A DNA stretch of 64,000 bases from Aureliella helgolandensis (GTDB lineage: Bacteria > Planctomycetota > Planctomycetia > Pirellulales > Pirellulaceae), in contig NZ_CP036298.1 of NCBI RefSeq assembly GCF_007752135.1, forward strand, positions 5,766,859 through 5,830,858, written 5' to 3'. Below are positions 1 to 64,000 of the stretch, one piece after another. The notes beneath the pieces were generated by a model. That model worked only from the letters and a program-made list of their open reading frames with translations. It had not been told where the DNA came from and searched no databases. The first letter of the stretch is position 1; each line of letters opens with the position of its first letter. Both the position numbers and the translations under genes were made by a program.

Positions 1-240
1 AAAGAGGTTGGGATGTTGTTGTCGGGATTCGGGAGATAAGGAGGACGTTGGTTTACCCAAAGTCGTCGTTCGAATCCCAACAAGGCATCAGGAGGAATGA
101 ATGGAATGGAGCCGTGTTGGCATTTGCAAGTTGCTAACCTGTCCCCTTGCGATCGATCAAGAAAGAAGTTGCAGGTGCGCGATCACCAGCGGGAAACTAC
201 CGATTGAAGCTTGCTTGCTGGGAGTGGAATCATGAGGTCT
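1..240. other. Unassigned leading segment
   Basis: No open frame with coding character, RNA gene or clear repeat is visible here. From about position 241 the sequence becomes recognisable as a decayed copy of the 159-bp repeat that follows. The gene preceding this segment lies outside the window. Confidence 0.4.
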
Positions 241-1625
241 CAATGCTATGCCGAAGTTCAATCGGCTTGAAGTGCAATTGCTCCAGTGTTGTCTAGGTAG
301 CGGGAAGGGCTGTGAGTGGTGTTGATGTTACTGGGGAGACGGTGCCTCGAATCGCTCTGTAGCCACGGCAACTCTGCCTTGCTCACGCGGCGGGTTACGA
401 TTTCAATGGTCAAAGTTCAGTCGTATTGAGGTGCAGGTGCTCCTGTGGTGGGCATGAGACGGGAGAGGCTGTGAATGGTGTTAGTCTTACTGGGGAGGCA
501 GTGCCTCGAATCGCTCTGTAGCCACGGCAACTCTGCCTTGCTCACGCGGCGGGTTACGTTTTCAATGGTCGAAGTTCAGTCGTATTGAGGTGCAGGTGCT
601 CCTGTGGTGGGCAGGAGACGGGAGAGGCTGTGAATGGTGTTAGTCTTACTGGGGAGGCAGTGCCTCGAATCGCTCTGTAGCCACGGCAACTCTGCCTTGC
701 TCACCGGCGGGTTACGTTTTCAATTGGTCGAAGTTCAGTCGTATTGAGGTGCAGGTGCTCCTGTGGTGCGCAGGAGACGGGAGAGGCTGTGAATGGTGTT
801 AATCTTACTGGGGAGGCAGTGCTTCGAATCGCTCTGTAGCCACGGCAACTCTACCTTGCTCACGCGGCGGGTTACGATTTCAATGGTCAAAGTTCAGTCG
901 TATTGAGGTGCAGGTGCTCCTGTGGTGGGCATGAGACGGGAGAGGCTGTGAATGGTGTTAGTCTCACTGGGGAGGCAGTGCCTCGAATCGCTCTGTAGCC
1001 ACGGCAACTCTGCCTTGCTCACGCGGCGGGTTACGATTTCAATGGTCAAAGTTCAGTCGGCTTGAGGTGCAGGTGCTCCTGTGGTGGGCATGAGACGGGA
1101 GAGGCTGTGAATGGTGTTAGTCTTACTGGGGAGGCAGTGCCTCGAATCGCTCTGTAGCTACGGCAACTCTGCCTTGCTCACGCGGCGGGTTACGATTTCA
1201 ATGGTCAAAGTTCAGTCGGCTTGAGGTGCAGGTGCTCCTGTGGTGGGCATGAGACGGGAGAGGCTGTGAATGGTGTTAGTCTTACTGGGGAGGCAGTGCC
1301 TCGAATCGCTCTGTAGCTACGGCAACTCTGCCTTGCTCACGCGGCGGGTTACGATTTCAATGGTCAAAGTTCAGTCGTATTGAGGTGCAGGTGCTCCTGT
1401 GGTGGGCATGAGACGGGAGAGGCTGTGAATGGTGTTAGTCTTACTGGGGAGGCAGTGCCTCGAATCGCTCTGTAGCCACGGCAATTCTGCCTTGCTCACG
1501 CGGCGGGTTACGATTTCAATTGGTCGAAGTTCAGTCGTATTGAGGTGCAGGTGCTCCTGCGGTGGGCGCGTAGCAGGTTACGGATTGGGCGGGTCGGTGC
1601 TGCGCGACGGGTTACGGTTGGCGTG
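241..1625. repeat. Tandem array 1, exact 159-bp period, eight full copies
   Basis: The marker CCTCGAATCG (CTTCGAATCG in one copy) recurs at 345, 504, 663, 822, 981, 1140, 1299 and 1458, every interval exactly 159 bp. A decayed copy precedes it (about 241-344) and a divergent tail ends near 1625. Each unit contains CCTTGCTCACGCGGCGGGTT, the core also found in the arrays at 7, 10 and 35 kb, but only the right-hand arm of the inverted repeat seen there. The array ends about 50 bp beyond the stop codon of the minus-strand ThuA gene, so it lies at that gene's 3' end. 159 is divisible by three, yet stops interrupt the frames and no protein is credible. Confidence 0.95.
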
Positions 1626-1674
1626 ATTCAGATCTCGCGACAAAGGTGGATGCTGGCAGAGCCAAGTGCTTTCC

Positions 1675-4600
1675 TTAGAAGCCGAGTAGACTCTTCAGGG
1701 CGGCATCTTTTTCGGGACCTTGATGGAAGTCGAAGGCGCGCATGAAGTGATCTTGCTGGCTCGACGGAAGCTCTGGATCCTCGAGGATCTTGGCGAGATA
1801 CGTTGAAGCCTGGTCGGCTCGACTGCGCCACACGATCTCCCTGCCGGCTGGAGTATTCCATGCATCTCCCACTTTGTCCAACCAGGCGGCGAAGCACTGA
1901 TTAGCCTGACTTCGTTCGCCAATTCCCAATGCTTCCAGGTACCAGCGGTCTTTTCCATCGTACTGGCTAGCCAATTCGGCCCACAGAGATGCAGCGTCTG
2001 AAGACGAGCTGTCTCGCAGGGAAATAGCCAGCTCGCGTCGTACCTGCGGTGAAGCATCACGAACCAGTCGTGGACCGTAGCTCGCCACATCGAGCTTCAA
2101 TTGTCGGGCAAGGCGTATGCCCAGCATTCGTATGTTCGCATCTTGATCGGCCAGGGCTTGCTGGACCGTTGCACTGCCTCGTCCGTCGATCTTGCCGAGC
2201 AACCACAGTGCGCGAGCGCGATAGATAGGATTGTCATTCTTGGCCAGAACCTGCAGTGCGTTTTCGGCCTTCGTCCCTTGAGCATGCAGGGCTTGCCAAG
2301 CCAAAAAGCGAACGGCATAGTTAGGGTTTTTGAGTGCTTCAATCGCGCCATCGATGGTGTCGAAATCAAATTTGGGGGTCTTGTAAGAAGCATCTTGATC
2401 GGCAGGAATGATTCGGAACAAGCGCCCGCGTTCCAAGTCCCCCATACCGTGGCCTCCGACCCCGGGATCGTACCAATCGGCAATCACCAGGGAACCATCG
2501 GGAGCGACTTTGACATCCGAAGGGCGGAACCACTTGTCGTTTATTCCGGTGAGCACGTCGCGTATTTCGGCCTGATAACCCGCTCCCGAGTTGTCTAAAA
2601 GGTAGGCGCGGCAAACGTTGGGGCCAGCATCGCAGTGGAGCAATTGCCCGCGGAACATCGGCAAGCGATCCCCTTCATAAACGGTGATACCGGTTGGTGA
2701 ACCGGCACCCGTGAGCAGCAAGTTTGGGACTACGCCTGGGTCGTTCAAGTGCCAATGTCTTTCGGGAATGCTTTCGCTCATTCCGGTGCGGGGCGTTTGC
2801 CAGCCGGCTCCGGTCATCTCGTCCTTGTAGCCATAATTGCCGAACTCCATCACGTAGTTGATGCGGACTCCCTTATTACCGTCATCGTCGTTGTCCGACT
2901 GCCAAATCGCACCGTAGGAATCAACAGTGACCATCCAGTTATTTCGAAAGTTCCAGCCCAACGTCTCAAACTCGCTGCCATCTAAATTGCAGCGGAAAAC
3001 CATTCCCTCTTGGTACGGTTGCCGACTGGCGGACACCACGTTGCCAGCGAGGTCGGTGATAGGATTCCCATTCTTATCTTTTACTTCCTGCCCAGCATTC
3101 CCAAAATTGAAGTAGAGTTTTCCGTCGGGGCCAAAGGTAAATGCGTGGATGCCATGGTCATGCTGGCTGCCAGCAATTCCGCTGAACAACACCTCTTTGC
3201 TATCGGGGTGATCATCACCGTCGGTGTCGGTGAAAAGAAAGACCTTCGAGCCAGCTGACACGATCACTTTATCTCCCAACACGCACACACCGTGTGGCGA
3301 ATCAATATCGCGGCCTTGATAGAAGACGGTTTCCTTATCAGCCGTTCCATCTCCGTCGGTATCCTCAAGAATTAGAATTCGGTCTCCCTCGGGGCGCTGA
3401 CCATTGTGCTTGCGATAGTTAACGATTTCGCAAACCCACACCCGTCCTCGATGATCGATATCAATATTCGATGGACTCAACAACTGCGGTTCCGCGGCGA
3501 ACAGGGACGCAGCCAATTCGGGGCCCACCTCCAGTCCCGCCAGTGCTGATTCCACATCGTGGGAGCCATCATTTTCCGCGAGCCCGATTGGCGGCGGTGC
3601 CTCGTTGTAAACTAAGAACTGCACTTCCGCCGAATCACCGCAATTCGCTTGGTCCACGCCCCCATTGTCGAGGCCACCGCGAGCTTGGAAACGGTTGTAA
3701 CCCGCTGGAATTTCGAATTCGATCACCGAATTTGCATGGGTGCCAATCCCGTAGTCGACCGGATTGCCCGCGATGCGCATTGGTTCGCCGCCCGCGTTCA
3801 GCCCCTTGCGAACTTCACCAAACTGGGAGGTGGCATTCTTCCACTGCAGTTCGGTTAATCTTAACTCCCCGGCGGGGCCGCTCAAACGCGGCTCGGCCCA
3901 ATCGGCCCAATCGCAACTGTAGCCATTGCCGCCGTCAGTCACTACGAGAAAAAGCTTGCTTTGCGCTGAGCCGTCGAGCTTCACATCGATATCGGCAGCG
4001 TGTCCTGGGGTTTTGCTTGTAATGCTGGGGCTTGCAAACAGCGGCTTAGGGCTTGCCGCGTTTGGGTTTGCCCGCTTGACATTCTTGTTCTTCGCTGGAG
4101 CGGCGGATTGAGTATTCGGCTTGGGTTCATCTTGATTCTTTTCCAGTTCTGCACGATTTGGGTCGGGAGTCTCAACACCATTTTCGGGCACTTCACCGTG
4201 CGCGGTCCACACGATGGCATTCAAGGCGACTTTTCGAAAATTTGGATCAGCCCAATTCCAGTGAAAATGCCCCCCAGTGAATCCGAATCCACGCCCTCCG
4301 CCTTCTCTTTCAGCAGCCCAAGCCACATGCTGCGGCTCACCGTTGGCAACTGCTTGACGAACTGCAGGATTGCCACTGTGTGGACCATCCGGACGGCGGA
4401 GCGTATCCGCAGGGGGCAGAGCGGACAGGATCGGGGTCACACCCTGCATGCCATCGCGAAATCGCATGTGGTAGTACCATTCATCATTGATCGTGAACGG
4501 TTGCACACCTTGAGCCACAGGATGGTCAGGGAACGATTCGAACGTTCCATCCCAGTGAGGATTGACTGACCAATCGGTTTCGAAGTAGCCGCCCATCCAC

Positions 4601-5061
4601 TTTAGGAAAGCGTCGCCCGTTTTGCCTTTGGGCGTTTCGACGGCGTAGTGGATACAGACCAAACCGACACCAGAGTCCATGACAGCGTCGAATTCATCGA
4701 GGTGAGGATTCAGTAGATGTCTGCCCCCGCCGTCGCAGTAGACGACCACTGCATCAGCATCTCGCAAGGCCTCGGCGCCCTTTTCAGGCCATCCTTCGCG
4801 GAACACTTCAACCTGAAAACTAGGCATTGCCTCGGCCAAGCTATTGGCCAGCAACCGACAACCGGCATAGTGCTCGTGGGAACCATAACCATGGCTCGGC
4901 GCCCCTGCCAGAAACACGATTTTTTTGCTTCCCGAAACCTCCGCCTCAGCATTTTTCGTTTGCCCATGAAGCTGCAGAGGGAACAACAGGCAAGCCACAA
5001 ACCCTAGGCAAAGGCCGGGTCCAAGCAGGCTTACAAATCTTACGTGGCGGGGATTTAGCAT
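1675..5061 (-). CDS. Exported ThuA / NPCBM / PVC-type membrane-bound dehydrogenase with HEAT repeats
   Basis: A 1128-residue multidomain protein. An N-terminal hydrophobic signal segment (about residues 8-33) implies export. Residues about 45-290 are ThuA-like (LAGAPSHGYGSHEH, then GVGLVCIHYA and GGHFHWNW), a fold linked to sugar utilisation. A Pro/Asn/Lys-rich linker leads to an NPCBM-like carbohydrate-binding domain (about 355-487; DYGIGTHANSVIEFEIP). Residues about 510-905 resemble the planctomycete putative membrane-bound dehydrogenase beta-propeller, with two Asp-rich calcium-type loops (DTDGDGTADKE, DTDGDDHPDSKE). The rest looks like HEAT repeats. No CxxCH haem motif is present, although many relatives end in a cytochrome c domain. 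The following gene (5375) is divergent and encodes a Tat-exported sugar-type oxidoreductase, which fits extracytoplasmic carbohydrate catabolism. Substrate unknown. Confidence 0.85.
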   Translation of the reverse strand: MLNPRHVRFVSLLGPGLCLGFVACLLFPLQLHGQTKNAEAEVSGSKKIVFLAGAPSHGYGSHEHYAGCRLLANSLAEAMPSFQVEVFREGWPEKGAEALRDADAVVVYCDGGGRHLLNPHLDEFDAVMDSGVGLVCIHYAVETPKGKTGDAFLKWMGGYFETDWSVNPHWDGTFESFPDHPVAQGVQPFTINDEWYYHMRFRDGMQGVTPILSALPPADTLRRPDGPHSGNPAVRQAVANGEPQHVAWAAEREGGGRGFGFTGGHFHWNWADPNFRKVALNAIVWTAHGEVPENGVETPDPNRAELEKNQDEPKPNTQSAAPAKNKNVKRANPNAASPKPLFASPSITSKTPGHAADIDVKLDGSAQSKLFLVVTDGGNGYSCDWADWAEPRLSGPAGELRLTELQWKNATSQFGEVRKGLNAGGEPMRIAGNPVDYGIGTHANSVIEFEIPAGYNRFQARGGLDNGGVDQANCGDSAEVQFLVYNEAPPPIGLAENDGSHDVESALAGLEVGPELAASLFAAEPQLLSPSNIDIDHRGRVWVCEIVNYRKHNGQRPEGDRILILEDTDGDGTADKETVFYQGRDIDSPHGVCVLGDKVIVSAGSKVFLFTDTDGDDHPDSKEVLFSGIAGSQHDHGIHAFTFGPDGKLYFNFGNAGQEVKDKNGNPITDLAGNVVSASRQPYQEGMVFRCNLDGSEFETLGWNFRNNWMVTVDSYGAIWQSDNDDDGNKGVRINYVMEFGNYGYKDEMTGAGWQTPRTGMSESIPERHWHLNDPGVVPNLLLTGAGSPTGITVYEGDRLPMFRGQLLHCDAGPNVCRAYLLDNSGAGYQAEIRDVLTGINDKWFRPSDVKVAPDGSLVIADWYDPGVGGHGMGDLERGRLFRIIPADQDASYKTPKFDFDTIDGAIEALKNPNYAVRFLAWQALHAQGTKAENALQVLAKNDNPIYRARALWLLGKIDGRGSATVQQALADQDANIRMLGIRLARQLKLDVASYGPRLVRDASPQVRRELAISLRDSSSSDAASLWAELASQYDGKDRWYLEALGIGERSQANQCFAAWLDKVGDAWNTPAGREIVWRSRADQASTYLAKILEDPELPSSQQDHFMRAFDFHQGPEKDAALKSLLGF

Positions 5062-5374
5062 CGATCAAATCTCTGGGGTGCGTGGTGGGAGTGGCCCGCG
5101 ATTGCCGGTGCACTCATCAACATACCTGTCATGAAGCAGTGGAGGCAGGGTGATAGTAGGAATAGCGAGATGGCAATAATTATAGACACAGCGGTTGCCG
5201 CAACGCCATATGTCCGAGATAAAAGCCAGATTCCACCCCTTGGGCCCGACGTGGTATGATCGCTCATAGTACCATATAGGCAGTTGAAAACCGCATAGTA
5301 GCTTGCCTCAGGATCGCTTTCCAAGCTGGCAGGCAACCAACAATTCTCCTACTATTTCCTAAGGAATCTGTAGC

Positions 5375-6745
5375 ATGTCGATGCAACCACGTCGTGATTT
5401 TCTGAAAACCTCTGCAGCTGGTAGCGCCGCTGTCGCCGCCACATTATGGAACGCGAGAATGTCCGCCGCCCAAGAAGCGTCGAACAAGCCCAGAATTGCA
5501 GCGATCGGTGTAGGGGGTAGCCGCGGTCGTTATAGCCAGGGAGGTGGCATCGCGCGACGCGCATCGAAATTCGGGGAAATGATTGCCGTGTGCGACGTCG
5601 ATGACCTGCACACAGCGGAGTTCAATAAAGACTTCGGCGACAAATTGGGAATGTACCGCGACTACCGCGACCTGTTGAGTAAAGAGAAGCCCGATGTGGT
5701 TACCATCGGCACACCAGACCATTGGCACGTTCCCATTGCAATCGCTGCCCTGCGCGCTGGCAGCGACGTCTACTGCGAAAAACCGCTGACGTTGACGATC
5801 GATGAAGGCAAGCAAATTTGCCAAGTGGTCAAGGAGACCGGTCGAGTATTCCAAGTGGGTACCCAACAACGCAGCCAAGACAACTCGCGATTCCTCAAGG
5901 CCATTGCCATGGTCCACAGTGGCCGGCTCGGAAAAAATGTGAACGCTTACGTTGCGATTGGTGGAGCCCCCACGTGCGAACCGATTGAGGGTTCCGCAGC
6001 CCCCGACGATCTTGACTGGAACATGTGGGTTGGGCCAGCTCAAGCGGTCGAGTACAGTGAGAAACGTCGGAAGGAATTCCGCTGGTTCTATCAATATTCA
6101 GGTGGAAAAATGACCGACTGGGGAGCCCACCACATCGACATTGCCCAGTGGGCGTTGGGACATCAAGATTCCGGTCCCGTTAAGATCAGCGGAACAGGCA
6201 CCTTGCCGAGTATCGTGCCAGCCGAATTCGACTGGGCTGGCCTTTTCAAAGGTGATGCAACCCTTCCCCCAGCGTTCAACACTGCCGTGAACTTCAGTAT
6301 CGATCTGGAGTATGCAGATGGCGCCAAAATGAGTGTCAACGATGTTTACAAACGTGAATCGGACAACGTGGACTTCGGAAACGGAATCCTGCTTGAAGGG
6401 GACGCAGGACGAATTTTCGTCAACCGCGGAAAGCTAGAAGGACGCCCGATTGATCAGTTGACCGAAAAAGACAATCAGGAACTCGACGCTATCATCATTG
6501 AACTGTGCAAGGGCAAGCAACCAGGCAACCACATGGGTAATTTCTTCGACTGTCGAGAAGATGGTAGCCTGCCGATTTCGGATGTCTACACCCACCACCG
6601 CACCATGACCGCTTGCCACCTGTGCAATATTGCCCTCATGCTGAAACGCGACTTGAACTGGGATCCCAAGGCAGAGCGTTTTGTCAACGATGAAGCGGCC
6701 AACGCGTTGCTGAGCCGTGAGAGTCGCCCCGGGTTTACGGCTTAA
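5375..6745 (+). CDS. Tat-exported Gfo/Idh/MocA family oxidoreductase
   Basis: A 456-residue protein with a twin-arginine signal (MSMQPRRDFLKTSAAGSAAV) ending near an Ala-rich site before residue 35. The Rossmann segment (IAAIGVGGSRGR) and the family's hallmark EKP motif (YCEKPLTLTIDEGK, about residue 134) identify a Gfo/Idh/MocA NAD(P)-dependent oxidoreductase. GGKMTDWGAHHIDIAQWALG supplies the conserved Asp/His region near the active site. The ATG at 5375 follows a TAAGGAA-like ribosome site. In planctomycetes such exported members are abundant and probably act on sugars or cyclitols in the periplasm; the substrate cannot be read from sequence. Divergent from the ThuA gene, with about 310 bp between them as a shared promoter region. 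Confidence 0.9.
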   Translation: MSMQPRRDFLKTSAAGSAAVAATLWNARMSAAQEASNKPRIAAIGVGGSRGRYSQGGGIARRASKFGEMIAVCDVDDLHTAEFNKDFGDKLGMYRDYRDLLSKEKPDVVTIGTPDHWHVPIAIAALRAGSDVYCEKPLTLTIDEGKQICQVVKETGRVFQVGTQQRSQDNSRFLKAIAMVHSGRLGKNVNAYVAIGGAPTCEPIEGSAAPDDLDWNMWVGPAQAVEYSEKRRKEFRWFYQYSGGKMTDWGAHHIDIAQWALGHQDSGPVKISGTGTLPSIVPAEFDWAGLFKGDATLPPAFNTAVNFSIDLEYADGAKMSVNDVYKRESDNVDFGNGILLEGDAGRIFVNRGKLEGRPIDQLTEKDNQELDAIIIELCKGKQPGNHMGNFFDCREDGSLPISDVYTHHRTMTACHLCNIALMLKRDLNWDPKAERFVNDEAANALLSRESRPGFTA

Positions 6746-6958
6746 GATCCGGTCGAACCGGCAGCATCGTGCCATTGTTTTTGCTTCCGGCCTGGCTGGC
6801 CGGTCGCCTCCCAGCGGAGCGGTTTGTCGACATTGCAATCCAGTTGCATTGCAATAATTGCAGGCCGCACCGCTCAGCAGCAACGACTGCAGCCTCGCTG
6901 ACGCGACGACTCACCACAACTGGCTCGCGCTCCAGACGCACCTGACTGATAGGCAGGC
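6746..6958. repeat. Intergenic segment with an isolated decayed repeat copy
   Basis: The spacer after the oxidoreductase contains CTCGCTGACGCGACGACTCAC near 6894-6914, which matches one arm of the array core in diverged form. A short GC-rich palindrome (CCGGCC...GGCCGG near 6787-6803) lies upstream after a T run and may be terminator-like. No gene is visible. Confidence 0.45.
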
Positions 6959-6959
6959 T

Positions 6960-8425
6960 TGGCGATAGTCAGGCGTTCCTGATTGATGGTCTCGGCGATC
7001 CCCAGCGCAACCCGACGCGTCAGCGAGGACGTTGGACAACTCAGCAACTGGAGTGCTAGAACTCAGGAAACTTCTCACCATGCTTGGCCTGCTTGCGAGG
7101 CTACTAGCCTTGCTTACGCGGCGGGTTACGATGGTGGAGCAAGACAGATAGCTGCACCAGACTACTGGCAGGCTTGGCGACAGCTAGGCGTTCCTGATTG
7201 GTAGTCTCGGCGATCCCCAGCGCAACCCGACGCGTCAGCGAGGACGCTGGACAATTCAGCAACTGGATTGCTGGAGCCCGGGAAACTTCCCACCATGCTT
7301 GGCCTGCTTGCGAGGCTACTATCCTTGCTTACGCAGCGGGCTACAATGGTGAAGGAAGACATCCAGATGCACCTTACTACTGGCAGACTTGGCGACAGCT
7401 AGGCGTTCCTGATTGGTAGTCTCGGCGAACCCCAGCGCAACCCGACGCGTCAGCGAGGACGCTGGACAATTCAGCAAATGGAGTGCTAGAACTCAGGAAA
7501 CTTCCCATCATGCTTGGCCCGCTTGCGAGGCTACTATCCTTGCTTACGCGGCGGGCTGCGATGGTGAAGGAAGACATCCAGATGCACCTGACTACTGACA
7601 GGCTTGGCGACAGCCAGGCGTTCCTGATTGATGGCCTCGGCGATAGCCAGCGCAACCCGACGCGTCAGCGAGGACGCTGGACAATTCAGCAAATGGATTG
7701 CTGGAGCCCGGGAAACTTCCCACCATGCTTGGCCTGCTTGCGAGGCAACTATCCTTGCTTACGCAGCGGGCTACAATGGTGAAGGAAGACATCCAGATGC
7801 ACCTTACTACTGGCAGACTTGGCGATAGTCAGGCGTTCCTGATTGATGGTCTCGGCGATAGCCAGCGCAACCCGACGCGTCAGCGAGGACGCTGGACAAT
7901 TCAGCAACTGGATTGCTGGAGCCCGGGAAACTTCCCATCATGCTTGGCCCGCTTGCGAGGCTACTATCCTTGCTTACGCAGCGGGTTACAATGGTGAACG
8001 AAGACATCCAGATGCACCTTACTACTGGCAGGCTTGGCGACAGCTAGGCGTTCCTGATTGATGGTCTCGGCGATCCCCAGCGCAACCCGACGCGTAAGCG
8101 AGGACGCTGGACAATTCAGCAACTAGATTGCTGGAGCCCGGGAAACTTCCCACCATGCTTGGCCTGCTTGCGAGGCTACTATCCTTGCTTACGCAGCGGG
8201 TTACAATGGTGAAGGAAGACATCCAGATGCACCTTACTACTGGCAGACTTGGCGATAGTCAAGCGTTCCTGATTGATGGTCTCGGCGATAGCCAGCGCAA
8301 CCCGACGCGTCAGCGAGGACGCTGGACAATTCAGCAACTGGATTGCTGGAGCCCGGGAAACTTCCCACCATGCTTGGCCTGCTTGCGAGGCTACTATCCT
8401 GGCTTGCGCGGCGGACTGCGATGGG
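6960..8425. repeat. Tandem array 2, exact 215-bp period, seven copies
   Basis: The marker AGGCGTTCCTGATTG (AAGCG in the last) starts at 6971, 7186, 7401, 7616, 7831, 8046 and 8261, each 215 bp apart. Every unit has a left arm CAACCCGACGCGTCAGCGAG and, about 90 bp on, a right arm CCTTGCTTACGCGGCGGGTT. These are imperfect reverse complements, so each unit could form a long hairpin. Sequence variants are shuffled among copies (GATCCCCAG or GATAGCCAG; GCGGCGGG or GCAGCGGG), the pattern expected from unequal exchange. Because 215 is not a multiple of three, open frames across it shift with every copy and are not genes. Confidence 0.95.
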
Positions 8426-8836
8426 GGATTGCGTCAGGTCCATGGTCGCAGAGATCCTTGGCACTCTTTTCGCTCGCAGCATTCTGCTCCTCCCAGGCCG
8501 TGGAACCACCTAAACGGCCAACCGCTGGCTGGCGCTGAGGCACCATTCTCCCATAAAGACTGAAAAGTGATTTAGACTGCAACTTACCACCACCAATCTA
8601 CACGCAAGAACGAGATTACCTACATTTACGGTCACTTCGTTTTCCGGCTCTTTCAGTTACAATTGAGGACTTCCAACCGCTTCCGCGAGCTGCAGATGGA
8701 AATCCAACAGAGCCTTCCCCCCAAGATCACGAATTCACCGGACAGGTCAAGTGCCTGCCAACTCCGGGTTCGCCTCCACGAATGCCGCCACTTACTGCTC
8801 GCCGACCAGAAATTTCGTCCTTCCAGAATTTTGGCT
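8426..8836. other. Spacer between array 2 and the orphan exported protein gene
   Basis: About 410 bp without a convincing gene. A frame in register with the downstream gene is open from a TTG at 8663, but it has no ribosome site and no coding-like character; a second in-frame ATG occurs at 8696. The segment probably carries the promoter of the 8837 gene. I recognise no box elements in it. Confidence 0.4.
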
Positions 8837-9907
8837 ATGTTGATCCCCCCCCAGCGGTCTTACCTGCTACCCTTTTCCATTTTTCTATGCAGCTTTTCCT
8901 GGATGGGGTTGGTGCAATCCGCTCAGGCTCAATCGACGATTCAAGAACAATTGCGATTGCTCGAAGAGAGCCGTCTTAACAATGAAGAGCGTTTAATATC
9001 GGCCGAGGGTAAGGGGGTTTTGAAGCGTTGGTTCGTCGATACTGACTCCGCGGAGCCGCTGCAAACGACCGACGCGACGATTGACCTGCTCTACGATTCC
9101 TCCAAATTTCTACTAATTATTAACAATCACTTTCGATTGCAGGAATTGCGGGTACGGGAATTGGTGGAAATAGGCGATTTGGTGGCTGATAGAATACCCG
9201 CCGGCAAACAATGGGAGGAAACCAATATTTCCAAGACCCTTGTACTTGGAGATGGCGACGCCATCTATTCCGCCGAATGGTTGGCTGATGGTAGCTGTAC
9301 TGGCGAAATCGATTTTGTATTCTCTCGACAATCAGTGCTAAGGACAGCAGGTTACCCCTTTGAACACCCATTACACCTATGGAAAGAGGCACTCAATATC
9401 AGTCGGATCAAGCCAGAGCAAACGAAGCTGACTCCTTTGGCAAGCGGAGGACTGATTGGAATTGAATCTCTCAATACGTTCAACTTAAAATTCTACTTCT
9501 TTGGCGACTTCGGCTTTGATCTGCGACGCGTGAGTACTCAAAGAATGGATACGGGACTCCCAATCCGAGAATACTCCTTTGACTGGGGTGAATCGGCTGG
9601 AGTCCACTACTTGAAGCGATTTTCGAGCACGATTAATCTCACCGCCACCAATGAGATTACTAGGGAACATACGATTGCATCGAAAAAAACACTTGAAGTC
9701 GACTTTGTTGATTTTAAAGTGAATCAGCCAATTGAGAAAAACCGATTTCTCCTTTCACACTCTGGCATTCCTATCGGGACGCACTTCACCGACAATCGGT
9801 CGCAAGTGGCCGGCCGTGAAGCGACGCTTGAATTCGACGGCACTCGGTTGATTCCTCTCAACCGAAACTCGCCAGAGAAGGCTGAGAAACAGGCGAACGA
9901 CGGCTAG
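8837..9907 (+). CDS. Exported protein of unknown function
   Basis: I do not recognise this 356-residue product. The ATG at 8837 is chosen because it places a classical signal peptide at the N-terminus (MLIPPQRSYLLPFSIFLCSF, ending in QSAQAQ); the frame extends upstream to 8663 but that would bury the signal 58 residues inside. The mature part is mixed alpha/beta, Glu/Arg-rich at first (IQEQLRLLEESRLNNEERL), with no metal or nucleotide motif that I can name; the C-terminal HSGIPIGTHFTDNR and the frequent short hydrophobic strands suggest a beta-rich periplasmic domain. The gene is bracketed by two related repeat arrays and appears locally more AT-rich than its neighbours, so it could be a lineage-specific insertion. 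Confidence 0.75.
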   Translation: MLIPPQRSYLLPFSIFLCSFSWMGLVQSAQAQSTIQEQLRLLEESRLNNEERLISAEGKGVLKRWFVDTDSAEPLQTTDATIDLLYDSSKFLLIINNHFRLQELRVRELVEIGDLVADRIPAGKQWEETNISKTLVLGDGDAIYSAEWLADGSCTGEIDFVFSRQSVLRTAGYPFEHPLHLWKEALNISRIKPEQTKLTPLASGGLIGIESLNTFNLKFYFFGDFGFDLRRVSTQRMDTGLPIREYSFDWGESAGVHYLKRFSSTINLTATNEITREHTIASKKTLEVDFVDFKVNQPIEKNRFLLSHSGIPIGTHFTDNRSQVAGREATLEFDGTRLIPLNRNSPEKAEKQANDG

Positions 9908-9954
9908 CGAGTGCCAATCCAAGTAGGCGCGAGACGGTACGTCAACAGTCTCCC

Positions 9955-11415
9955 GCTCAATCGGACAGGCAAGCTTGGCGATAGCCATCGTAACCCGACG
10001 TGTTAGCGAGGACGTTGGACAACTTAGCAACTGGATTGCTGGAACTCAGGGTACTTCCCACCATGCTTGGCCTGCTTGCGGGGCTGCTATCCTTGCTTAC
10101 GCGGCGGGTTACGATGGTGAAGTAACACAGACCGCTGCACCTGACTACTGGCAGGCTTGACGATCCCCATTGCAACCCGACGCGTTAGCGAAGACGTTGG
10201 ACAACTCAGCAACTGGATTGCTGGTACTCAGGGTACTTCCCGCCATGCTTGACCTGCTTGCGGGGCTGCTATCCTTGCTGACGCGGCGGGTTACGATGGT
10301 GAAGGAAGACAGACAGATGTACCAGACTACTGGCAGGCTTGACGGTCCCCATTGCAACCCGACGCGTTAGCGAAGACGTTGGACAACTCAGCAACTGGAT
10401 TGCTGGTACTCAGGGTACTTCCCGCCATGCTTGACCTGCTTGCGGGGCTGCTAGCCTTGCTGACGCGGCGGGTTACGATGGTGAAGGAAGACAGACAGAT
10501 GTACCAGACTACTGGCAGGCTTGACGATCCCCATTGCAACCCGACGCGTTAGCGAGGACGTTGGACAACTCAGCAACTGGATTGCTGGAACTCAGGATAC
10601 TTCCCACCATGCTTGGCCTGCTTGCGGGGCTGCTAGCCTTGCTGACGCGGCGGGTTACGATGGCGAAGGAAGACAGACAGATGTACCAGACTACTGGCAG
10701 GCTTGACGATCCCCATTGCAACCCGACGCGTTGGCGAGGAGGTTGGATGATTCAGCAACTGGATTGCTGGAACTCAGGGTACTTCCCGCCATGCTTGGCC
10801 TGCTTGCGAGACTGCTATCCTTGCTTACGCGGCCGGTTACGATGGTGAAGTAACACAGACCGCTGCACCAGACTACTGGCAGGCTTGACGATCCCCATTG
10901 CAACCCGACGCGTTAGCGAGGACGTTGGATGATTCAGCAACTGGATTGCTGGAACTCAGGGTACTTCCCGCCATGCTTGGCCTGCTTGCGAGGCTGCTAG
11001 CCTTGCTTACGCGGCGGGTTACGATGGTGAAGGAAGGCAGACAGATGTACCAGACTACTGGCAGGCTTGACGATCCCCATCGCAACCCGACGCGTTAGCG
11101 AGGACGTTGGACAACTTAGCAACTGGAATGCTAGAGCCCAGGGTACTTCCCGCCATGCTTAGCCTGCTTGCGAGGCTGCTAGCCTTGCTTACGCGGCGGG
11201 TTACGATGGTGGAGAAAGACAGATAGGTGCACCAGACTACTGGTAGGCTTGGCGATAGCCATCGCAACCCGACGCGTTAGCGAGGACGTTGGATGATTCA
11301 GCAACTGGATTGCTGGAACTCAGGGTACTTCCCGCCATGCTTGGCCTGCTTGCGGGGCTGCTAGCCTTGTTTACGCAGCGGGTTACGATGGTGAAGCAAG
11401 ACAGGCAGGTACGGA
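9955..11415. repeat. Tandem array 3, exact 182-bp period, eight copies
   Basis: The marker AACCCGACG starts at 9992, 10174, 10356, 10538, 10720, 10902, 11084 and 11266, each 182 bp apart. The unit is the array-2 unit lacking 33 bp (215 minus 182), the difference lying between two GGCGA-type motifs beside GCAGGCTTG. It retains both arms of the long imperfect inverted repeat. A variant block (GAAGTAACACAGACCGCTGC) occurs in the first and fifth copies only, showing shuffling. The array fills the gap between two convergent genes (stops at 9907 and 11423). Confidence 0.95.
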
Positions 11416-11422
11416 GGGCGGT

Positions 11423-12034
11423 TTAGCGTTTGCGATAGAGTTCGATGTGATAGGGTCCGCGAAACATCAGCAGCAGCGCGCCGGATCTGGCAAAACGATC
11501 AAACACGAGTCGCAGAAAATGCTCCTCGCCTGGCCATGGATAGGCAAACACAATGGCAAAATCTTCCAGCGGCATATCATATGAATCGTAGGCGGGCTCC
11601 AAATCATGGGTGAGCGACACGAGTGGATCGGTATCTTCCGCCAAGCGTTTGGCGCCCCGCGGTAGAAAATTCCCCTGCCATATTTCGGCATCAACTTGGT
11701 TGTCCTTGAGCAGCTTGCGCCCCTCCTCACACAAAAATGGCTCTGCCTCGACACCAATGGCATCCAATCCAAGAATACCGGCCACTCCTGTAACGACACC
11801 AAAGCCGCACCCCCATTCGACAAAGAGGCGCCCATCGATCAGGTCGCGTTGGACGCACTCAGTTAACGCGCTGGCTACGAGGTTGAAGTCGCATTCTATG
11901 TATTGTGGCAGTGGTTTTTGCGGGAATTGATCCCAGTAGAGTTCGATTCTGGCGCGACAGGCAACCAACCAATCTGCCACCTGTTGGGAGAATGCGTCTT
12001 CCGACAATTCAATTTCAATGGAAAGGAGTGCCAT
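11423..12034 (-). CDS. SAM-dependent methyltransferase-like protein
   Basis: A 203-residue protein whose segment VEWGCGFGVVTGVAGILG (about residues 71-88), followed by an acidic strand end (GVEAEPFL), matches the class I methyltransferase glycine-rich SAM-binding motif and the acidic residue that binds the ribose. FAIVFAYPWPGEEHF occupies the place of motif IV. No signal peptide, so cytoplasmic. The substrate cannot be inferred. It is short for a family whose members commonly have 220-280 residues, and has little C-terminal extension. The stop codon lies 8 bp from array 3. A possible small cysteine-rich gene lies immediately upstream on the same strand. Confidence 0.7.
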   Translation of the reverse strand: MALLSIEIELSEDAFSQQVADWLVACRARIELYWDQFPQKPLPQYIECDFNLVASALTECVQRDLIDGRLFVEWGCGFGVVTGVAGILGLDAIGVEAEPFLCEEGRKLLKDNQVDAEIWQGNFLPRGAKRLAEDTDPLVSLTHDLEPAYDSYDMPLEDFAIVFAYPWPGEEHFLRLVFDRFARSGALLLMFRGPYHIELYRKR

Positions 12035-12073
12035 GCAGCGTCTGCTCTATCAATCATGTTTGAGGAAGATGCT

Positions 12074-12292
12074 TCAGCCGCTTCCATAGGGAGGGCAGCA
12101 GAAAACACCAGTGGTCGAACTGGGACAATTCTCGTCAAGCGCCATGTACAGGCACTCCGAAATCAACTCTTCACAAGCAGATTGTAAGCAAGTACTTGAG
12201 CCTCCGGTGCTTGCCCACCCGCGAGTCCCGCATTTAGGGCAATCAGGTGGGCAGCCTGCGTTTAACTTTACTGCACCGGAATATTTTGACAT
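12074..12292 (-). CDS. Possible small cysteine-rich protein
   Basis: A 72-residue frame starting at an internal ATG, 39 bp upstream of the methyltransferase-like gene on the same strand. It carries CPPDCPKCGTRGW and later paired or single cysteines (CLQSACEELISEC, FCCPP), about ten Cys in total, which resembles a small metal-binding or zinc-ribbon protein more than random translation. No clear ribosome site precedes the ATG, and the same frame is open further upstream to 12442 without added plausibility. I recognise no family. Treat as a candidate. Confidence 0.3.
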   Translation of the reverse strand: MSKYSGAVKLNAGCPPDCPKCGTRGWASTGGSSTCLQSACEELISECLYMALDENCPSSTTGVFCCPPYGSG

Positions 12293-12557
12293 GAGTCTAA
12301 TTGGGAAAATAGACCTAAGATTCCTCTGGGTCGCAATGCTAAACAGCAGATCCCTGCCAATCGAGCCCGAAGTGGATTGTAGATGAGGAAACCGGCAGTT
12401 CCCGAAGAGTTCCAGTCTTGACTGGGTCGATAGGCGAGACACAAGAGGGATTTTTGCGTAGGAAATCGCAATGCGTTTCAGGTCAGCATCTCGACCGTCC
12501 TGAGGCCAATAGGCGTCCCGCTAAGGAATAGCACGTGTATCACGGAGTCAGAGCGAC

Positions 12558-15500
12558 ATGACGTCGGAACTAGAAACCACCCTGAACACTGCATCACCAT
12601 GGAGTCACACCCAGGCGAAAATGGTCGCTGCAACGACGCTCCTGTTGCGCGACGCCGATGGCCAGATACTTGAGCAATGGGCCATTCAGGAGAACAAAAG
12701 CACGTTTGGCAGCCACGAAAGCTGCGGCTTAAGGTGTACCGCCGCAGGCATAGCCCCCTACCATGCGTTAATTGTGGTGGGAGCACGTCAAACCTTTATA
12801 CGTGCGTTGGCGTCGAAGATTAGCCGTGACAATGTGCCGATCACAGAAATTTTGCTGACTGGCGAAAGTGAGCAATTTGAGATTGCCGGTCATTGCTTCG
12901 AATTGACGCGCAAGCCGGTGAGTCCCCTTCGCCCATCTCAGACGCGGTCCACTCGCGGCACCGCCAAACCGCCAGCTGCTGGATTGAAGTTCACGCTGGC
13001 GCGCCCATTCCAACTGAGCCAAGCCGCCTCCAGAGCGGCCCTGCATGCCACCACACGAGAAGCAGAAAAGAATGTAGAAAATCTGTCGCAGCTGGTCCAT
13101 CAGTCCATCCAAGCAGATCGCGAGTCCGGGAAGCAGCCACAAGATTCTGCAGCCCCACAGGCCGATACGCGCAGTTCCTTCGATTCGGCATGGATCAAGG
13201 AATTGGTGAAAACCGCGGTTGAGCCACTGGAAACCCAGCTGCAAGAATTGCTTGCCCCCATCGCGAAACTGCAAGAGGAAGCTCGACAGCGTTCTGAGGA
13301 AGCTGCGCGACAGCAAGAGGAGCTTCCGGCCGATGGTGCGTCCCAAGCTTCCTGCCAACCGGAGCCAGCCCCCAGCCAGACGTCTTTGGATGTCCAGCAA
13401 CTCGAACAGGTTGTAGTGCGACAAGCGGCGGAAATGGAGGTCTTGGGCGAACGCCTGAGCGATGTCAATCAACAGCTCGGTAGCATTGAACGCTTGATTA
13501 CCGAGGAATCAACTCGCAATCGTGAAGCATCGCCTTCGACAGAGGAATCACCTCAAGCGAATATGCAGCAAATGGCGATCGAGCAGTTGCAGCACGGGAT
13601 CGTTGCAGTGACTTCCGCCCTGACAGAGTTGCAGTCGAAGCAAGAAGCCACTCAGCAGCGTGACAACGAGTGGAAATCTCAAATTCAAACCAAATTGGAA
13701 ACCCTTCAAGACGCAATCACCAATCTAGGTCAAAAGACCGCCGCCATTGGCCAGGAGTCTGTGCTATCCGCGGCAGAGCTTGAAGCCTACTCAGCACAAC
13801 TGCTCGCTGCACATACGATTGAGGAAGTCAGCTCGCAGAGCAACTGGAGCCCCGAAGCGGCCTCCCAGGAACTGGTGGTTGCTGAAAATTGGAGCCTGGA
13901 TGCACTCGAACGGATCGATACCGCAGTGGAACCAACTGTGGAAGAGTCCAGTGCCGCTGCTGAGTCAAGCGAGGCTCTTGCTGCAGAGAACGCTCTGCCT
14001 GCGCCAGACACAGAAGCCATCGATTCGGTAGAAGAAGTCACGGACGAAAGTTGGTTGGCTCCTACTGTAGATGATGCCTCCCAGCCAGAAGCCACCAATC
14101 CCATTGAGGGAGGTTGGAACCTATTGCAGCCAGTACAGGACTCGCCCTCGCTGCAGGGCGAATCTTCCGACGACTCGAACGCCAGCGACTCAGCCCCCAG
14201 CGATTGGTCAACCTTTCCGACAATCGAATCCAATGACGAACCTAGTTGGAGCCTTGAAGCGGTAGGCAGCGAGACGCCGGATCCTGAGCCTCAGACCGAC
14301 ACATCGCTAGAGAAATCTGGGATCGCAAGTTTGGATGTGGAAGACTTCCAAACCAATCCAATCCCACTCTCCGAATTGACAACGGATGATGAAAGTTGGG
14401 GGGCCCTAGGCGCGTTGCCTCCACTGGGAGAAAACGTCTACGACATCGATGAGCAAGTGGAGTCGGCAGAGAGTACCGATGTTGGCTTCCAAGCCTCTGA
14501 AGCAGGCTCCGCATCTGAGGATCGCAATGCTGAAACAACTTCAGAGATGTGCGAAACTCAAGAAACCATTGCTAACCTCGGACTGGGAGAAGAGGAATTC
14601 CCAACACTAGACCCGATCTTGCTATCCCCAGAAACAAATTCGGCACTGCCCTCTGTAGAGCGGGCAGACAGCAAAGCAGAAAATGCGGCAACGCGGGGTT
14701 CTGCCGAAGCGGTGGAATCTGAATTCGAAACACTCTCCACTCTCCTCGATGACTGGAACGAAACAGCCTCCCCTGCTACACCATCCCAACTACCACCGAG
14801 CCAATCCAAAACGCAAGGCAGCGTTGAGTCAGAAGAGGTGATCGCGGAGGATTGCGCGTCCGAGCTACCGAGCTGGTGGGTTGAGCAGAGCGCAGCGAAC
14901 GATAGCAACGAGACTCCCCCACATGATTCCCAGGTTGAGATTTTCCCTCAAGACGAACTCTTGGGTATCCCCGACGAAGTCGCCGCGCCTAATTTGCCCG
15001 AGGTGAGTAACGAGCTGGAATTGCAACGCGATGACATGGAAGCGTTAGAGAGCGTATCAGAGCACGATGCGGCGGGGAGCACCGACGAAGAACCCGAGTT
15101 CTTTGGACTCGGACTGGACGCCGAATTGGCATCCCCCATTTCCGAAATGTCGGCAGCAACATCCCCTGCCATTGAAGAACTCCCGGCCAAAGAAGAGCCT
15201 GAATTCAACCTGGAAGAAGCCGAACAACCCAACGCATTGGCGGTACCTGAGCAGGAAGTCAACCTTGAACTTGCCGCTCCTGAAGTGGGGGCAAGCATAG
15301 CCGACGACATCTCCTCTGCCGATCCGGATGACGACGTAGAGGAGTACATGCGCCGTCTGCTAGCTCGGATGCGTGGTGTTCCTGAAGATGAGGTCGCGCC
15401 GCCCAAACCAACCGCGGCTGTCAGCCAAGCGGTGCCCGAACCGATCGCTGGAGGCGCGGATACAAAGCTCCCCCCCAGCGGTGAGCTATCTCAATCGGAG

Positions 15501-16007
15501 TTACGCCAGAGCCTCCGAGCCGAACATCTCCAGAAGCAGGTGCAAGAACCTGCCGGCGAGGATGGGAGTGCATCGCAAGAGTCGCCCCAAGTATGGGACG
15601 GGCACGTGAACCGCAGCTTCGATGAACCCTTGCCCTTTGATCCCACGAAGTACGCACCTCGCACTTCAGCCCCCGATCGAACTCAAGACTTTTCCGCCAT
15701 GCGAGAGCTCGCCAATTCCTCAGCCCGATCGGCAATCACCAAGAGCTCGCGACAACGCGCTGTGACATCGGTCGTACTCAAAACGGTGATCGCCCTGATT
15801 GGATTTGCCGTCGCTACCGTGCTGATTGCCATCAACGGCTTCAACATCAATATTGGATTGATCGCAACGTTTGCGTCACTGGTGGTGGGAGCTATTTGGG
15901 GATACGATGCCGTTTCAAGTATGAAGCCATTGCTGCAAGCCAGCTTCGTTCTCAATCCGCCTGCGGGTCAGGTTGTCGAGGAAGATTTGGCAAAGGAACA
16001 GGAATAG
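12558..16007 (+). CDS. Large FHA-like, acidic, membrane-anchored protein of unknown function
   Basis: A 1149-residue protein. Residues about 28-118 resemble a forkhead-associated domain (FGSHESCGLRC then PYHALIVVG), which normally binds phosphothreonine; the canonical GR...S...H pattern is degenerate, so binding is uncertain. Residues about 150-400 are Gln/Glu/Ala-rich and heptad-like (coiled coil). From about 400 to 1040 the chain is low-complexity and strongly acidic, rich in Ser, Glu, Ala and Trp-bearing short motifs (ENWSLDALERI, DESWGALG, GWNLLQ). Two transmembrane segments near the C-terminus (about 1070-1090 and 1096-1115, VVLKTVIALIGFAVATVLIA) anchor it. A Ser/Thr kinase and an FHA-containing activator lie within 15 kb, so a phospho-signalling scaffold is possible but unproven. 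Confidence 0.7.
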   Translation: MTSELETTLNTASPWSHTQAKMVAATTLLLRDADGQILEQWAIQENKSTFGSHESCGLRCTAAGIAPYHALIVVGARQTFIRALASKISRDNVPITEILLTGESEQFEIAGHCFELTRKPVSPLRPSQTRSTRGTAKPPAAGLKFTLARPFQLSQAASRAALHATTREAEKNVENLSQLVHQSIQADRESGKQPQDSAAPQADTRSSFDSAWIKELVKTAVEPLETQLQELLAPIAKLQEEARQRSEEAARQQEELPADGASQASCQPEPAPSQTSLDVQQLEQVVVRQAAEMEVLGERLSDVNQQLGSIERLITEESTRNREASPSTEESPQANMQQMAIEQLQHGIVAVTSALTELQSKQEATQQRDNEWKSQIQTKLETLQDAITNLGQKTAAIGQESVLSAAELEAYSAQLLAAHTIEEVSSQSNWSPEAASQELVVAENWSLDALERIDTAVEPTVEESSAAAESSEALAAENALPAPDTEAIDSVEEVTDESWLAPTVDDASQPEATNPIEGGWNLLQPVQDSPSLQGESSDDSNASDSAPSDWSTFPTIESNDEPSWSLEAVGSETPDPEPQTDTSLEKSGIASLDVEDFQTNPIPLSELTTDDESWGALGALPPLGENVYDIDEQVESAESTDVGFQASEAGSASEDRNAETTSEMCETQETIANLGLGEEEFPTLDPILLSPETNSALPSVERADSKAENAATRGSAEAVESEFETLSTLLDDWNETASPATPSQLPPSQSKTQGSVESEEVIAEDCASELPSWWVEQSAANDSNETPPHDSQVEIFPQDELLGIPDEVAAPNLPEVSNELELQRDDMEALESVSEHDAAGSTDEEPEFFGLGLDAELASPISEMSAATSPAIEELPAKEEPEFNLEEAEQPNALAVPEQEVNLELAAPEVGASIADDISSADPDDDVEEYMRRLLARMRGVPEDEVAPPKPTAAVSQAVPEPIAGGADTKLPPSGELSQSELRQSLRAEHLQKQVQEPAGEDGSASQESPQVWDGHVNRSFDEPLPFDPTKYAPRTSAPDRTQDFSAMRELANSSARSAITKSSRQRAVTSVVLKTVIALIGFAVATVLIAINGFNINIGLIATFASLVVGAIWGYDAVSSMKPLLQASFVLNPPAGQVVEEDLAKEQE

Positions 16008-16048
16008 CTAGCTGGTGCTCGGGTTGGTGCATTGACCATTTCAGTGCA

Positions 16049-17311
16049 CTACTCGGCCGCTGCTTGCTGATCGTATTTTGCTGAATACTTGCGGTAGAGT
16101 TGCTTGTGGCGATTGTCTAAATCAACGACACGTCCTTGGATGAAAGCCGATTCGACTTGGGTTGCAGTTTCTAGAATATCCCCATCGGCCACAAACAGTG
16201 TTGCGTCCATCCCCACACGAAGAGCACCGACACGATCGGCGACTCCGAGAATTTCAGCCGGACTGAGCGTGATGGCGCGCAGCGCGACCGCTTCGGGCAA
16301 TCCATAAGCGGCAGCGGTTCCAGCGTTGTATGGCAAGTTCCGCACGCCACTGGCACCGAATCTTCCTCCCGCCGAAATGCAGAACGCGATGCCAGCCTCA
16401 TGCAATCGATTGGGGAGTGAGTAGGCTGCGTCATAGGCGGCATGGCGATGCGAGGGGTTGCGATAGACGGCCGAGACAATGACGGGAATATTCTCAGAGC
16501 GCAGTAGTTCGAGGCATTCCCCCGCTTCGGCACCACCATAAATAATGACTTTCAAACCGAACCGTTGCCCGAAGGCGATGCTGTTCGCAATCTGTCCAAC
16601 ACCATCGGCCGACACGATCAAAGGCATCTCCTGCTGCAAGACGCGACTGAGGGCTTCCAGGCGCAGGTCGCGTGGCTGCCGCGTCTCCGAAGTTCCGACC
16701 GCCTCCCCGTAGCGTTGGGCCTGCTCAAAAATCGTTTCCAACGATTGCCAGCCCGATTTTGACGTCGGGCTGCGCAAGTGCATTCCCAGGTCCGCCTTGA
16801 GCGTCATGGACTCCCAGGTCCAACCATCGAGCATCATCATTGCGGAACGTCCGGCGATCAGGGAGCCGCTTGGGACGCTGGCAGCAAGTAGTACACCGTT
16901 GGCGCGATTTACAGGAATGATTTCGCTATCGGGGTTGAATGCAGCTGCCGCTCTCACATTCGCATTGTTGCTTCCCGTTTCGCGTGCATCCTCTGTTGCC
17001 CGCACCGAGTTGACTTCGACAAGGCCAATATCGGAATAGGCTTCGATCAGACTGGGATAGACGTGCTTGCCCGGTGCCTCAATGACTTGCGTATCTGCGG
17101 GCAACGTCGGGTCGTTCCCTATGGCGGTGATCTTGCCGGCTTCCAACAGCAACGTGGCACCGACGAGTGTTTCTCCGGCAACGGTGTGTAGCGTTGCACC
17201 TTTGATGGCTATCGGATGTGATTGAGGAGCGCCTGGAATTTGGTCGGAGGCCCGAACAAGGCTGGTGCAGGCAACGAGGCAGAGCAGGACTTGTAAATTG
17301 AGTTTTAACAT
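16049..17311 (-). CDS. Exported amidohydrolase-like protein lacking the usual metal-binding histidines
   Basis: A 420-residue protein; the ATG at 17311 gives a good signal peptide (MLKLNLQVLLCLVACTSLVR) and is preferred over a GTG at 17356. The fold is that of imidazolonepropionase-like amidohydrolases: an N-terminal ATLHTVAGETLVGATLLLEAG strand set and a C-terminal ALRAITLSPAEILGVADRVG segment. The first metal motif, normally PGLIDxHxH, reads YPSLIEAYSDIG, without either histidine, so hydrolytic activity by the standard mechanism is doubtful. It lies 63 bp downstream of a 1120-residue relative on the same strand and is probably co-transcribed with it. It may be a regulatory or structural partner. 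Confidence 0.8.
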   Translation of the reverse strand: MLKLNLQVLLCLVACTSLVRASDQIPGAPQSHPIAIKGATLHTVAGETLVGATLLLEAGKITAIGNDPTLPADTQVIEAPGKHVYPSLIEAYSDIGLVEVNSVRATEDARETGSNNANVRAAAAFNPDSEIIPVNRANGVLLAASVPSGSLIAGRSAMMMLDGWTWESMTLKADLGMHLRSPTSKSGWQSLETIFEQAQRYGEAVGTSETRQPRDLRLEALSRVLQQEMPLIVSADGVGQIANSIAFGQRFGLKVIIYGGAEAGECLELLRSENIPVIVSAVYRNPSHRHAAYDAAYSLPNRLHEAGIAFCISAGGRFGASGVRNLPYNAGTAAAYGLPEAVALRAITLSPAEILGVADRVGALRVGMDATLFVADGDILETATQVESAFIQGRVVDLDNRHKQLYRKYSAKYDQQAAAE

Positions 17312-17374
17312 GGATTGATCAGATCTAGGAAAGTGAATGGACACATACTCTACCACTGGCTGCGAGGCACTCAG

Positions 17375-20300
17375 CTAGTGTTCGTGATCGTGTGCGTGAT
17401 CATGTTCATGGTGCCCATGATGGCAGAATTCATCGAATCGCACCCACCATGTGGAAGGATCTTCTCGGTGGCTGCCACTGCCGCTATTCGCACCGCCCCC
17501 CTGAGCACTTTGCACCAGTTTTCGGTGCAGTTCCGCATCGCGTTGTTGCCGCGAAACATCCTCCTCGCGATCGAAATAGCATCGTCCATCGATCCAGGTT
17601 TGCTGGCACACCGACATCGTCGATAGCGGCGAGCGATTCCAGATGACAAAGTCGGCCTGTTTTCCCGGTTCTAGCGAACCCACCATCGCATCAATTCGCA
17701 GCTGTTTGGCCGGATTGAGCGTCACGAATTTCAATGCTTCCTCGGGCGATAAGCCACCATATTTGACCGCTTTGGCCGCTTCGTGATTAAGATGCCGAGC
17801 CAGTTCCGCATCATCGGAGTTGAACGACACGACGACGCCAGCCCGATGCATCAATGCGCCATTGAAGGGAATGGCGTCGAAGACCTCCATTTTGTAGGCC
17901 CACCAGTCAGAAAAAGTGGATCCGGTGGCACCGTGTTTGGCCATGGCATCAGCCACTTTGTAGCCCTCCAGAATGTGCTGCAGCGACCCAATGGTGATCT
18001 GATAGTCCTCAAGCACGCGTAACATGGTCAGGATTTCGTCTTGTCGGTAGCTGTGGCAGTGGATCCAGCGTTCGCCCTCCAAGATCTCCACGATTGCATC
18101 CAACTCCAAGTCGCGACGCGGTGGTAAGCGGCCCGATGTCTTGCGCCACTCCGCATGTTCCTGCTGGTACGACAGCGCTGCCTCGAATCGATCGCGCATC
18201 AATTGCTCAACCCCCATCCGCGTCTGTGGGTAGCGATTGGTGGGCTCACTCCAATTGGATTGCTTGACGTTCTCGCCCAAGGCAAATTTAATGCCGGCAG
18301 GTGCTCCATCCATTTTCAGCGCCTCGGCAGAAGCCCCCCAGCGCAATTTAATGACTTGATTCTGTCCACCAATAGGATTGGCAGACCCGTGCAGGATATT
18401 GGAAGTCGTCACCCCACCGGCAAGTTGCCGATAGATGGTGATATCAGCCGGGTCAATAAAATCACTGATGCGCACTTCGGCGGTGACCGCTTGCCCCGAC
18501 TCATTCACGCCGCCATCGGTGGCCATGTGCGAGTGACAGTCAATGATGCCTGGCGATACATGCCAGCCCTGGCCCGACAGCTCAACGGTTCCCTGCGGGA
18601 CGGGCAAGTCCATTCCGACGGCTTCAATCATTCCCTGATGGACGAGCAAGTCGGCGTTTTCCAGTCGCCCAGCCGGTCCACTGGTCCATACGGTAGCGTC
18701 GCGAATTACCAGCCAATCAACCTGAGCCGGCAGGTCGGTGACACCGTACGCCCCTAGCGGAAAGTTCACGTCACAGGCGACAAACTCGGGCGTGGACTTC
18801 TCTTCGGACTTCTCTTCGGACTTCTCTTCGGACTTCTCTTCGGACTTCTCTTCGGACTTCTCTTCAGACTGGTCTTCGGAGGCTTCTTCGGCCTCTGAAG
18901 ATTCGTCAGGTGCCTCTCCCCCTTCGTCGGTTTGAAGCTCCGCATCCTTCGTTGCGGAGAAATGGGTGCGTTGTCCGTCTGGCCACACGACTGTCCCCTG
19001 CAATTGCAGGACGTCCGAACGATCGAGAACGGTGGCAGAGAGCTGAGCGAGTCCAGAGCCATACGAAGTCGGTTCGGCAAGTTTCAGGGCGTCGGTCTGG
19101 AAGGCCGCGTTGAATTGATAACTTGAGAGGGTCGGCTTGCGCAGCTCCACTTTTTGCGGCTTGTCCTGTTTGCCTGGTCGTTCTAAATGAGCTTTAAGTT
19201 TTTTCGGGGTACCGGAAATTTCCAGTCGAAACTCGGCGAGAGCTACGGACTCGTCCTCAATTTCCCAAGCTCCACGAGGATCCAGTGGTAAGTCATCCTC
19301 CCAAATGTCCCGCTCGCCCTGCACCCAGGTCTCGAGCAGCTTGGTATCTTCAGCGAACAGAGGGCCAGCGGCGACCAGTAAATTGGCGAACTTTCCAATT
19401 TCCAGCGTACCGACCGAGGCGTCAATCTTCAGCAGTTTAGCGGGGCCTTCGGTCAGGGCGCGAAGCGCGGTTGCCTCGCTTAAGCCATGCTTGATGGCGC
19501 GACGCACGTTGGGAAGCAGGTCTGCGGATTTCGCCAGCCCATCACTGGTTAGCACAAATGGCACACCTGCGGATTCGAGACGGCCAGGGTTTTCCGGAGC
19601 AAGCCGCCAGTGCATTAAAGTTTGCAAAGTGGTATCGGCAATTTCGGCCTGGGTATCCAAGCTGGGTGCCGCGGGAAAATCGACAGGGACAATCCACATC
19701 CGCCCCATCTTGGCCACGTCCTGCAGGCGTCGGTATTCCCGCCCCGATCCGCGAATCACTAGCTGCAATGAAAATTCGCGAGCCAATTGGTCGGCGCGTG
19801 CGGCGTACATTTCGTTGTTGCCGTCAATGATCACGCGTTGGTCTCCAGCCAGAGCGGCTCCCAACGCCTCAAGTGCATCATTATGCTCTGGAAATGGTAA
19901 ACGCGCATCGGCTTTGACAGCCCGCTGGGATGCCGCATACCAATCCGCATCATAAAAGGCCTGCCGCACCAATGCCACTGCTCCCATAGGACTGGTCGGA
20001 TAGGAACCACGTTCACGGCGGTGCGGATAGAGCTGGAGGTGTAGGAAGGATGCGGACTGAAGCATGCGCCCACTCAAGGCCTGCGTCCCGGTTGAAACAA
20101 TGCAGCTTTGCCCTTTGACGATGCCTCGTTGAGGAGCAGCCAGCGCGGTGCCGACCCCAGCCTGGCGCAGCCCCTGAAGCTTGTCGGCATCGGTCACCAA
20201 CCGTTCCCCCAGTCGATACTCCGGTGTGACCTGAGCATTCCAATAGCCCGCCACGGGAGTGGACGTTCCTCCCTCCATTTCAACCAAGGGGTCAACAAAG

Positions 20301-20737
20301 GCGGGGTAGAGTATTCTTCCGCTAAAGTCGAGGCTCTCCGTTCCCGCTGGCACGTCGAGGTCAACGCCGATGGAGGCCAGTTTGCCATCACGAATTAGTA
20401 CATCCGCCTGCTCCAAAACTTGCCCTGCTCGCACGACCACCTGTGCATTTCGCAGTACGACAGAACTGGGCGGTTGGTAGCGAACTCCCACAGCAGGGGA
20501 GGTATTCGTTGGATCCGCAGCGCTGGCACTAGGCAGGCCAGCCAAGATCACCAAGCAGTAGCCGAACCAAGCTGGTGCGTTGCCCCAGCGTCTGGCGAGG
20601 GAGTGGGAAAATGTGCAGTGCTGGTTCAATGCGCTGTCCTTCAGGTTTCGGGTGGCAGGTGCTGTGGGAAGAGCAGGGGGGGGAGTGTCGATCCGAGCTT
20701 GCCGGCGCTCTGTGCCGTCGGTGCGGATTGGAGCCAA
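17375..20737 (-). CDS. Exported tandem amidohydrolase with one degenerate and one canonical module
   Basis: A 1120-residue protein from a TTG start, with a hydrophobic export segment near residues 57-75 (WFGYCLVILAGLPSASAADP). Module 1 (about 80-500) keeps the amidohydrolase outline (ALRALTEGPAKLLKIDASVG) but has YPAFVDPLVEMEGG where HxH should be. An acidic repetitive linker (about 620-650) joins module 2 (about 675-1070), which has the intact metal site: PGIIDCHSHM (about residue 734), IHCHSYRQDE, LQHILEGY and SFNSDDAELARHLNHEAA. The C-terminus ends in a His-rich tail (HHGHHEHDHAHDHEH) that could bind metal. Module 2 is probably the active enzyme, perhaps a cyclic-amide hydrolase or dipeptidase; substrate unknown. 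Confidence 0.85.
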   Translation of the reverse strand: MAPIRTDGTERRQARIDTPPPALPTAPATRNLKDSALNQHCTFSHSLARRWGNAPAWFGYCLVILAGLPSASAADPTNTSPAVGVRYQPPSSVVLRNAQVVVRAGQVLEQADVLIRDGKLASIGVDLDVPAGTESLDFSGRILYPAFVDPLVEMEGGTSTPVAGYWNAQVTPEYRLGERLVTDADKLQGLRQAGVGTALAAPQRGIVKGQSCIVSTGTQALSGRMLQSASFLHLQLYPHRRERGSYPTSPMGAVALVRQAFYDADWYAASQRAVKADARLPFPEHNDALEALGAALAGDQRVIIDGNNEMYAARADQLAREFSLQLVIRGSGREYRRLQDVAKMGRMWIVPVDFPAAPSLDTQAEIADTTLQTLMHWRLAPENPGRLESAGVPFVLTSDGLAKSADLLPNVRRAIKHGLSEATALRALTEGPAKLLKIDASVGTLEIGKFANLLVAAGPLFAEDTKLLETWVQGERDIWEDDLPLDPRGAWEIEDESVALAEFRLEISGTPKKLKAHLERPGKQDKPQKVELRKPTLSSYQFNAAFQTDALKLAEPTSYGSGLAQLSATVLDRSDVLQLQGTVVWPDGQRTHFSATKDAELQTDEGGEAPDESSEAEEASEDQSEEKSEEKSEEKSEEKSEEKSEEKSTPEFVACDVNFPLGAYGVTDLPAQVDWLVIRDATVWTSGPAGRLENADLLVHQGMIEAVGMDLPVPQGTVELSGQGWHVSPGIIDCHSHMATDGGVNESGQAVTAEVRISDFIDPADITIYRQLAGGVTTSNILHGSANPIGGQNQVIKLRWGASAEALKMDGAPAGIKFALGENVKQSNWSEPTNRYPQTRMGVEQLMRDRFEAALSYQQEHAEWRKTSGRLPPRRDLELDAIVEILEGERWIHCHSYRQDEILTMLRVLEDYQITIGSLQHILEGYKVADAMAKHGATGSTFSDWWAYKMEVFDAIPFNGALMHRAGVVVSFNSDDAELARHLNHEAAKAVKYGGLSPEEALKFVTLNPAKQLRIDAMVGSLEPGKQADFVIWNRSPLSTMSVCQQTWIDGRCYFDREEDVSRQQRDAELHRKLVQSAQGGGANSGSGSHREDPSTWWVRFDEFCHHGHHEHDHAHDHEH
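18795..18878. repeat. In-frame 12-bp microsatellite inside the amidohydrolase linker
   Basis: GACTTCTCTTCG is repeated from 18795 (six units, the last ending CA), followed by a diverged unit GACTGGTCTTCG. On the coding strand it encodes (Ser-Glu-Glu-Lys)n. The 12-bp period keeps frame, so copy-number change would lengthen or shorten the linker between the two modules without disrupting the protein. Confidence 0.95.
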
Positions 20738-20889
20738 GGGGATACTCTATTCTAGTCCCCAGCGTATATTGGTAGAGCACCGTAGGTGAACGAGATCGTT
20801 TAATATGGTAAGAGCTGTTTATCCAGGTTAGTCACTGTAGCACCGTGGAACAACAAGGGGGCCGCCTCCCTTTGTGCTGAAAGCCCGCA
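20738..20889. promoter_or_regulatory. Shared upstream region of divergent genes
   Basis: About 150 bp separate the divergent starts of the tandem amidohydrolase and the ECF sigma gene, so both promoters should lie here. I see no convincing consensus boxes. A motif resembling a tRNA D-arm (TTGGTAGAGCAC) occurs but no tRNA can be folded around it. Confidence 0.4.
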
Positions 20890-21537
20890 ATGCCCGAATC
20901 ATTTTGGCCTGAAACGCCCCCGACGAGCGAATTGCTACTGCAGGCCCAGGGTGGAAACTCCCAGGCCATTGAGCAACTTTTGACTCGACACCGCGACTCA
21001 TTGCGACGCATGGTAGACCTACGGCTCGATCAAAAAATCAAACGTCGCGTGGACGTAAGCGATGTCGTGCAGGATGTCCTGATCGAGGCGAATCGTCGCC
21101 TGCAGGCCTACATGCTCGATCCAGTCATGCCGTTTCATTTGTGGATCCGGCAGATCGCCAAAGATCGAATTATCGATGCGCACCGTCGCCATCGCGTCTC
21201 CGGCAAACGGAGTGTTGACCGGGAGCAACCGCTGGCGCGACCGGCCACCTTCGATCAATCCACCATTGAATTGGTCGCGCAGCTGCAGGATCATCAGCTC
21301 ACCCCTGCCGCGGCAGCCACGCAGCGCGAGATGGCCATTCATGTTCAGGCGGCCATCGAACGGCTGGACGAACGCAATCGAGAAATCATCTTGATGCGGC
21401 ACTTCGAACAACTGAGCAACCAAGAGGTTGCGCAGTGCCTGGGACTTTCTGAACCGGCTGCCAGCATGCGTTACCTGCGCGCCCTGAAGCGTCTGCGATT
21501 GCTGCTCGATGGAAACCCCAACTCCGCACCGTCCTGA
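20890..21537 (+). CDS. ECF-type RNA polymerase sigma factor
   Basis: A 215-residue sigma-70 family protein. Region 2 includes VDVSDVVQDVLIEANRRL and the following WIRQIAKDRIIDAHRRH (about residues 55-105), which bind core polymerase and the -10 element. Region 4 is the helix-turn-helix ILMRHFEQLSNQEVAQCLGL followed by AASMRYLRALKRL (about 165-207). There is no signal or membrane segment, so cytoplasmic. It is separated by only 11 bp from a Ser/Thr kinase gene, a pairing common in planctomycetes where kinases appear to replace anti-sigma factors in signalling. The regulon cannot be inferred. Confidence 0.93.
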   Translation: MPESFWPETPPTSELLLQAQGGNSQAIEQLLTRHRDSLRRMVDLRLDQKIKRRVDVSDVVQDVLIEANRRLQAYMLDPVMPFHLWIRQIAKDRIIDAHRRHRVSGKRSVDREQPLARPATFDQSTIELVAQLQDHQLTPAAAATQREMAIHVQAAIERLDERNREIILMRHFEQLSNQEVAQCLGLSEPAASMRYLRALKRLRLLLDGNPNSAPS

Positions 21538-21548
21538 AAGAGTTCAAC

Positions 21549-23249
21549 GTGGACCACGAAGAAAATTCCGAGATCCACCTGCAAAACCTCTCGCCGCAAG
21601 AGCTGGCCTTAGCAGATTTAGTCAGCCGACTGACCGACCGTGTGCAGGCAGGTGAAACGATTGACTTCGAGCAGATCTGCCGCGAGTCACCAGAACATGC
21701 AGATGAACTGAAGGAGCTGTGGGGCGCCATCCTAGTCACGCATGCCGTAGCAGTTGAGACGCGAATTTGGGCTTCCCCGGCCAACGTCGCTGAAGAAGTC
21801 AGCCGTGGCTTTACCGTTCCCAAGCTCCCCTTTATTATCGGCGACTACGAATTGCTCGAGGTCATCGGCCGTGGCGGAATGGGCGTCGTCTATCGCGCTC
21901 AACAGAGGAGTTTGAATCGTACGGTTGCGGTAAAGATGATTCACGACGATCGCCCATCGAGTCTTGAGAATCGCCAGCGTTTTTTCGCAGAAGCGGAAGC
22001 TACCGCCAGACTGGAACACCCAGGCATCGTTCCGGTATTCGAAGTGGCAGAACACGAAGGTCATCCCTTCTTTAGCATGCAGTTCGTGCCAGGCGAAACC
22101 CTGGCAGAGCGTCTCAAGCAGGGCCCGCTACCGCAACGGCTGGCCGCCAAGGTGATGGTCGACGTCGCACGGGCAATTCATTACGCGCACGACCAAGGAG
22201 TACTGCACCGAGACATCAAGCCCTCCAATATCCTGATCGATGAGTTTGACCGCGTGCGCGTCACCGATTTCGGCCTCGCGAAGCTCTCCGATTCCGCAGA
22301 CAGTCTCACGCGATCAGGGGCGGTGATTGGAACCCCCAGTTACATGTCGCCCGAACAAGCCTCCGGACGGACTCCGTTGCTCGGGCCGCGTTCGGACGTG
22401 TATAGCTTGGGAACGGTGTTGTACCATTCGCTCACTGGACGGCCACCGTTTATCGCAGACTCCCCCATGGAGTTAGCCCTGCAAGTCTTGGAGCTCGACC
22501 CACCACCGGTGCGTCTACTGGAGCCCGGTCTAGATCGTGACTTGGAGATGATCGTCTCGAAATCGTTGCAGAAGCCACCCGACTTGCGTTACAAGTCGGC
22601 AGGCGCCTTGGCAGACGACCTTGAGTCCTTTCTACGCGATGAACCCGTTCAGGCGCGAAGCGGCAAGCTGGGGCAGGTCGCAGCCCGTTGGTTCCGTGAA
22701 ACGCATCACGCCATCGTGTTAGAGAATTGGGGATTGCTGTGGATGTGGCACAGTCTCGTGCTGCTCATCGTCTGTGTGGCTACCGAAATTCTCAATTGGT
22801 TGGGGAGTGAAAATCGGCTGAGTTACGCGGCGCTGTGGGTTGTTGGACTGGGGACTTGGGCGGCCGTCTTCTGGGCGTTGCGCCGCAGAATGGGTCCCGT
22901 CACCTTCGTAGAGCGGCAAATCGCCCACATTTGGGGCGCCAGCCTTATTGCCATCGCAGCTCTCACTCCCCTTGAATGGCTGCTCGACTTGGCACCGCTG
23001 ACCCTTTCTCCCATTTTGGCGTTGGTGGGAGGCATGGTTTTTTTCATCAAAGCTGGAATTCTCGCCGGTTGGTTCTACATCCAAGCGGCCTGCTTATTAA
23101 TCACCAGCTTCCTGATGGCTCTGCTGCCAGATTATGCGCACTTGATCTTTGGGCTCATATCCGCCGCTTGCTTCTTTCTACCGGGACTCAAGTATTATCG
23201 CCAACGTCGTGCGAATGAATTGTCTACCCATCGCTCTCGTAACGCTTAA
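21549..23249 (+). CDS. Membrane Ser/Thr protein kinase partnered with the ECF sigma factor
   Basis: A 566-residue protein from a GTG preceded by GAAAGAG. Residues 1-95 form the short N-terminal region common in planctomycete kinases ([17 protein letters not shown]). The kinase domain (about 97-365) has the Gly loop [12 protein letters not shown], the VAVKMI lysine, [13 protein letters not shown] (about 218), the DFGLAKL metal loop (about 240) and [11 protein letters not shown]. All catalytic residues are present, so it should be active. After residue 390 come several hydrophobic segments, probably four transmembrane helices, anchoring it in the cytoplasmic membrane. The 3' end overlaps the convergent sigma-54 activator gene by 26 bp, so their transcripts must be antisense at the ends. 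Confidence 0.93.
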
Positions 23250-25332
23250 GCTTCCGGTCCAGTGTCGAGCGTTCGATCCCAAGTAGCTGCGAAGCCTTCG
23301 ACTTGTTGCCCGAGGTGAACTCCAGAGTGGCCCGAATATGCGCCCGCTCGAGATCGGCCAGCAATTGAGGGACAAACTCGCCTGGAGAATGATGCGACAA
23401 GGCGTTTGCAGCCGCCACGGTCGGCGCACCAGCTCCCAAGCTCGAAATACTCAAATCTTCAACCCCGAGGGTCGACTGGCTGCCGAGCACCACGGCGCGT
23501 TCGATCACGTTGCGCAGTTCACGCACGTTGCCAGGCCAGGAATGTCGTGTAAGTACCTGCAGGGCTATCGGCTCGATGCCGGTAATTCGCCGCGTGGAGT
23601 GGCCCGAAAACTGGCGGAGGAAATATTCGACCAGCAACGGAATGTCGCGAACACGCCCTCGCAGCGGCGGCACATCGATCTCAATGACCCGCAGGCGGTA
23701 GTACAGATCCGAGCGGAATTCCTTGGCACGCACTGCCTCTTCAAGGTCACGGTTGGTTGCTGCGACAACGCGGACATCGGTCTTAATGGGTTTATTGCCT
23801 CCGAGCCGTTCGAACGGCTGCCCCTCCAGAGCACGCAAGAATTTGGCCTGCAATTCGGAATTCATCTCCCCAATTTCATCGAGCAGGAGCGTCCCACCGT
23901 CAGCCGCTTCGAATTTGCCGATTTTGCGATCGGTAGCCCCCGTGAAGGCCCCTTTTTCATGCCCAAACAACTCGCTTTCGAGCAAAGTGGGAGCCAGCGC
24001 AGCGCAGTTGAGGCAGACCAGGGGCCCATCGCGACGCGAGCTGGCGCGGTGGATGGCCCGAGCCACCAACTCCTTGCCAACTCCGCTCTCACCGCGAATC
24101 AGTACGGTGGCGGAGGTGGGGGCAGCCTTCTCAATCGCCCGCCACACACCGTCGATTTCAGGACTATCACCGATCATTTCGTGCGAGAGGCCCAGCTGTT
24201 GCTGCAAGGCGTCGACTTGCCGGCGACTGGTTTCCAGCGAATGGGCGAGTTGCTCACTGGTAGCGCGCTGCGCCAGAGCAATCGAAAGATTATCGGCAAC
24301 CCCGACCACGAAATCCAAATCGCTATCGAGCAACATCCGCTCCTCGCCAGAGGAATAGATGTGCAACAATCCTAGCATGGTCTGCCGCTCGCTCAGGTTC
24401 TCGAAGATTGGGGCGCAGATAATGCTGACCGTCTCCCGCTGCCCTGACTCTCCGGCTAAGGCGAGTTTCGAATCGTGCTGAACATTGCGAGCGAGAATCC
24501 CCTGGCGGTCATTGAGCACATTCTGAACGAGGAAATCACTGACGCGGTGGTAGGCGCTGCCGCTAGCTTGGCGAGCAGCTAAGACGGCCATGGCTGGCAG
24601 CGAACCTGCGGGACGAGTAGACAGACCTGCTTGACCGGCAGAGGTCTCGCCGGCCGCCGGGCTTCCATGCACAGGGCTTCCATGCACAGTATCCTCTGGA
24701 CCAAAGACAACGACTCCACCTCCGGCCACACCAACGCGATCGAGCAGCAGCGTTAGTGCAGTCTGTGCAGCCGCCTCGCGCGAGGGGCTGGCCACCAGCT
24801 CAGCAATCAGTCGATAGAAAAACCCCCACGCTTCATCCTGATTTCGCATTCGGCTCGGCTGGTGACCGAGCGCAGCGGCGGCTTGCTCAGCTAAGTTTGT
24901 CGCAGACCACTGCGAATTCGAAAGACGATTGACGATGGTAGGTAGCACGACGGCCGTGTTGGCCTCGGCCGCTTGCTCGCGATGATCACCTGCGTTGGAC
25001 GTCGGTTTAAATCCAGCATCCAGCGATAGGGTGAAAGTCACGCGGCAGCTTCCAACCGAGATAATATCCCCCTCTGCCAGCACCCGGGAGGCAAGAATCT
25101 TCTCCTGCCCAACCTGCGTACCGTTTCGAGATCCCAAATCCTCGACCTGCCAACCGCCCTTCAGGGGGGAAATCCGCGCATGGCGACGACTCACCCCCTC
25201 TTCCCGGACGACGATTTGATTCTCGGAGGAGCGGCCAATCACCGCAATTTGGTCCGGGGATAACCGCCAAACGTCGGTCCAACGGTTGCCAAGTTGAATG
25301 ATTAGGTAAGCTTGAGGAGTAGTTTGTTGCAT
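23224..25332 (-). CDS. Sigma-54-dependent activator with N-terminal FHA and GAF domains
   Basis: A 702-residue transcription activator. Residues about 1-105 are a well-preserved FHA domain ([28 protein letters not shown]), expected to recognise phosphothreonine. Residues about 155-345 look like a GAF sensory domain. The AAA+ module (about 390-625) has Walker A GESGVGKE, the sigma-54 contact loop GAFTGA (about 462), [12 protein letters not shown] (Walker B) and the R-finger region. [20 protein letters not shown] and [16 protein letters not shown] are conserved. The C-terminus ([16 protein letters not shown]) is a Fis-type helix-turn-helix. The FHA domain instead of a receiver suggests control by Ser/Thr kinases such as the convergent neighbour. 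A tandem VHGSP duplication lies in the GAF region. Confidence 0.93.
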
Positions 25333-25539
25333 TGGCCGCGTTTGCCAAGTAATCTAAAGGGAAGTCTTCTCTTATAGAGCTCTCGTCGGAAAGCGGTTCT
25401 GGGTTACTGCTCAATATTGTGCGGCACCAGCCCCCCTCTACCAGGTTCAGCTTGATAAGAATCACTGCGAGCTTCATCTTAGCGGCTACGACGCGTAGCG
25501 TGATCTAAGCGAAATAGAAATCTTCTCCGGAGTCAGAGA

Positions 25540-26937
25540 ATGATTAACAGACTATTCACACAGTCTAATTATCAGTTTGTGCGCCGCACTTGTGCGGCAA
25601 TCGTCGTTACGAGCCTCTGTTTGGTCAGCCAGCCTGTCCAAGCGCAATTTGGCTTCGGCTTAAACAATCGAACTGGCGTGGTCGGTGGTGTCAGCATCGA
25701 TGCGGAGGGAGTCGTGCAAGCGGCCAGCGTCGAGCAACGCGGCGGCATCTTGCAACAGTTGCGGAAAACGGTCGGTGTGCCCACTGATGGTATGGAGGCC
25801 AAGACCGAACTGCGCATGATTTCGCTGACCAAATTGCAAGCAGAAATCCAGAAAGCGATGACGGCGGGCCAACCGCTGCCTGACGAAGTGCTCTACCTGG
25901 CTGGCCTTCAACGCGTGCAGTACGTCTTTGTCTATCCTGAACAACAAGATATCGTGCTCGCCGGTCCCGCTGAAGGCTGGGTTGTGCGGCAAGACGCAAC
26001 GGTCGTCGGTGCCACCACCGGTCGACCAGTACTCCAGCTCGAGGACTTGCTGGTTGCACTGCGCACGACTGAAGCATCCCGCCAGCACCCGATTTCGGTC
26101 TCCATCGAACCAACGGCTGAGGGCCAACAACGTTTAACAGCCCTTTTACGCCAAGTACGGCCGGGGCCTGGATTCAATCCAGCTGCGATCGAGCCAGCCA
26201 TGCGTGAGGCCTTTGGCCCGCAGCAAGTCAAATTGACTACGGTCGCATCCAATTCGCGGATGGCCCAGACCTTGGTAGCTGCCGACTACGAAATGAAGCG
26301 TCTCGCGATGAACCTTGAGCCCGCTCCAGTGACCGGTATGCCAAGCTACATGACAATGATTCGCAACACTGGCAAGCCCGAGGGCAATCAACCTCGCTGG
26401 TGGATGGCATGCGACTACGACGCGATCGCCCACAGCGAAGACATGCTGGCCTGGAAGATTTCGGGTCTAGGCATCAAAGCCATGACGGAAGACGAGTACG
26501 TCGATACGTTGGGCAACCGCACCGGCACCGGCAAAGCCAACAAGGTCGCTCAGCGATGGGCGGACCTGTTCACGGCCAAGTTTGAAGAGCTGTGTGGATT
26601 CAACGCCGCCTTTGGCGACTTGAGAAACGTGATGGATTTGAATATTGTGGCGACCGTCATCGCCGGACATCAGCTAGAACAACTGGCGGGATGCGACCTT
26701 TCCCTCTTGGTGGGCAGCGACAATTCCCTTGAGACGCCACAGTGGCATACTCCCAAGACGATCTCGCCGGAATGCAGCTTTGTGCGAGGCCAAGCTGGTT
26801 GGACCGTATCGGCCAGTGGCGGTGTGGATATCAATCCATGGAAGATCGTCAGTCAGAAGTCCGCGGCCAGCGATGCGGTGAAAAGCGTTCGCACTCAAGC
26901 GGAAGCTACCGACAATAGCAAATGGTGGTGGAACTAA
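25540..26937 (+). CDS. Exported DUF1598-type protein
   Basis: A 465-residue protein with a signal peptide (RTCAAIVVTSLCLVSQPVQA). The body matches what I recall of DUF1598, a family largely confined to planctomycetes, including VSIDAEGVVQAASVEQRGG and YLAGLQRVQYVFVYPEQQDI near the N-terminus and the repeated VLAGPAEGWVVRQDATVVG strand pattern. The C-terminus ends SKWWWN. The role is unknown; export suggests an envelope or periplasmic function. The start is preceded by GGAG-like sequence (TCCGGAGTCAGAGA). A strong intrinsic terminator lies about 240 bp beyond the stop. Confidence 0.8.
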   Translation: MINRLFTQSNYQFVRRTCAAIVVTSLCLVSQPVQAQFGFGLNNRTGVVGGVSIDAEGVVQAASVEQRGGILQQLRKTVGVPTDGMEAKTELRMISLTKLQAEIQKAMTAGQPLPDEVLYLAGLQRVQYVFVYPEQQDIVLAGPAEGWVVRQDATVVGATTGRPVLQLEDLLVALRTTEASRQHPISVSIEPTAEGQQRLTALLRQVRPGPGFNPAAIEPAMREAFGPQQVKLTTVASNSRMAQTLVAADYEMKRLAMNLEPAPVTGMPSYMTMIRNTGKPEGNQPRWWMACDYDAIAHSEDMLAWKISGLGIKAMTEDEYVDTLGNRTGTGKANKVAQRWADLFTAKFEELCGFNAAFGDLRNVMDLNIVATVIAGHQLEQLAGCDLSLLVGSDNSLETPQWHTPKTISPECSFVRGQAGWTVSASGGVDINPWKIVSQKSAASDAVKSVRTQAEATDNSKWWWN

Positions 26938-27507
26938 GCTTGGACTGAGACACCTGCTCCTGAAGCACGACCCAACTCAGCCACTTGGATTCAGCGGACT
27001 ACTCAAGCATCGAAGTAGCAACCATGCTGCCATGCAGACTTCGGGTAATCTTCGGGGGGGGCATCCCAGACCGCTGGGCCCCCGAGAGTGGCGAAGCGAG
27101 ACGGTGTGCGAGTTCCTGAAACGTAGCCTGAAAAGCAGATAGCGAGTTTCCTACAGCAGCCCGAACCCTCCTTAACCAAGCCGTGTCCCGATGGGGACGC
27201 GGCTTTTTTCGTGGGTTTTAAGAGATCGGGCTCACTCCCCCGATCGCTGGGACCTGCAAAGAAAATTAGGAGCGTGGTGGCCTGGGCGGATGGGCTTGAT
27301 TGCGAAATCAAGCGATAAACTCAGGCATTTAGCATCCTTGAGCAATTCGAGGAAGCAAAGTATCATGCTGAGCCAAGATCTTGGGCTACCGCGGAACGAT
27401 CCTTGCCGCGGCGGCCGACGCATTTGCACAGAACGAACATCTTCCCCTCTGCACGCAACGAATTCGCAAGGCCACTGGCTTTTCGGCAGTTGCACAGGAA
27501 AATCCTT
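26938..27507. other. Spacer upstream of ilvN containing a terminator
   Basis: About 570 bp without a gene. It is divided by a strong intrinsic terminator at 27179-27209. The 240 bp before the terminator could be the 3' UTR of the DUF1598 gene or a small RNA. The 300 bp after it should carry the ilvNC promoter and leader, with a GC-rich dyad (CCGCGG repeated around 27390-27412). I see no T-box or obvious leader peptide rich in branched-chain residues. Confidence 0.4.
27179..27209 (+). terminator. Intrinsic terminator
   Basis: An 11-bp stem (AGCCGTGTCCC paired with GGGGACGCGGCT, one G-T pair) closes a small loop and is followed by a run of T. This is a textbook Rho-independent terminator reading left to right; it separates the DUF1598 gene from ilvN. 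Confidence 0.85.
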
Positions 27508-28035
27508 ATGCGGCATATCCTTTCCGCTCTTGTACAGAACGTTCCTGGCGTTCTTTCGCACATTTCAGGCATGCTGGCATCGCGTGGCTACAACATTGAC
27601 TCTCTGGCAGTCGGGGAAACCGAAAATCCAGAATTGTCGCGGATGACCTTTGTCGTCGTGGGAGACGACCGCGTCCTAGATCAAGTGCGTAAGCAATTGG
27701 AGAAGATCGTTACGGTCGTGGAAGTGGAGGATATTAGCTCCCGAAACTGCGTAGAACGCGACTTAATGCTGGTGCGAGTCAAAGCAGCGCGTGGGCCTCA
27801 ACGCAGTGAAATCTTCGAACTGGTCGAAATTTTTCGCGGCAAGGTCGTTGATGTTGGCCCCGATGAAATCATGGCCGAAATTTCAGGCCGCGAGTCCAAG
27901 GTAGAAGCGTTCATTGACCGCATGCGTCCCTACGGCATCACGCAACTGGTGCGAACCGGCCGCATTGCCCTGGTCCGTGGCGGCCAACCGTCGGCCACAG
28001 ATACCGAAGTGGAACTAGCCGTTCCCACGAAATAG
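27508..28035 (+). CDS. ilvN: Acetolactate synthase small (regulatory) subunit
   Basis: A 175-residue ACT-domain protein. MRHILSALVQNVPGVLSHIS and GMLASRGYNIDSLAVGETE (residues 1-40) are hallmarks of the IlvN/IlvH regulatory subunit, which binds valine and stimulates the catalytic subunit in branched-chain amino acid synthesis. The ATG at 27508 has an AGGAAA ribosome site at good spacing; the longer open frame from 27403 lacks family similarity. The catalytic ilvB is not in this window. ilvC follows 105 bp downstream. The length is typical of the full-length form with C-terminal ACT-like domain. Confidence 0.93.
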   Translation: MRHILSALVQNVPGVLSHISGMLASRGYNIDSLAVGETENPELSRMTFVVVGDDRVLDQVRKQLEKIVTVVEVEDISSRNCVERDLMLVRVKAARGPQRSEIFELVEIFRGKVVDVGPDEIMAEISGRESKVEAFIDRMRPYGITQLVRTGRIALVRGGQPSATDTEVELAVPTK

Positions 28036-28140
28036 GCTACGATTTCCTTCAATCTCTCCCGTACACCCAAGTACCGTGGCGTTTGGTTGCCGCGCAAAAC
28101 ATTTCCCATCCATCCGTAAGCGAGAAAGTTACCGCACCCC

Positions 28141-29145
<1,005 letters not shown>

Positions 29146-29180
29146 TTCCCCCACGGCGCCACGACCTTGCGAGGCCACCT

Positions 29181-32042
29181 GTGTCCCACGACACAATTCG
29201 ACTTAGGGGAGTCCGCGTCCACAATCTTCAGAATGTGGACGTGGACATTCCACGTGGCAAGCTCATCGCAGTTTGCGGGCTCAGCGGCTCAGGCAAAACA
29301 TCTTTGGCGATCGACACGCTGTACGCCGAGGGGCAACGTCGCTACATCGAAAGCTTCTCCGCCTACACGCGGCAGTTCCTTGAGAGAATCGATAAGCCAG
29401 ATTACGATTCCATCGAAGGGCTCCCACCGGCCCTCGCCGTCCGCCGCGGAAGTACCCCGCGGGGCAATCGCAGCACCGTTGGGACAGCCAGTGAGACGCT
29501 GGACTACCTGCGACTGTTGTTCTCTAAGATCGCTAAGCTTAATTGCCATCAATGCGGGCAACCGATCGTTGCGCACGGCCCCCAGTCAACGGCTTTGCAT
29601 CTAGCCTCTCTGCCTAAATCCGCTAAGGTCATGCTGGCCTTTGCAGCCCACTGGGAGGATGTCGCAGAGCGCGCCGATACCTTGGCCGACTTGCAAGCCT
29701 CCGGATTCGTCCGGCTCCTGTCCGGTGAACAAGAATTGCTGCTGGGCCAGACCGATCGCGAGGCATTGGCTAAAACACTGCCGAAATCGGGAACAGTTTG
29801 GGTCGTCGTCGATCGGCTCAAAGGCGGCGATCCCCCGGCACGGACAACCGAAAGCCTTGAAACCGCTTATGCGCGAGGCTACGGCGAAATTGCATTGTTC
29901 GTGTCTCAAGCAGCGGTCCCTCCAGAATCGATTTCTGCCTCCACCTCCGAGCTCGTCCTTCAAAAAGTCAATGGCGCCAACTGGTTATTGGAACGATTCT
30001 CCCAACGTTTAACTTGCACGCGTTGCGATCTCGAATATCCCGCTGCAGAACCGCGGTTGTTCAACTTCAACAGCCCACTGGGCGCGTGCGGGGCCTGCGA
30101 AGGATTTGGCGATACGATCGATTTGGACATGAATCGTATCGTACCGGATCCCAATAAAACATTGCGGGATGGCGCTATCGCTCCCTGGAACACCCCCGCG
30201 TACAGTCAGTGCCTCGACGAACTATTGGACATCGCCGACGACCTGCATCTACCGGTGGATGTGCCGTACCACAAGCTCACGAAGAAACAGCTCCGAACTT
30301 TGCACCACGGTGCACCTGCACAGGGATTCGAAGGCCTAGACGGATTCTTTGCGTGGCTTGAACGGAAGAAATACAAAATGCACGTCCGCGTCTTTCTATC
30401 GCGGTGGCGAAGCTACAACCAGTGCGCAGCCTGCCAAGGTGCCCGGCTCAACCCCTTGGCACTATCCTACCGCGTTGCCAACCACCATTTCGCCGACCTC
30501 AGCAGCATGGAGATTCAGCAGGTCACCGAATTGCTTCGCGAACTGGATTTGCCCTCCCGAGAACGAGAAATTGCCATCGGCCCACAGGAGAAACTTCTGG
30601 ACCGACTGGGCTACCTTCAAGATGTCGGCCTAGGTTATTTAACACTCGACCGCACCTTGAGAACGCTCAGCGGCGGCGAAGCCCAACGCACCGCATTGAC
30701 AGCGGCACTTGGCTCCAGCCTCGTGAACATGCTGTATGTGCTCGACGAACCCTCTGTGGGACTTCATCCACATGACGTGGAACGCCTCTCATCAGCTATC
30801 GGAACCCTGTCGGGACGCGGCAACACGGTGGTCATGATCGAGCACGAAGAACTGCTGCTTCAACAAGCAGATTGGTTGATCGAAGTTGGCCCGGCGGCCG
30901 GAGCTCAAGGCGGGCGAATCGTCTGCTCAGCTCCACGGAAAAAGATCGCCAAAGGCGTTAGCCTGACCGTCGACTACCTCAACGGTGTGAAGAGCATTGC
31001 CGTACCATCCACGCGGCGCTCCACCGAACAGGGATGGTTGGAGCTGACGGGTTGTACAGGGCACAATCTGCAACACGTTGACGCAAGCTTCCCACTTGGA
31101 ACCCTCTGCCTAGTTACCGGGGTCAGCGGCAGTGGCAAAAGCTCGCTGGTTCAGGATACGCTCTATCCGGCAATCGTCAACCAACTCTCCGGTGGGAGAG
31201 CTGATTGCTTGCCGTTTGAGCATCTCAAGGGATTGCACCAGATTGATGAATGCATCTCGGTAGACCAAAATCCAATAAGCCGTTCGCCGCGGAGCAATCC
31301 AATCACCTACGTCAAAGCTTTTGATGAGGTGCGGAGCGTTTTTGCTGGCACGGTTGACGCCAAGATCCAAAACTATTCACCTGGACATTTTAGTTTCAAT
31401 AGTGACTTGGGGCGTTGTGCAAATTGCAAGGGCGATGGCTCACTGCAAATCGACATGCAATTCTTAGCCGATGTGGTGATGACCTGTCCCGTCTGCCATG
31501 GCCGCCGTTATCGAGCCGAGATACTGCAAGTAAAGTACCGTGACCAATCGATCGCTGATGTGCTGGACATGACCGTCCGCGAGGCCATCCAGTTCTTTCG
31601 TGGTCAAAAGAAGGTGCAGCAAAAACTGCAGGTGTTAGTCGATGTAGGGCTGGGGTATGTTCACCTGGGACAGCCAGCCACGACTCTGAGCGCGGGAGAG
31701 GGGCAACGCCTGAAATTGGCCACTCACCTAGCTAGCGCTTCTCGCAAGCGCACACTCTTCATTCTGGACGAACCTACCACAGGCCTGCATACCCACGATC
31801 TGCTCCAATTGCTAGGTTGTTTCAATGCGTTGCTCACCGCGGGACATTCGCTGATCGTGGTCGAGCACAATTTGCACCTCATGGCCGCCGCAGATTACAT
31901 CCTGGACATCGGCCCAGGGCCTGCCCATTTGGGCGGCCGCCTAGTGGCTGCGGGCACTCCAGAACAAGTCTCTGCATCCCAACATTCTCAAACAGCCCCC
32001 TTTCTGCGGGAACATGGCGTCCGTCCCGATCCGCAACAGTAG
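29181..32042 (+). CDS. UvrA-like ABC ATPase (divergent paralogue)
   Basis: A 953-residue protein from a GTG start, with the full UvrA layout: Walker A1 GLSGSGKTS (about residue 34), the EGQRRYIESFSAYTRQFL segment, a first zinc module (CTRC...CGAC), signature LSGGEAQR with LDEPSVGLHPHD (about 496-520), Walker A2 GVSGSGKSS (about 647), a second zinc module (CANC...CPVC) and LDEPTTGLHTHD. UvrA recognises DNA lesions with UvrB in nucleotide excision repair. Two features depart from the housekeeping form: the segment after SIEGLPPAL reads AVRRGSTPRGNRSTVG, and the second signature reads LSAGEGQR instead of LSGGEAQR. It may therefore be a UvrA2-type paralogue with altered partner or substrate. It sits 35 bp behind ilvC. 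Confidence 0.85.
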   Translation: MSHDTIRLRGVRVHNLQNVDVDIPRGKLIAVCGLSGSGKTSLAIDTLYAEGQRRYIESFSAYTRQFLERIDKPDYDSIEGLPPALAVRRGSTPRGNRSTVGTASETLDYLRLLFSKIAKLNCHQCGQPIVAHGPQSTALHLASLPKSAKVMLAFAAHWEDVAERADTLADLQASGFVRLLSGEQELLLGQTDREALAKTLPKSGTVWVVVDRLKGGDPPARTTESLETAYARGYGEIALFVSQAAVPPESISASTSELVLQKVNGANWLLERFSQRLTCTRCDLEYPAAEPRLFNFNSPLGACGACEGFGDTIDLDMNRIVPDPNKTLRDGAIAPWNTPAYSQCLDELLDIADDLHLPVDVPYHKLTKKQLRTLHHGAPAQGFEGLDGFFAWLERKKYKMHVRVFLSRWRSYNQCAACQGARLNPLALSYRVANHHFADLSSMEIQQVTELLRELDLPSREREIAIGPQEKLLDRLGYLQDVGLGYLTLDRTLRTLSGGEAQRTALTAALGSSLVNMLYVLDEPSVGLHPHDVERLSSAIGTLSGRGNTVVMIEHEELLLQQADWLIEVGPAAGAQGGRIVCSAPRKKIAKGVSLTVDYLNGVKSIAVPSTRRSTEQGWLELTGCTGHNLQHVDASFPLGTLCLVTGVSGSGKSSLVQDTLYPAIVNQLSGGRADCLPFEHLKGLHQIDECISVDQNPISRSPRSNPITYVKAFDEVRSVFAGTVDAKIQNYSPGHFSFNSDLGRCANCKGDGSLQIDMQFLADVVMTCPVCHGRRYRAEILQVKYRDQSIADVLDMTVREAIQFFRGQKKVQQKLQVLVDVGLGYVHLGQPATTLSAGEGQRLKLATHLASASRKRTLFILDEPTTGLHTHDLLQLLGCFNALLTAGHSLIVVEHNLHLMAAADYILDIGPGPAHLGGRLVAAGTPEQVSASQHSQTAPFLREHGVRPDPQQ

Positions 32043-32441
32043 ATGCGTCTGCCGTGCCTTGTGGCCTCGCCACTCCAGTCCTGTAGATTGCTAACAGCAA
32101 ATTTCGAGGGAATATCGGGGCTAATGTGGGTATCGCATCTTGCCACTCGAAATTGCTGATGGTCCGTTCCGCCAGAATGTCGAGACTCTCCCCAGCAGTC
32201 CAAGCGGCCGGCAATAGTCTCCAACAGTTTGAGACGTACCGCCAGCCGAACCTTAACGTACAGTAAGTTTTCGCGCGGCCTATCCTCTACCACGTTCTAC
32301 CGGTCACACCTACTGCATGGCCCCTTGGGCAGAGACAACGTCTCTATAGCACAGCTGCCGCCTCACCCCTAGGTGAATCCCAACCACCTTACAACCTCCT
32401 ACCGAGACTTTCGCCAACTTTGGCGGATACCCGCCAATCCT

Positions 32442-32456
32442 GGGAAAAAATTTCCC
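32442..32456. promoter_or_regulatory. Perfect AT-rich palindrome, possible operator
   Basis: GGGAAAAAATTTCCC is a perfect inverted repeat with a 3-base centre, 38 bp upstream of the sigma-54-like element. It could bind a dimeric regulator or a bending protein; no family can be named. Confidence 0.3.
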
Positions 32457-32492
32457 TATATCGGGTATTTTTCTGATTTAACTGTGGATCGG

Positions 32493-32508
32493 TGGCTGAA
32501 ATTTTGCA
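32493..32508 (+). promoter_or_regulatory. Candidate sigma-54 promoter for the DUF1559 gene
   Basis: TGGCTGAAATTTTGCA has the invariant GG and GC dinucleotides exactly 10 bases apart and a TTGCA -12 element, matching the pattern TGGC-N8-TTGC of sigma-54 promoters. Transcription would start near 32519, about 60 bases before the ATG at 32579. The -24 part is less good than consensus (CTGA in place of CACG). Confidence 0.35.
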
Positions 32509-32518
32509 ATTCTTAGAT

Positions 32519-32537
32519 TATTACGCAAATCGTAATA
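32519..32537. promoter_or_regulatory. Short inverted repeat in the leader of the DUF1559 gene
   Basis: TATTACG and CGTAATA form a perfect 7-bp dyad around CAAAT, 42 bp before the ATG. It could be an operator overlapping the start of transcription or a leader hairpin. Confidence 0.3.
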
Positions 32538-32578
32538 CCCTACTCTTCTTTCTTTCACTCGACGGGAGTCCTATCTAA

Positions 32579-33679
32579 ATGTTTCGTAACACATTGATTC
32601 CGAAGACGGTACCAAGATTTAGGCACCGCGCGTTTACCCTGGTCGAGCTGCTGGTGGTGATCGCCATCATTGGCATCTTGGTTGGGCTCCTGCTGCCTGC
32701 GGTACAAGCCGCCCGCGAAGCCGCTCGGCGGATGCAGTGCAGCAACAACGTCAAGCAACTCGCTCTGGCCATGCACAATTATGAGAGTAGCAACAAGCGG
32801 TTTCCTTCCGGCAACACCGCTTGGTATCCCGTCAATGCCTTACCCACAGCGGCTTCGCGTGGCGCAACTGGATCTGGCGTTGACACGAACAACAATTGGT
32901 ACAACGGAATGTGGTCCTGGTCTGCCGCCGTCTTGCCATACATCGAGGGTGGCAATCTCTACAACACAATCGACTTCAGGGAGCGTCCCTACACGGCAGA
33001 GCGGGGTGACACCTGGTTTGTAGAATTCGGCCCTGATCCAGGCAATTCGCAAACGCCCGATCCAGCTCACCCGGGCATGGTCATCAATCAGTTTGCATCG
33101 ACCAATGCTCCCGCCTCCTTCCGCTGCCCTAGCACCCCTGAAAGAGGAATCCTTGGGCATTTCAAAGACTACGCGATGAATGCCGGGCTAGGCCCGTACC
33201 CAACCGGTCAAGCCGATGCAATCGCACAAGCCTTTGCGGGTACCAATCAATCGAGTTGCTGTGCGGAGCGATCGATTACCGCCAGTGGAATTGGTTCGAA
33301 GAACTTTTACTGCAAGATTGGTGGAATTCCAGATGGAACCTCGAACACGCTGTTGATCACCGAGCAATCGAGCTCGATCCCAGGCTGGGACCATCCCACC
33401 AATCAATTCCTGTGGTTGAATCACAACTCGCAAGGCTTGGCTCAAGCCCTGCAGGGAACGCGCAACTATCCCCCCAACCCAGATCCCTTCGGAACGATTA
33501 TGCCGGTCAAGACAGGTTGGGGACTGGCCGGACGTTGCTCCTACGGCTGGCACGTCGGTGGAATCGTGGTGGGTATGGCAGACGGAAGTGTGCAATTCAT
33601 CTCCGATTCAATCGGTTTGCCAACTTGGCGTCGACTGCACAGTCGTGACGACGGACAACCGGTCAGCATCGAGCAGTAA
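32579..33679 (+). CDS. DUF1559 pilin-like (type II secretion G-type prepilin) protein
   Basis: A 366-residue protein with a classical prepilin N-terminus: a basic leader (RFRHRA) then [20 protein letters not shown], cleaved before Phe with the Glu at +5, followed by [31 protein letters not shown] begins the DUF1559 domain, a family hugely expanded in planctomycetes. The C-terminus carries the characteristic H-x(9)-DG segment ([16 protein letters not shown]). It is probably inserted in the inner membrane and may form pseudopilus-like surface structures; its exact role is unknown. A small lipoprotein gene follows, as is usual for this family. GGGAG lies upstream of the ATG at a somewhat long spacing. 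Confidence 0.93.
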
Positions 33680-33706
33680 GTTGTGTTCGGTGATTTCAAA
33701 TTGCTT

Positions 33707-33747
33707 CAACTGCGTCTGAATGGCAACATTTGGGCGCAGTTGCTTTT
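33707..33747 (+). terminator. Terminator-like or processing hairpin between DUF1559 and lipoprotein genes
   Basis: CAACTGCG at 33707-33714 pairs perfectly with CGCAGTTG at 33735-33742, with a 20-base loop and a short T-rich stretch (CTTTTG). It may reduce read-through into the lipoprotein gene; the large loop and weak T tract make it a poor classical terminator. Confidence 0.35.
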
Positions 33748-33792
33748 GTACGTTCTCCCCAGTTCATCTTCGCTAAGAGATCTGAAAAACCA

Positions 33793-34296
33793 ATGAGTTT
33801 CACTTTCTCGCAATTGTTCAATGCCCCCACTCTCCGCGCTCTGTTAGTGCTCGTCCTATTGAGTGCCGTTGGTTGTGGGGAACCAGATTTCTATACCATG
33901 AAAGGAACGGCCACGCACGACGGAGTGCCGATCCCTAATTTACAAATTACGTTCGCCCCCGAGGCGATCGACTCGACGCGACCGCCAGTCACGATTACCA
34001 AAGTAGACGGTACGTTTGAAATGACCACGGGTAGGAACCGAGGTATCCCTCCAGGGAAATACACGATTCACATCGAGGATCCCGGCGCCGCAGATGGACG
34101 CGTCACGCCTAAGAAGGACGACTCATACTACGACGCTTATATGTATGTCGTAGAGCGTTACTCGCCTGCCAACTCTGACCTTAACTATGATGCCAAGCAG
34201 CATGCAAGTGGCTACGAACTCAAACTTGACACCAAGGATCCCTCAAAACCTCTAGTGAAGAACCGCACTGCTAAGAATACGACTGACAATCCCTAG
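33793..34296 (+). CDS. Small lipoprotein with carboxypeptidase-regulatory-like domain
   Basis: A 167-residue protein. The start at 33793 is chosen because it gives a lipoprotein signal, MSFTFSQLFNAPTLRALLVL ending in LSAVGC (Cys near residue 30); an open frame reaches back to 33730 without support. The mature chain (MKGTATHDGVPIPNLQITFA, then KVDGTFEMTTG and GIPPGKYTIHI) has the outline of a carboxypeptidase-regulatory-like or transthyretin-like beta sandwich. Such lipoproteins regularly follow DUF1559 genes in planctomycetes, suggesting a joint envelope function, but no biochemical role is known to me. Confidence 0.8.
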   Translation: MSFTFSQLFNAPTLRALLVLVLLSAVGCGEPDFYTMKGTATHDGVPIPNLQITFAPEAIDSTRPPVTITKVDGTFEMTTGRNRGIPPGKYTIHIEDPGAADGRVTPKKDDSYYDAYMYVVERYSPANSDLNYDAKQHASGYELKLDTKDPSKPLVKNRTAKNTTDNP

Positions 34297-34340
34297 CAGC
34301 GCTCACCGTGCTGACCAGATCAAGGCCGGGTGCACCGCCA

Positions 34341-35640
34341 CTACAGGTGCATCCGACCGTCACAGCGGACAAACTCCATTGCAACCCGACGCATCAGCGA
34401 GGACGTTGGACCATTCAGCAATTGGAAAATCAGCACCCGGGCAATGCTCGGCATACTTAGCCACTTGCAGGACCTCTCTCCTTGCTCACGCAGCGGGTTA
34501 CAATTGGAACACCCAACCTCTAGATGCGTCCGCCCGTCATGCTTACCCGACGCCATTGCAACCCGACGCGTCAGCGAGGACGTTGGACGACTCAGCAATT
34601 GGAGAGCCAGCACCCGGGCACTGCTCGGCATGCTTGGCTCACTTGCAAGACCACTCTCCTTGCTCACGCAGCGGGTTACAATTAGAACACCCGACCTCTA
34701 GATGCGTCCGCCCGTTATGCTTACCCGACGCCATTGCCACCCGACGCGTCAGCGAGGACGTTGGACCATCCAGCAATGGGAGAGCCAGCACCCGGGCACT
34801 GCTCGGCATGCTTGCCTCACTTGCAAGACCACTCTCCTTGCTCACGCAGCGGGTTACAATTGGAACACCCAACCTCTAGATGCGTCCGCCCGTCATGCTT
34901 ACCCGACGCCATTGCAACCCGACGCGTCAGCGAGGACGTTGGACGACTCAGCAATTGGAGAGCCAGCACCCGGGCACTGCTCGGCATGCTTGGCTCACTT
35001 GCAAGACCACTCTCCTTGCTCACGCAGCGGGTTACAATTTGAACACCCAACCTCTAGATGCGTCCGCCCGTCATGCTTGGACAAACTCCATTGCAACCCG
35101 ACGCGTCAGCGAGGTCGTTGGACGACTCAGCAATTGGAGAGCCAGCACCCGGGCAATTCCTGGCATGCTTGCCTCACTAGCGGGACCTCTCTCCTTGCTC
35201 ACGCAGCGGGTTACAATTGGAACACCCGACCGCTGGATGCGTCCGCCCATCATGTTTACCCGACGCCATTGCAACCCGACGCGTCAGCGAGGACGTTGGA
35301 CGACTCAGCAATTGGAAAGTCAGCACCCGGGCACTGCTCGGCATGCTTGCCTCACTAGCAGGACCACTCTCCTTGCTCACGCAGCGGGTTACAATTGGAA
35401 CACCCAACCTCTAGATGCGTCCGCCCGTTATGCTTACCCGACTCCATTGCAACCCGACGCGTCAGCGAGGACGTTGGACGTTTCAGCAATTGGAGAGCCA
35501 GCACCCGGGCAATTCCTGGCATGCTTGCCACTTGCAGGACCTCTCTCCTTGCTCACGCAGCGGGTTACAATTGGAACACCCGACCTCTAGATGCGTCCGC
35601 CCACTCTCCTTGGTCGTGCAACGGGTTACAAAATCAACAA
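34341..35640. repeat. Tandem array 4, about 178-bp period, seven copies
   Basis: The marker AACCCGACG (CACCCGACG once) begins at 34383, 34560, 34738, 34916, 35095, 35273 and 35451, intervals 177-179 bp. The left arm CAACCCGACGCGTCAGCGAG and right arm CCTTGCTCACGCAGCGGGTT are imperfect reverse complements (about 20 of 25 positions), as in arrays 2 and 3, but the intervening sequence differs (CAGCACCCGGGCACTGCTCG). It fills the gap between two convergent genes, a lipoprotein (stop 34296) and an M3 peptidase (stop 35688). It has no coding credibility because the period is not divisible by three. Confidence 0.95.
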
Positions 35641-35687
35641 GCCGTCGCGGTAGCGGGTAGGCTGCACACGGACTCGCGACGGCTGCT

Positions 35688-37853
35688 CTAGTCGACGGGG
35701 AAGCCTCGTTTACGTAACAGCGCTGCGGTGTCAACATCACGGCCGCGAAACTCGCGGAAGCTCACTGCCGGATCTTGCGTATCCCCTACCGACATGATGT
35801 GATCGTGCAATCGCTTGGCAACCTGCGGATCATAGTAGCTTCCGGCTTCCTCAAAGACCTCGGCCGCATCCGCAGTCAGGGTATCCGACCACAGGTAGCT
35901 GTAGTAACCAGCCGAGTAACTGTCGCTGGAGAAAATATGCGAGAAGTGAGGCGTACGGTGACGCATTACAATCTCCTTGGGCATTCCCAATTCGCTCAGC
36001 GTTTCACGTTCGAAAGCGTCGGGGTCGATGGCAACATCCCCAGCCAAGTGCAGCTTCATGTCCACCAGGGCGCTGGCCAAGTACTCGACCGTTGCAAATC
36101 CTTCGTTGAAGGTTGCCGCCTTCTTGATCTTGGCAAGCAAATCGGCCGGCAACGGCTCGCCCGTCTCAAAATGCACTGCAAACTGGTTGAGGACTTCGGG
36201 AGTCGGCAGCCAGTGTTCATTCAGCTGCGAAGGGAATTCGACGTAATCACGAGCCACATTCGTGCCAGCTTGCGACGGGTAGACAACGTTCGAAAGCAAA
36301 CCGTGCAGGGCGTGACCAAACTCATGGAATAATGTATCGGCATCGTCCCATGAAATTAGTACCACCTCTCCGTCAGAACCTTTGACGAAGTTGCAATTGT
36401 TGGAAACGATGGGAGTGATCGCCGACGTCATATTCTCCTGACCTCGATAATCGGTCATCCAAGCACCCGAGCGTTTGCCCGTTCGAGCATACGGATCGAA
36501 GTACCACAGGCCCACGTGTGCGCCGCTTGCATCCAGCACTTCCCAGACACGGACATCGGGGTGAAACACCGGTACATCGGAGATGGGACGGAACTGCAAT
36601 CCGTAAAGCTGGCCAGCCGCCCACATCATTCCTTCGCGCAGCTTTTCCATTTGCAAGTAGGGCTTCACTTCATTGAAGTCCAAGTCGTACTTTTGTTTGC
36701 GAACCTTCTCCGCGTAGTAGCGGTAGTCCCAGGGCTCGATTGTGACGCCATCCGCGTCGGCGAGCAGTTGCATGTCGGCCACTTCTTCGCGCGCCCGCTG
36801 AACCGCTTTAGGCCATACTTGCAGCATTAATTCCATCGCCGCTTCGGGTGTTTTTGCCATTTGTGGTTCGAGACGCCAATGCGCGTGCGTCTCGTAGCCT
36901 AGCAATTTCGCCCGTACCGCCCGCAACTTTAGGATTTCAGAAATGATCGCGTTGTTGTCGTGCTCGTCACCATTGTCACCGCGATTGTAATAGGTCGTCC
37001 AGACTTGCTGACGAAGCTCTCGATTGGCGGAGTAGGTGAGGAAGGGATCCATCGAGGAGCGAGTATTGGTGATGGCCCATTTCGCAGGTTGTCCCTTTTC
37101 CTTGGCAGCGGCAGCCATGGCAGAGATTAAGTTTTCAGGCAAACCGGCTAGGCTACTGGCGTCTTCAATCCAAGTTACATACCCCTCCTCATCCGCCAGA
37201 ACATTTTGGCTGAAGTCGGTGAACAGATTGGCCAAGCGTTGATTGATCTTCGAAAGGCGGGTTTTGTCCGATTCGCTTAGCTTGGCGCCCTGACGGACAA
37301 ACCGCTTGTAGTAGTCTTCGGTCAACCGTTGTTGTGCTGGATTGAGAGACTTGAATTCTTCTCCCTCATAAACGGCAGCAATGCGTTTGAACAAGCCACT
37401 GTTTTGAATGACTTGATCACTGTGCTTGGTTTCCAATGGTACCACGATTTTCTCAATGTCTGGCAGTGGCCCGACATTGAGATTTGAGGAATGAACACCA
37501 AACAACGCATCCAGGCGAGTCAATGTCTTGCCGCTCTGCTCGAGCGCTGCAATCGTGTTATCGAAGGTGGCCGGTGCGTCCTGGGCAACAATCGCATCAA
37601 TCTCCTGCTGAGCTAAAGCAATTGCTGCAGTGAAACTTTCGACGAACTCCTCGGGACGCACTTCGTTCCACGGAGGTACGCCTCCATAGGGTCCCCTCCA
37701 GGGTTGCACTAACACTTGCGTTGTCGAATCCACAGATTTCCCTTCCTCTGATTCCGCTGCAAAAATTCCACTTGAGGTCGTTGTACTGAACAAGAACAAG
37801 GCCGACCACCGCAAAAGCATTCTTCGATTTGCACTGCGTCGAATAACAGGCAT
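35688..37853 (-). CDS. M3 family metallopeptidase (oligopeptidase A / dipeptidyl carboxypeptidase type)
   Basis: A 721-residue zinc peptidase. The ATG at 37853 is preferred because GGGAAG lies 6 bases upstream; a frame extending to 37910 has no ribosome site. A basic then hydrophobic start (RRMLLRWSALFLFSTTTSSG) suggests export. The zinc motif lies in DADTLFHEFGHALHGLLSNV (about residue 509), with the downstream FPSQLNEHW supplying the third ligand (Glu). The N-terminal helical segment and GSYYDPQVAKRLHDHIMSVG near the end are typical of the family. It cleaves short peptides. Length is near the usual 680-720. The stop lies 48 bp from array 4. Confidence 0.93.
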   Translation of the reverse strand: MPVIRRSANRRMLLRWSALFLFSTTTSSGIFAAESEEGKSVDSTTQVLVQPWRGPYGGVPPWNEVRPEEFVESFTAAIALAQQEIDAIVAQDAPATFDNTIAALEQSGKTLTRLDALFGVHSSNLNVGPLPDIEKIVVPLETKHSDQVIQNSGLFKRIAAVYEGEEFKSLNPAQQRLTEDYYKRFVRQGAKLSESDKTRLSKINQRLANLFTDFSQNVLADEEGYVTWIEDASSLAGLPENLISAMAAAAKEKGQPAKWAITNTRSSMDPFLTYSANRELRQQVWTTYYNRGDNGDEHDNNAIISEILKLRAVRAKLLGYETHAHWRLEPQMAKTPEAAMELMLQVWPKAVQRAREEVADMQLLADADGVTIEPWDYRYYAEKVRKQKYDLDFNEVKPYLQMEKLREGMMWAAGQLYGLQFRPISDVPVFHPDVRVWEVLDASGAHVGLWYFDPYARTGKRSGAWMTDYRGQENMTSAITPIVSNNCNFVKGSDGEVVLISWDDADTLFHEFGHALHGLLSNVVYPSQAGTNVARDYVEFPSQLNEHWLPTPEVLNQFAVHFETGEPLPADLLAKIKKAATFNEGFATVEYLASALVDMKLHLAGDVAIDPDAFERETLSELGMPKEIVMRHRTPHFSHIFSSDSYSAGYYSYLWSDTLTADAAEVFEEAGSYYDPQVAKRLHDHIMSVGDTQDPAVSFREFRGRDVDTAALLRKRGFPVD

Positions 37854-37943
37854 GAACGGCTTCCCATCTGAAAATAGAAATGTCGAATTACGGTTAAAAC
37901 TCAACTGCATTGGTAGTGGATCTCACCTCAAGTTGCAAGCAGT

Positions 37944-38723
37944 TTAAGCCAAGCGACGGCGGCGATACCCTAGCAAAACCGTTCCAATCCCCAGACAGGC
38001 CAAACTGCCCACTTCGGGTACCGACACCAGTGGAGCAAGCGGCGAGCTACGGACGGTCGCGATTTGAGCGGCATTCAAACGCTCCCCTCTAGTGAGGCTA
38101 CCACCAGAGGTCATCAAGTTTTCGGCAACCCCCGACAGATGACTCAGCCCCAAATTGTGGCCAATTTCATGAGCCACGACACTTGCAACAACCTCTCTGC
38201 CGGCGAGAAAGCCGGGCAAATTGTCGCCTACGTGTTGAGTAACACCGTTACCACGAATCGTTGCTAAGCCGTTGGCTGTATTCTCGCTGGTGTCTGCAAA
38301 TCCAGCGGCAATCTCGACAAAGAACATGTTGAGCACATCGGAATTGGAATTCAAGACTCCCGCCGCACTACCGCTGGATACGATCGCCCCTAGATCGCTC
38401 GTTGGACGTACCTGATCCGATGCGAGCAAACCGACGTTGGCAAAATCGTCATGCCATGTGTTGGGTGTTAAGAAGCGAACCTCCAGGCCCGCTTGAGCCC
38501 ATATGTCACCAATCAAACCCGTGATACTCGAAGCCTGTGATGCGGTGCCAAAGTATTCTGCCGTATTGGAGCCATCCGAATTGCTGACAATAATGGGCTG
38601 AACGGTAACACGATGCGTTATGGCCAGCGGTACGTTGACAAGCAAGTCAGCTTGCAGGCTTCCGCTGGGTAAGGCGAACGCTAAGATAACGACAGTGAAC
38701 GCAATACGAAGCATGGGTTGCAT
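37944..38723 (-). CDS. PEP-CTERM-anchored metzincin-like metalloprotease
   Basis: A 259-residue exported protein with a signal peptide (MQPMLRIAFTVVILAFALPS, cleaved after LQA). The motif HEIGHNLGLSH (about residues 184-194) is the HExxHxxGxxH zinc site of metzincins and is followed by a plausible Met-turn (ENLMTSGG). The C-terminus has a PEP-CTERM-like sorting signal: VPEVGSLACLGIGTVLLG then RRRR. This predicts handling by an exosortase-like system before surface display or release. Substrate unknown. The upstream M3 peptidase gene is on the same strand beyond it, so the two peptidases may be loosely linked. Confidence 0.88.
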   Translation of the reverse strand: MQPMLRIAFTVVILAFALPSGSLQADLLVNVPLAITHRVTVQPIIVSNSDGSNTAEYFGTASQASSITGLIGDIWAQAGLEVRFLTPNTWHDDFANVGLLASDQVRPTSDLGAIVSSGSAAGVLNSNSDVLNMFFVEIAAGFADTSENTANGLATIRGNGVTQHVGDNLPGFLAGREVVASVVAHEIGHNLGLSHLSGVAENLMTSGGSLTRGERLNAAQIATVRSSPLAPLVSVPEVGSLACLGIGTVLLGYRRRRLA

Positions 38724-38819
38724 CCGGAAACAAGAAAAGGGAAGGGTGCCCGCCTAGTATGAATCAGTTCGGGTTGGGAAACCACCACCAACTCCCCGAA
38801 CGGGGAGGCAAGTCGCCAC

Positions 38820-40215
38820 CAAGGCGACCACACTCCCCATGGACTGCTGCGACTTGTCGCAGCTTTCTTGCTCGGCAACCAAGCGTCTTCGGCCTATACC
38901 GAGTGACGTCACCAAACGCTCTTGCGTCCAACAATTCAGGAGATAGCGGTCGCACCAGAACTTTTGCTCGGTGGGCTAACCATTACGCACCCAGCAGCCC
39001 GACAAAGCGATGTCGAGTCATCGCAGTCCATGTGGACTGCTGCGACTCGTCGTAGCTTTCTTGCTCGGCAACCAAGCGTCTTCGGCCTATACCAAGTGAC
39101 GTCGTCGAACGCTCTTGCGTCCAACAATTCAGGAGATAGCGGTCGCACCAGAACTTTTGCTCGGTGGGCTAACCATTACGCACCCAGCAGCCCGACAAAG
39201 CGATGTCGAGTCATCGCACTCCATGTGGACTGCTGCGACTCGTCGTAGCTTTCTTGCTCGGCAACCAAGCGTCTTCGGCCTATACCAAGCGACGTCGTCG
39301 AACGCTCTTGCGTCCAACAATACAGGAGACTGCGGTCGCACCAGAACTTTTGCTCGGTGGGCTAACCATTACGCACCCAGCAGCCCGACAAAGCGATGTC
39401 GAGTCATCGCAGTCCATGAGGACTGCTGCGACTCGTCGCAGCTTTCTTGCTCGGCAACCAAGCGTCTTCGGCCTATACCGAGTGACGTCACCAAACGCTC
39501 TTGCGTCCAACAATACAGGAGACTGCGGTCGCACCAGAACTTTTGCTCGGTGGGCTAACCAATACCCACCCAACAGCCCGACAAAGCGTTGACGAGTCAT
39601 CGCACTCCATGTGGACTGCTGCGACTTGTCGCAGCTTTCTTGCTCGGCAACCAAGCGTCTTCGGCCTATACCAAGGGACGGCGTCGAACGCTCTTACGGC
39701 CAACAAAACAGGAGATAGCGATCGCACCAGAACTTTTGCTCGGTGGGCTAACCAATACCCACCCAACAGCCCGACAAAGCGATGACGAGTCATCGCACTC
39801 CATGTGGACTGCTGCGACTCGTCGCAGCTTTCTTGCTCGGCAACCAAGCGTCTTCGGCCTATACCGAGTGACGTCACCAAACGCTCTTACGGCCAACAGT
39901 ACAGGAGACTGCGGTCGCACCAGAACTTTTGCTCGGTGGGCTAACCAATACCCACCCAACAGCCCGACAAAGCGATGACGAGTCATCGCACTCCATGTGG
40001 ACTGCTGCGACTTGTCGCAGCTTTCTTGCTCGGCAACCAAGCGTCTTCGGCCTATACCAAGGGACGGCGTCGAACGCTCTTACGGCCAACAACACAGGAG
40101 ACTGCGGTCGCACCAGAACTTTTGCTCGGTGGGCTAGCCATTACGCACCCAGCAGCCCGACAAAGCGATGACGAGTCATCGCACTCCACAGAATCTGCTC
40201 CGATCATCGCACTCC
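38820..40215. repeat. Tandem array 5, exact 193-bp period with paired palindromes, seven copies
   Basis: GGACTGC begins at 38841, 39034, 39227, 39420, 39613, 39806 and 39999, every step 193 bp; a degenerate end follows to about 40215. This unit is unrelated to the common core of arrays 1-4. Each copy has two adjacent short palindromes: GCGATGACGAGTCATCGC and GCTGCGACTCGTCGCAGC, 8-bp stems with two-base centres, 15 bp apart. In two early copies the second arm reads CGTCGTAGC, a change that leaves a G-U pair in RNA. It lies beyond the stop of the Wzy-like gene (40227) and upstream of the metalloprotease gene. 193 is not a multiple of three. Confidence 0.95.
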
Positions 40216-40226
40216 ATGTCGACGTT

Positions 40227-43136
40227 TTATGGACTCATAGCTGCTTGAATTTCATCGCGGAACTTAGCGTAAGCAGTGCTCGTTGGTGCACTTTGTAAAG
40301 CTCGATCCATTTCGAGCAGCGCCTCCTCGAAATGGTCTGTCTCGAAGAGTACTCGTGCCAACGCGTAACTCACACGATGCTCCATCGGTGCGGCTACAGC
40401 GGCTGCATGCAGGGCCTGCAATTGCCATTCGACATCTCCCAGTTGCTCGGCCGCCCAAGCAATCGCTTGCCAGTCCCGCAGACCTTTTGCTTGAGCGTCC
40501 ACCGCATCTTTATCTATGGTTTGTAGGATTTTGAGATGATAGTCTGACTGATTGGAGCCAGTGATACTCTTGGCCATGTAGACGCGCAGCAAATCGTCTG
40601 GCGGCAAGATCTCGATCAACTGCTCGATGTCCAGGTAGCTATCCAAGAAGTTGATGGCTCGGCTGCGTGCCACAGCGCTCACGGGAAGTAGTTCTCGATA
40701 GATTTCTAGTCCCGCACGCGTCTCACCAATCAATAACGCGTGGGAGCCGACTGCCTGAAGGATTCGTGGGCTGGCGCGACAGGTGAGGATGAGACGGGCA
40801 TAGGTCTCGAGTCTTTCCTCTCGATCCAACAATCCCAGATCGCTGCGGAGCTTGCCCCAGGCAACTCTCCAATCAAACAAACAAGCGCCATCGGCGTGTT
40901 GCATCCCCATTTGGCTTCGTCGCAGTAACTCCAAGGAATCCGACTGAGACTCTTCCAGGAAACGGCGCAGCTGCGATTGCTCGTCTGAAGGGGTATTGAT
41001 AAATACGGTGGAAAAGAACTCGGGCCTTGAAAGCGATGCGCGCATACGCTCGGTCAAATCATCCGCCCAGGCGTCAGAATCCTCGATGCGCCGTTGAGCG
41101 ATCGCCTGCTTCATGCGTGACAATTGGAGTGCGACTTCCGGAAAATCGTCTGGCAATAACGTATAGCTCCATTCTAGATCCTCACTAGCCGCTAACTGTC
41201 CACTATCGATCTGACGCACTTGTCGCGAAATCCTTTCAGCCTCCGCAAAGTTCGAAAGTGGTTCGGCACCATTAACAATGGCAATTGCGATCAGTGTCAC
41301 GCTGGGGATTAGGCAACACAGTACTTTCCGAGCCGAAGGTATGGCCACCGCAGAATCCTTTCGACTGCTTCGCTTGGAATGGGAACCTCCCTCGGGCCGT
41401 TGGCTACGCGAAGGCCTCCGACTTTTCCCACCATTGTTTTGACGTGAGGAAGTACGTTTCGTAGAAGAGGATTTTTCGGAAGGCAGGTCTGACGAGACTC
41501 CCAAATAGGAGCCTACCAACGCAGCTAATGGGAGAAAGATCGCAGGTAAAATTAAACTAAAATCGACCAGTTCATGGAGCCCCACGGCCAGCACGGCAAA
41601 AAGTGCCGCTAAGCGGGCGGCTTTGCCTGCAGAACTCTTGGGCACGCGATTGAGAAGGCGCCACAGCAACCATCCGCCGCCGACCAGACCAGCCACCAAT
41701 CCTGGTAATCCCAAATTCGACAGGAGCTCTACGTAGATGTTTTCAGCATGGTAGAACCATACGAATTGAGGGGCAAGGTATGCCGGTAGGATGGCAAAAT
41801 GAAAGGTCCCCAATCCACTCCCCAGCAACCAACTCTGTGGTTGCGTTAAAGCCATTTCCCACAGTTCCAGCCGTGCATTGTCTAGGCGGTACGCCTCTTG
41901 GGATACCGTATCAAGACGCTGGCCAATAACATCATCTAGCTGAAACATCGACAGAAACGCGCCACAGCCGAGAACTAGCAATAGCACGGACAAGCTCCCC
42001 GTCACATTCGTTTGCTTGCCGAACGAGAAAATTGCAAATGTGGTAATCAAGGCGGCTAAGCAGGAAAGTACGCCACCGCGACTGTTCGCCGTCAGAATGC
42101 CCGCTAGGAGCACGACCATCGCGATCAGGCTGGCAAAGGAGAAGGGATCAGCACTGGTGAAGAATTCCTCAACGCTCCTCTTCACCTTGGCCACGGGATT
42201 CACCGACGGATAACTTAACTGGTAGCGGCTGTCGACCAATGACGCTTGCCTACTGCGGTACAGGATTAGGACGCCCCCGGCTGCGCCCAGGGAACAGGCA
42301 AGGAACTGAGGAGCTGAATTGCGACTAATAAACGTCGCAAAGGAAGTGAAGGACATGTCAGGCAAAAGAGTCCAATCACCGGCAGCCAGAGCTTGGTAGA
42401 CCCCGAGCGCTGCGTTGCAGCAGCCGACGGCGGCGAGTGTCGACAGCAACACAGTGATGCTGAGTTTGTCGCGAAACAGGATCAAGCACGAAACAAGCAT
42501 GCTCAACGCCAATGCCAAGACGCATGCGGATGCACGGGTCTGTAAGGGGTGGATGCTGATCGTATGGGCATAGCCACTCGACGGACTCGAGACGGCATTG
42601 TTCACTTCGACCTCTGGAGACTGTGCATCTGCAGGGGTGTGGGGAAGCATTTCCGCTGGCTCACTCTCAGCCTCCGCAGCAACCTCAGCTGGCCCCCCAT
42701 CGGATTCACTTAGCTCACTGGCCAGAGCCTGGATCCTAGTTTCCAGCGCAGGAGTTGCCGAGAGCTGGCGCCAAATTGTCGTCGGCAGCGGAATGCACTG
42801 GAGCAGCGCCAGCAGAAGCAAACATCCAATACTCCACACCAACGGATTGTTGACTTCGATTCGCTTCCCAATTGCCACTATGGTCGCCAAGGCCAGGATG
42901 CCAACCAGAGCTGGCACTAGCCAAACCTGTGCACTCCAATCGGCCATTCCATACGGCCAGGGGCAACTGATGATCAGTGCTAATACCAAGAATCGGCCTA
43001 GCCAGGCCGGCACGTCACTCCACGAGGCCCCGCGAGGCGCCCGCTGCTCTTGGGAACGTGAATGCCCGGCAGAAGTTCGTGCGTTCTTACCATGAGAGGA
43101 AGAAGGAGTATTGGGCTGAGCCGGATCAATTGCCAT
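40227..43136 (-). CDS. O-antigen ligase/polymerase (Wzy-like) with C-terminal TPR-like region
   Basis: A 969-residue membrane protein. The ATG at 43136 is preferred over a TTG at 43196. After a short hydrophilic N-terminus come many hydrophobic helices (from about 55 to 560). The Wzy_C/ligase signature region is LLGSGLGTFHFAILPAYLAP followed by HAENIYVELLSNLGLPGLVA (about 440-485), where glycan chains are polymerised or transferred. A basic Ser/Arg-rich linker (about 565-610) leads to one further helix and a helical region with TPR-like character (LARVLFETDHFEEALLEMDR) probably outside. Within the transmembrane part a Ser/Glu-rich acidic insertion (about 140-190) is unusual. It is divergent from the export genes and is presumably the polymerase or ligase of the locus. 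Confidence 0.85.
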   Translation of the reverse strand: MAIDPAQPNTPSSSHGKNARTSAGHSRSQEQRAPRGASWSDVPAWLGRFLVLALIISCPWPYGMADWSAQVWLVPALVGILALATIVAIGKRIEVNNPLVWSIGCLLLLALLQCIPLPTTIWRQLSATPALETRIQALASELSESDGGPAEVAAEAESEPAEMLPHTPADAQSPEVEVNNAVSSPSSGYAHTISIHPLQTRASACVLALALSMLVSCLILFRDKLSITVLLSTLAAVGCCNAALGVYQALAAGDWTLLPDMSFTSFATFISRNSAPQFLACSLGAAGGVLILYRSRQASLVDSRYQLSYPSVNPVAKVKRSVEEFFTSADPFSFASLIAMVVLLAGILTANSRGGVLSCLAALITTFAIFSFGKQTNVTGSLSVLLLVLGCGAFLSMFQLDDVIGQRLDTVSQEAYRLDNARLELWEMALTQPQSWLLGSGLGTFHFAILPAYLAPQFVWFYHAENIYVELLSNLGLPGLVAGLVGGGWLLWRLLNRVPKSSAGKAARLAALFAVLAVGLHELVDFSLILPAIFLPLAALVGSYLGVSSDLPSEKSSSTKRTSSRQNNGGKSRRPSRSQRPEGGSHSKRSSRKDSAVAIPSARKVLCCLIPSVTLIAIAIVNGAEPLSNFAEAERISRQVRQIDSGQLAASEDLEWSYTLLPDDFPEVALQLSRMKQAIAQRRIEDSDAWADDLTERMRASLSRPEFFSTVFINTPSDEQSQLRRFLEESQSDSLELLRRSQMGMQHADGACLFDWRVAWGKLRSDLGLLDREERLETYARLILTCRASPRILQAVGSHALLIGETRAGLEIYRELLPVSAVARSRAINFLDSYLDIEQLIEILPPDDLLRVYMAKSITGSNQSDYHLKILQTIDKDAVDAQAKGLRDWQAIAWAAEQLGDVEWQLQALHAAAVAAPMEHRVSYALARVLFETDHFEEALLEMDRALQSAPTSTAYAKFRDEIQAAMSP

Positions 43137-43644
43137 TGATGATTCTTGGAATTGGAAATGGGGCGTGGGAGGCTGAAAGTCGCTCTCTCCGCGCAAATTG
43201 CGGAGGTTTGCAGTGCACTAAAGCTGCCGATTCAAGTTGGTTTGAAGCGTCCCAGGGGGCTGCACAGCGCAGCGTCCTGGCATGGTAGGCGAAACGCTGG
43301 TCCCGAAGCGGCACCCGTTAGAGTTGTGAGGCTACCGAGCAGGCACCGCTGAGGTGGCAGGCGTTGTAAGGAGTATAGCTTGTGTCCATCGGCCCGCTCC
43401 CTTAACCAAATTGTCCCCAAGCGGCTTTTGCTAGCAATTCCCCCACCTACTAATAGGAATTGCAGGAGCGACCGCTTTGACCAATAGGACGGGAATAAAC
43501 GGGAGAATTGTTCAACTCGATACAGGTTAACACTCGATCTAAGCACTACACCTGCTGTTCGAGAGATGCGCCTATTGTCCGGGTGCAGTTGTGAGCAGGT
43601 TCCAATCGATCGAACGACTGACTGAACTCGGGGGGAACGACAAG
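43137..43644. promoter_or_regulatory. Divergent control region of the polysaccharide locus
   Basis: About 500 bp between the Wzy-like gene (leftward) and the lipoprotein/export genes (rightward). Both promoters should be here. I see no strong consensus boxes. An in-frame GTG for the rightward gene occurs at 43591 but is less likely than the ATG at 43645. Confidence 0.4.
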
Positions 43645-44370
43645 ATGTCGCCAATCTGGAACGCATTTCGCGGGCTAAGCAGCCCTGGAGCATCGCAAGT
43701 AAGTGCGTTGGCCAAACTGCCGAAACGAACCGCTCTGATCGCAGCGCTTGCTCTAGCTAGCCTGTGCACGCCGGGGTGTTCTGTATTTCAAAATGGATAC
43801 AGTGCGATGACCCGCAATGGGGCTTGGAACGATACCGTGGTGGGATTGCGTAATCGCAACCTCTCGTCCAAGGCTTGGCACAAGCGTAAGCAGCATTTTT
43901 GCCGTGAGAAATACACCAAGGATTTTTGCAATGGCTTCCGGGCAGGCTTCGAAGCGGTAGCAACCGGCTCCGATGGCTGCACCCCGGCCTTTCCTCCCTC
44001 GGAGTATTGGGGATGGCAATATCAGTCGGCCGATGGCCAAGCGCGTTCCGCGGCTTGGTTTGCAGGTTATCCGCATGGAGCACGAGCTGCCGAAGAGGAT
44101 GGCGTTGCCTTCTGGAATCAAGTTCCGATGTCAGCGGGAATGCAAGCGGAGTATCAAAACGCCGGTGTGTTGACTCACGAAGGGGCGCTGTACCCGATTC
44201 CTGATTCCTCCAATTCGCTTGGTGGAAATCCGCTGACGATCCCCATGATGGACGGTTCCTCCATGCCCCTCGACTCATTCAATCAAATGAATGCCGAGGA
44301 GATCGCACCTCAGGTGAACCCACTCGGTTCTCCACTGCCCTTCGGTGGTCCAGTTCCACTGCAACCCTAA
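43645..44370 (+). CDS. Lipoprotein of unknown function at the head of the export operon
   Basis: A 241-residue predicted lipoprotein: MSPIWNAF... then LIAALALASLCTPGCSVFQN, with the lipid Cys near residue 45. The ATG at 43645 follows a GGGGGGAA ribosome site. The mature domain has a run of aromatic and cysteine residues (HKRKQHFCREKYTKDFCNGF, then PSEYWGWQYQSADGQ and WFAGYPHGARAAEEDGV), and ends in a low-complexity Pro/Gly/Asn tail. I recognise it only as a type seen beside planctomycete polysaccharide export genes; no function is known to me. It lies 140 bp before the Wza-like gene on the same strand and is likely part of the export apparatus. Confidence 0.75.
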   Translation: MSPIWNAFRGLSSPGASQVSALAKLPKRTALIAALALASLCTPGCSVFQNGYSAMTRNGAWNDTVVGLRNRNLSSKAWHKRKQHFCREKYTKDFCNGFRAGFEAVATGSDGCTPAFPPSEYWGWQYQSADGQARSAAWFAGYPHGARAAEEDGVAFWNQVPMSAGMQAEYQNAGVLTHEGALYPIPDSSNSLGGNPLTIPMMDGSSMPLDSFNQMNAEEIAPQVNPLGSPLPFGGPVPLQP

Positions 44371-44510
44371 ACCAAGTTGACCAACACAGTCGTCTCCGAC
44401 ACGGACGTCAGAGGCGGACACCGTCTGGCTGCAGCTACTACAGGATGTCGTAGCAGCGCCATTGCCTACAGAGTTTTGATTCCGACATTGACCAGAAAAG
44501 GCATCGTGCC

Positions 44511-45884
44511 ATGAACCGTTCGAAGACACTCGTAAATCGACTGAGTACCGTACGGCCGAACAGGGTAAGCCGAAACGCGTGCTCGGCCGCTATCCTGTTC
44601 GCCTTTGCGATCGCCTGCTCTGGCTGTACCGCTTTGACGCAACCGATCGACGGCATCCCCTCAGACCGGCTCCCCAACCAGTTTTTTACTGGGGAAAAGA
44701 ATGACCTAGTCCCTATCGACATCAGCTTGCTGGCTCAGGAGATTCCAAGGAATTATACCCTCGGTTCCGGTGACGTCTTGGGAATTACCGTCGACAAGAT
44801 TCTGCCACTGTACGCCCCGGGCGAAATCCCTGAGCCACCTCCGGTGCACTTTCCCGAAGCGGAAGATACCCTCCCACCTTCGACCGGTTTCCCAATCACC
44901 GTGTTGGAAGATGGCACCATTTCGTTGCCATTGCTCGAACCACTGAAGGTCGAGGGACTGACTACGGACCAAACGCGAGACTTGATTCGCCAGTCCTATG
45001 TCAGTGAACAGATCCTGCTGGAGGACAAAGGGAAGGTCAGCCCCGTGGTGACCATTATCAAGAAGCGACAAGTCCCCGTCATCGTCATTCGACAAGACCA
45101 AGGTTCAGGTAGTCAGAGCTATCTCCTTCAACAAAACCGCAGTGGTCGCGGGGTTGCCGGATCGGATTACAGTGCTCAAGGAACAGTGGTCAAGCTCAAC
45201 GCATTTGAGAATGACATCCTGCACGCCCTGACCGAAACCGGTGGTCTGCCCGGTGTAACTGCCAAGAACGAAATTAAGATTCTACGCAGCAAGGCTGAGG
45301 ATAAAGCCGCACGACGAGCATTCATGATGCAGTACCAACAAATACTGGCCATGCATACCGATCCCTGCAGCTGTCCAGCTCCAATGCCCGATGATCCGAC
45401 CGTCTTGCGAATTCCGCTGCGATTGCCACCAGGAGCTTGGCCAAACCTAAAACCTGAAGATGTGATCCTACAAGAAGGCGATATTGTCCTCATCGAATCG
45501 CGTGAGAATGAGTTCTTCTACACCGGTGGATTGCTACCCGGTGGACAATGGCCGATTCCTCGAGATTATGACCTCGATGCCCTGGGTGCGATGGCCATGG
45601 CAGGCTCAGGTGTTTCGAGCATTTCACAACGCTCTGGATCGTCCAGCTTGGTGGGGGGAGCACAAGTAGTCCCACCTGGCCGCCTGTACATCCTGCGGAA
45701 AACTCCTTGCAACGGTCAGATTGCCATCGAGGTTGATTTGTCGAAGGCGGTGAACAACCCAGGCTTGCGACCGATTATCCAACCTGGCGACACATTGATC
45801 CTGCAATACAAGCCTGGCGAAGAAGCGATCAACTTCGGCATCGGAGCATTCTTCACCTACGGTATCCGAGAGTTGTTTAACTAG
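44511..45884 (+). CDS. Polysaccharide export outer-membrane lipoprotein (Wza-like)
   Basis: A 457-residue protein with a lipoprotein signal (FAIACSGC, Cys near residue 39). The Poly_export segment NYTLGSGDVLGITVDKI followed by ITVLEDGTISLPLLEPLKVE and GLTTDQTRDLIRQSY is characteristic of Wza/polysaccharide export proteins, which form the outer-membrane channel. SLBB-like segments follow (VKLNAFENDILHALTETGGL; IQPGDTLIL). An internal low-complexity insertion, about 75 residues rich in Gly/Gln, separates them. It ends 36 bp before a strong terminator, so the lipoprotein and this gene form a transcription unit. It should pair with the Wzc-like kinase downstream. Confidence 0.92.
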   Translation: MNRSKTLVNRLSTVRPNRVSRNACSAAILFAFAIACSGCTALTQPIDGIPSDRLPNQFFTGEKNDLVPIDISLLAQEIPRNYTLGSGDVLGITVDKILPLYAPGEIPEPPPVHFPEAEDTLPPSTGFPITVLEDGTISLPLLEPLKVEGLTTDQTRDLIRQSYVSEQILLEDKGKVSPVVTIIKKRQVPVIVIRQDQGSGSQSYLLQQNRSGRGVAGSDYSAQGTVVKLNAFENDILHALTETGGLPGVTAKNEIKILRSKAEDKAARRAFMMQYQQILAMHTDPCSCPAPMPDDPTVLRIPLRLPPGAWPNLKPEDVILQEGDIVLIESRENEFFYTGGLLPGGQWPIPRDYDLDALGAMAMAGSGVSSISQRSGSSSLVGGAQVVPPGRLYILRKTPCNGQIAIEVDLSKAVNNPGLRPIIQPGDTLILQYKPGEEAINFGIGAFFTYGIRELFN

Positions 45885-45919
45885 GCCCTGAAGGCTAGAC
45901 ATCGCAAATTCATTCCGAA

Positions 45920-45952
45920 CGCCGTACAACCTACTGTTGTACGGCGTTTTTC
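45920..45952 (+). terminator. Intrinsic terminator after the export gene
   Basis: CGCCGTACAAC (45920-45930) and GTTGTACGGCG (45936-45946) form a perfect 11-bp stem with a five-base loop, followed directly by TTTTTCT. This is a strong Rho-independent terminator ending the lipoprotein-Wza transcript. Confidence 0.93.
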
Positions 45953-46121
45953 TATTTGCAACACTGGCCCCTTTTAGGGTAGCCCGTGCACAAACAGACT
46001 AACCTATTGAAGAGTGGGGCAACTGGATGGGGCATTCTCAACGCAGCGGTTGGATGCAACGCACACCAAGCCCGCTCCCCCTCCGCACTCTGATTAGCCT
46101 ACCATCAAGAATTGAGCTCCC

Positions 46122-47285
46122 ATGCAGCAAGTTGCAGTAGTCGTCGGCACCCGGCCTGAAGCGATCAAGATGGCTCCGATTTATCGCGAGCTCAGCCGCT
46201 CCTCGATTCTCCAGCCGATCTTGCTCTCCACCGGTCAGCATCGTGAAATGCTGAAACAGGCGTTGGACGTATTCAATCTGACCCCCGATTTCGATTTGGG
46301 ATTGATGAAGCCGAACCAATCTCTCGCGCAATTGACTTCGCAGACCCTGTCAGCAGTATCGCAGTTCCTGCAGCAAAACCCGATGGACGCGGTGCTTGTC
46401 CAAGGAGACACGACCAGCGTTCTAGGGTCGGCGCTGGCTGCCACATTTGCCAAAATCCCCATCGGGCATGTCGAAGCGGGACTGCGCACGTACGATATGG
46501 AACACCCCTTTCCAGAAGAAATCAATCGACGATTGGTATCGCCATTGGCACGCTGGTCTTTTGTCCCAACTCAGCTGAATCGCCAGAATCTCTTGCAGGA
46601 GAAGATCGATCCGGCAGGGATCCATGTGACTGGCAACTCTGTCATCGATGCATTGCTGTGGACCCGTGAATCACTGGCTTCGCAGACGCAATCGGTCCAA
46701 GAACGGGCCGTTCAACTCGGTTTGCCCCCCGAGTTTTCCAGCGAGTTCCTGGAATCCGAAACAGGCCGCTTTATCCTGGTTACTGGACATCGACGCGAAT
46801 CTTTCGGAAGCGGATTCGAGTCCATCTGCAGAGGTTTACTGGAAATTGCGAGAAGATTTAGCGATGTAGGGATTGTCTATCCAGTGCACCTGAATCCGCA
46901 GGTGCAAGAACCGGTGAAGCGTCTGCTTCGGGGAAATCCTCAGATTGCCTTGATCCAACCGGTTAGCTACCAAGATTTCATCTGGCTCATGGATCGAAGC
47001 TACTTTTTACTAAGCGATTCGGGGGGCGTGCAGGAGGAGGCGCCTAGCCTAGGCAAACCAGTGCTGGTGATGCGTTCGACAACCGAACGGCCAGAAGGTG
47101 TGGAAGCCGGGACTTGTAGATTGGTTGGAACCGACCAACATGTCATGGTGAGCGAAGCTGCCCGATTGCTGGAAGACCGGGAGGAATACCTCCAACGCTC
47201 CGCCCTTAAGAATCCGTATGGTGACGGCACCGCCGCACAATGCATCCGAAGAATCTTGGAAGAAGATTTGCAAAAGGCAAGCTAA
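46122..47285 (+). CDS. wecB: UDP-N-acetylglucosamine 2-epimerase, non-hydrolysing
   Basis: A 387-residue enzyme that interconverts UDP-GlcNAc and UDP-ManNAc. VVVGTRPEAIKMAPIYREL, LLSTGQHREML, VQGDTTSVLGSALAATFAK, GHVEAGLRTYDMEHPFPEEI and LSDSGGVQEEAPSLGKPVLV are the conserved family segments, in the usual order and with the usual length. A second, WbpI-type epimerase lies at 58956; this copy has the ETGRFILVTGHRRESFG variant typical of housekeeping WecB. It begins a new unit after the terminator and precedes the tyrosine kinase. It supplies UDP-ManNAc for surface glycans. Confidence 0.95.
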   Translation: MQQVAVVVGTRPEAIKMAPIYRELSRSSILQPILLSTGQHREMLKQALDVFNLTPDFDLGLMKPNQSLAQLTSQTLSAVSQFLQQNPMDAVLVQGDTTSVLGSALAATFAKIPIGHVEAGLRTYDMEHPFPEEINRRLVSPLARWSFVPTQLNRQNLLQEKIDPAGIHVTGNSVIDALLWTRESLASQTQSVQERAVQLGLPPEFSSEFLESETGRFILVTGHRRESFGSGFESICRGLLEIARRFSDVGIVYPVHLNPQVQEPVKRLLRGNPQIALIQPVSYQDFIWLMDRSYFLLSDSGGVQEEAPSLGKPVLVMRSTTERPEGVEAGTCRLVGTDQHVMVSEAARLLEDREEYLQRSALKNPYGDGTAAQCIRRILEEDLQKAS

Positions 47286-47480
47286 CGGGACTGGGCTAGA
47301 TACCCTGAACATCCTCACAACCGTTAAATATTGCAGAAGAACACGTTGAGACCGCCCAAAGCGGTTATCGCGATGCTCGCCAAAATGCAACTCGGTCCTA
47401 TAATTGGGAACTCTTCGTCTTCCGTCGTTGCTCCAGCTGCGCGGTGTTCGCCCAAAGCTTCCATTTTAACAAGAGTTCCC

Positions 47481-49928
47481 ATGTCTGACGTCGCAATGGA
47501 CCAGCCCCGGACAAACGGTCAATTAGCAATACCAGGAGCCCCTGAGGCAGCCCCTCAAGAGGGTAGCAGCTTTGATATTGTGCAAATCCTGTGGCGTTGG
47601 AAATGGCTTCCAATCCTCGGCTCTATCGTTGGAGCCTGTCTCGGATTCCTCTACTTTTCGAGGCAGCCGGCAACCTACGAGGCCGCTGCGCTGGTTCAGG
47701 TCGTCAGCTCGACTCCAACACAAACACGCATGGATTTTTACGATCCTCGCGGAAGCGCGATCACTCGAGTAGACGAATCGATGGTCATCCGTAGCCAGAC
47801 CGTTCTTCGCCGCGCAGTCCAGCTAGGCCGCCTCACCGAACAGAGCGAATTCCTAGGCATGCAGACAGATGAAGTCGTAGCGACTTTAATGGATGAAGAA
47901 TCACCTTTAATTATTGAGCCAGCGGACAAGGACGACAGCACCACTCTGATTGAAATCAGCTACATCTCGCAAGATGCGGAAGTCGCGGCCAAAGTTGTGT
48001 CGGCCATCGTCGACGGCTACGAAGGATACTTGGCTGAAGAATACAAGACAGTTGGCATCGAAATTGAGCAGCTGATCTCAGGTGCACGCGACCAACTATC
48101 CAATCGACTCAAACAACTCACTCAACAGACGCATGATTTCATGCTGCGAGCCCCTGAGGTGATCTGGACAGGCGATGAAGCCACTGATCCCTATTCGGTC
48201 AATTTCCTGAAGCTCAATTCAAAGATTACTGAGCTGCGGGTAGAGCGAGGAAGGCTTGAATCGGTCTACTCCCAAGCCCTCAAGGCGATTGAATCGGGGA
48301 GATCCCCTGAGACGATCATGATGCTGCTAACTCAGTTGAACAACGCTAGCCTAACGGCCTTGGATTCGACCTACAGTCAATTGCTGCAAATCGATGACAA
48401 TGATTTGAAGAATCGCCTAAATTCAAAATCAGCACAAATTGAACAACAAATTCTGTTCCCGTTACAAGTCGAAGAACGCGTTCTGCTCGACTCCGTGGGA
48501 GCCGGTCACCCCAGTGTCGGGATCGTGCAGAAAAAGGTCGAGTCGGTCAAACGCCAGATTGCCGAACTGCGCGAGAGCGAGCAACAGGTCGACAGCGAAA
48601 TGGACAGAATGAAACTAGAAATGCAAACACGTACTGGTGCTCGGATTCGTTCCATGGAGGAGCGATTGACTGCTGGTACCGATATGTTGGCTGAGCAAAT
48701 TGCAGCTCTGCAACTTGAAGAAGAACATCTCCAGCGTGATGCCGCCGAGGAAAAGAAGAAATCGCGAGAATTGCAAATCATGCTTGGTGAGGATCGGGTC
48801 ATCAAGGCCGAATTGGAAGCAGTCAACACCTTGCTGGCTGGGTATACCGAAAAGCTTCAAGAAATCAGTCTTATGCCGAAGGTAGGCCAGCGAACGCTCA
48901 AACGGTTGAACATGCCGAGCATTGGCTGGTTTTACGGCCCCACCCTGCCTAAGTACCTGCTGGGTGGCGCGGCGGTTGGTTTCGTCCTCCTATCTGGCTT
49001 GGCCGTGCTGATGGATCTAGCCGATCGCAGCTACCGCAATCCAAGTGAAATTGCGACAGACCTGGGTGTCACCGTCTTGGGACACATTCCGGTCATGAAT
49101 ATTTCCAAGGTGAAGAAGAGCGTCGAGGCAGTGGATCCCTCAATCTGTGCAATCCACCACAGCAAGGGGCGAGTGGCGGAAGCCTACCGTTCGGTACGTA
49201 CCGGGCTGTTCTTCAGCAACAATGGCAAAGCTCTGAAGGTCTTGCAGGTCACTAGCCCCGTACCTGGAGACGGTAAATCAACCCTGGCTTGCAATATTGC
49301 GGTAACCATGGCACAGTCGGGACGGCGAGTCCTCCTGATCGATGCCGACTTGCGGCGGCCACGCGTTGCCAAGATCTTTGGTATCGATAGCGATGTTGGA
49401 GTCGCAGCCGTAGTTGGTGGCAAGTGCGAGATTGAAGATGGAATTCATGTTGGCCCGGTTGCAAACCTTTCCATCATGCCTGGTGGCAAGCGTCCAGCCA
49501 ATCCTGCTGAAATTCTCAGCAGCCAACGCTTTAAGAATATGGTGGATGTCTTGCGAGACAAGTTCGACATGATCGTGATTGACACGCCACCACTCTTGGC
49601 AGTCAGCGACCCAGGTGCCGTTGCGGGCATCGTCGATGGCGTCTTGATGACCATGCGACTGCGTCGAAATGTGAAACCACTAGCAGTACGAGCCAAGAGT
49701 ATTCTGGAAAGTGTCGGTGCCAACCTTCTGGGAGTGGTTATTAACGGCGTCTCCTCGGAAGCCGGCTACGGTTACAACTATGACTACAACGATTACCGCT
49801 ACGCCTACAAGTATGGAAGCAATTATCGTTCCGGCTACGGCTATCGCTATGGGTACGGCAACTACCGCTACGGCTACACGGAAGACGCAGATACGAATGA
49901 TCTGTCAACGGCCGACAAAGAAGGCTAG
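47481..49928 (+). CDS. Polysaccharide co-polymerase / bacterial tyrosine kinase (Wzc-like)
   Basis: An 815-residue protein; the ATG at 47481 is chosen over a frame open to 47331. The N-terminal Wzz-like part (FDIVQILWRWKWLPILGSIV, first membrane helix) and a long periplasmic coiled coil (about 200-470) precede a second helix (YLLGGAAVGFVLLSGLAVLM). The cytoplasmic BY-kinase domain has Walker A PVPGDGKS (about 593), Walker A' LLIDADLRRP (about 618) and Walker B MIVIDTPPL (about 697). The C-terminus is an extreme tyrosine cluster (about 762-805, e.g. YGYNYDYNDYRYAYKYGSNY), the autophosphorylation tail. It controls chain length and export with the Wza-like protein. Confidence 0.94.
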   Translation: MSDVAMDQPRTNGQLAIPGAPEAAPQEGSSFDIVQILWRWKWLPILGSIVGACLGFLYFSRQPATYEAAALVQVVSSTPTQTRMDFYDPRGSAITRVDESMVIRSQTVLRRAVQLGRLTEQSEFLGMQTDEVVATLMDEESPLIIEPADKDDSTTLIEISYISQDAEVAAKVVSAIVDGYEGYLAEEYKTVGIEIEQLISGARDQLSNRLKQLTQQTHDFMLRAPEVIWTGDEATDPYSVNFLKLNSKITELRVERGRLESVYSQALKAIESGRSPETIMMLLTQLNNASLTALDSTYSQLLQIDDNDLKNRLNSKSAQIEQQILFPLQVEERVLLDSVGAGHPSVGIVQKKVESVKRQIAELRESEQQVDSEMDRMKLEMQTRTGARIRSMEERLTAGTDMLAEQIAALQLEEEHLQRDAAEEKKKSRELQIMLGEDRVIKAELEAVNTLLAGYTEKLQEISLMPKVGQRTLKRLNMPSIGWFYGPTLPKYLLGGAAVGFVLLSGLAVLMDLADRSYRNPSEIATDLGVTVLGHIPVMNISKVKKSVEAVDPSICAIHHSKGRVAEAYRSVRTGLFFSNNGKALKVLQVTSPVPGDGKSTLACNIAVTMAQSGRRVLLIDADLRRPRVAKIFGIDSDVGVAAVVGGKCEIEDGIHVGPVANLSIMPGGKRPANPAEILSSQRFKNMVDVLRDKFDMIVIDTPPLLAVSDPGAVAGIVDGVLMTMRLRRNVKPLAVRAKSILESVGANLLGVVINGVSSEAGYGYNYDYNDYRYAYKYGSNYRSGYGYRYGYGNYRYGYTEDADTNDLSTADKEG

Positions 49929-49956
49929 TCGATGCAAGGTCACTAGGCTGGCAGAG

Positions 49957-49981
49957 GAAAAGGTGTCCGACACCTTTTCCC
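49957..49981. repeat. Perfect 12-bp palindrome after the tyrosine kinase gene
   Basis: GGAAAAGGTGTC and GACACCTTTTCC flank a single C, 28 bp after the stop. It has the strength of a transcription terminator stem but no following T run; it resembles dispersed extragenic palindromes found in many bacteria. Either role is possible. Confidence 0.6.
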
Positions 49982-50006
49982 GCCGTCTATAGCGGCAACC
50001 ACCTCT

Positions 50007-50053
50007 CCTTGCTCACTTGGCAAGTTACTATTTTAGCTTGCCGGTAAGCAAGG
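50007..50053. repeat. Solitary diverged copy of the array core, as a compact hairpin
   Basis: CTCCTTGCTCACTTGGCAAG and AGCTTGCCGGTAAGCAAGG are near-complementary across a loop of about ten bases. The left arm matches the CCTTGCTCACGC core of arrays 1-4 in its first ten bases. It looks like a single, unamplified relative of the tandem repeats. Confidence 0.5.
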
Positions 50054-51035
50054 CCGGATCAGCCAGTTACTGCTGCAGTTCGATTCGTGGTGCGATTTCA
50101 GCATGAAAATTGGAACTGCAACCTATTCCACAATCCGTCGCGCGTCGGATTGTGGATTCTGCGTCAAGGCCAGGAAGTGCTTCTCCGAACAAGAGCTTAC
50201 TCCGCGGGATACCACTTCATCGCTATCCGCTGGTGCCTCCCCTTGAGGTCAGCCTCCCCCTGAGGTCAGCCTTCCCCTTTACTCCGGCTTCAGGTCCAGC
50301 TCGAGAACACGTTGCACCAATGGCTCCTATCCCCTTGAAGATGATGTTTTGCCAGTTGGAGCCTGGGGCCCAGCAACCTTGAGCGAGTTGTGGGATTCTA
50401 CTTACGCTGCGATTGCTGCATCGCCCCTTTGGTCACCGTTTAGATGCTGCGTTAAGCCCCTATTTGCCTCGATTCCATTGACTCGGCAGCTGCTCCCTGT
50501 CATCGCGTCAAAGCAATGAGAGGTTCCCTGAAATGAGCCCTTCATCCGAAAGAACCACCTGTCACTCCATTCCCACTTGTTCAACTAGTCGCTACATCTT
50601 AACAGGCAATTCCTGTGATTCATGCGGGGAGTCTCCATGGGAACACCCCAAAAGCGTTGAAGAAACTAAGCTCAGATGAGTAAACGACCTGCCCGTCGCA
50701 TTTGCGTAACATTCAGTAGGCACTACTCTCATCTCCCGACGTTCCACAGAGTCGCTTGCAATGGGGTCACCCACGGGAACGAAGTGCGCGCCCGTGGAAT
50801 TATGGTTTCAGAATCGGTGGCCCACCTTGTGAGATACACTCGTTCAGAAGATAAACGGATGATTCGCCCTCGGACAAGACCAGTCTAGAGACTCGGCGAT
50901 GTCCAGCTCCGGGGGACATCGTGCGGCAGCAGCTAGCCCAAGTTCAATGCACCGATAAATCTGTCGATTTTTATCGCATCACATCGCTTCCTCCCGACAC
51001 TCCAGCTTCCAACTACGCAGTAGAGAATTATTGCC
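50054..51035. other. Gene-free gap of about 1 kb inside the polysaccharide locus
   Basis: No frame here shows coding character; the open frames of up to 90 codons (for example 50110-50382) lack ribosome sites and recognisable composition. A 17-bp direct repeat (GCCTCCCC[T/C]TGAGGTCA at 50235-50251 and 50252-50268) is the only structure seen. The gap probably carries the promoter of the sugar-nucleotide block starting at 51036. Confidence 0.5.
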
Positions 51036-52313
51036 ATGCAATTCAAAAGTGAACCGGTCCTTGCCATTCTGGGACTTGGCTATGTCGGCTTGCCCCTGGC
51101 CGTCGAATTTGGAAAGCACTTCAAGACCATCGGTTTTGACATTGATCCCAGTCGTATTCAAGAGCTGACAGAGGGAGTCGACCGGACCCGGGAAACGACA
51201 CAGGCGGAGCTGGCTGAGAGTACAAACTTAACGCTCTCAAGCGACGTCGAGGCGCTACGCAGCGCCGATGTGTACATCGTCACCGTTCCGACGCCAATCG
51301 ATGACCATAAGCAGCCTGATTTAACGCCTTTGCTGCGTGCCAGCGCGATGCTAGGTAAAGTCGTCGAGGCGGGTAACGTCGTGATCTACGAGTCGACCGT
51401 TTACCCAGGTGCAACCGAAGAGGATTGCATTCCAGTCATCGAAGCAGAATCCGGACTCACTTACAATCGCGACTTTTTCGCGGGATACAGTCCAGAGCGA
51501 ATCAATCCAGGTGACAAAGAACATCGCTTGACCACGATTATGAAAGTCACCTCGGGCTCGAATCCTGAAGTCGCCGATTTCGTGGATTCACTCTACCGTA
51601 CGATCATCACCGCAGGGACTCACAAGGCGAGCTCGATTCGAGTGGCTGAAGCTGCCAAAGTCATTGAGAACACCCAACGCGACCTGAATATCGCTTTGGT
51701 GAATGAGCTCGCACTAATTTTCAATCGCATGGGCATTGATACGCTCGATGTCTTGGAAGCAGCTGGCACCAAATGGAATTTTCTTCCCTTTCGGCCGGGG
51801 CTTGTCGGAGGTCACTGCATCGGAGTCGATCCCTACTACCTGACTCACAAGGCACAGGAGATTGGCTATTCCCCAGAGGTCATATTGGCCGGCCGACGGA
51901 TCAACGATGGAATGGGCGAGTACGTTGTTTCCCGCGTCGTGAAGAGCATGCTGAAACGTCGCATCCATATCGAAGATGCCAATGTATTGATCATGGGATT
52001 AACGTTCAAGGAGAACTGTCCCGACCTGCGCAATACACGCGTGGTTGATCTCGTACGAGAGTTTCGAGACTATGGCGCTAATGTGGATGTCTACGATCCC
52101 TGGGTAGATGGCCAAGCCGCAGAACACGAGTATGGCATCACGCCCATCGAAACGCCGCCTGCCGGAAAATACGATGCTATTGTGCTTGCGGTTGCTCATC
52201 GCGAATTCTGTGAGATGGGGGTTGAACGCATCCGCCAGCTTGGACGCCGAGACTCAGTGCTGTATGACCTGAAATCGATCTTACCTCGCGAAGGCGTTGA
52301 CGGTCGCCTGTAG
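51036..52313 (+). CDS. tviB: UDP-N-acetyl-D-glucosamine 6-dehydrogenase (TviB/WbpA type)
   Basis: A 425-residue nucleotide-sugar dehydrogenase. [20 protein letters not shown] is the NAD-binding start; [70 protein letters not shown] and [20 protein letters not shown] (catalytic Cys) follow closely the TviB/WbpA subgroup, which oxidises UDP-GlcNAc to UDP-GlcNAcA. Length matches the family. It is the branch point for two products here: UDP-GalNAcA through the next gene and UDP-2,3-diacetamido uronic acids through the genes at 53561-60035. First gene after the 1-kb gap. Confidence 0.94.
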
Positions 52314-52454
52314 AAGCAGAGTCAACACGTGGCCAAGTCTCTCCGAGACGCGTTGCTAGTACCTAGCAGTGTCTAAGTACGTGGATCGTCAGTGCCGGCT
52401 AAATGTAAAAGCAATGCCAGCTACAGTCCCTCAATTCCAATCCTTGAACAATTC

Positions 52455-53480
52455 ATGAATCTCTACGCACAAGCCAAATCCGATCTACAAAATGCGCCAA
52501 GGCGTTGGTTGATTACTGGAGTAGCAGGTTTCATTGGCTCCCACCTTCTGGAAACGCTGCTTAAGCTCGACCAGACCGTCGTCGGATTGGACAATTTCTC
52601 GACTGGCTACCGCCATAATCTGGAGGAGGTCCGGAACAGTGTCTCACCTCAACAGTGGACACGATTTCAGTTCATCGAAGGGGACATTCGTCAGTCTGAA
52701 ACTTGCGTAAAGGCAGTTGAGGGGATCGATTTCGTTCTCCATCAAGCGGCTTTGGGATCGGTTCCGCGTTCCATCGCAGACCCAATTTTGACCAATGAAA
52801 ACAACGTTTCCGGTTTCCTCAATATGCTGGTAGCCGCCCGCGATGCAGGGGTGCAGCGGTTCACTTATGCGGCGTCGAGCTCCACTTACGGAGACCATGC
52901 GGCGTTACCTAAAGTAGAGGAGGCAATTGGCAATCCACTCTCGCCTTATGCGGTAACCAAGTATGTCAATGAACTCTACGCGGATGTTTTTGCGCGTTGC
53001 TATGGTTTCAGTACCGTAGGTCTCAGATATTTCAACGTATTTGGGCCTCGGCAAGATCCCAATGGCGCCTATGCTGCCGTGATCCCCAAATGGATTGCCG
53101 CGATCTTAGCCGGTGAAAGCGTCAAGATTAACGGCGACGGCGAAACAAGTCGGGACTTCTGCTTTGTTGACAATGCCGTTCAAGCCAACATTCTTTCGAC
53201 CGTTCACGATCAATCCTCTAACGCTGCCATATACAACGTGGCGGTCGGCGACCGAACCACTCTCAATCAGCTTCACTTAGAAATATCTGCAGCTCTCACG
53301 AAACTGCAAGGCTCACTACCTGCGAGCGAGAAGATGCATTTAGATTTTCGGGCTGGAGATGTTCGGCATTCCCAAGCTTCGATTGAGAAAATCTCGGAAT
53401 GCTTGGGCTACGCCCCCACCCATACCGTGGCCGAAGGTTTAGTTCCCACCTGCCAGTGGTTTATTTCGCGGTCAGGGTAA
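52455..53480 (+). CDS. tviC: UDP-N-acetylglucosamine(uronate) 4-epimerase (TviC/WbpP type)
   Basis: A 341-residue extended short-chain dehydrogenase/reductase. The ATG at 52455 is preferred to a GTG at 52392 because [18 protein letters not shown] lines up with the N-terminus of TviC. Motifs: [16 protein letters not shown] (NAD binding), [44 protein letters not shown] and [13 protein letters not shown] (YxxxK active site). It should interconvert UDP-GlcNAcA and UDP-GalNAcA, as TviC does for Vi antigen. It follows the tviB-like gene by about 140 bp. Confidence 0.92.
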
Positions 53481-53560
53481 GTTCCAGCAAATCACTGGAC
53501 GCCCCCCTTATTTGTGCAGCTGTTGACTGCAACGTTCAATCACACGTACGGATCTATTCG

Positions 53561-54664
53561 ATGCAATTCATTGACCTCAAGACTCAGTATTTGAAGCTGA
53601 AAGAAGAAATCGACACGCGAATCCATCAAGTCCTGGATCATGGCCGATTCATTATGGGGCCTGAAATCGGAGAAGTGGAAGAACAGCTTGCTGAATATGT
53701 AGGCTGCAAACATTGCTTAACAGTCTCTAGCGGCACCAGCAGTCTGGAGATTGCACTACGAGCCCTCGACATTGGCCCCGGCGACGAAGTCATTACAGTC
53801 CCATTCACGTGGATTAGTTCAGCCGAAGTAGTCCTGCTGGTGGGTGCAGTGCCAGTTTTCGTGGACATCGACCCGAAAACCTACAATATCGATGTCTCCC
53901 AAATCGAGGCCAAGATTACTGACCGGACCAAAGCAATTCTCCCGGTCAGCCTATTCGGACAGATGCCCGACTACTCTGCGATCAATGAGATTGCCCAGCG
54001 ACATCAGTTGGCGGTCATCGAGGACGGCGCCCAGAGTTTCGGCGCAACACGCGACGGGCAACGCAGCTGCGGAGTGACTCCCATTGCAAGCACCAGCTTC
54101 TTTCCAGCCAAACCTTTAGGTTGTTTCGGAGACGGTGGAGCATTGTTTACCGACGACGACTCCTTGGCAACACGGATGAAGGCCATTCGTACCCACGGCG
54201 GTATACAACGACACCATCATCCCTATGTCGGAACCAACGGTCGCTTTGACACGTTGCAGGCGGCTGTGCTACTGGCCAAGCTGCCTTCGTTTCAGTGGGA
54301 GGTAGAGCAGCGTGGGAAAATCGGCGCTCGCTATAGTGCGCTACTCTCCGATGTCTGTGAAGTCCCACACATCGAAGCGGGCAATACTCATGTGTATGCG
54401 CAGTATACGATCCGGCTCAACAACCGAGATGAAGTAGCTGCCCACCTGAAAGCAGATGGTATCCCATCCGCGGTCTACTATCCGAAGTGCCTCCATGAAC
54501 AACCGGTATTCGAACCCTTCGGATCAAAACTAGGCGATTTCCCTGAGTCAGAGAAAGCCTCCCGCGAAGTCCTAAGCTTACCGATGCACCCGTTTTTGAG
54601 CGAACAGGACCAAGACAAGGTAGTTGCATCAGTGGCTAACGCAGTTGCAAAAGGTGCCAGTTAA
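53561..54664 (+). CDS. wbpE: DegT/DnrJ/EryC1/StrS-family sugar aminotransferase (WbpE type)
   Basis: A 367-residue PLP enzyme. MQFIDLKTQYLKLKEEIDTR and HGRFIMGPEIGEVEEQLAEY open it; CLTVSSGTSSLEIALRALDI binds PLP phosphate; VIEDGAQSFGA supplies the Asp; STSFFPAKPLGCFGDGGALF carries the Schiff-base lysine (about residue 183). The start at 53561 matches family N-termini; a frame open from 53399 would overlap the tviC-like gene. With the neighbours it is best read as the WbpE step, aminating C3 of UDP-3-keto-GlcNAcA. Glutamate is the usual amino donor. Confidence 0.9.
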   Translation: MQFIDLKTQYLKLKEEIDTRIHQVLDHGRFIMGPEIGEVEEQLAEYVGCKHCLTVSSGTSSLEIALRALDIGPGDEVITVPFTWISSAEVVLLVGAVPVFVDIDPKTYNIDVSQIEAKITDRTKAILPVSLFGQMPDYSAINEIAQRHQLAVIEDGAQSFGATRDGQRSCGVTPIASTSFFPAKPLGCFGDGGALFTDDDSLATRMKAIRTHGGIQRHHHPYVGTNGRFDTLQAAVLLAKLPSFQWEVEQRGKIGARYSALLSDVCEVPHIEAGNTHVYAQYTIRLNNRDEVAAHLKADGIPSAVYYPKCLHEQPVFEPFGSKLGDFPESEKASREVLSLPMHPFLSEQDQDKVVASVANAVAKGAS

Positions 54665-54876
54665 CTTAGGCGACCGATCTCTATGTCAACTTGCCTCTTA
54701 CAGCATCCAGCAGGGATTCCCTCGTATTGGGTGCTTCCGACCTGGCTCGCTCTGGATGCAACCGAACCGCAGCGGCACACCAGCAGGCCAAGCTCGCGGT
54801 TAGCCAGAATCGGTCGCTTTTCAGCCTTGCCGACGCCCTCAATCCCCGTTTTATCTAAGTAAGCAGAACTAATATC

Positions 54877-56535
54877 ATGGCAGTTTGTGATGTTGCGCTA
54901 GTTGGCGCTGGCTATTGGGGCAAAAACCTCGCGCGTAATTTCAATGGATTGGGAGTACTGCATACCCTATGCGACGCTAGCGAGAAGACCTTAGCATCCT
55001 ATGGAGAAGAGTACTCCAGTGTCGAGCGTCAGAATTCATTCGATGCGGTGCTCTGCAACCCTCAGATCAAGAAAGTGGCGTTTGCAACCCCCGCACCAAC
55101 GCACTTCAAACTAGCCAAAGCAGCCTTGCTGGCCGGCAAGGATGTCTATGTTGAAAAGCCACTGTGCCTGTGCGCTAGAGAAGCACAAGAGCTGATCGAT
55201 TTAGCCGCTAAGGCAGAACGCATCCTGATGGTAGGACATCTCCTGCAGTACCATCCATGCGTCGAAAAGTTGACGGCCATGGTCCGGGCTGGAGAGCTTG
55301 GAAAGCTGTTTTACATTACCTCCAATCGTCTAAATTTGGGAAAGATCCGGCAAGAGGAGAATTCACTCTGGAGTTTTGCTCCACACGACATATCTGTCAT
55401 CCTTGGATTGGCCGGTGCGGTCCCCAGTTCAGTCGTGTGCCACGGAGAGTCGTACCTAACCCACGGAGTGGCCGATACGACACTGACTCAGCTAAAATTT
55501 GGCAGCGGACTCCGCGCTCACGTTCATGTAAGTTGGTTGAACCCATTCAAAGAACAAAAGTTGACCGTCGTCGGCTCGGAAGGAATGGCTGTCTTTGACG
55601 ACACTCGACCATGGATTGAAAAACTCGTGGTGTATCGCAATTACTTGACGTGGACAGACGGAAATTTCCCTTCTGTCAACAAAAGGGATGCTGAACCCGT
55701 AGTTGTCGAGCAATCAGAGCCACTTAAGAATGAGTGTCAGCACTTCATTTCCTCCTGCGACGCGCGGTCGCTTCCGCGAACGGACGGCGCGGAAGGGTTG
55801 CGAGTACTGGAGGTTTTAAACGCTGCACAGCAGAGTTTGGAGAGTGAGGGGACTGCAATCCAACTGCAACCTGCGACTCCGGCATTAAGCTTCTTCGCGC
55901 ACCCAACCGCAATCATTGATCCTCGCGCATCGATTGGCGAAGGAACAAAGATTTGGCATTTCTCCCATGTAAGCGATGACGCTGAATTGGGTAACAACTG
56001 CAACTTGGGGCAGAATGTTTTCATTGCTTCCGATGTCACCGTGGGGAGTAATGTCAAGATACAGAACAACGTTTCGGTGTACAAAGGTACCACGATCGAA
56101 GACGATGTTTTTCTGGGTCCCTCTTGCGTGCTAACCAATGTTTCCAATCCGCGATGCGAAATCAACCGCAAGAGCGTGTACGAGAAGACGCGTCTTCGAC
56201 GCGGAGCTACCATTGGCGCGAATGCAACTATTGTGTGCGGAGTTACGGTGGGACGTTTTGCGTTTGTTGCCGCTGGCGCCGTGGTCACGAAAGACATTCC
56301 TGATTATGGATATGTCCGCGGCATACCGGCCAAACAGGTTGGCTGGATGAGCCGGCACGGTCATCCACTGCAATTCAGTGCCGATGGCCAGGCTGTCTGT
56401 CCAGAGTCTGAGCTGAAGTACCGATTAGAACGGGATCCGCAAGGAGGAGAGACGGTGCGTTGCGAAGACATCTCGGAGGAAACGGAGATTCCACCCGCTC
56501 TATCCGTTGGAACCAAAGCCTATCGAGAATATTGA
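54877..56535 (+). CDS. Fusion of WbpB-type 3-dehydrogenase and WbpD-type N-acetyltransferase
   Basis: A 552-residue bifunctional protein. Residues about 1-335 are a Gfo/Idh/MocA oxidoreductase (VALVGAGYWGKNLARNF; VEKPLCLCAREAQEL; VGHLLQYHP) matching WbpB, which oxidises C3 of UDP-GlcNAcA. From about 340 (FFAHPTAIIDPRASIGEG) the chain becomes a left-handed beta-helix acyltransferase with hexapeptide repeats (WHFSHVSDDAELGNNCNLGQ; KIQNNVSVYKGTTIEDDVFL; GATIGANATIVCGVTVG), matching WbpD, which acetylates the 3-amino group. In Pseudomonas these are separate proteins acting before and after WbpE; here the aminotransferase gene lies directly upstream. A substrate-channelling role is an inference. 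No frameshift is needed to explain the fusion. Confidence 0.9.
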   Translation: MAVCDVALVGAGYWGKNLARNFNGLGVLHTLCDASEKTLASYGEEYSSVERQNSFDAVLCNPQIKKVAFATPAPTHFKLAKAALLAGKDVYVEKPLCLCAREAQELIDLAAKAERILMVGHLLQYHPCVEKLTAMVRAGELGKLFYITSNRLNLGKIRQEENSLWSFAPHDISVILGLAGAVPSSVVCHGESYLTHGVADTTLTQLKFGSGLRAHVHVSWLNPFKEQKLTVVGSEGMAVFDDTRPWIEKLVVYRNYLTWTDGNFPSVNKRDAEPVVVEQSEPLKNECQHFISSCDARSLPRTDGAEGLRVLEVLNAAQQSLESEGTAIQLQPATPALSFFAHPTAIIDPRASIGEGTKIWHFSHVSDDAELGNNCNLGQNVFIASDVTVGSNVKIQNNVSVYKGTTIEDDVFLGPSCVLTNVSNPRCEINRKSVYEKTRLRRGATIGANATIVCGVTVGRFAFVAAGAVVTKDIPDYGYVRGIPAKQVGWMSRHGHPLQFSADGQAVCPESELKYRLERDPQGGETVRCEDISEETEIPPALSVGTKAYREY

Positions 56536-56593
56536 TAGCCGTTGAGAGCTACTAGCAAGTAGCGAATGCATTGCACTAATCAATAGCCGAATT

Positions 56594-58051
56594 GTGGCAT
56601 CTCGAACTACTAAAACACTGATCCTTGCCGGTGCAAATTCATCTGCAACGCTGCTGACCCTCGTCCTGGCAATGGTCCTCTCGCGGATTTTTTCCAAGTC
56701 CGAATATGCGACCTTCCGGCAGAGCTTGCTTGTTTTCACCTGTGTTGCTCCACTTCTAGGTCTTGGCCTCGAGAAGAGCGTGCTGTACTTCATCCCGCAA
56801 GATCCGGCTAAGGCTCGCCGAATCTTTATCAATGTTGTCGTCGGTACGCTGGCAACGGGAGTGTTGTTCGCCATTGCCTGCATATTGCTAGGCCCTCACT
56901 TTTTAGCAAATCAATTCAATAACCCCGCTCTAAGAGAGACAATCCCTTGGGTTGGATTGTTCGGCATTGGGATGCTCTTAAATGCCATAGCGGCTCCCGC
57001 CATGATGGCACTAGAGCGTGTCACGTGGGCTGCGTACTGGTCACTCGGTAGCCGGTTGCTGACCTTTGCAGTAGTAATGCTCTCGCTGCTAGTAGAAGCG
57101 ACCCCGGTTTCTGCCGTGCGGGCGATGAGTCTAGCCACGTTCGTCGTCGGCCTCCTTTCGATAGGCCTGATTGTCAGCGCTTCTCACGGACAGTGGGAAT
57201 TACCGAGCCTAATAGGCATCAAGGAACTCTTAAAGTACGCCATTCCGATATCGGTGGCATCAGTCCTAGAGGGGCTGGCGATGTCACTAGACCGGGTGTT
57301 GGTATCCATGTTATGCACACCGGAGCAGTTCGCCGTTTTTTCTAATGGTGCCATGGAAATTCCGTTCATCGGGATTATTACCGGCGCGGCGATGGCGGTG
57401 ATCATGCCAGACATGGTGCGTGCCTTCACAAGCGGTGATGTTCCAACGGGTCATCGTCTGTGGTGCGCCGCCTCGAAAAAGGCTGCACTTGCGATCATTC
57501 CCCTTGGCGGCTTGCTCTTTGTGCTAGCACCTTGGTTGATGGTCTTGCTTTATTCGTCCGCCTACGCGGAGGCAGCAAATCCATTCCGGCTCTACCTTTT
57601 GCTGCTACCAGCACGTGTCATGTTTTTCGGAGCCATATTCCAGGCAGCAGGACGGACGGACATCATACTCTGGCGAGCCTGCGGCACATTGATCCTTAAT
57701 GTACTGGTGAGCTATCCACTGATTGTTGCCTTTGGTATTTCCGGAGCAGCCATAGGCACTCTCATAGTATTTTGGGGATACGTCATCCCACACTGCATGT
57801 ATTATTCAGCTCGAATACTTAAGATCCCAATTCGTAGTGTGCTACCACTCAATCACCTCTTAGCTCTACTTGCGATAACAGGCCTAAGCATAGTCGGTGC
57901 GTTTGGCATCACTAAGATTGTTCCGTCTGTTGGTGTCTACCAAGCATTTTTAGCCGCCTTTACTTACACTCTGTTATGCAGTGCAATGCTGACTGCGATT
58001 GTGGGGCCAAAACAGATTCTGGCAACTGTTAAGACAATTTGTGCCAGATAA
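56594..58051 (+). CDS. Lipid-linked oligosaccharide flippase (Wzx-like)
   Basis: A 485-residue integral membrane protein from a GTG start, with about 12-14 hydrophobic helices. The opening (TKTLILAGANSSATLLTLVL, then FSKSEYATFRQSLLVFT) and LLGLGLEKSVLYFIPQDPAK resemble the polysaccharide-transport (Wzx/MATE-like) family, which moves undecaprenyl-linked repeat units across the inner membrane. A paired duplication of GLFGIGMLLNAIAAPAMMAL-like segments fits the family's two-bundle fold. Individual residues cannot fix the substrate. Start ATG is absent; the GTG is the only good choice. It follows the fusion gene by 58 bp. Confidence 0.85.
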   Translation: MASRTTKTLILAGANSSATLLTLVLAMVLSRIFSKSEYATFRQSLLVFTCVAPLLGLGLEKSVLYFIPQDPAKARRIFINVVVGTLATGVLFAIACILLGPHFLANQFNNPALRETIPWVGLFGIGMLLNAIAAPAMMALERVTWAAYWSLGSRLLTFAVVMLSLLVEATPVSAVRAMSLATFVVGLLSIGLIVSASHGQWELPSLIGIKELLKYAIPISVASVLEGLAMSLDRVLVSMLCTPEQFAVFSNGAMEIPFIGIITGAAMAVIMPDMVRAFTSGDVPTGHRLWCAASKKAALAIIPLGGLLFVLAPWLMVLLYSSAYAEAANPFRLYLLLLPARVMFFGAIFQAAGRTDIILWRACGTLILNVLVSYPLIVAFGISGAAIGTLIVFWGYVIPHCMYYSARILKIPIRSVLPLNHLLALLAITGLSIVGAFGITKIVPSVGVYQAFLAAFTYTLLCSAMLTAIVGPKQILATVKTICAR

Positions 58052-58257
58052 CATTCACAAGAACGTGAATCGCACTTTGGGCCGCTAACACAATTGCGTT
58101 GCGACTATCCATCCCTCATTGATGCTGGCCGCTTTCCAACAAATCGACTTACGACTTGCGACCACTTTAGAACATCGACTTAGCTGCTCGAAATGGAGCA
58201 AAGTCGATTCTAAAGCTACTACCTCCAAGATTTCCACTGACGATCAGCGATCCTTCC

Positions 58258-58770
58258 ATGCAAATAAAGCGAGCGATAGGAAACGGGCTGCGATTTATCT
58301 TTCGCCCCATAAGTCGGCGTATTTCGCCACTACCAATAGGCTTGTTTATTGCCAATTTCGTAGTTCAACGCATTCTACGGATTAACAGCGCATATCGATT
58401 CTCGATCCACTTCACCTCCAGGGTAGCTGGACAGATAGAAATAGGTGAGAACGTCTGGAAATCCTTTGCAATTAGCGGAGGTTGCTATGTGCAAGGCATG
58501 AATGGGATCGTAATTGGTGATAACACACTCTTCGCACCTAACGTCGTAATGATCAGCGCAAACCATGTCCCCGGTGACTTGACACGATGGGAAAAAACGG
58601 GGCCAATCCGTATAGGAAAAAACTGCTGGATAGGCGCAAATTCAGTGATCCTCCCCGGCGTAGAACTCGGCGACAATGTGGTAGTAGGTGCAGGTGCAGT
58701 TGTCAGCAAATCTTTTCCGAACGCCTGCGTGATAGGTGGAGTTCCGGCCAAAATCATTCGTCAGTTATGA
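58258..58770 (+). CDS. Left-handed beta-helix acyltransferase (hexapeptide family)
   Basis: A 170-residue protein with hexapeptide repeats: AGQIEIGENVWKSFAISGGC, GIVIGDNTLFAPNVVMISAN (catalytic His follows in ANHVPGD), then IRIGKNCWIGANSVILPGVE and LGDNVVVGAGAVVSKSF, ending in GGVPAKIIRQL. This is the maltose-acetyltransferase-like type commonly used to O- or N-acetylate sugars in capsule and O-antigen loci. A hydrophobic stretch near the N-terminus (GLFIANFVVQRIL) may associate it with the membrane. Acceptor sugar unknown. Confidence 0.88.
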   Translation: MQIKRAIGNGLRFIFRPISRRISPLPIGLFIANFVVQRILRINSAYRFSIHFTSRVAGQIEIGENVWKSFAISGGCYVQGMNGIVIGDNTLFAPNVVMISANHVPGDLTRWEKTGPIRIGKNCWIGANSVILPGVELGDNVVVGAGAVVSKSFPNACVIGGVPAKIIRQL

Positions 58771-58955
58771 CTCTTACGCTTAAATGCCTAACCTTACTGC
58801 CGCTGGCTCCGACCATGTTGTGTGTAGCTAGCCTCCTTCCAACCAATTCGACGCTGTCCCATTAAGTGCTATTCTTCAATATGGGTGCAGGTCACTATTT
58901 CAATCGGAATGTAGTGAGCTTTCCATACCATCAATTTTTTGTTTGCGAGGTTTAG

Positions 58956-60035
58956 ATGCCACTCAAAGTTCTCACCGTGATCGGTGCGAGACCTCAATTT
59001 ATCAAAGCCGGCCCAGTTGCAGACGCAATGGCCAAGGCCGGAGTCGAGGAAGTTCTGGTACATACCGGACAGCACTTCGATGCCAATATGTCGGATGTAT
59101 TCTTCACGCAACTGAATATACCAAGGCCCAAGTATAACTTAGGGATCGGTGGGTCGTCCCATGGCGATATGACCGGCCGTCAACTTATCGAGCTCGAGAA
59201 ATTGTTGATCGACGAACAGCCCGATTGGGTACTCGTATACGGAGATACGAATTCGACTCTCGCGGGTGCGTTGGCCGCAGCCAAATTGCATATACCCATC
59301 GCGCACGTAGAAGCTGGGCTGCGTTCCTTCAATCGTCGTATGCCTGAGGAAATCAATCGCATTCTGACCGACCAACTCTCAACCGTCCTGTTTACTCCGA
59401 CCTCGACTGCGACAGAGAACCTCCGAAGAGAAGGGGTGGCTGAGGAGCGAATTGTCCAGGTGGGTGATGTAATGCTGGATGCTACCACGCAATACAAAAC
59501 ACGAGCGAACGAGCCAGAATGGTTTGCGGCAACCGGGCTTCAGAAAGGCAACTTTGTTCTTTGTACGATCCATCGCGCAGAAAACACCGATTCTCCGGAA
59601 CGTTTGCAAGCGATTTTCGAAGGCTTAGCCGCTTCCAATCGCCCTATCGTAGCGCCCATTCACCCCCGCACGCAGAAGTGTCTTGACCGGCTCGGCATAG
59701 AGATTGGTGACAACATTCGGTGCGTTCCACCTGTGGGATACCTCGAGATGAATTGGTTGGAAGCCAACTGTGACCTCGTTGTCACGGATTCTGGCGGAGT
59801 GCAAAAGGAAGCCTTCTTCCACGGAAAATACTGCTTAACGATTCGCGATGAAACAGAATGGGTGGAGTTGATCCAGATCGGCGCCAACTCCCTCATACCT
59901 GCGGACTCTGCTGCAATCTGCACTGCCCTCAAGACCCCTTACCCATTCCCATCTGAGGTCCATCCCTACGGCAACGGAACAACCGCAACTCAGATCGTAG
60001 AGTTCTTGCAGAGAGAGCTTCGCCCCTTCCAATAG
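58956..60035 (+). CDS. wbpI: UDP-2,3-diacetamido-2,3-dideoxyglucuronate 2-epimerase (WbpI type)
   Basis: A 359-residue WecB-superfamily epimerase. VLTVIGARPQFIKAGPVADA, VLVHTGQHFDANMSDVFFTQ, GMTGR-like GDMTGRQLIELEKLL, VYGDTNSTLAGALAAAKLHI, HVEAGLRSFNRRMPEEINRI and DSGGVQKEAFFHGKYCLTIR follow the WbpI subgroup rather than WecB (DANMS after GQHF, and ARPQFIKA at the start). WbpI converts UDP-GlcNAc3NAcA to UDP-ManNAc3NAcA, the last step of the pathway begun by the genes at 51036, 53561 and 54877. It is clearly distinct from the WecB-like protein at 46122. Confidence 0.88.
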   Translation: MPLKVLTVIGARPQFIKAGPVADAMAKAGVEEVLVHTGQHFDANMSDVFFTQLNIPRPKYNLGIGGSSHGDMTGRQLIELEKLLIDEQPDWVLVYGDTNSTLAGALAAAKLHIPIAHVEAGLRSFNRRMPEEINRILTDQLSTVLFTPTSTATENLRREGVAEERIVQVGDVMLDATTQYKTRANEPEWFAATGLQKGNFVLCTIHRAENTDSPERLQAIFEGLAASNRPIVAPIHPRTQKCLDRLGIEIGDNIRCVPPVGYLEMNWLEANCDLVVTDSGGVQKEAFFHGKYCLTIRDETEWVELIQIGANSLIPADSAAICTALKTPYPFPSEVHPYGNGTTATQIVEFLQRELRPFQ

Positions 60036-60092
60036 GCCCAGCCTCTCTTGCGTTTCCGCTACGACAACTACTCTACTAGCGTTCTGCGTTAG

Positions 60093-61337
60093 ATGGATCC
60101 ATTCCCAATGAAACTATTAGTTATTTCCCACTTCTACCCGCCTCTCAACAGAATGGCTTCATCGCGGCCATTGGGATGGGCCCAACTCGGACAAAAACTC
60201 GGCCATTCAGTAACCGTTCTAACATCTGCAAAACACGAGTTCCACGGCCCTCTGTCGCTGCTTCCTGATACTTCAGGAGCGACCTTGATCGAAGTGGAGT
60301 ACCCCTTGGTCGGCCTAATGAAACGCCTGCCTTCGGAGTTGCTCCGAAAAGTAGCTTTTCGCGTCCTGAAATTCCTGTGGTTGCTACGTGCACTCGCCTT
60401 GGTTTTGTTTGATCCGCGATTAAAAGGAGTCGACGTAGTAATCTCGACCTATAGCCCTGTTTCGACCATTTTACTGGGATATGCCTATCGCAAGCTGCGT
60501 AGGAAGTGCGTGTGGGTTGTCGACTATCGGGATCTGTGGACAGACAACAGCTACCGTGCTGGAAGAGGACGGCTGGCCGAATGGTATGGCAGGAAGGTCC
60601 AACGCGTTCTGCTACGGGCAGCAAGTTTGATTACCACCGTATCGGAATCGCTTCGCGATCAGCTTCGTAAGCTAGTACCTGACAAGCCTGTCACGGTTAT
60701 CTACAACGGGTTCGATGCATTAGATGATGCAGAGGCGCGTGTAACCACTGCGGATCATGAAGCTAAAGAGGACGCATGCAAGATTGTCTACACCGGTACG
60801 ATCTACACTGGCAAACGCAGTCCTGAACCATTGTTCAAAGCGGTAAACGAATTGCTTCTCGAAGGGAAAATCACGAGGACACAGCTGCAGCTTGAATTCC
60901 TTGGAGACAGGCTCGGTAATGTGCCTCAACTCCTCAAAAGCTACGACTTGGAATCCTGCGCCCATTGCCCAGGGCAATTGTCCCGAGAATTGTCGTATCA
61001 ATCTCAACGCAATGCGTCTCTGCTTCTAATGTTAGGGTCGAATGATCCAGGAATTCTAACTGGAAAAATATTCGAGTACCTCGCTGCCGAGAAGCCCATT
61101 TTGGCACTTGGGGACGAAGCCGATTCTGCGGTTGGAAAGTTGCTTTCCAGCACAGGCTGTGGAGTAGCGGTGGGAACAGATGTGGAGGAGATCAAATCAC
61201 TGGTATCAGCTCTTGTTCGCGAGAAACGCTTTGATCCCTACGCGCCAATCCAGACTGAAGTAGACCGCTATAGTCGCGACTCGCAGGGAAAAGCTCTCTT
61301 TGAGCAGATTGCGGAACTTCAAGATGCTCCTTGTTAA
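60093..61337 (+). CDS. Glycosyltransferase family 4
   Basis: A 414-residue GT-B enzyme. MKLLVISHFYPPLNRMASSR at the start (from a second possible ATG at 60108, which fits family N-termini slightly better) and TVSESLRDQLRKLVPDKPVT, VIYNGFDALDD and IVYTGTIYTGKRSPEPLFKA are typical GT4 landmarks for nucleotide-sugar transfer with retention. NDPGILTGKIFEYLAAEKPI contains the conserved Glu region that contacts the donor. No transmembrane segment, so it acts at the cytoplasmic face on lipid-linked acceptor. It is one of two transferases in the window; donor specificity cannot be read. Confidence 0.88.
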   Translation: MDPFPMKLLVISHFYPPLNRMASSRPLGWAQLGQKLGHSVTVLTSAKHEFHGPLSLLPDTSGATLIEVEYPLVGLMKRLPSELLRKVAFRVLKFLWLLRALALVLFDPRLKGVDVVISTYSPVSTILLGYAYRKLRRKCVWVVDYRDLWTDNSYRAGRGRLAEWYGRKVQRVLLRAASLITTVSESLRDQLRKLVPDKPVTVIYNGFDALDDAEARVTTADHEAKEDACKIVYTGTIYTGKRSPEPLFKAVNELLLEGKITRTQLQLEFLGDRLGNVPQLLKSYDLESCAHCPGQLSRELSYQSQRNASLLLMLGSNDPGILTGKIFEYLAAEKPILALGDEADSAVGKLLSSTGCGVAVGTDVEEIKSLVSALVREKRFDPYAPIQTEVDRYSRDSQGKALFEQIAELQDAPC

Positions 61338-61383
61338 CGCTCGGAATGGTCACGCCCCCTTCTGAGAAACATAGCTCTCCCAA

Positions 61384-62304
61384 GTGTTGAAAAGTATGCC
61401 AGATTGCGAGACATATGAAGTTACCGTTGTAATGGCGGTCTACCGTGGAATTGATACATTGCCAGTTACATTGGCAAGCATCATGCAACAAGAGGATGTC
61501 TGCTTCGAAGTCGTCTTGATCGACGATGGTAACACGCCCGTTGATCGAGAGGCCCTTATTTCGATTGCTGCTCCCTATCCTAACGTTCGAGTTATACACA
61601 ACTCAGCCAACCGTGGACTCACCAAATCACTGATTGCAGGTTGCGAGGCGGCTAGCGCTCCATTCATCGCACGAATCGACAACGGCGACCTCATGCTTCC
61701 CAACACTCGATTGCGGCAGCAGGCAGATCTGTTGCGAGCACACCCAGAAGTTGGCATTGTTGGAGGAGAGACCGAGTTTCTAGATCTCATCAATGGCGGA
61801 CGCTATTGCTCCAAGTTTGGCAGACGGCACTATCCTTGTGGTGAAACAGATTCAGGCGCGATGCTGTTTATCCACGTAACCGTCATGTTTCGTCAATCCA
61901 CCTATCAAACCGCTGGTGGCTACGACGCGCAACTTCGGGTTGGTCAAGATACGGACCTATGGCCGCGCATGCTGCGTGTGGCAGAGGGAGTGGTCGAACC
62001 CATCGTGTACGCGGTTGCGCCGATGGGACCGAACTCTATCTCTGTCAAAGAGAATAACACACAAATCTGGGGGAAGATTTCGCGGATTTGGCACGAAGAA
62101 CACAATGGCGGAAACTTGATCAAGCGAGTGTTCTTCAAGACATCGCGCGTGATCCCAGAATTCCTTAAGTTGCTGCTGCCTGCCGGAGTACGCGTACGAA
62201 TGCGTTACCAGAAACACATGAACTACCTAGGAGCGATAGCTCCAGAGGTTAGAAAGTCACTAAGCAACATTGCAGCTTTTTATGCTATCAAGACTGAGAA
62301 ATAG
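61384..62304 (+). CDS. Glycosyltransferase family 2
   Basis: A 306-residue GT-A enzyme. VTVVMAVYRGIDTLPVTLAS, VVLIDDGNTPVDREAL and SANRGLTKSLIAGCEAASAP form the nucleotide-binding half; IARIDNGDLMLP occupies the place of the metal-binding D-x-D (here D-N-G-D). The downstream IHVTVMFRQSTYQTAGGYD and GQDTDLWPRML match acceptor-side motifs. The GTG at 61384 is used; an ATG at 61396 is an alternative. It lies 46 bp after the GT4 gene and 6 bp before the next gene, indicating translational coupling. Confidence 0.88.
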   Translation: MLKSMPDCETYEVTVVMAVYRGIDTLPVTLASIMQQEDVCFEVVLIDDGNTPVDREALISIAAPYPNVRVIHNSANRGLTKSLIAGCEAASAPFIARIDNGDLMLPNTRLRQQADLLRAHPEVGIVGGETEFLDLINGGRYCSKFGRRHYPCGETDSGAMLFIHVTVMFRQSTYQTAGGYDAQLRVGQDTDLWPRMLRVAEGVVEPIVYAVAPMGPNSISVKENNTQIWGKISRIWHEEHNGGNLIKRVFFKTSRVIPEFLKLLLPAGVRVRMRYQKHMNYLGAIAPEVRKSLSNIAAFYAIKTEK

Positions 62305-62310
62305 AGGGCA

Positions 62311-63549
62311 ATGAATTTCATACAATCATTGAAAAAGGCAGCCATGGATTCTCCGCTCGCCTTCACGGCGATGCGCAGTGCCCTTGGCGTTAGCAAGCTT
62401 GCTCGACGGAAACTGAGCCGCAGAAGGCTGGTCGTTCGGGGGAACTATGTTGCCGCCATCCCCAACTACCGCCATATGTTCTGTGGCTATTACGATCATT
62501 CCCCCTTCTGCCCCACTGATGAAAATCTCGTATTGGTAAATCTAACCAATGCCTCGATACTCAGCGCACCGACTCCTAAAATCCCGATTTGTGCTGCGGT
62601 CATCAACGTCGATAAGGGAGTCATTGAAGAGCAATTGGGAATCACTCATGCTTGGAATTGGCAGCAAGGTTGCAGACCGATTTGGTTCAATCAAGCTTCA
62701 TGGATTTACAATTACTTTGACAACGATCGGCGAACGTACGGAAGCGTTACTGGAACCCTAGGATCCAGTGAACGCAAGATGCTGTCCCTCCCAGTGCAAG
62801 AAGTGAGTTCTCGAGGAAAGTTCTACTCGATCGACTACTCAGTTCTAGCAGACCTACGCCCGGACTATGGGTATTTCTGCCACTCAGCGTCAACTTCAGA
62901 TCCTGGCGATGCAGGCCTAACGGAGTTTGATGAAACGGGGCACCATGAAGTCTGTCTTCTGAAAGTCAAGGATCTACAGGAGCAGACCGAACAACGACAT
63001 GCTGCCCGCATTTCAAAACCAAAAATCAATCATGTACTGAGCTCTCCGAACGGAAAGCAACTTATTTTCATGTTTCGATATTATGTTGGCTCACATCGAA
63101 CCACCGACGTCTTCCACTACTGCCTGGAGAGTTCTGAGTTTCGCCCTATCATCTTAGACCGTGGCGTAAGTCACTATTGTTGGATGAGCAACGAAGAACT
63201 TCTTTTTACAGGGCAGGGCGAAGAAGGTTTTGGATACTATCGATTTCATGTGGGAGAATCTAAGACTACTTGTTGCGAAGTAATGGTTGACGGTCATCCA
63301 GTCGCGCTAAATCAGCATTCAATCCTGTCGGACAGCTATGCTAATAGCCAGGGCATCCGACAGCTTTGGCAAGCCGACTTTGAACAGACGCCTTGGAAAC
63401 GCAACGTAATATGTGAGACGGTGGAACCCTGGTACCTATGGGGAGAACGCCGCTGTGACATGCATCCATCGATTTCTGCCTCAGGAAAACGATGGCAAGC
63501 CGACGTTGTTAGCCACGGGCGGCGCAAAGTGCTAATCGGACAATTTTAG
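62311..63549 (+). CDS. Propeller-like protein of unknown function in the glycan locus
   Basis: A 412-residue protein that I do not recognise as an enzyme. Repeating strand motifs with aromatic and Asp-rich turns (HMFCGYYDHSPFCPTDENLV; AWNWQQGCRPIWFNQASWIY; NHVLSSPNGKQLIFMFRYYV; RRCDMHPSISASGKRWQADV) suggest a beta-propeller of the WD40 or oligogalacturonide-lyase type. The first 40 residues are basic and helical (LARRKLSRRRLVV), with no signal peptide. It starts 6 bp after the GT2 stop, so it is translationally coupled to it and probably takes part in glycan assembly, sensing or modification. Confidence 0.7.
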   Translation: MNFIQSLKKAAMDSPLAFTAMRSALGVSKLARRKLSRRRLVVRGNYVAAIPNYRHMFCGYYDHSPFCPTDENLVLVNLTNASILSAPTPKIPICAAVINVDKGVIEEQLGITHAWNWQQGCRPIWFNQASWIYNYFDNDRRTYGSVTGTLGSSERKMLSLPVQEVSSRGKFYSIDYSVLADLRPDYGYFCHSASTSDPGDAGLTEFDETGHHEVCLLKVKDLQEQTEQRHAARISKPKINHVLSSPNGKQLIFMFRYYVGSHRTTDVFHYCLESSEFRPIILDRGVSHYCWMSNEELLFTGQGEEGFGYYRFHVGESKTTCCEVMVDGHPVALNQHSILSDSYANSQGIRQLWQADFEQTPWKRNVICETVEPWYLWGERRCDMHPSISASGKRWQADVVSHGRRKVLIGQF

Positions 63550-63861
63550 CTAGTAGATAGGTAGAAGGGCTGGACGCACGCGAACCAGTTCAGCAAGCAA
63601 TGCTAGAAGTCCATTTCAATAAAATAAGTGAATTTGAAGACTTGGCGATACAGAGCCCCTCTTCGACCTCCAATCGACGTCCAACCACGTGTTCCTGCTA
63701 TCTTACGCAACCTCTTGAATCAGCTTCAATCGTAGCAAGTATCACAGAAATATTGTGTCTCCAGCAGTTCGACACCTTCGACACCTTCGACACCTTCGAC
63801 GGCTCCAGCGAACCTCACGCGCCTGAACACGATCTGCAGTATTCCCTTCAAGTATACAATT
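63550..63861. other. Spacer with a short-sequence repeat before the last gene
   Basis: No convincing gene. A frame from 63600 to 63872 is open but is dominated by the trinucleotide-like repeat and lacks a ribosome site. The region probably carries promoter or leader sequence for the gene starting at 63862. Confidence 0.4.
63768..63800. repeat. 9-bp direct repeat
   Basis: TTCGACACC occurs three times in a row (63768, 63777, 63786), followed by TTCGAC. This short tandem tract could vary in copy number. Confidence 0.9.
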
Positions 63862-64000
63862 ATGCAAACTAGCACAACTTGGCCGACGACTCACATTGCA
63901 ACTCCGGCCAAGGTTGAAAAATACAGCTTTCCGCATGCAGCCACAGCATTCTTGCTGGGCTTCGGCGCGATTCTCTATATCCCCGTACTCGGAGATATCA
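63862..64000 (+). CDS. Partial membrane protein, truncated by the window edge
   Basis: An ATG at 63862 opens a frame of 46 complete codons that runs off the end of the window. The start is MQTSTTWPTTHIATPAKVEK, then a hydrophobic segment AATAFLLGFGAILYIPVLGD that looks like a first transmembrane helix. Position directly after glycosyltransferase genes makes a polymerase, ligase or exosortase-like membrane protein plausible, but nothing in these 46 residues decides it. Confidence 0.6.
   Translation, partial: MQTSTTWPTTHIATPAKVEKYSFPHAATAFLLGFGAILYIPVLGDI

What the first reader, a model, noticed from the sequence alone, without database searches (positions are those of the whole stretch)
241..35640. 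A family of four long tandem arrays with a shared core but different, exact periods
Seen directly: arrays at 0.2-1.6, 7.0-8.4, 10.0-11.4 and 34.3-35.6 kb have periods of 159, 215, 182 and about 178 bp. All share the core CCTTGCT[T/C]ACGC[G/A]GCGGGTTAC. Three of them also have a second arm, CAACCCGACGCGTCAGCGAG, which is an imperfect reverse complement of that core, about 90 bp upstream. Unit length is fixed within an array yet differs between arrays, so each locus was amplified separately from a common seed and then homogenised. Seven or eight copies at each site is also oddly constant.
Basis: seen in the sequence. Interest (0 to 1): 0.8.

Follow-up and report, generated by a model that had tools for sequence, protein, structure and literature searches.

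The report
Bacterial satellite arrays seeded by palindromic repeats
Between genes of a planctomycete bacterium, short mobile-repeat sequences have been copied head to tail into arrays of about 1.3 kb, most likely by recombination between neighbouring copies; the arrays are real and resemble known bacterial repeat clusters, but they are longer and more crowded than usual and one of their repeats is a landing site for two mobile elements.

Summary
Four core-bearing arrays exist (159x8.0, 215x6.9, 182x7.9, 178x6.9); a fifth (38840-40188, 193x7.0) was missed and belongs to an unrelated hairpin family. The 22-bp core is not private to them: 408 copies at up to 3 mismatches in the 8.44-Mb genome, in a 116-bp MITE-like element or in inverted pairs. 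Copy number is not constant (1.9-11.7 in 38 arrays). 'Separate amplification, then homogenisation' is supported: periods differ between loci and variants are reshuffled between units. Arrays with one core per unit tend to hold one extra core (9 of 11, 3.1 expected; 8 of 11 or 4 of 6 under stricter counts), as expected if unequal recombination between neighbouring copies built them; a broader edge test was not significant. The core is also the target of a 1532-bp IS1182-family element (15 of 17 copies clearly, 1 weakly) and of the MITE (22 of 29). The kind is known: tandem REP/REPIN clusters. No cognate RAYT was found and the core alone is no stable hairpin, so REP membership is not claimed. 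Function is unproven. Six long arrays lie within 82 kb.

The parts
301..1567 (-). Array 1: 8 units of 159 bp; each unit carries a diverged copy of the 116-bp element (type A) plus a spacer; a decayed spacer copy lies upstream and a decayed core-like piece at 1597-1617
   Evidence: TRF; profile hits in all 8 units, best E 1.1e-19; flanks; stops in all six frames, longest open stretch 64 codons
6931..8414 (.). Array 2: 6.9 units of 215 bp, each with two inverted arms (type B) and a spacer; decayed core at 6893-6914, exactly one period (215 bp) before the first core at 7108
   Evidence: decayed core position and 6 mismatches of 22
9968..11408 (.). Array 3: 7.9 units of 182 bp, type B; same unit as array 2 less a net 33 bp; fills a convergent gap (61 and 14 bp from the neighbouring ORFs as called)
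34376..35602 (.). Array 4: 6.9 units of about 178 bp, type B; fills a convergent gap; followed by a decayed core at 35608-35629
   Evidence: decayed core with 5 mismatches of 22
38840..40188 (+). Array 5 (not in the finding): 7.0 units of 193 bp of an unrelated family (type C) with two hairpins head to head
377..398 (-). Example core GTAACCCGCNGCGTNAGCRAGG (read on the minus strand); target of IS1182-type and MITE insertions elsewhere in the genome
49987..50130 (.). Solitary remnants of the type A element outside the arrays
   Evidence: 49987-50034 minus, 50037-50130 plus; E 6e-8 and 1.2e-7
1675..5061 (-). ORF with ThuA, NPCBM and DUF7133 domains whose 3' end faces array 1
8663..9907 (+). ORF (414 aa, no Pfam match) between arrays 2 and 3
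35688..37910 (-). Peptidase M3 ORF whose 3' end faces array 4; a match in all 15 genus genomes searched, this one included

Best explanation
The arrays are bacterial satellites. Each grew at its own intergenic site from a pair of nearby copies of an interspersed palindromic or MITE-like repeat (type A, B or C). Unequal exchange or replication slippage between the two copies duplicated 'repeat plus spacer', so the distance between the founding copies became the period; further unequal exchange and gene conversion changed the copy number and keeps the units alike. The arrays sit mostly after gene ends because insertions there are tolerated. The 22-bp core (types A and B) acts as homology seed and is also a landing site for an IS1182-family IS and a 116-bp MITE. 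Shown: anatomy, genome-wide spread, differing periods, reassortment between units, insertion specificity. Inferred: that the founding step was recombination at the repeat, and that the arrays have no selected function.
For: 408 core copies in the genome, 0 in the reversed-pattern control. 38 arrays in the covered 27% of the genome, periods 73-420. Four-gamete incompatible site pairs within arrays: A2 157/231, A3 66/153, A4 74/136, A5 84/136, A1 2/15; divergence tends to rise with unit distance; the two end units are the two most diverged in A1-A3, only the last unit in A4 and A5. Fence-post: of 11 arrays with one core per unit, 9 have one core more than their whole number of periods, 3.1 expected, P 8.7e-6; 8 of 11 if array 1 counts as a miss, P 2.4e-4; 4 of 6 with whole cores only and array 1 left out, 1.4 expected, P 0.004. 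Decayed in-register core exactly one period before array 2 (6893 against 7108). Arrays 2 and 3 share unit and spacer but differ by a net 33 bp. An unrelated hairpin family does the same: 70 copies at 24 loci, 14 of them multi-copy, with spacings such as 176, 191, 193, 201 and 216.
Against: The wider test of whether array edges lie near any core is not significant (21 of 44 edges within 15 bp, 18.7 expected, P 0.28; the Monte Carlo P values printed are wrong). The fence-post test was framed after seeing the data, counts 4 arrays through half cores cut by an IS or MITE and array 1 through a core with an indel that the script did not score, and leaves out 10 arrays with core hits on both strands and one at 1799810; a core that decays more slowly than its surroundings could also produce it. 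Core sites vary less than the rest within arrays 1-4 (10/88 against 153/650, Fisher P 0.009), which may mean selection. Some type C loci share a spacing (216 at two loci 10 kb apart; about 173 at two others), so not every period is private. No second isolate was available to show copy-number change. The cluster of six long arrays in 82 kb is not explained by independent events.
Confidence: 0.7

Rival explanations
1. The arrays are maintained because they do something: REP-like roles such as transcript 3'-end protection, gyrase or nucleoid-protein binding, or insulation between convergent genes (roles recalled, and named in the REP papers seen). Selection, not drift, sets unit size and total length.
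For: 35 of 38 arrays lie in gaps: 15 convergent, 19 tandem, 1 divergent, against 20%, 58% and 22% of gaps of at least 150 bp. Core less variable than the rest inside arrays, P 0.009. Unrelated families B and C give arrays of similar size in the cluster (six arrays, 1112-1484 bp). C hairpins keep pairing through changes on both sides: 93.5% of cells paired, 5 two-sided cells, 0 of 500 shuffles as high. Two terminator-like sites lie in array 1 units (537 and 696). The SBW25 paper suggests specific roles for such clusters (PMC3116915, passage).
Against: Avoidance of divergent gaps is also expected from harm to promoters. Genome-wide copy number and span vary widely. The terminator scan of 1-12000 finds fewer sites than shuffles (5 against a mean of 12.0). 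No Rfam match in the window at gathering thresholds. At 30 flanking-gene loci from genus relatives, many cut at contig ends, only one short repeat was seen (L154, 66 bp x 3.3).
Confidence: 0.15
2. A REP-associated tyrosine transposase (RAYT) copies the units, as proposed for REPs and REPINs, and the arrays are its products.
For: Seven Y1_Tnp hits in the genome, six over the cut-off; two at 479.9 and 481.0 kb stand beside 94-bp tandem arrays of palindromic units. Inverted type B pairs resemble REPINs.
Against: No core within 1.5 kb of any of the 7 Y1_Tnp places. Of 57 Y1_Tnp places in nine relatives 30 were fetched and 4 of these had a core-like match. The two proteins of this genome tested are IS200/IS605-type by NCBIfam and below the RAYT cut-off. 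Units include locus-specific spacers, which transposition of the repeat alone would not copy.
Confidence: 0.07
3. Repeated insertion of the MITE into its own core built the arrays.
For: The MITE does insert into cores (22 of 29 copies) and nested pairs are common. Array 5 has one loose match (2 of 11 mismatches) to a MITE end per unit.
Against: Nesting at that site would give tandem pieces of about 31 and 89 bp, as in the 147-bp nested pairs, not units of 159-215 bp with a spacer. Arrays 1-4 hold no MITE end at up to 2 mismatches of 11.
Confidence: 0.03
4. Assembly artefact.
For: No reads were available to check.
Against: The genome is one 8.44-Mb contig and units within an array differ from each other; collapse or false expansion would tend to give identical units.
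Confidence: 0.03

Closest known systems
REP clusters of GTAG-type families (PMC3733652, passages read)
   Same: [quoted passage not shown] its abstract names Planctomycetes among the phyla with tagged REPs.
   Different: Here the tag mostly reads GTAA or GCAA, the core alone is not a stable hairpin, no cognate transposase was found, and arrays reach about 12 units.
Tandem REPIN clusters and GI-GIII arrays of Pseudomonas fluorescens SBW25 (PMC3116915, passages and section 12 read)
   Same: [quoted passage not shown] the two largest GI-GIII arrays hold 12 sequences; arrays gathered near two chromosome places; authors infer a second mechanism of cluster formation and suggest roles.
   Different: The largest REPIN cluster there has four REPINs plus one REP; here type B arrays have about 2 to 12 units and the period differs between loci.
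Prokaryotic satellites (PMC6749651, passages read)
   Same: Tandem, partly intergenic satellites; Rhodopirellula baltica is in its table, with 29.
   Different: The passages seen describe no link to an interspersed palindromic element or an IS target for that species.
REP-targeting insertion sequences (PMC1525189, abstract read) and IS1272 of the IS1182 family (PMC5678879, passages read)
   Same: ISs that insert specifically into REPs; an IS1182-family member that uses palindromes as target.
   Different: IS1272 is reported to replace the target palindrome without duplication; here a 3-bp duplication is present in 15 of 17 copies.
BrickBuilt MITE with internal minisatellite of Porphyromonas gingivalis (PMC4596501, abstract read)
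   Same: Intergenic MITE associated with tandem repeats.
   Different: There a 23-nt repeat lies inside the MITE; here a whole element or inverted pair plus spacer is the repeat unit.

Membership tests
REP / REPIN (RAYT-mobilised) | High copy number, intergenic | tested here: met
   408 copies; of 60 solitary core clusters in the covered DNA, 55 in gaps between ORFs
REP / REPIN (RAYT-mobilised) | Single unit forms a hairpin | tested here: not met
   four core variants (three of this genome, one of a relative) fold no better than shuffles, z from -0.70 to 0.95
REP / REPIN (RAYT-mobilised) | Inverted pair forms a long hairpin | tested here: inconclusive
   type B units of arrays 3 and 4 pair their arms, z -4.05 and -3.50, 0 of 200 shuffles as stable; the array 2 unit does not in its best fold, z -2.30, 5 of 200; the array 1 element z -1.08. 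Arms are conserved across 9 units from 7 loci while middles differ
REP / REPIN (RAYT-mobilised) | GTAG-like tag at one end | tested here: inconclusive
   GTAA or GCAA mostly here; GTAG variants in an order-level relative, G051
REP / REPIN (RAYT-mobilised) | Cognate RAYT flanked by the repeat | tested here: not met
   0 of 7 Y1_Tnp places in this genome within 1.5 kb; 4 of 30 fetched places of relatives have a core-like match
MITE (116-bp element) | Terminal inverted repeats and target duplication | tested here: met
   29 full copies with both ends in the covered DNA; exact 4-bp duplication in 16 of 29; some of the rest are nested or composite
MITE (116-bp element) | Parent transposase with the same ends | tested here: inconclusive
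   none seen in the DNA covered (about 2 Mb); the IS1182-type IS has different ends
IS1182 family | Transposase above the curated score | tested here: met
   NF033551, 327.4 bits against 270; 17 near-identical copies
Prokaryotic satellite | Long head-to-tail tandem repeats | tested here: met
CRISPR array | Short conserved repeats with unique spacers | tested here: not met
   spacers within an array are the same sequence

The most novel reading that the evidence does not exclude
The arrays are selected structures rather than by-products: in the 82-kb cluster unrelated repeat families (B and C) converge on one architecture (units of about 160-215 bp, 6-8 copies, 1.1-1.5 kb, at gene ends), kept uniform by concerted evolution and perhaps copied locally as blocks (arrays 2 and 3 share spacers; array 5 and the array at 5848306 share a 35-bp tail). 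They could mark or shape a chromosome domain.
Probability: 0.1. Interest if true: 0.8.

Novelty: new variant of a known kind. Interest (0 to 1): 0.45.

Why it matters
How tandem REP and REPIN clusters arise is left open in the paper that describes them in SBW25, which infers a second mechanism (PMC3116915, passages). This genome holds dozens of arrays of at least three repeat families at sizes from 2 to 12 units, each with its own spacer and mostly its own period, so founding, growth and homogenisation can be read from sequence and tested with long reads. It also gives a case of one short sequence used as landing site by an IS1182-type IS and by a MITE that carries the same landing site within itself.

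Tried and rejected
Protein-coding repeats: rejected; four of the five periods are not multiples of 3, and array 1 has stops in all six frames, longest open stretch 64 codons. Known RNA: no Rfam hit at gathering thresholds in the window. Terminators: fewer than in shuffles over 1-12000, though two of the five sites found lie in array 1. CRISPR: spacers repeat. Origin or terminus effect: GC skew over 81 blocks (80 sampled plus the window's) changes sign near 4.2-4.3 Mb and at the contig ends, away from the window. Genomic island: of 28 window ORFs scanned, 22 match Pfam families and nothing in them points to an island; integrases and tRNAs were not searched for. My own first reading that the IS1182 element is the parent of the MITE was wrong: the shared ends in the copy at 7.677 Mb are those of a MITE that hosts the IS. 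A core-to-edge distance test gave no support (21 of 44, 18.7 expected, P 0.28); the Monte Carlo values printed are invalid because of a boolean-addition fault in my script. A first fold of a type B unit (z -3.35) used a typed composite of array 2 and 3 units; one search repeats it on window sequence, with a weaker result for array 2. A fold of part of the array 1 unit gave z 0.63. Comparison at orthologous loci was weak: genus relatives match the M3 peptidase at 83% identity at best, in an 86-residue piece, and 78% over nearly the whole length, so no close empty site could be read. Searches of the paper library (IS1182 targets, planctomycete tandem repeats, REP arrays, REP-targeting ISs) listed no paper that I recognised as describing this family; only open-licence papers are held, listings were capped, and I read passages or abstracts of six.

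Full report
Observation. Tandem Repeats Finder confirms all four arrays and adds a fifth at 38840-40188. The core matches 29 times in the window at up to 3 mismatches; dinucleotide shuffles give none. Arrays 2-4 also carry the inverted arm. Unit listings show that units differ from one another, which speaks against assembly collapse, though no reads were available.

Genome context. The window is G000:C1:5766859-5830858 of a single 8,439,957-bp contig; the core occurs 198 + 210 times at up to 3 mismatches, 0 in the reversed control. I fetched 80 evenly spaced 20-kb blocks, 20 targeted stretches and 20 stretches around the window. With the window they cover 2,303,010 bp. At period of at least 60 and score of at least 300, overlapping rows merged, they hold 38 arrays of 1.9-11.7 copies and periods 73-420. 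Most targeted stretches were chosen because they hold cores, so 38 is not an unbiased count. In the evenly spaced blocks outside the region 5.557-6.071 Mb (76 blocks, 1.52 Mb) there are 13 arrays, 2 with 5 or more copies; in that 514-kb region there are 7, of which 6 have 5.8-8.0 copies and lie in 5,767,159-5,849,417. At the sampled rate about 0.1 long arrays would be expected in those 82 kb (Poisson P 1.7e-9, or 1.4e-6 with a rate near its upper limit, which used 1.56 Mb). The limits of the cluster were drawn after seeing the arrays, so these P values are too small.

What the repeats are. Type A: isolated cores continue into a 116-bp element with ends CGGGCTGTTGA...TCAACAGCCCG. In the covered DNA 29 full copies pass my end patterns; 16 have an exact 4-bp duplication and 22 lie in the GTNA of another core by a loose test (up to 6 mismatches) that random 28-mers pass 46 times in 20,000. 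Forty copies of at least 95% identity were scored genome-wide, with only 40 of 293 candidates scored; of the nine other genomes searched, G013 and G025 have matches of 25-30 bases and seven have none. Array 1 is made of diverged copies of this element. Type B: inverted arms about 80 bp apart, in arrays 2-4 and at 4.81, 5.31, 5.33, 5.34 and 8.11 Mb; arms conserved, middles different. Folded as DNA, units of arrays 3 and 4 pair their arms (z -4.05, -3.50; 0 of 200 shuffles as stable); the array 2 unit does not in its best fold (z -2.30, 5 of 200) and the array 1 element does not stand out (z -1.08). The core alone does not fold better than shuffles. Type C: array 5, the array at 5848306 and the one at 111864 share a unit with two hairpins (z -3.10). 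It has 70 hits at up to 3 mismatches, at 24 loci, 14 of them multi-copy and holding 60 of the 70; spacings differ between most loci, but two loci share 216 and two about 173. Its hairpin keeps pairing through two-sided changes (the 23 rows are distinct variants of related sequences found by similarity to one pattern, so the shuffle figures are not probabilities).

Landing site. A 1532-bp IS1182-family element (NF033551) has 17 near-identical copies here. With its true ends (TAGGCTGTGAA...TTCACAGCCTA) 15 of 17 have a 3-bp duplication; my script scores 16 of 17 targets as core, but one of these (L190) is weak, so I count 15 clear, 1 weak, 1 not. Some of these ISs and MITEs stand at the end of an array (right edges at 4814138, 6515094, 3254460 and 2365873). 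Of nine other genomes searched with the transposase, seven have no match, G025 has pieces of a broken copy (best 52%) and G013 four 25-residue pieces. The one genome-contig scan, which finds close relatives only, gave five planctomycete MAG contigs at 47-60%.

How the arrays grew. Inside arrays, pairs of informative sites show all four combinations in 157/231, 66/153, 74/136 and 84/136 cases for arrays 2, 3, 4 and 5 and 2/15 for array 1; mean divergence tends to rise with distance between units; the two end units are the two most diverged in arrays 1-3, only the last one in arrays 4 and 5. Recurrent mutation could add to these counts. Arrays 2 and 3 share unit and spacer except for a net 33 bp. 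Array 5 and the array at 5848306 share a 35-bp tail beyond the array at 91%. Of 22 arrays with at least two cores, 11 have one core per unit on one strand; 9 of these hold one core more than the number of whole periods (3.1 expected, P 8.7e-6). Caveats: the test was chosen after inspection; four are counted by half cores interrupted by an IS or MITE, and array 1 by a core with an indel that the script missed; ten two-strand arrays and the one at 1799810 are left out. With array 1 as a miss it is 8 of 11 (P 2.4e-4); with whole cores only and array 1 left out, 4 of 6 (1.4 expected, P 0.004). A general test of edge-to-core distance was negative (P 0.28). My reading is that unequal recombination or slippage between neighbouring repeats founded the arrays, and that exchange keeps them uniform.

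Place among genes. With simple ORF calls (1654 ORFs of at least 110 codons), 35 of 38 arrays lie in gaps between ORFs: 15 convergent, 19 tandem, 1 divergent; gaps of at least 150 bp are 20%, 58% and 22% (binomial P about 0.002 for the convergent excess and for the divergent lack, or 0.011 and 0.003 with bp weights). Solitary core clusters: 22 convergent, 26 tandem, 7 divergent, 5 elsewhere, of 60. This fits either tolerance after gene ends or a role there.

Relatives. Of 60 genomes, this one included, 33 have core matches at up to 2 mismatches; within the genus counts outside this genome run from 0 to 123, and one genome of the family has 527. At 30 loci of two flanking genes in genus relatives (flanks of up to 1.5 kb, many cut at contig ends) TRF shows one short repeat, 66 bp x 3.3 in L154, while this genome's own two loci show the arrays. 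Relatives are too distant for a strain comparison.

Judgement. Tandem REP clusters with flanking DNA are described (PMC3733652, PMC3116915), as are REP-targeting ISs (PMC1525189) and palindrome targeting in the IS1182 family (PMC5678879). What I did not find described in the searches named in Tried and rejected is this family, arrays of this length and density whose periods differ between loci, and the double use of one core by an IS1182-type IS and a self-nesting MITE. I file it as a new variant of a known kind and do not file it as REP/REPIN, because the single-unit hairpin and cognate RAYT tests were not met.

Noticed in passing
window 38840-40188; G000:C1:5848306-5849417; G000:C1:111864-113178: Second, unrelated hairpin family (type C) that forms arrays with periods 193, 191 and 176; 70 copies at 24 loci genome-wide.
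   Followed up: yes
G000:C1, 17 copies, e.g. L178, L184, L215: IS1182-family IS of 1532 bp, 3-bp duplication in 15 of 17, inserted in the core in 15 clear cases of 17.
   Followed up: yes
G000:C1:630827, 6572758 and others: 116-bp MITE that inserts into the GTNA of the core and carries a core itself, giving nested copies; its parent transposase was not found.
   Followed up: partly
L106 5330-7500 (G000:C1:479329-481500): Two near-identical IS200-like transposase genes, each preceded by a tandem array of 94-bp palindromic units.
   Followed up: partly
L088 around 4326-6145 (G000:C1:1162325-1164144): ISNCY-family IS inserted in the spacer of a 229-bp array; nine such hits genome-wide.
   Followed up: partly
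G000:C1:6212260, 5311531, 7351103: A further repeat family shared, at weak scores, by three arrays (periods 73, 145 and 112).
   Followed up: no
window 44511-60035: Polysaccharide biosynthesis and export genes (export protein, epimerases, UDP-sugar dehydrogenase, flippase-like protein).
   Followed up: no
window 29181-32042: 953-aa ORF with a UvrA DNA-binding domain and ABC ATPase parts, just after a ketol-acid reductoisomerase gene.
   Followed up: no
G000:C1:612166-613193: Runs of G of varying length inside units of a 199-bp array.
   Followed up: no
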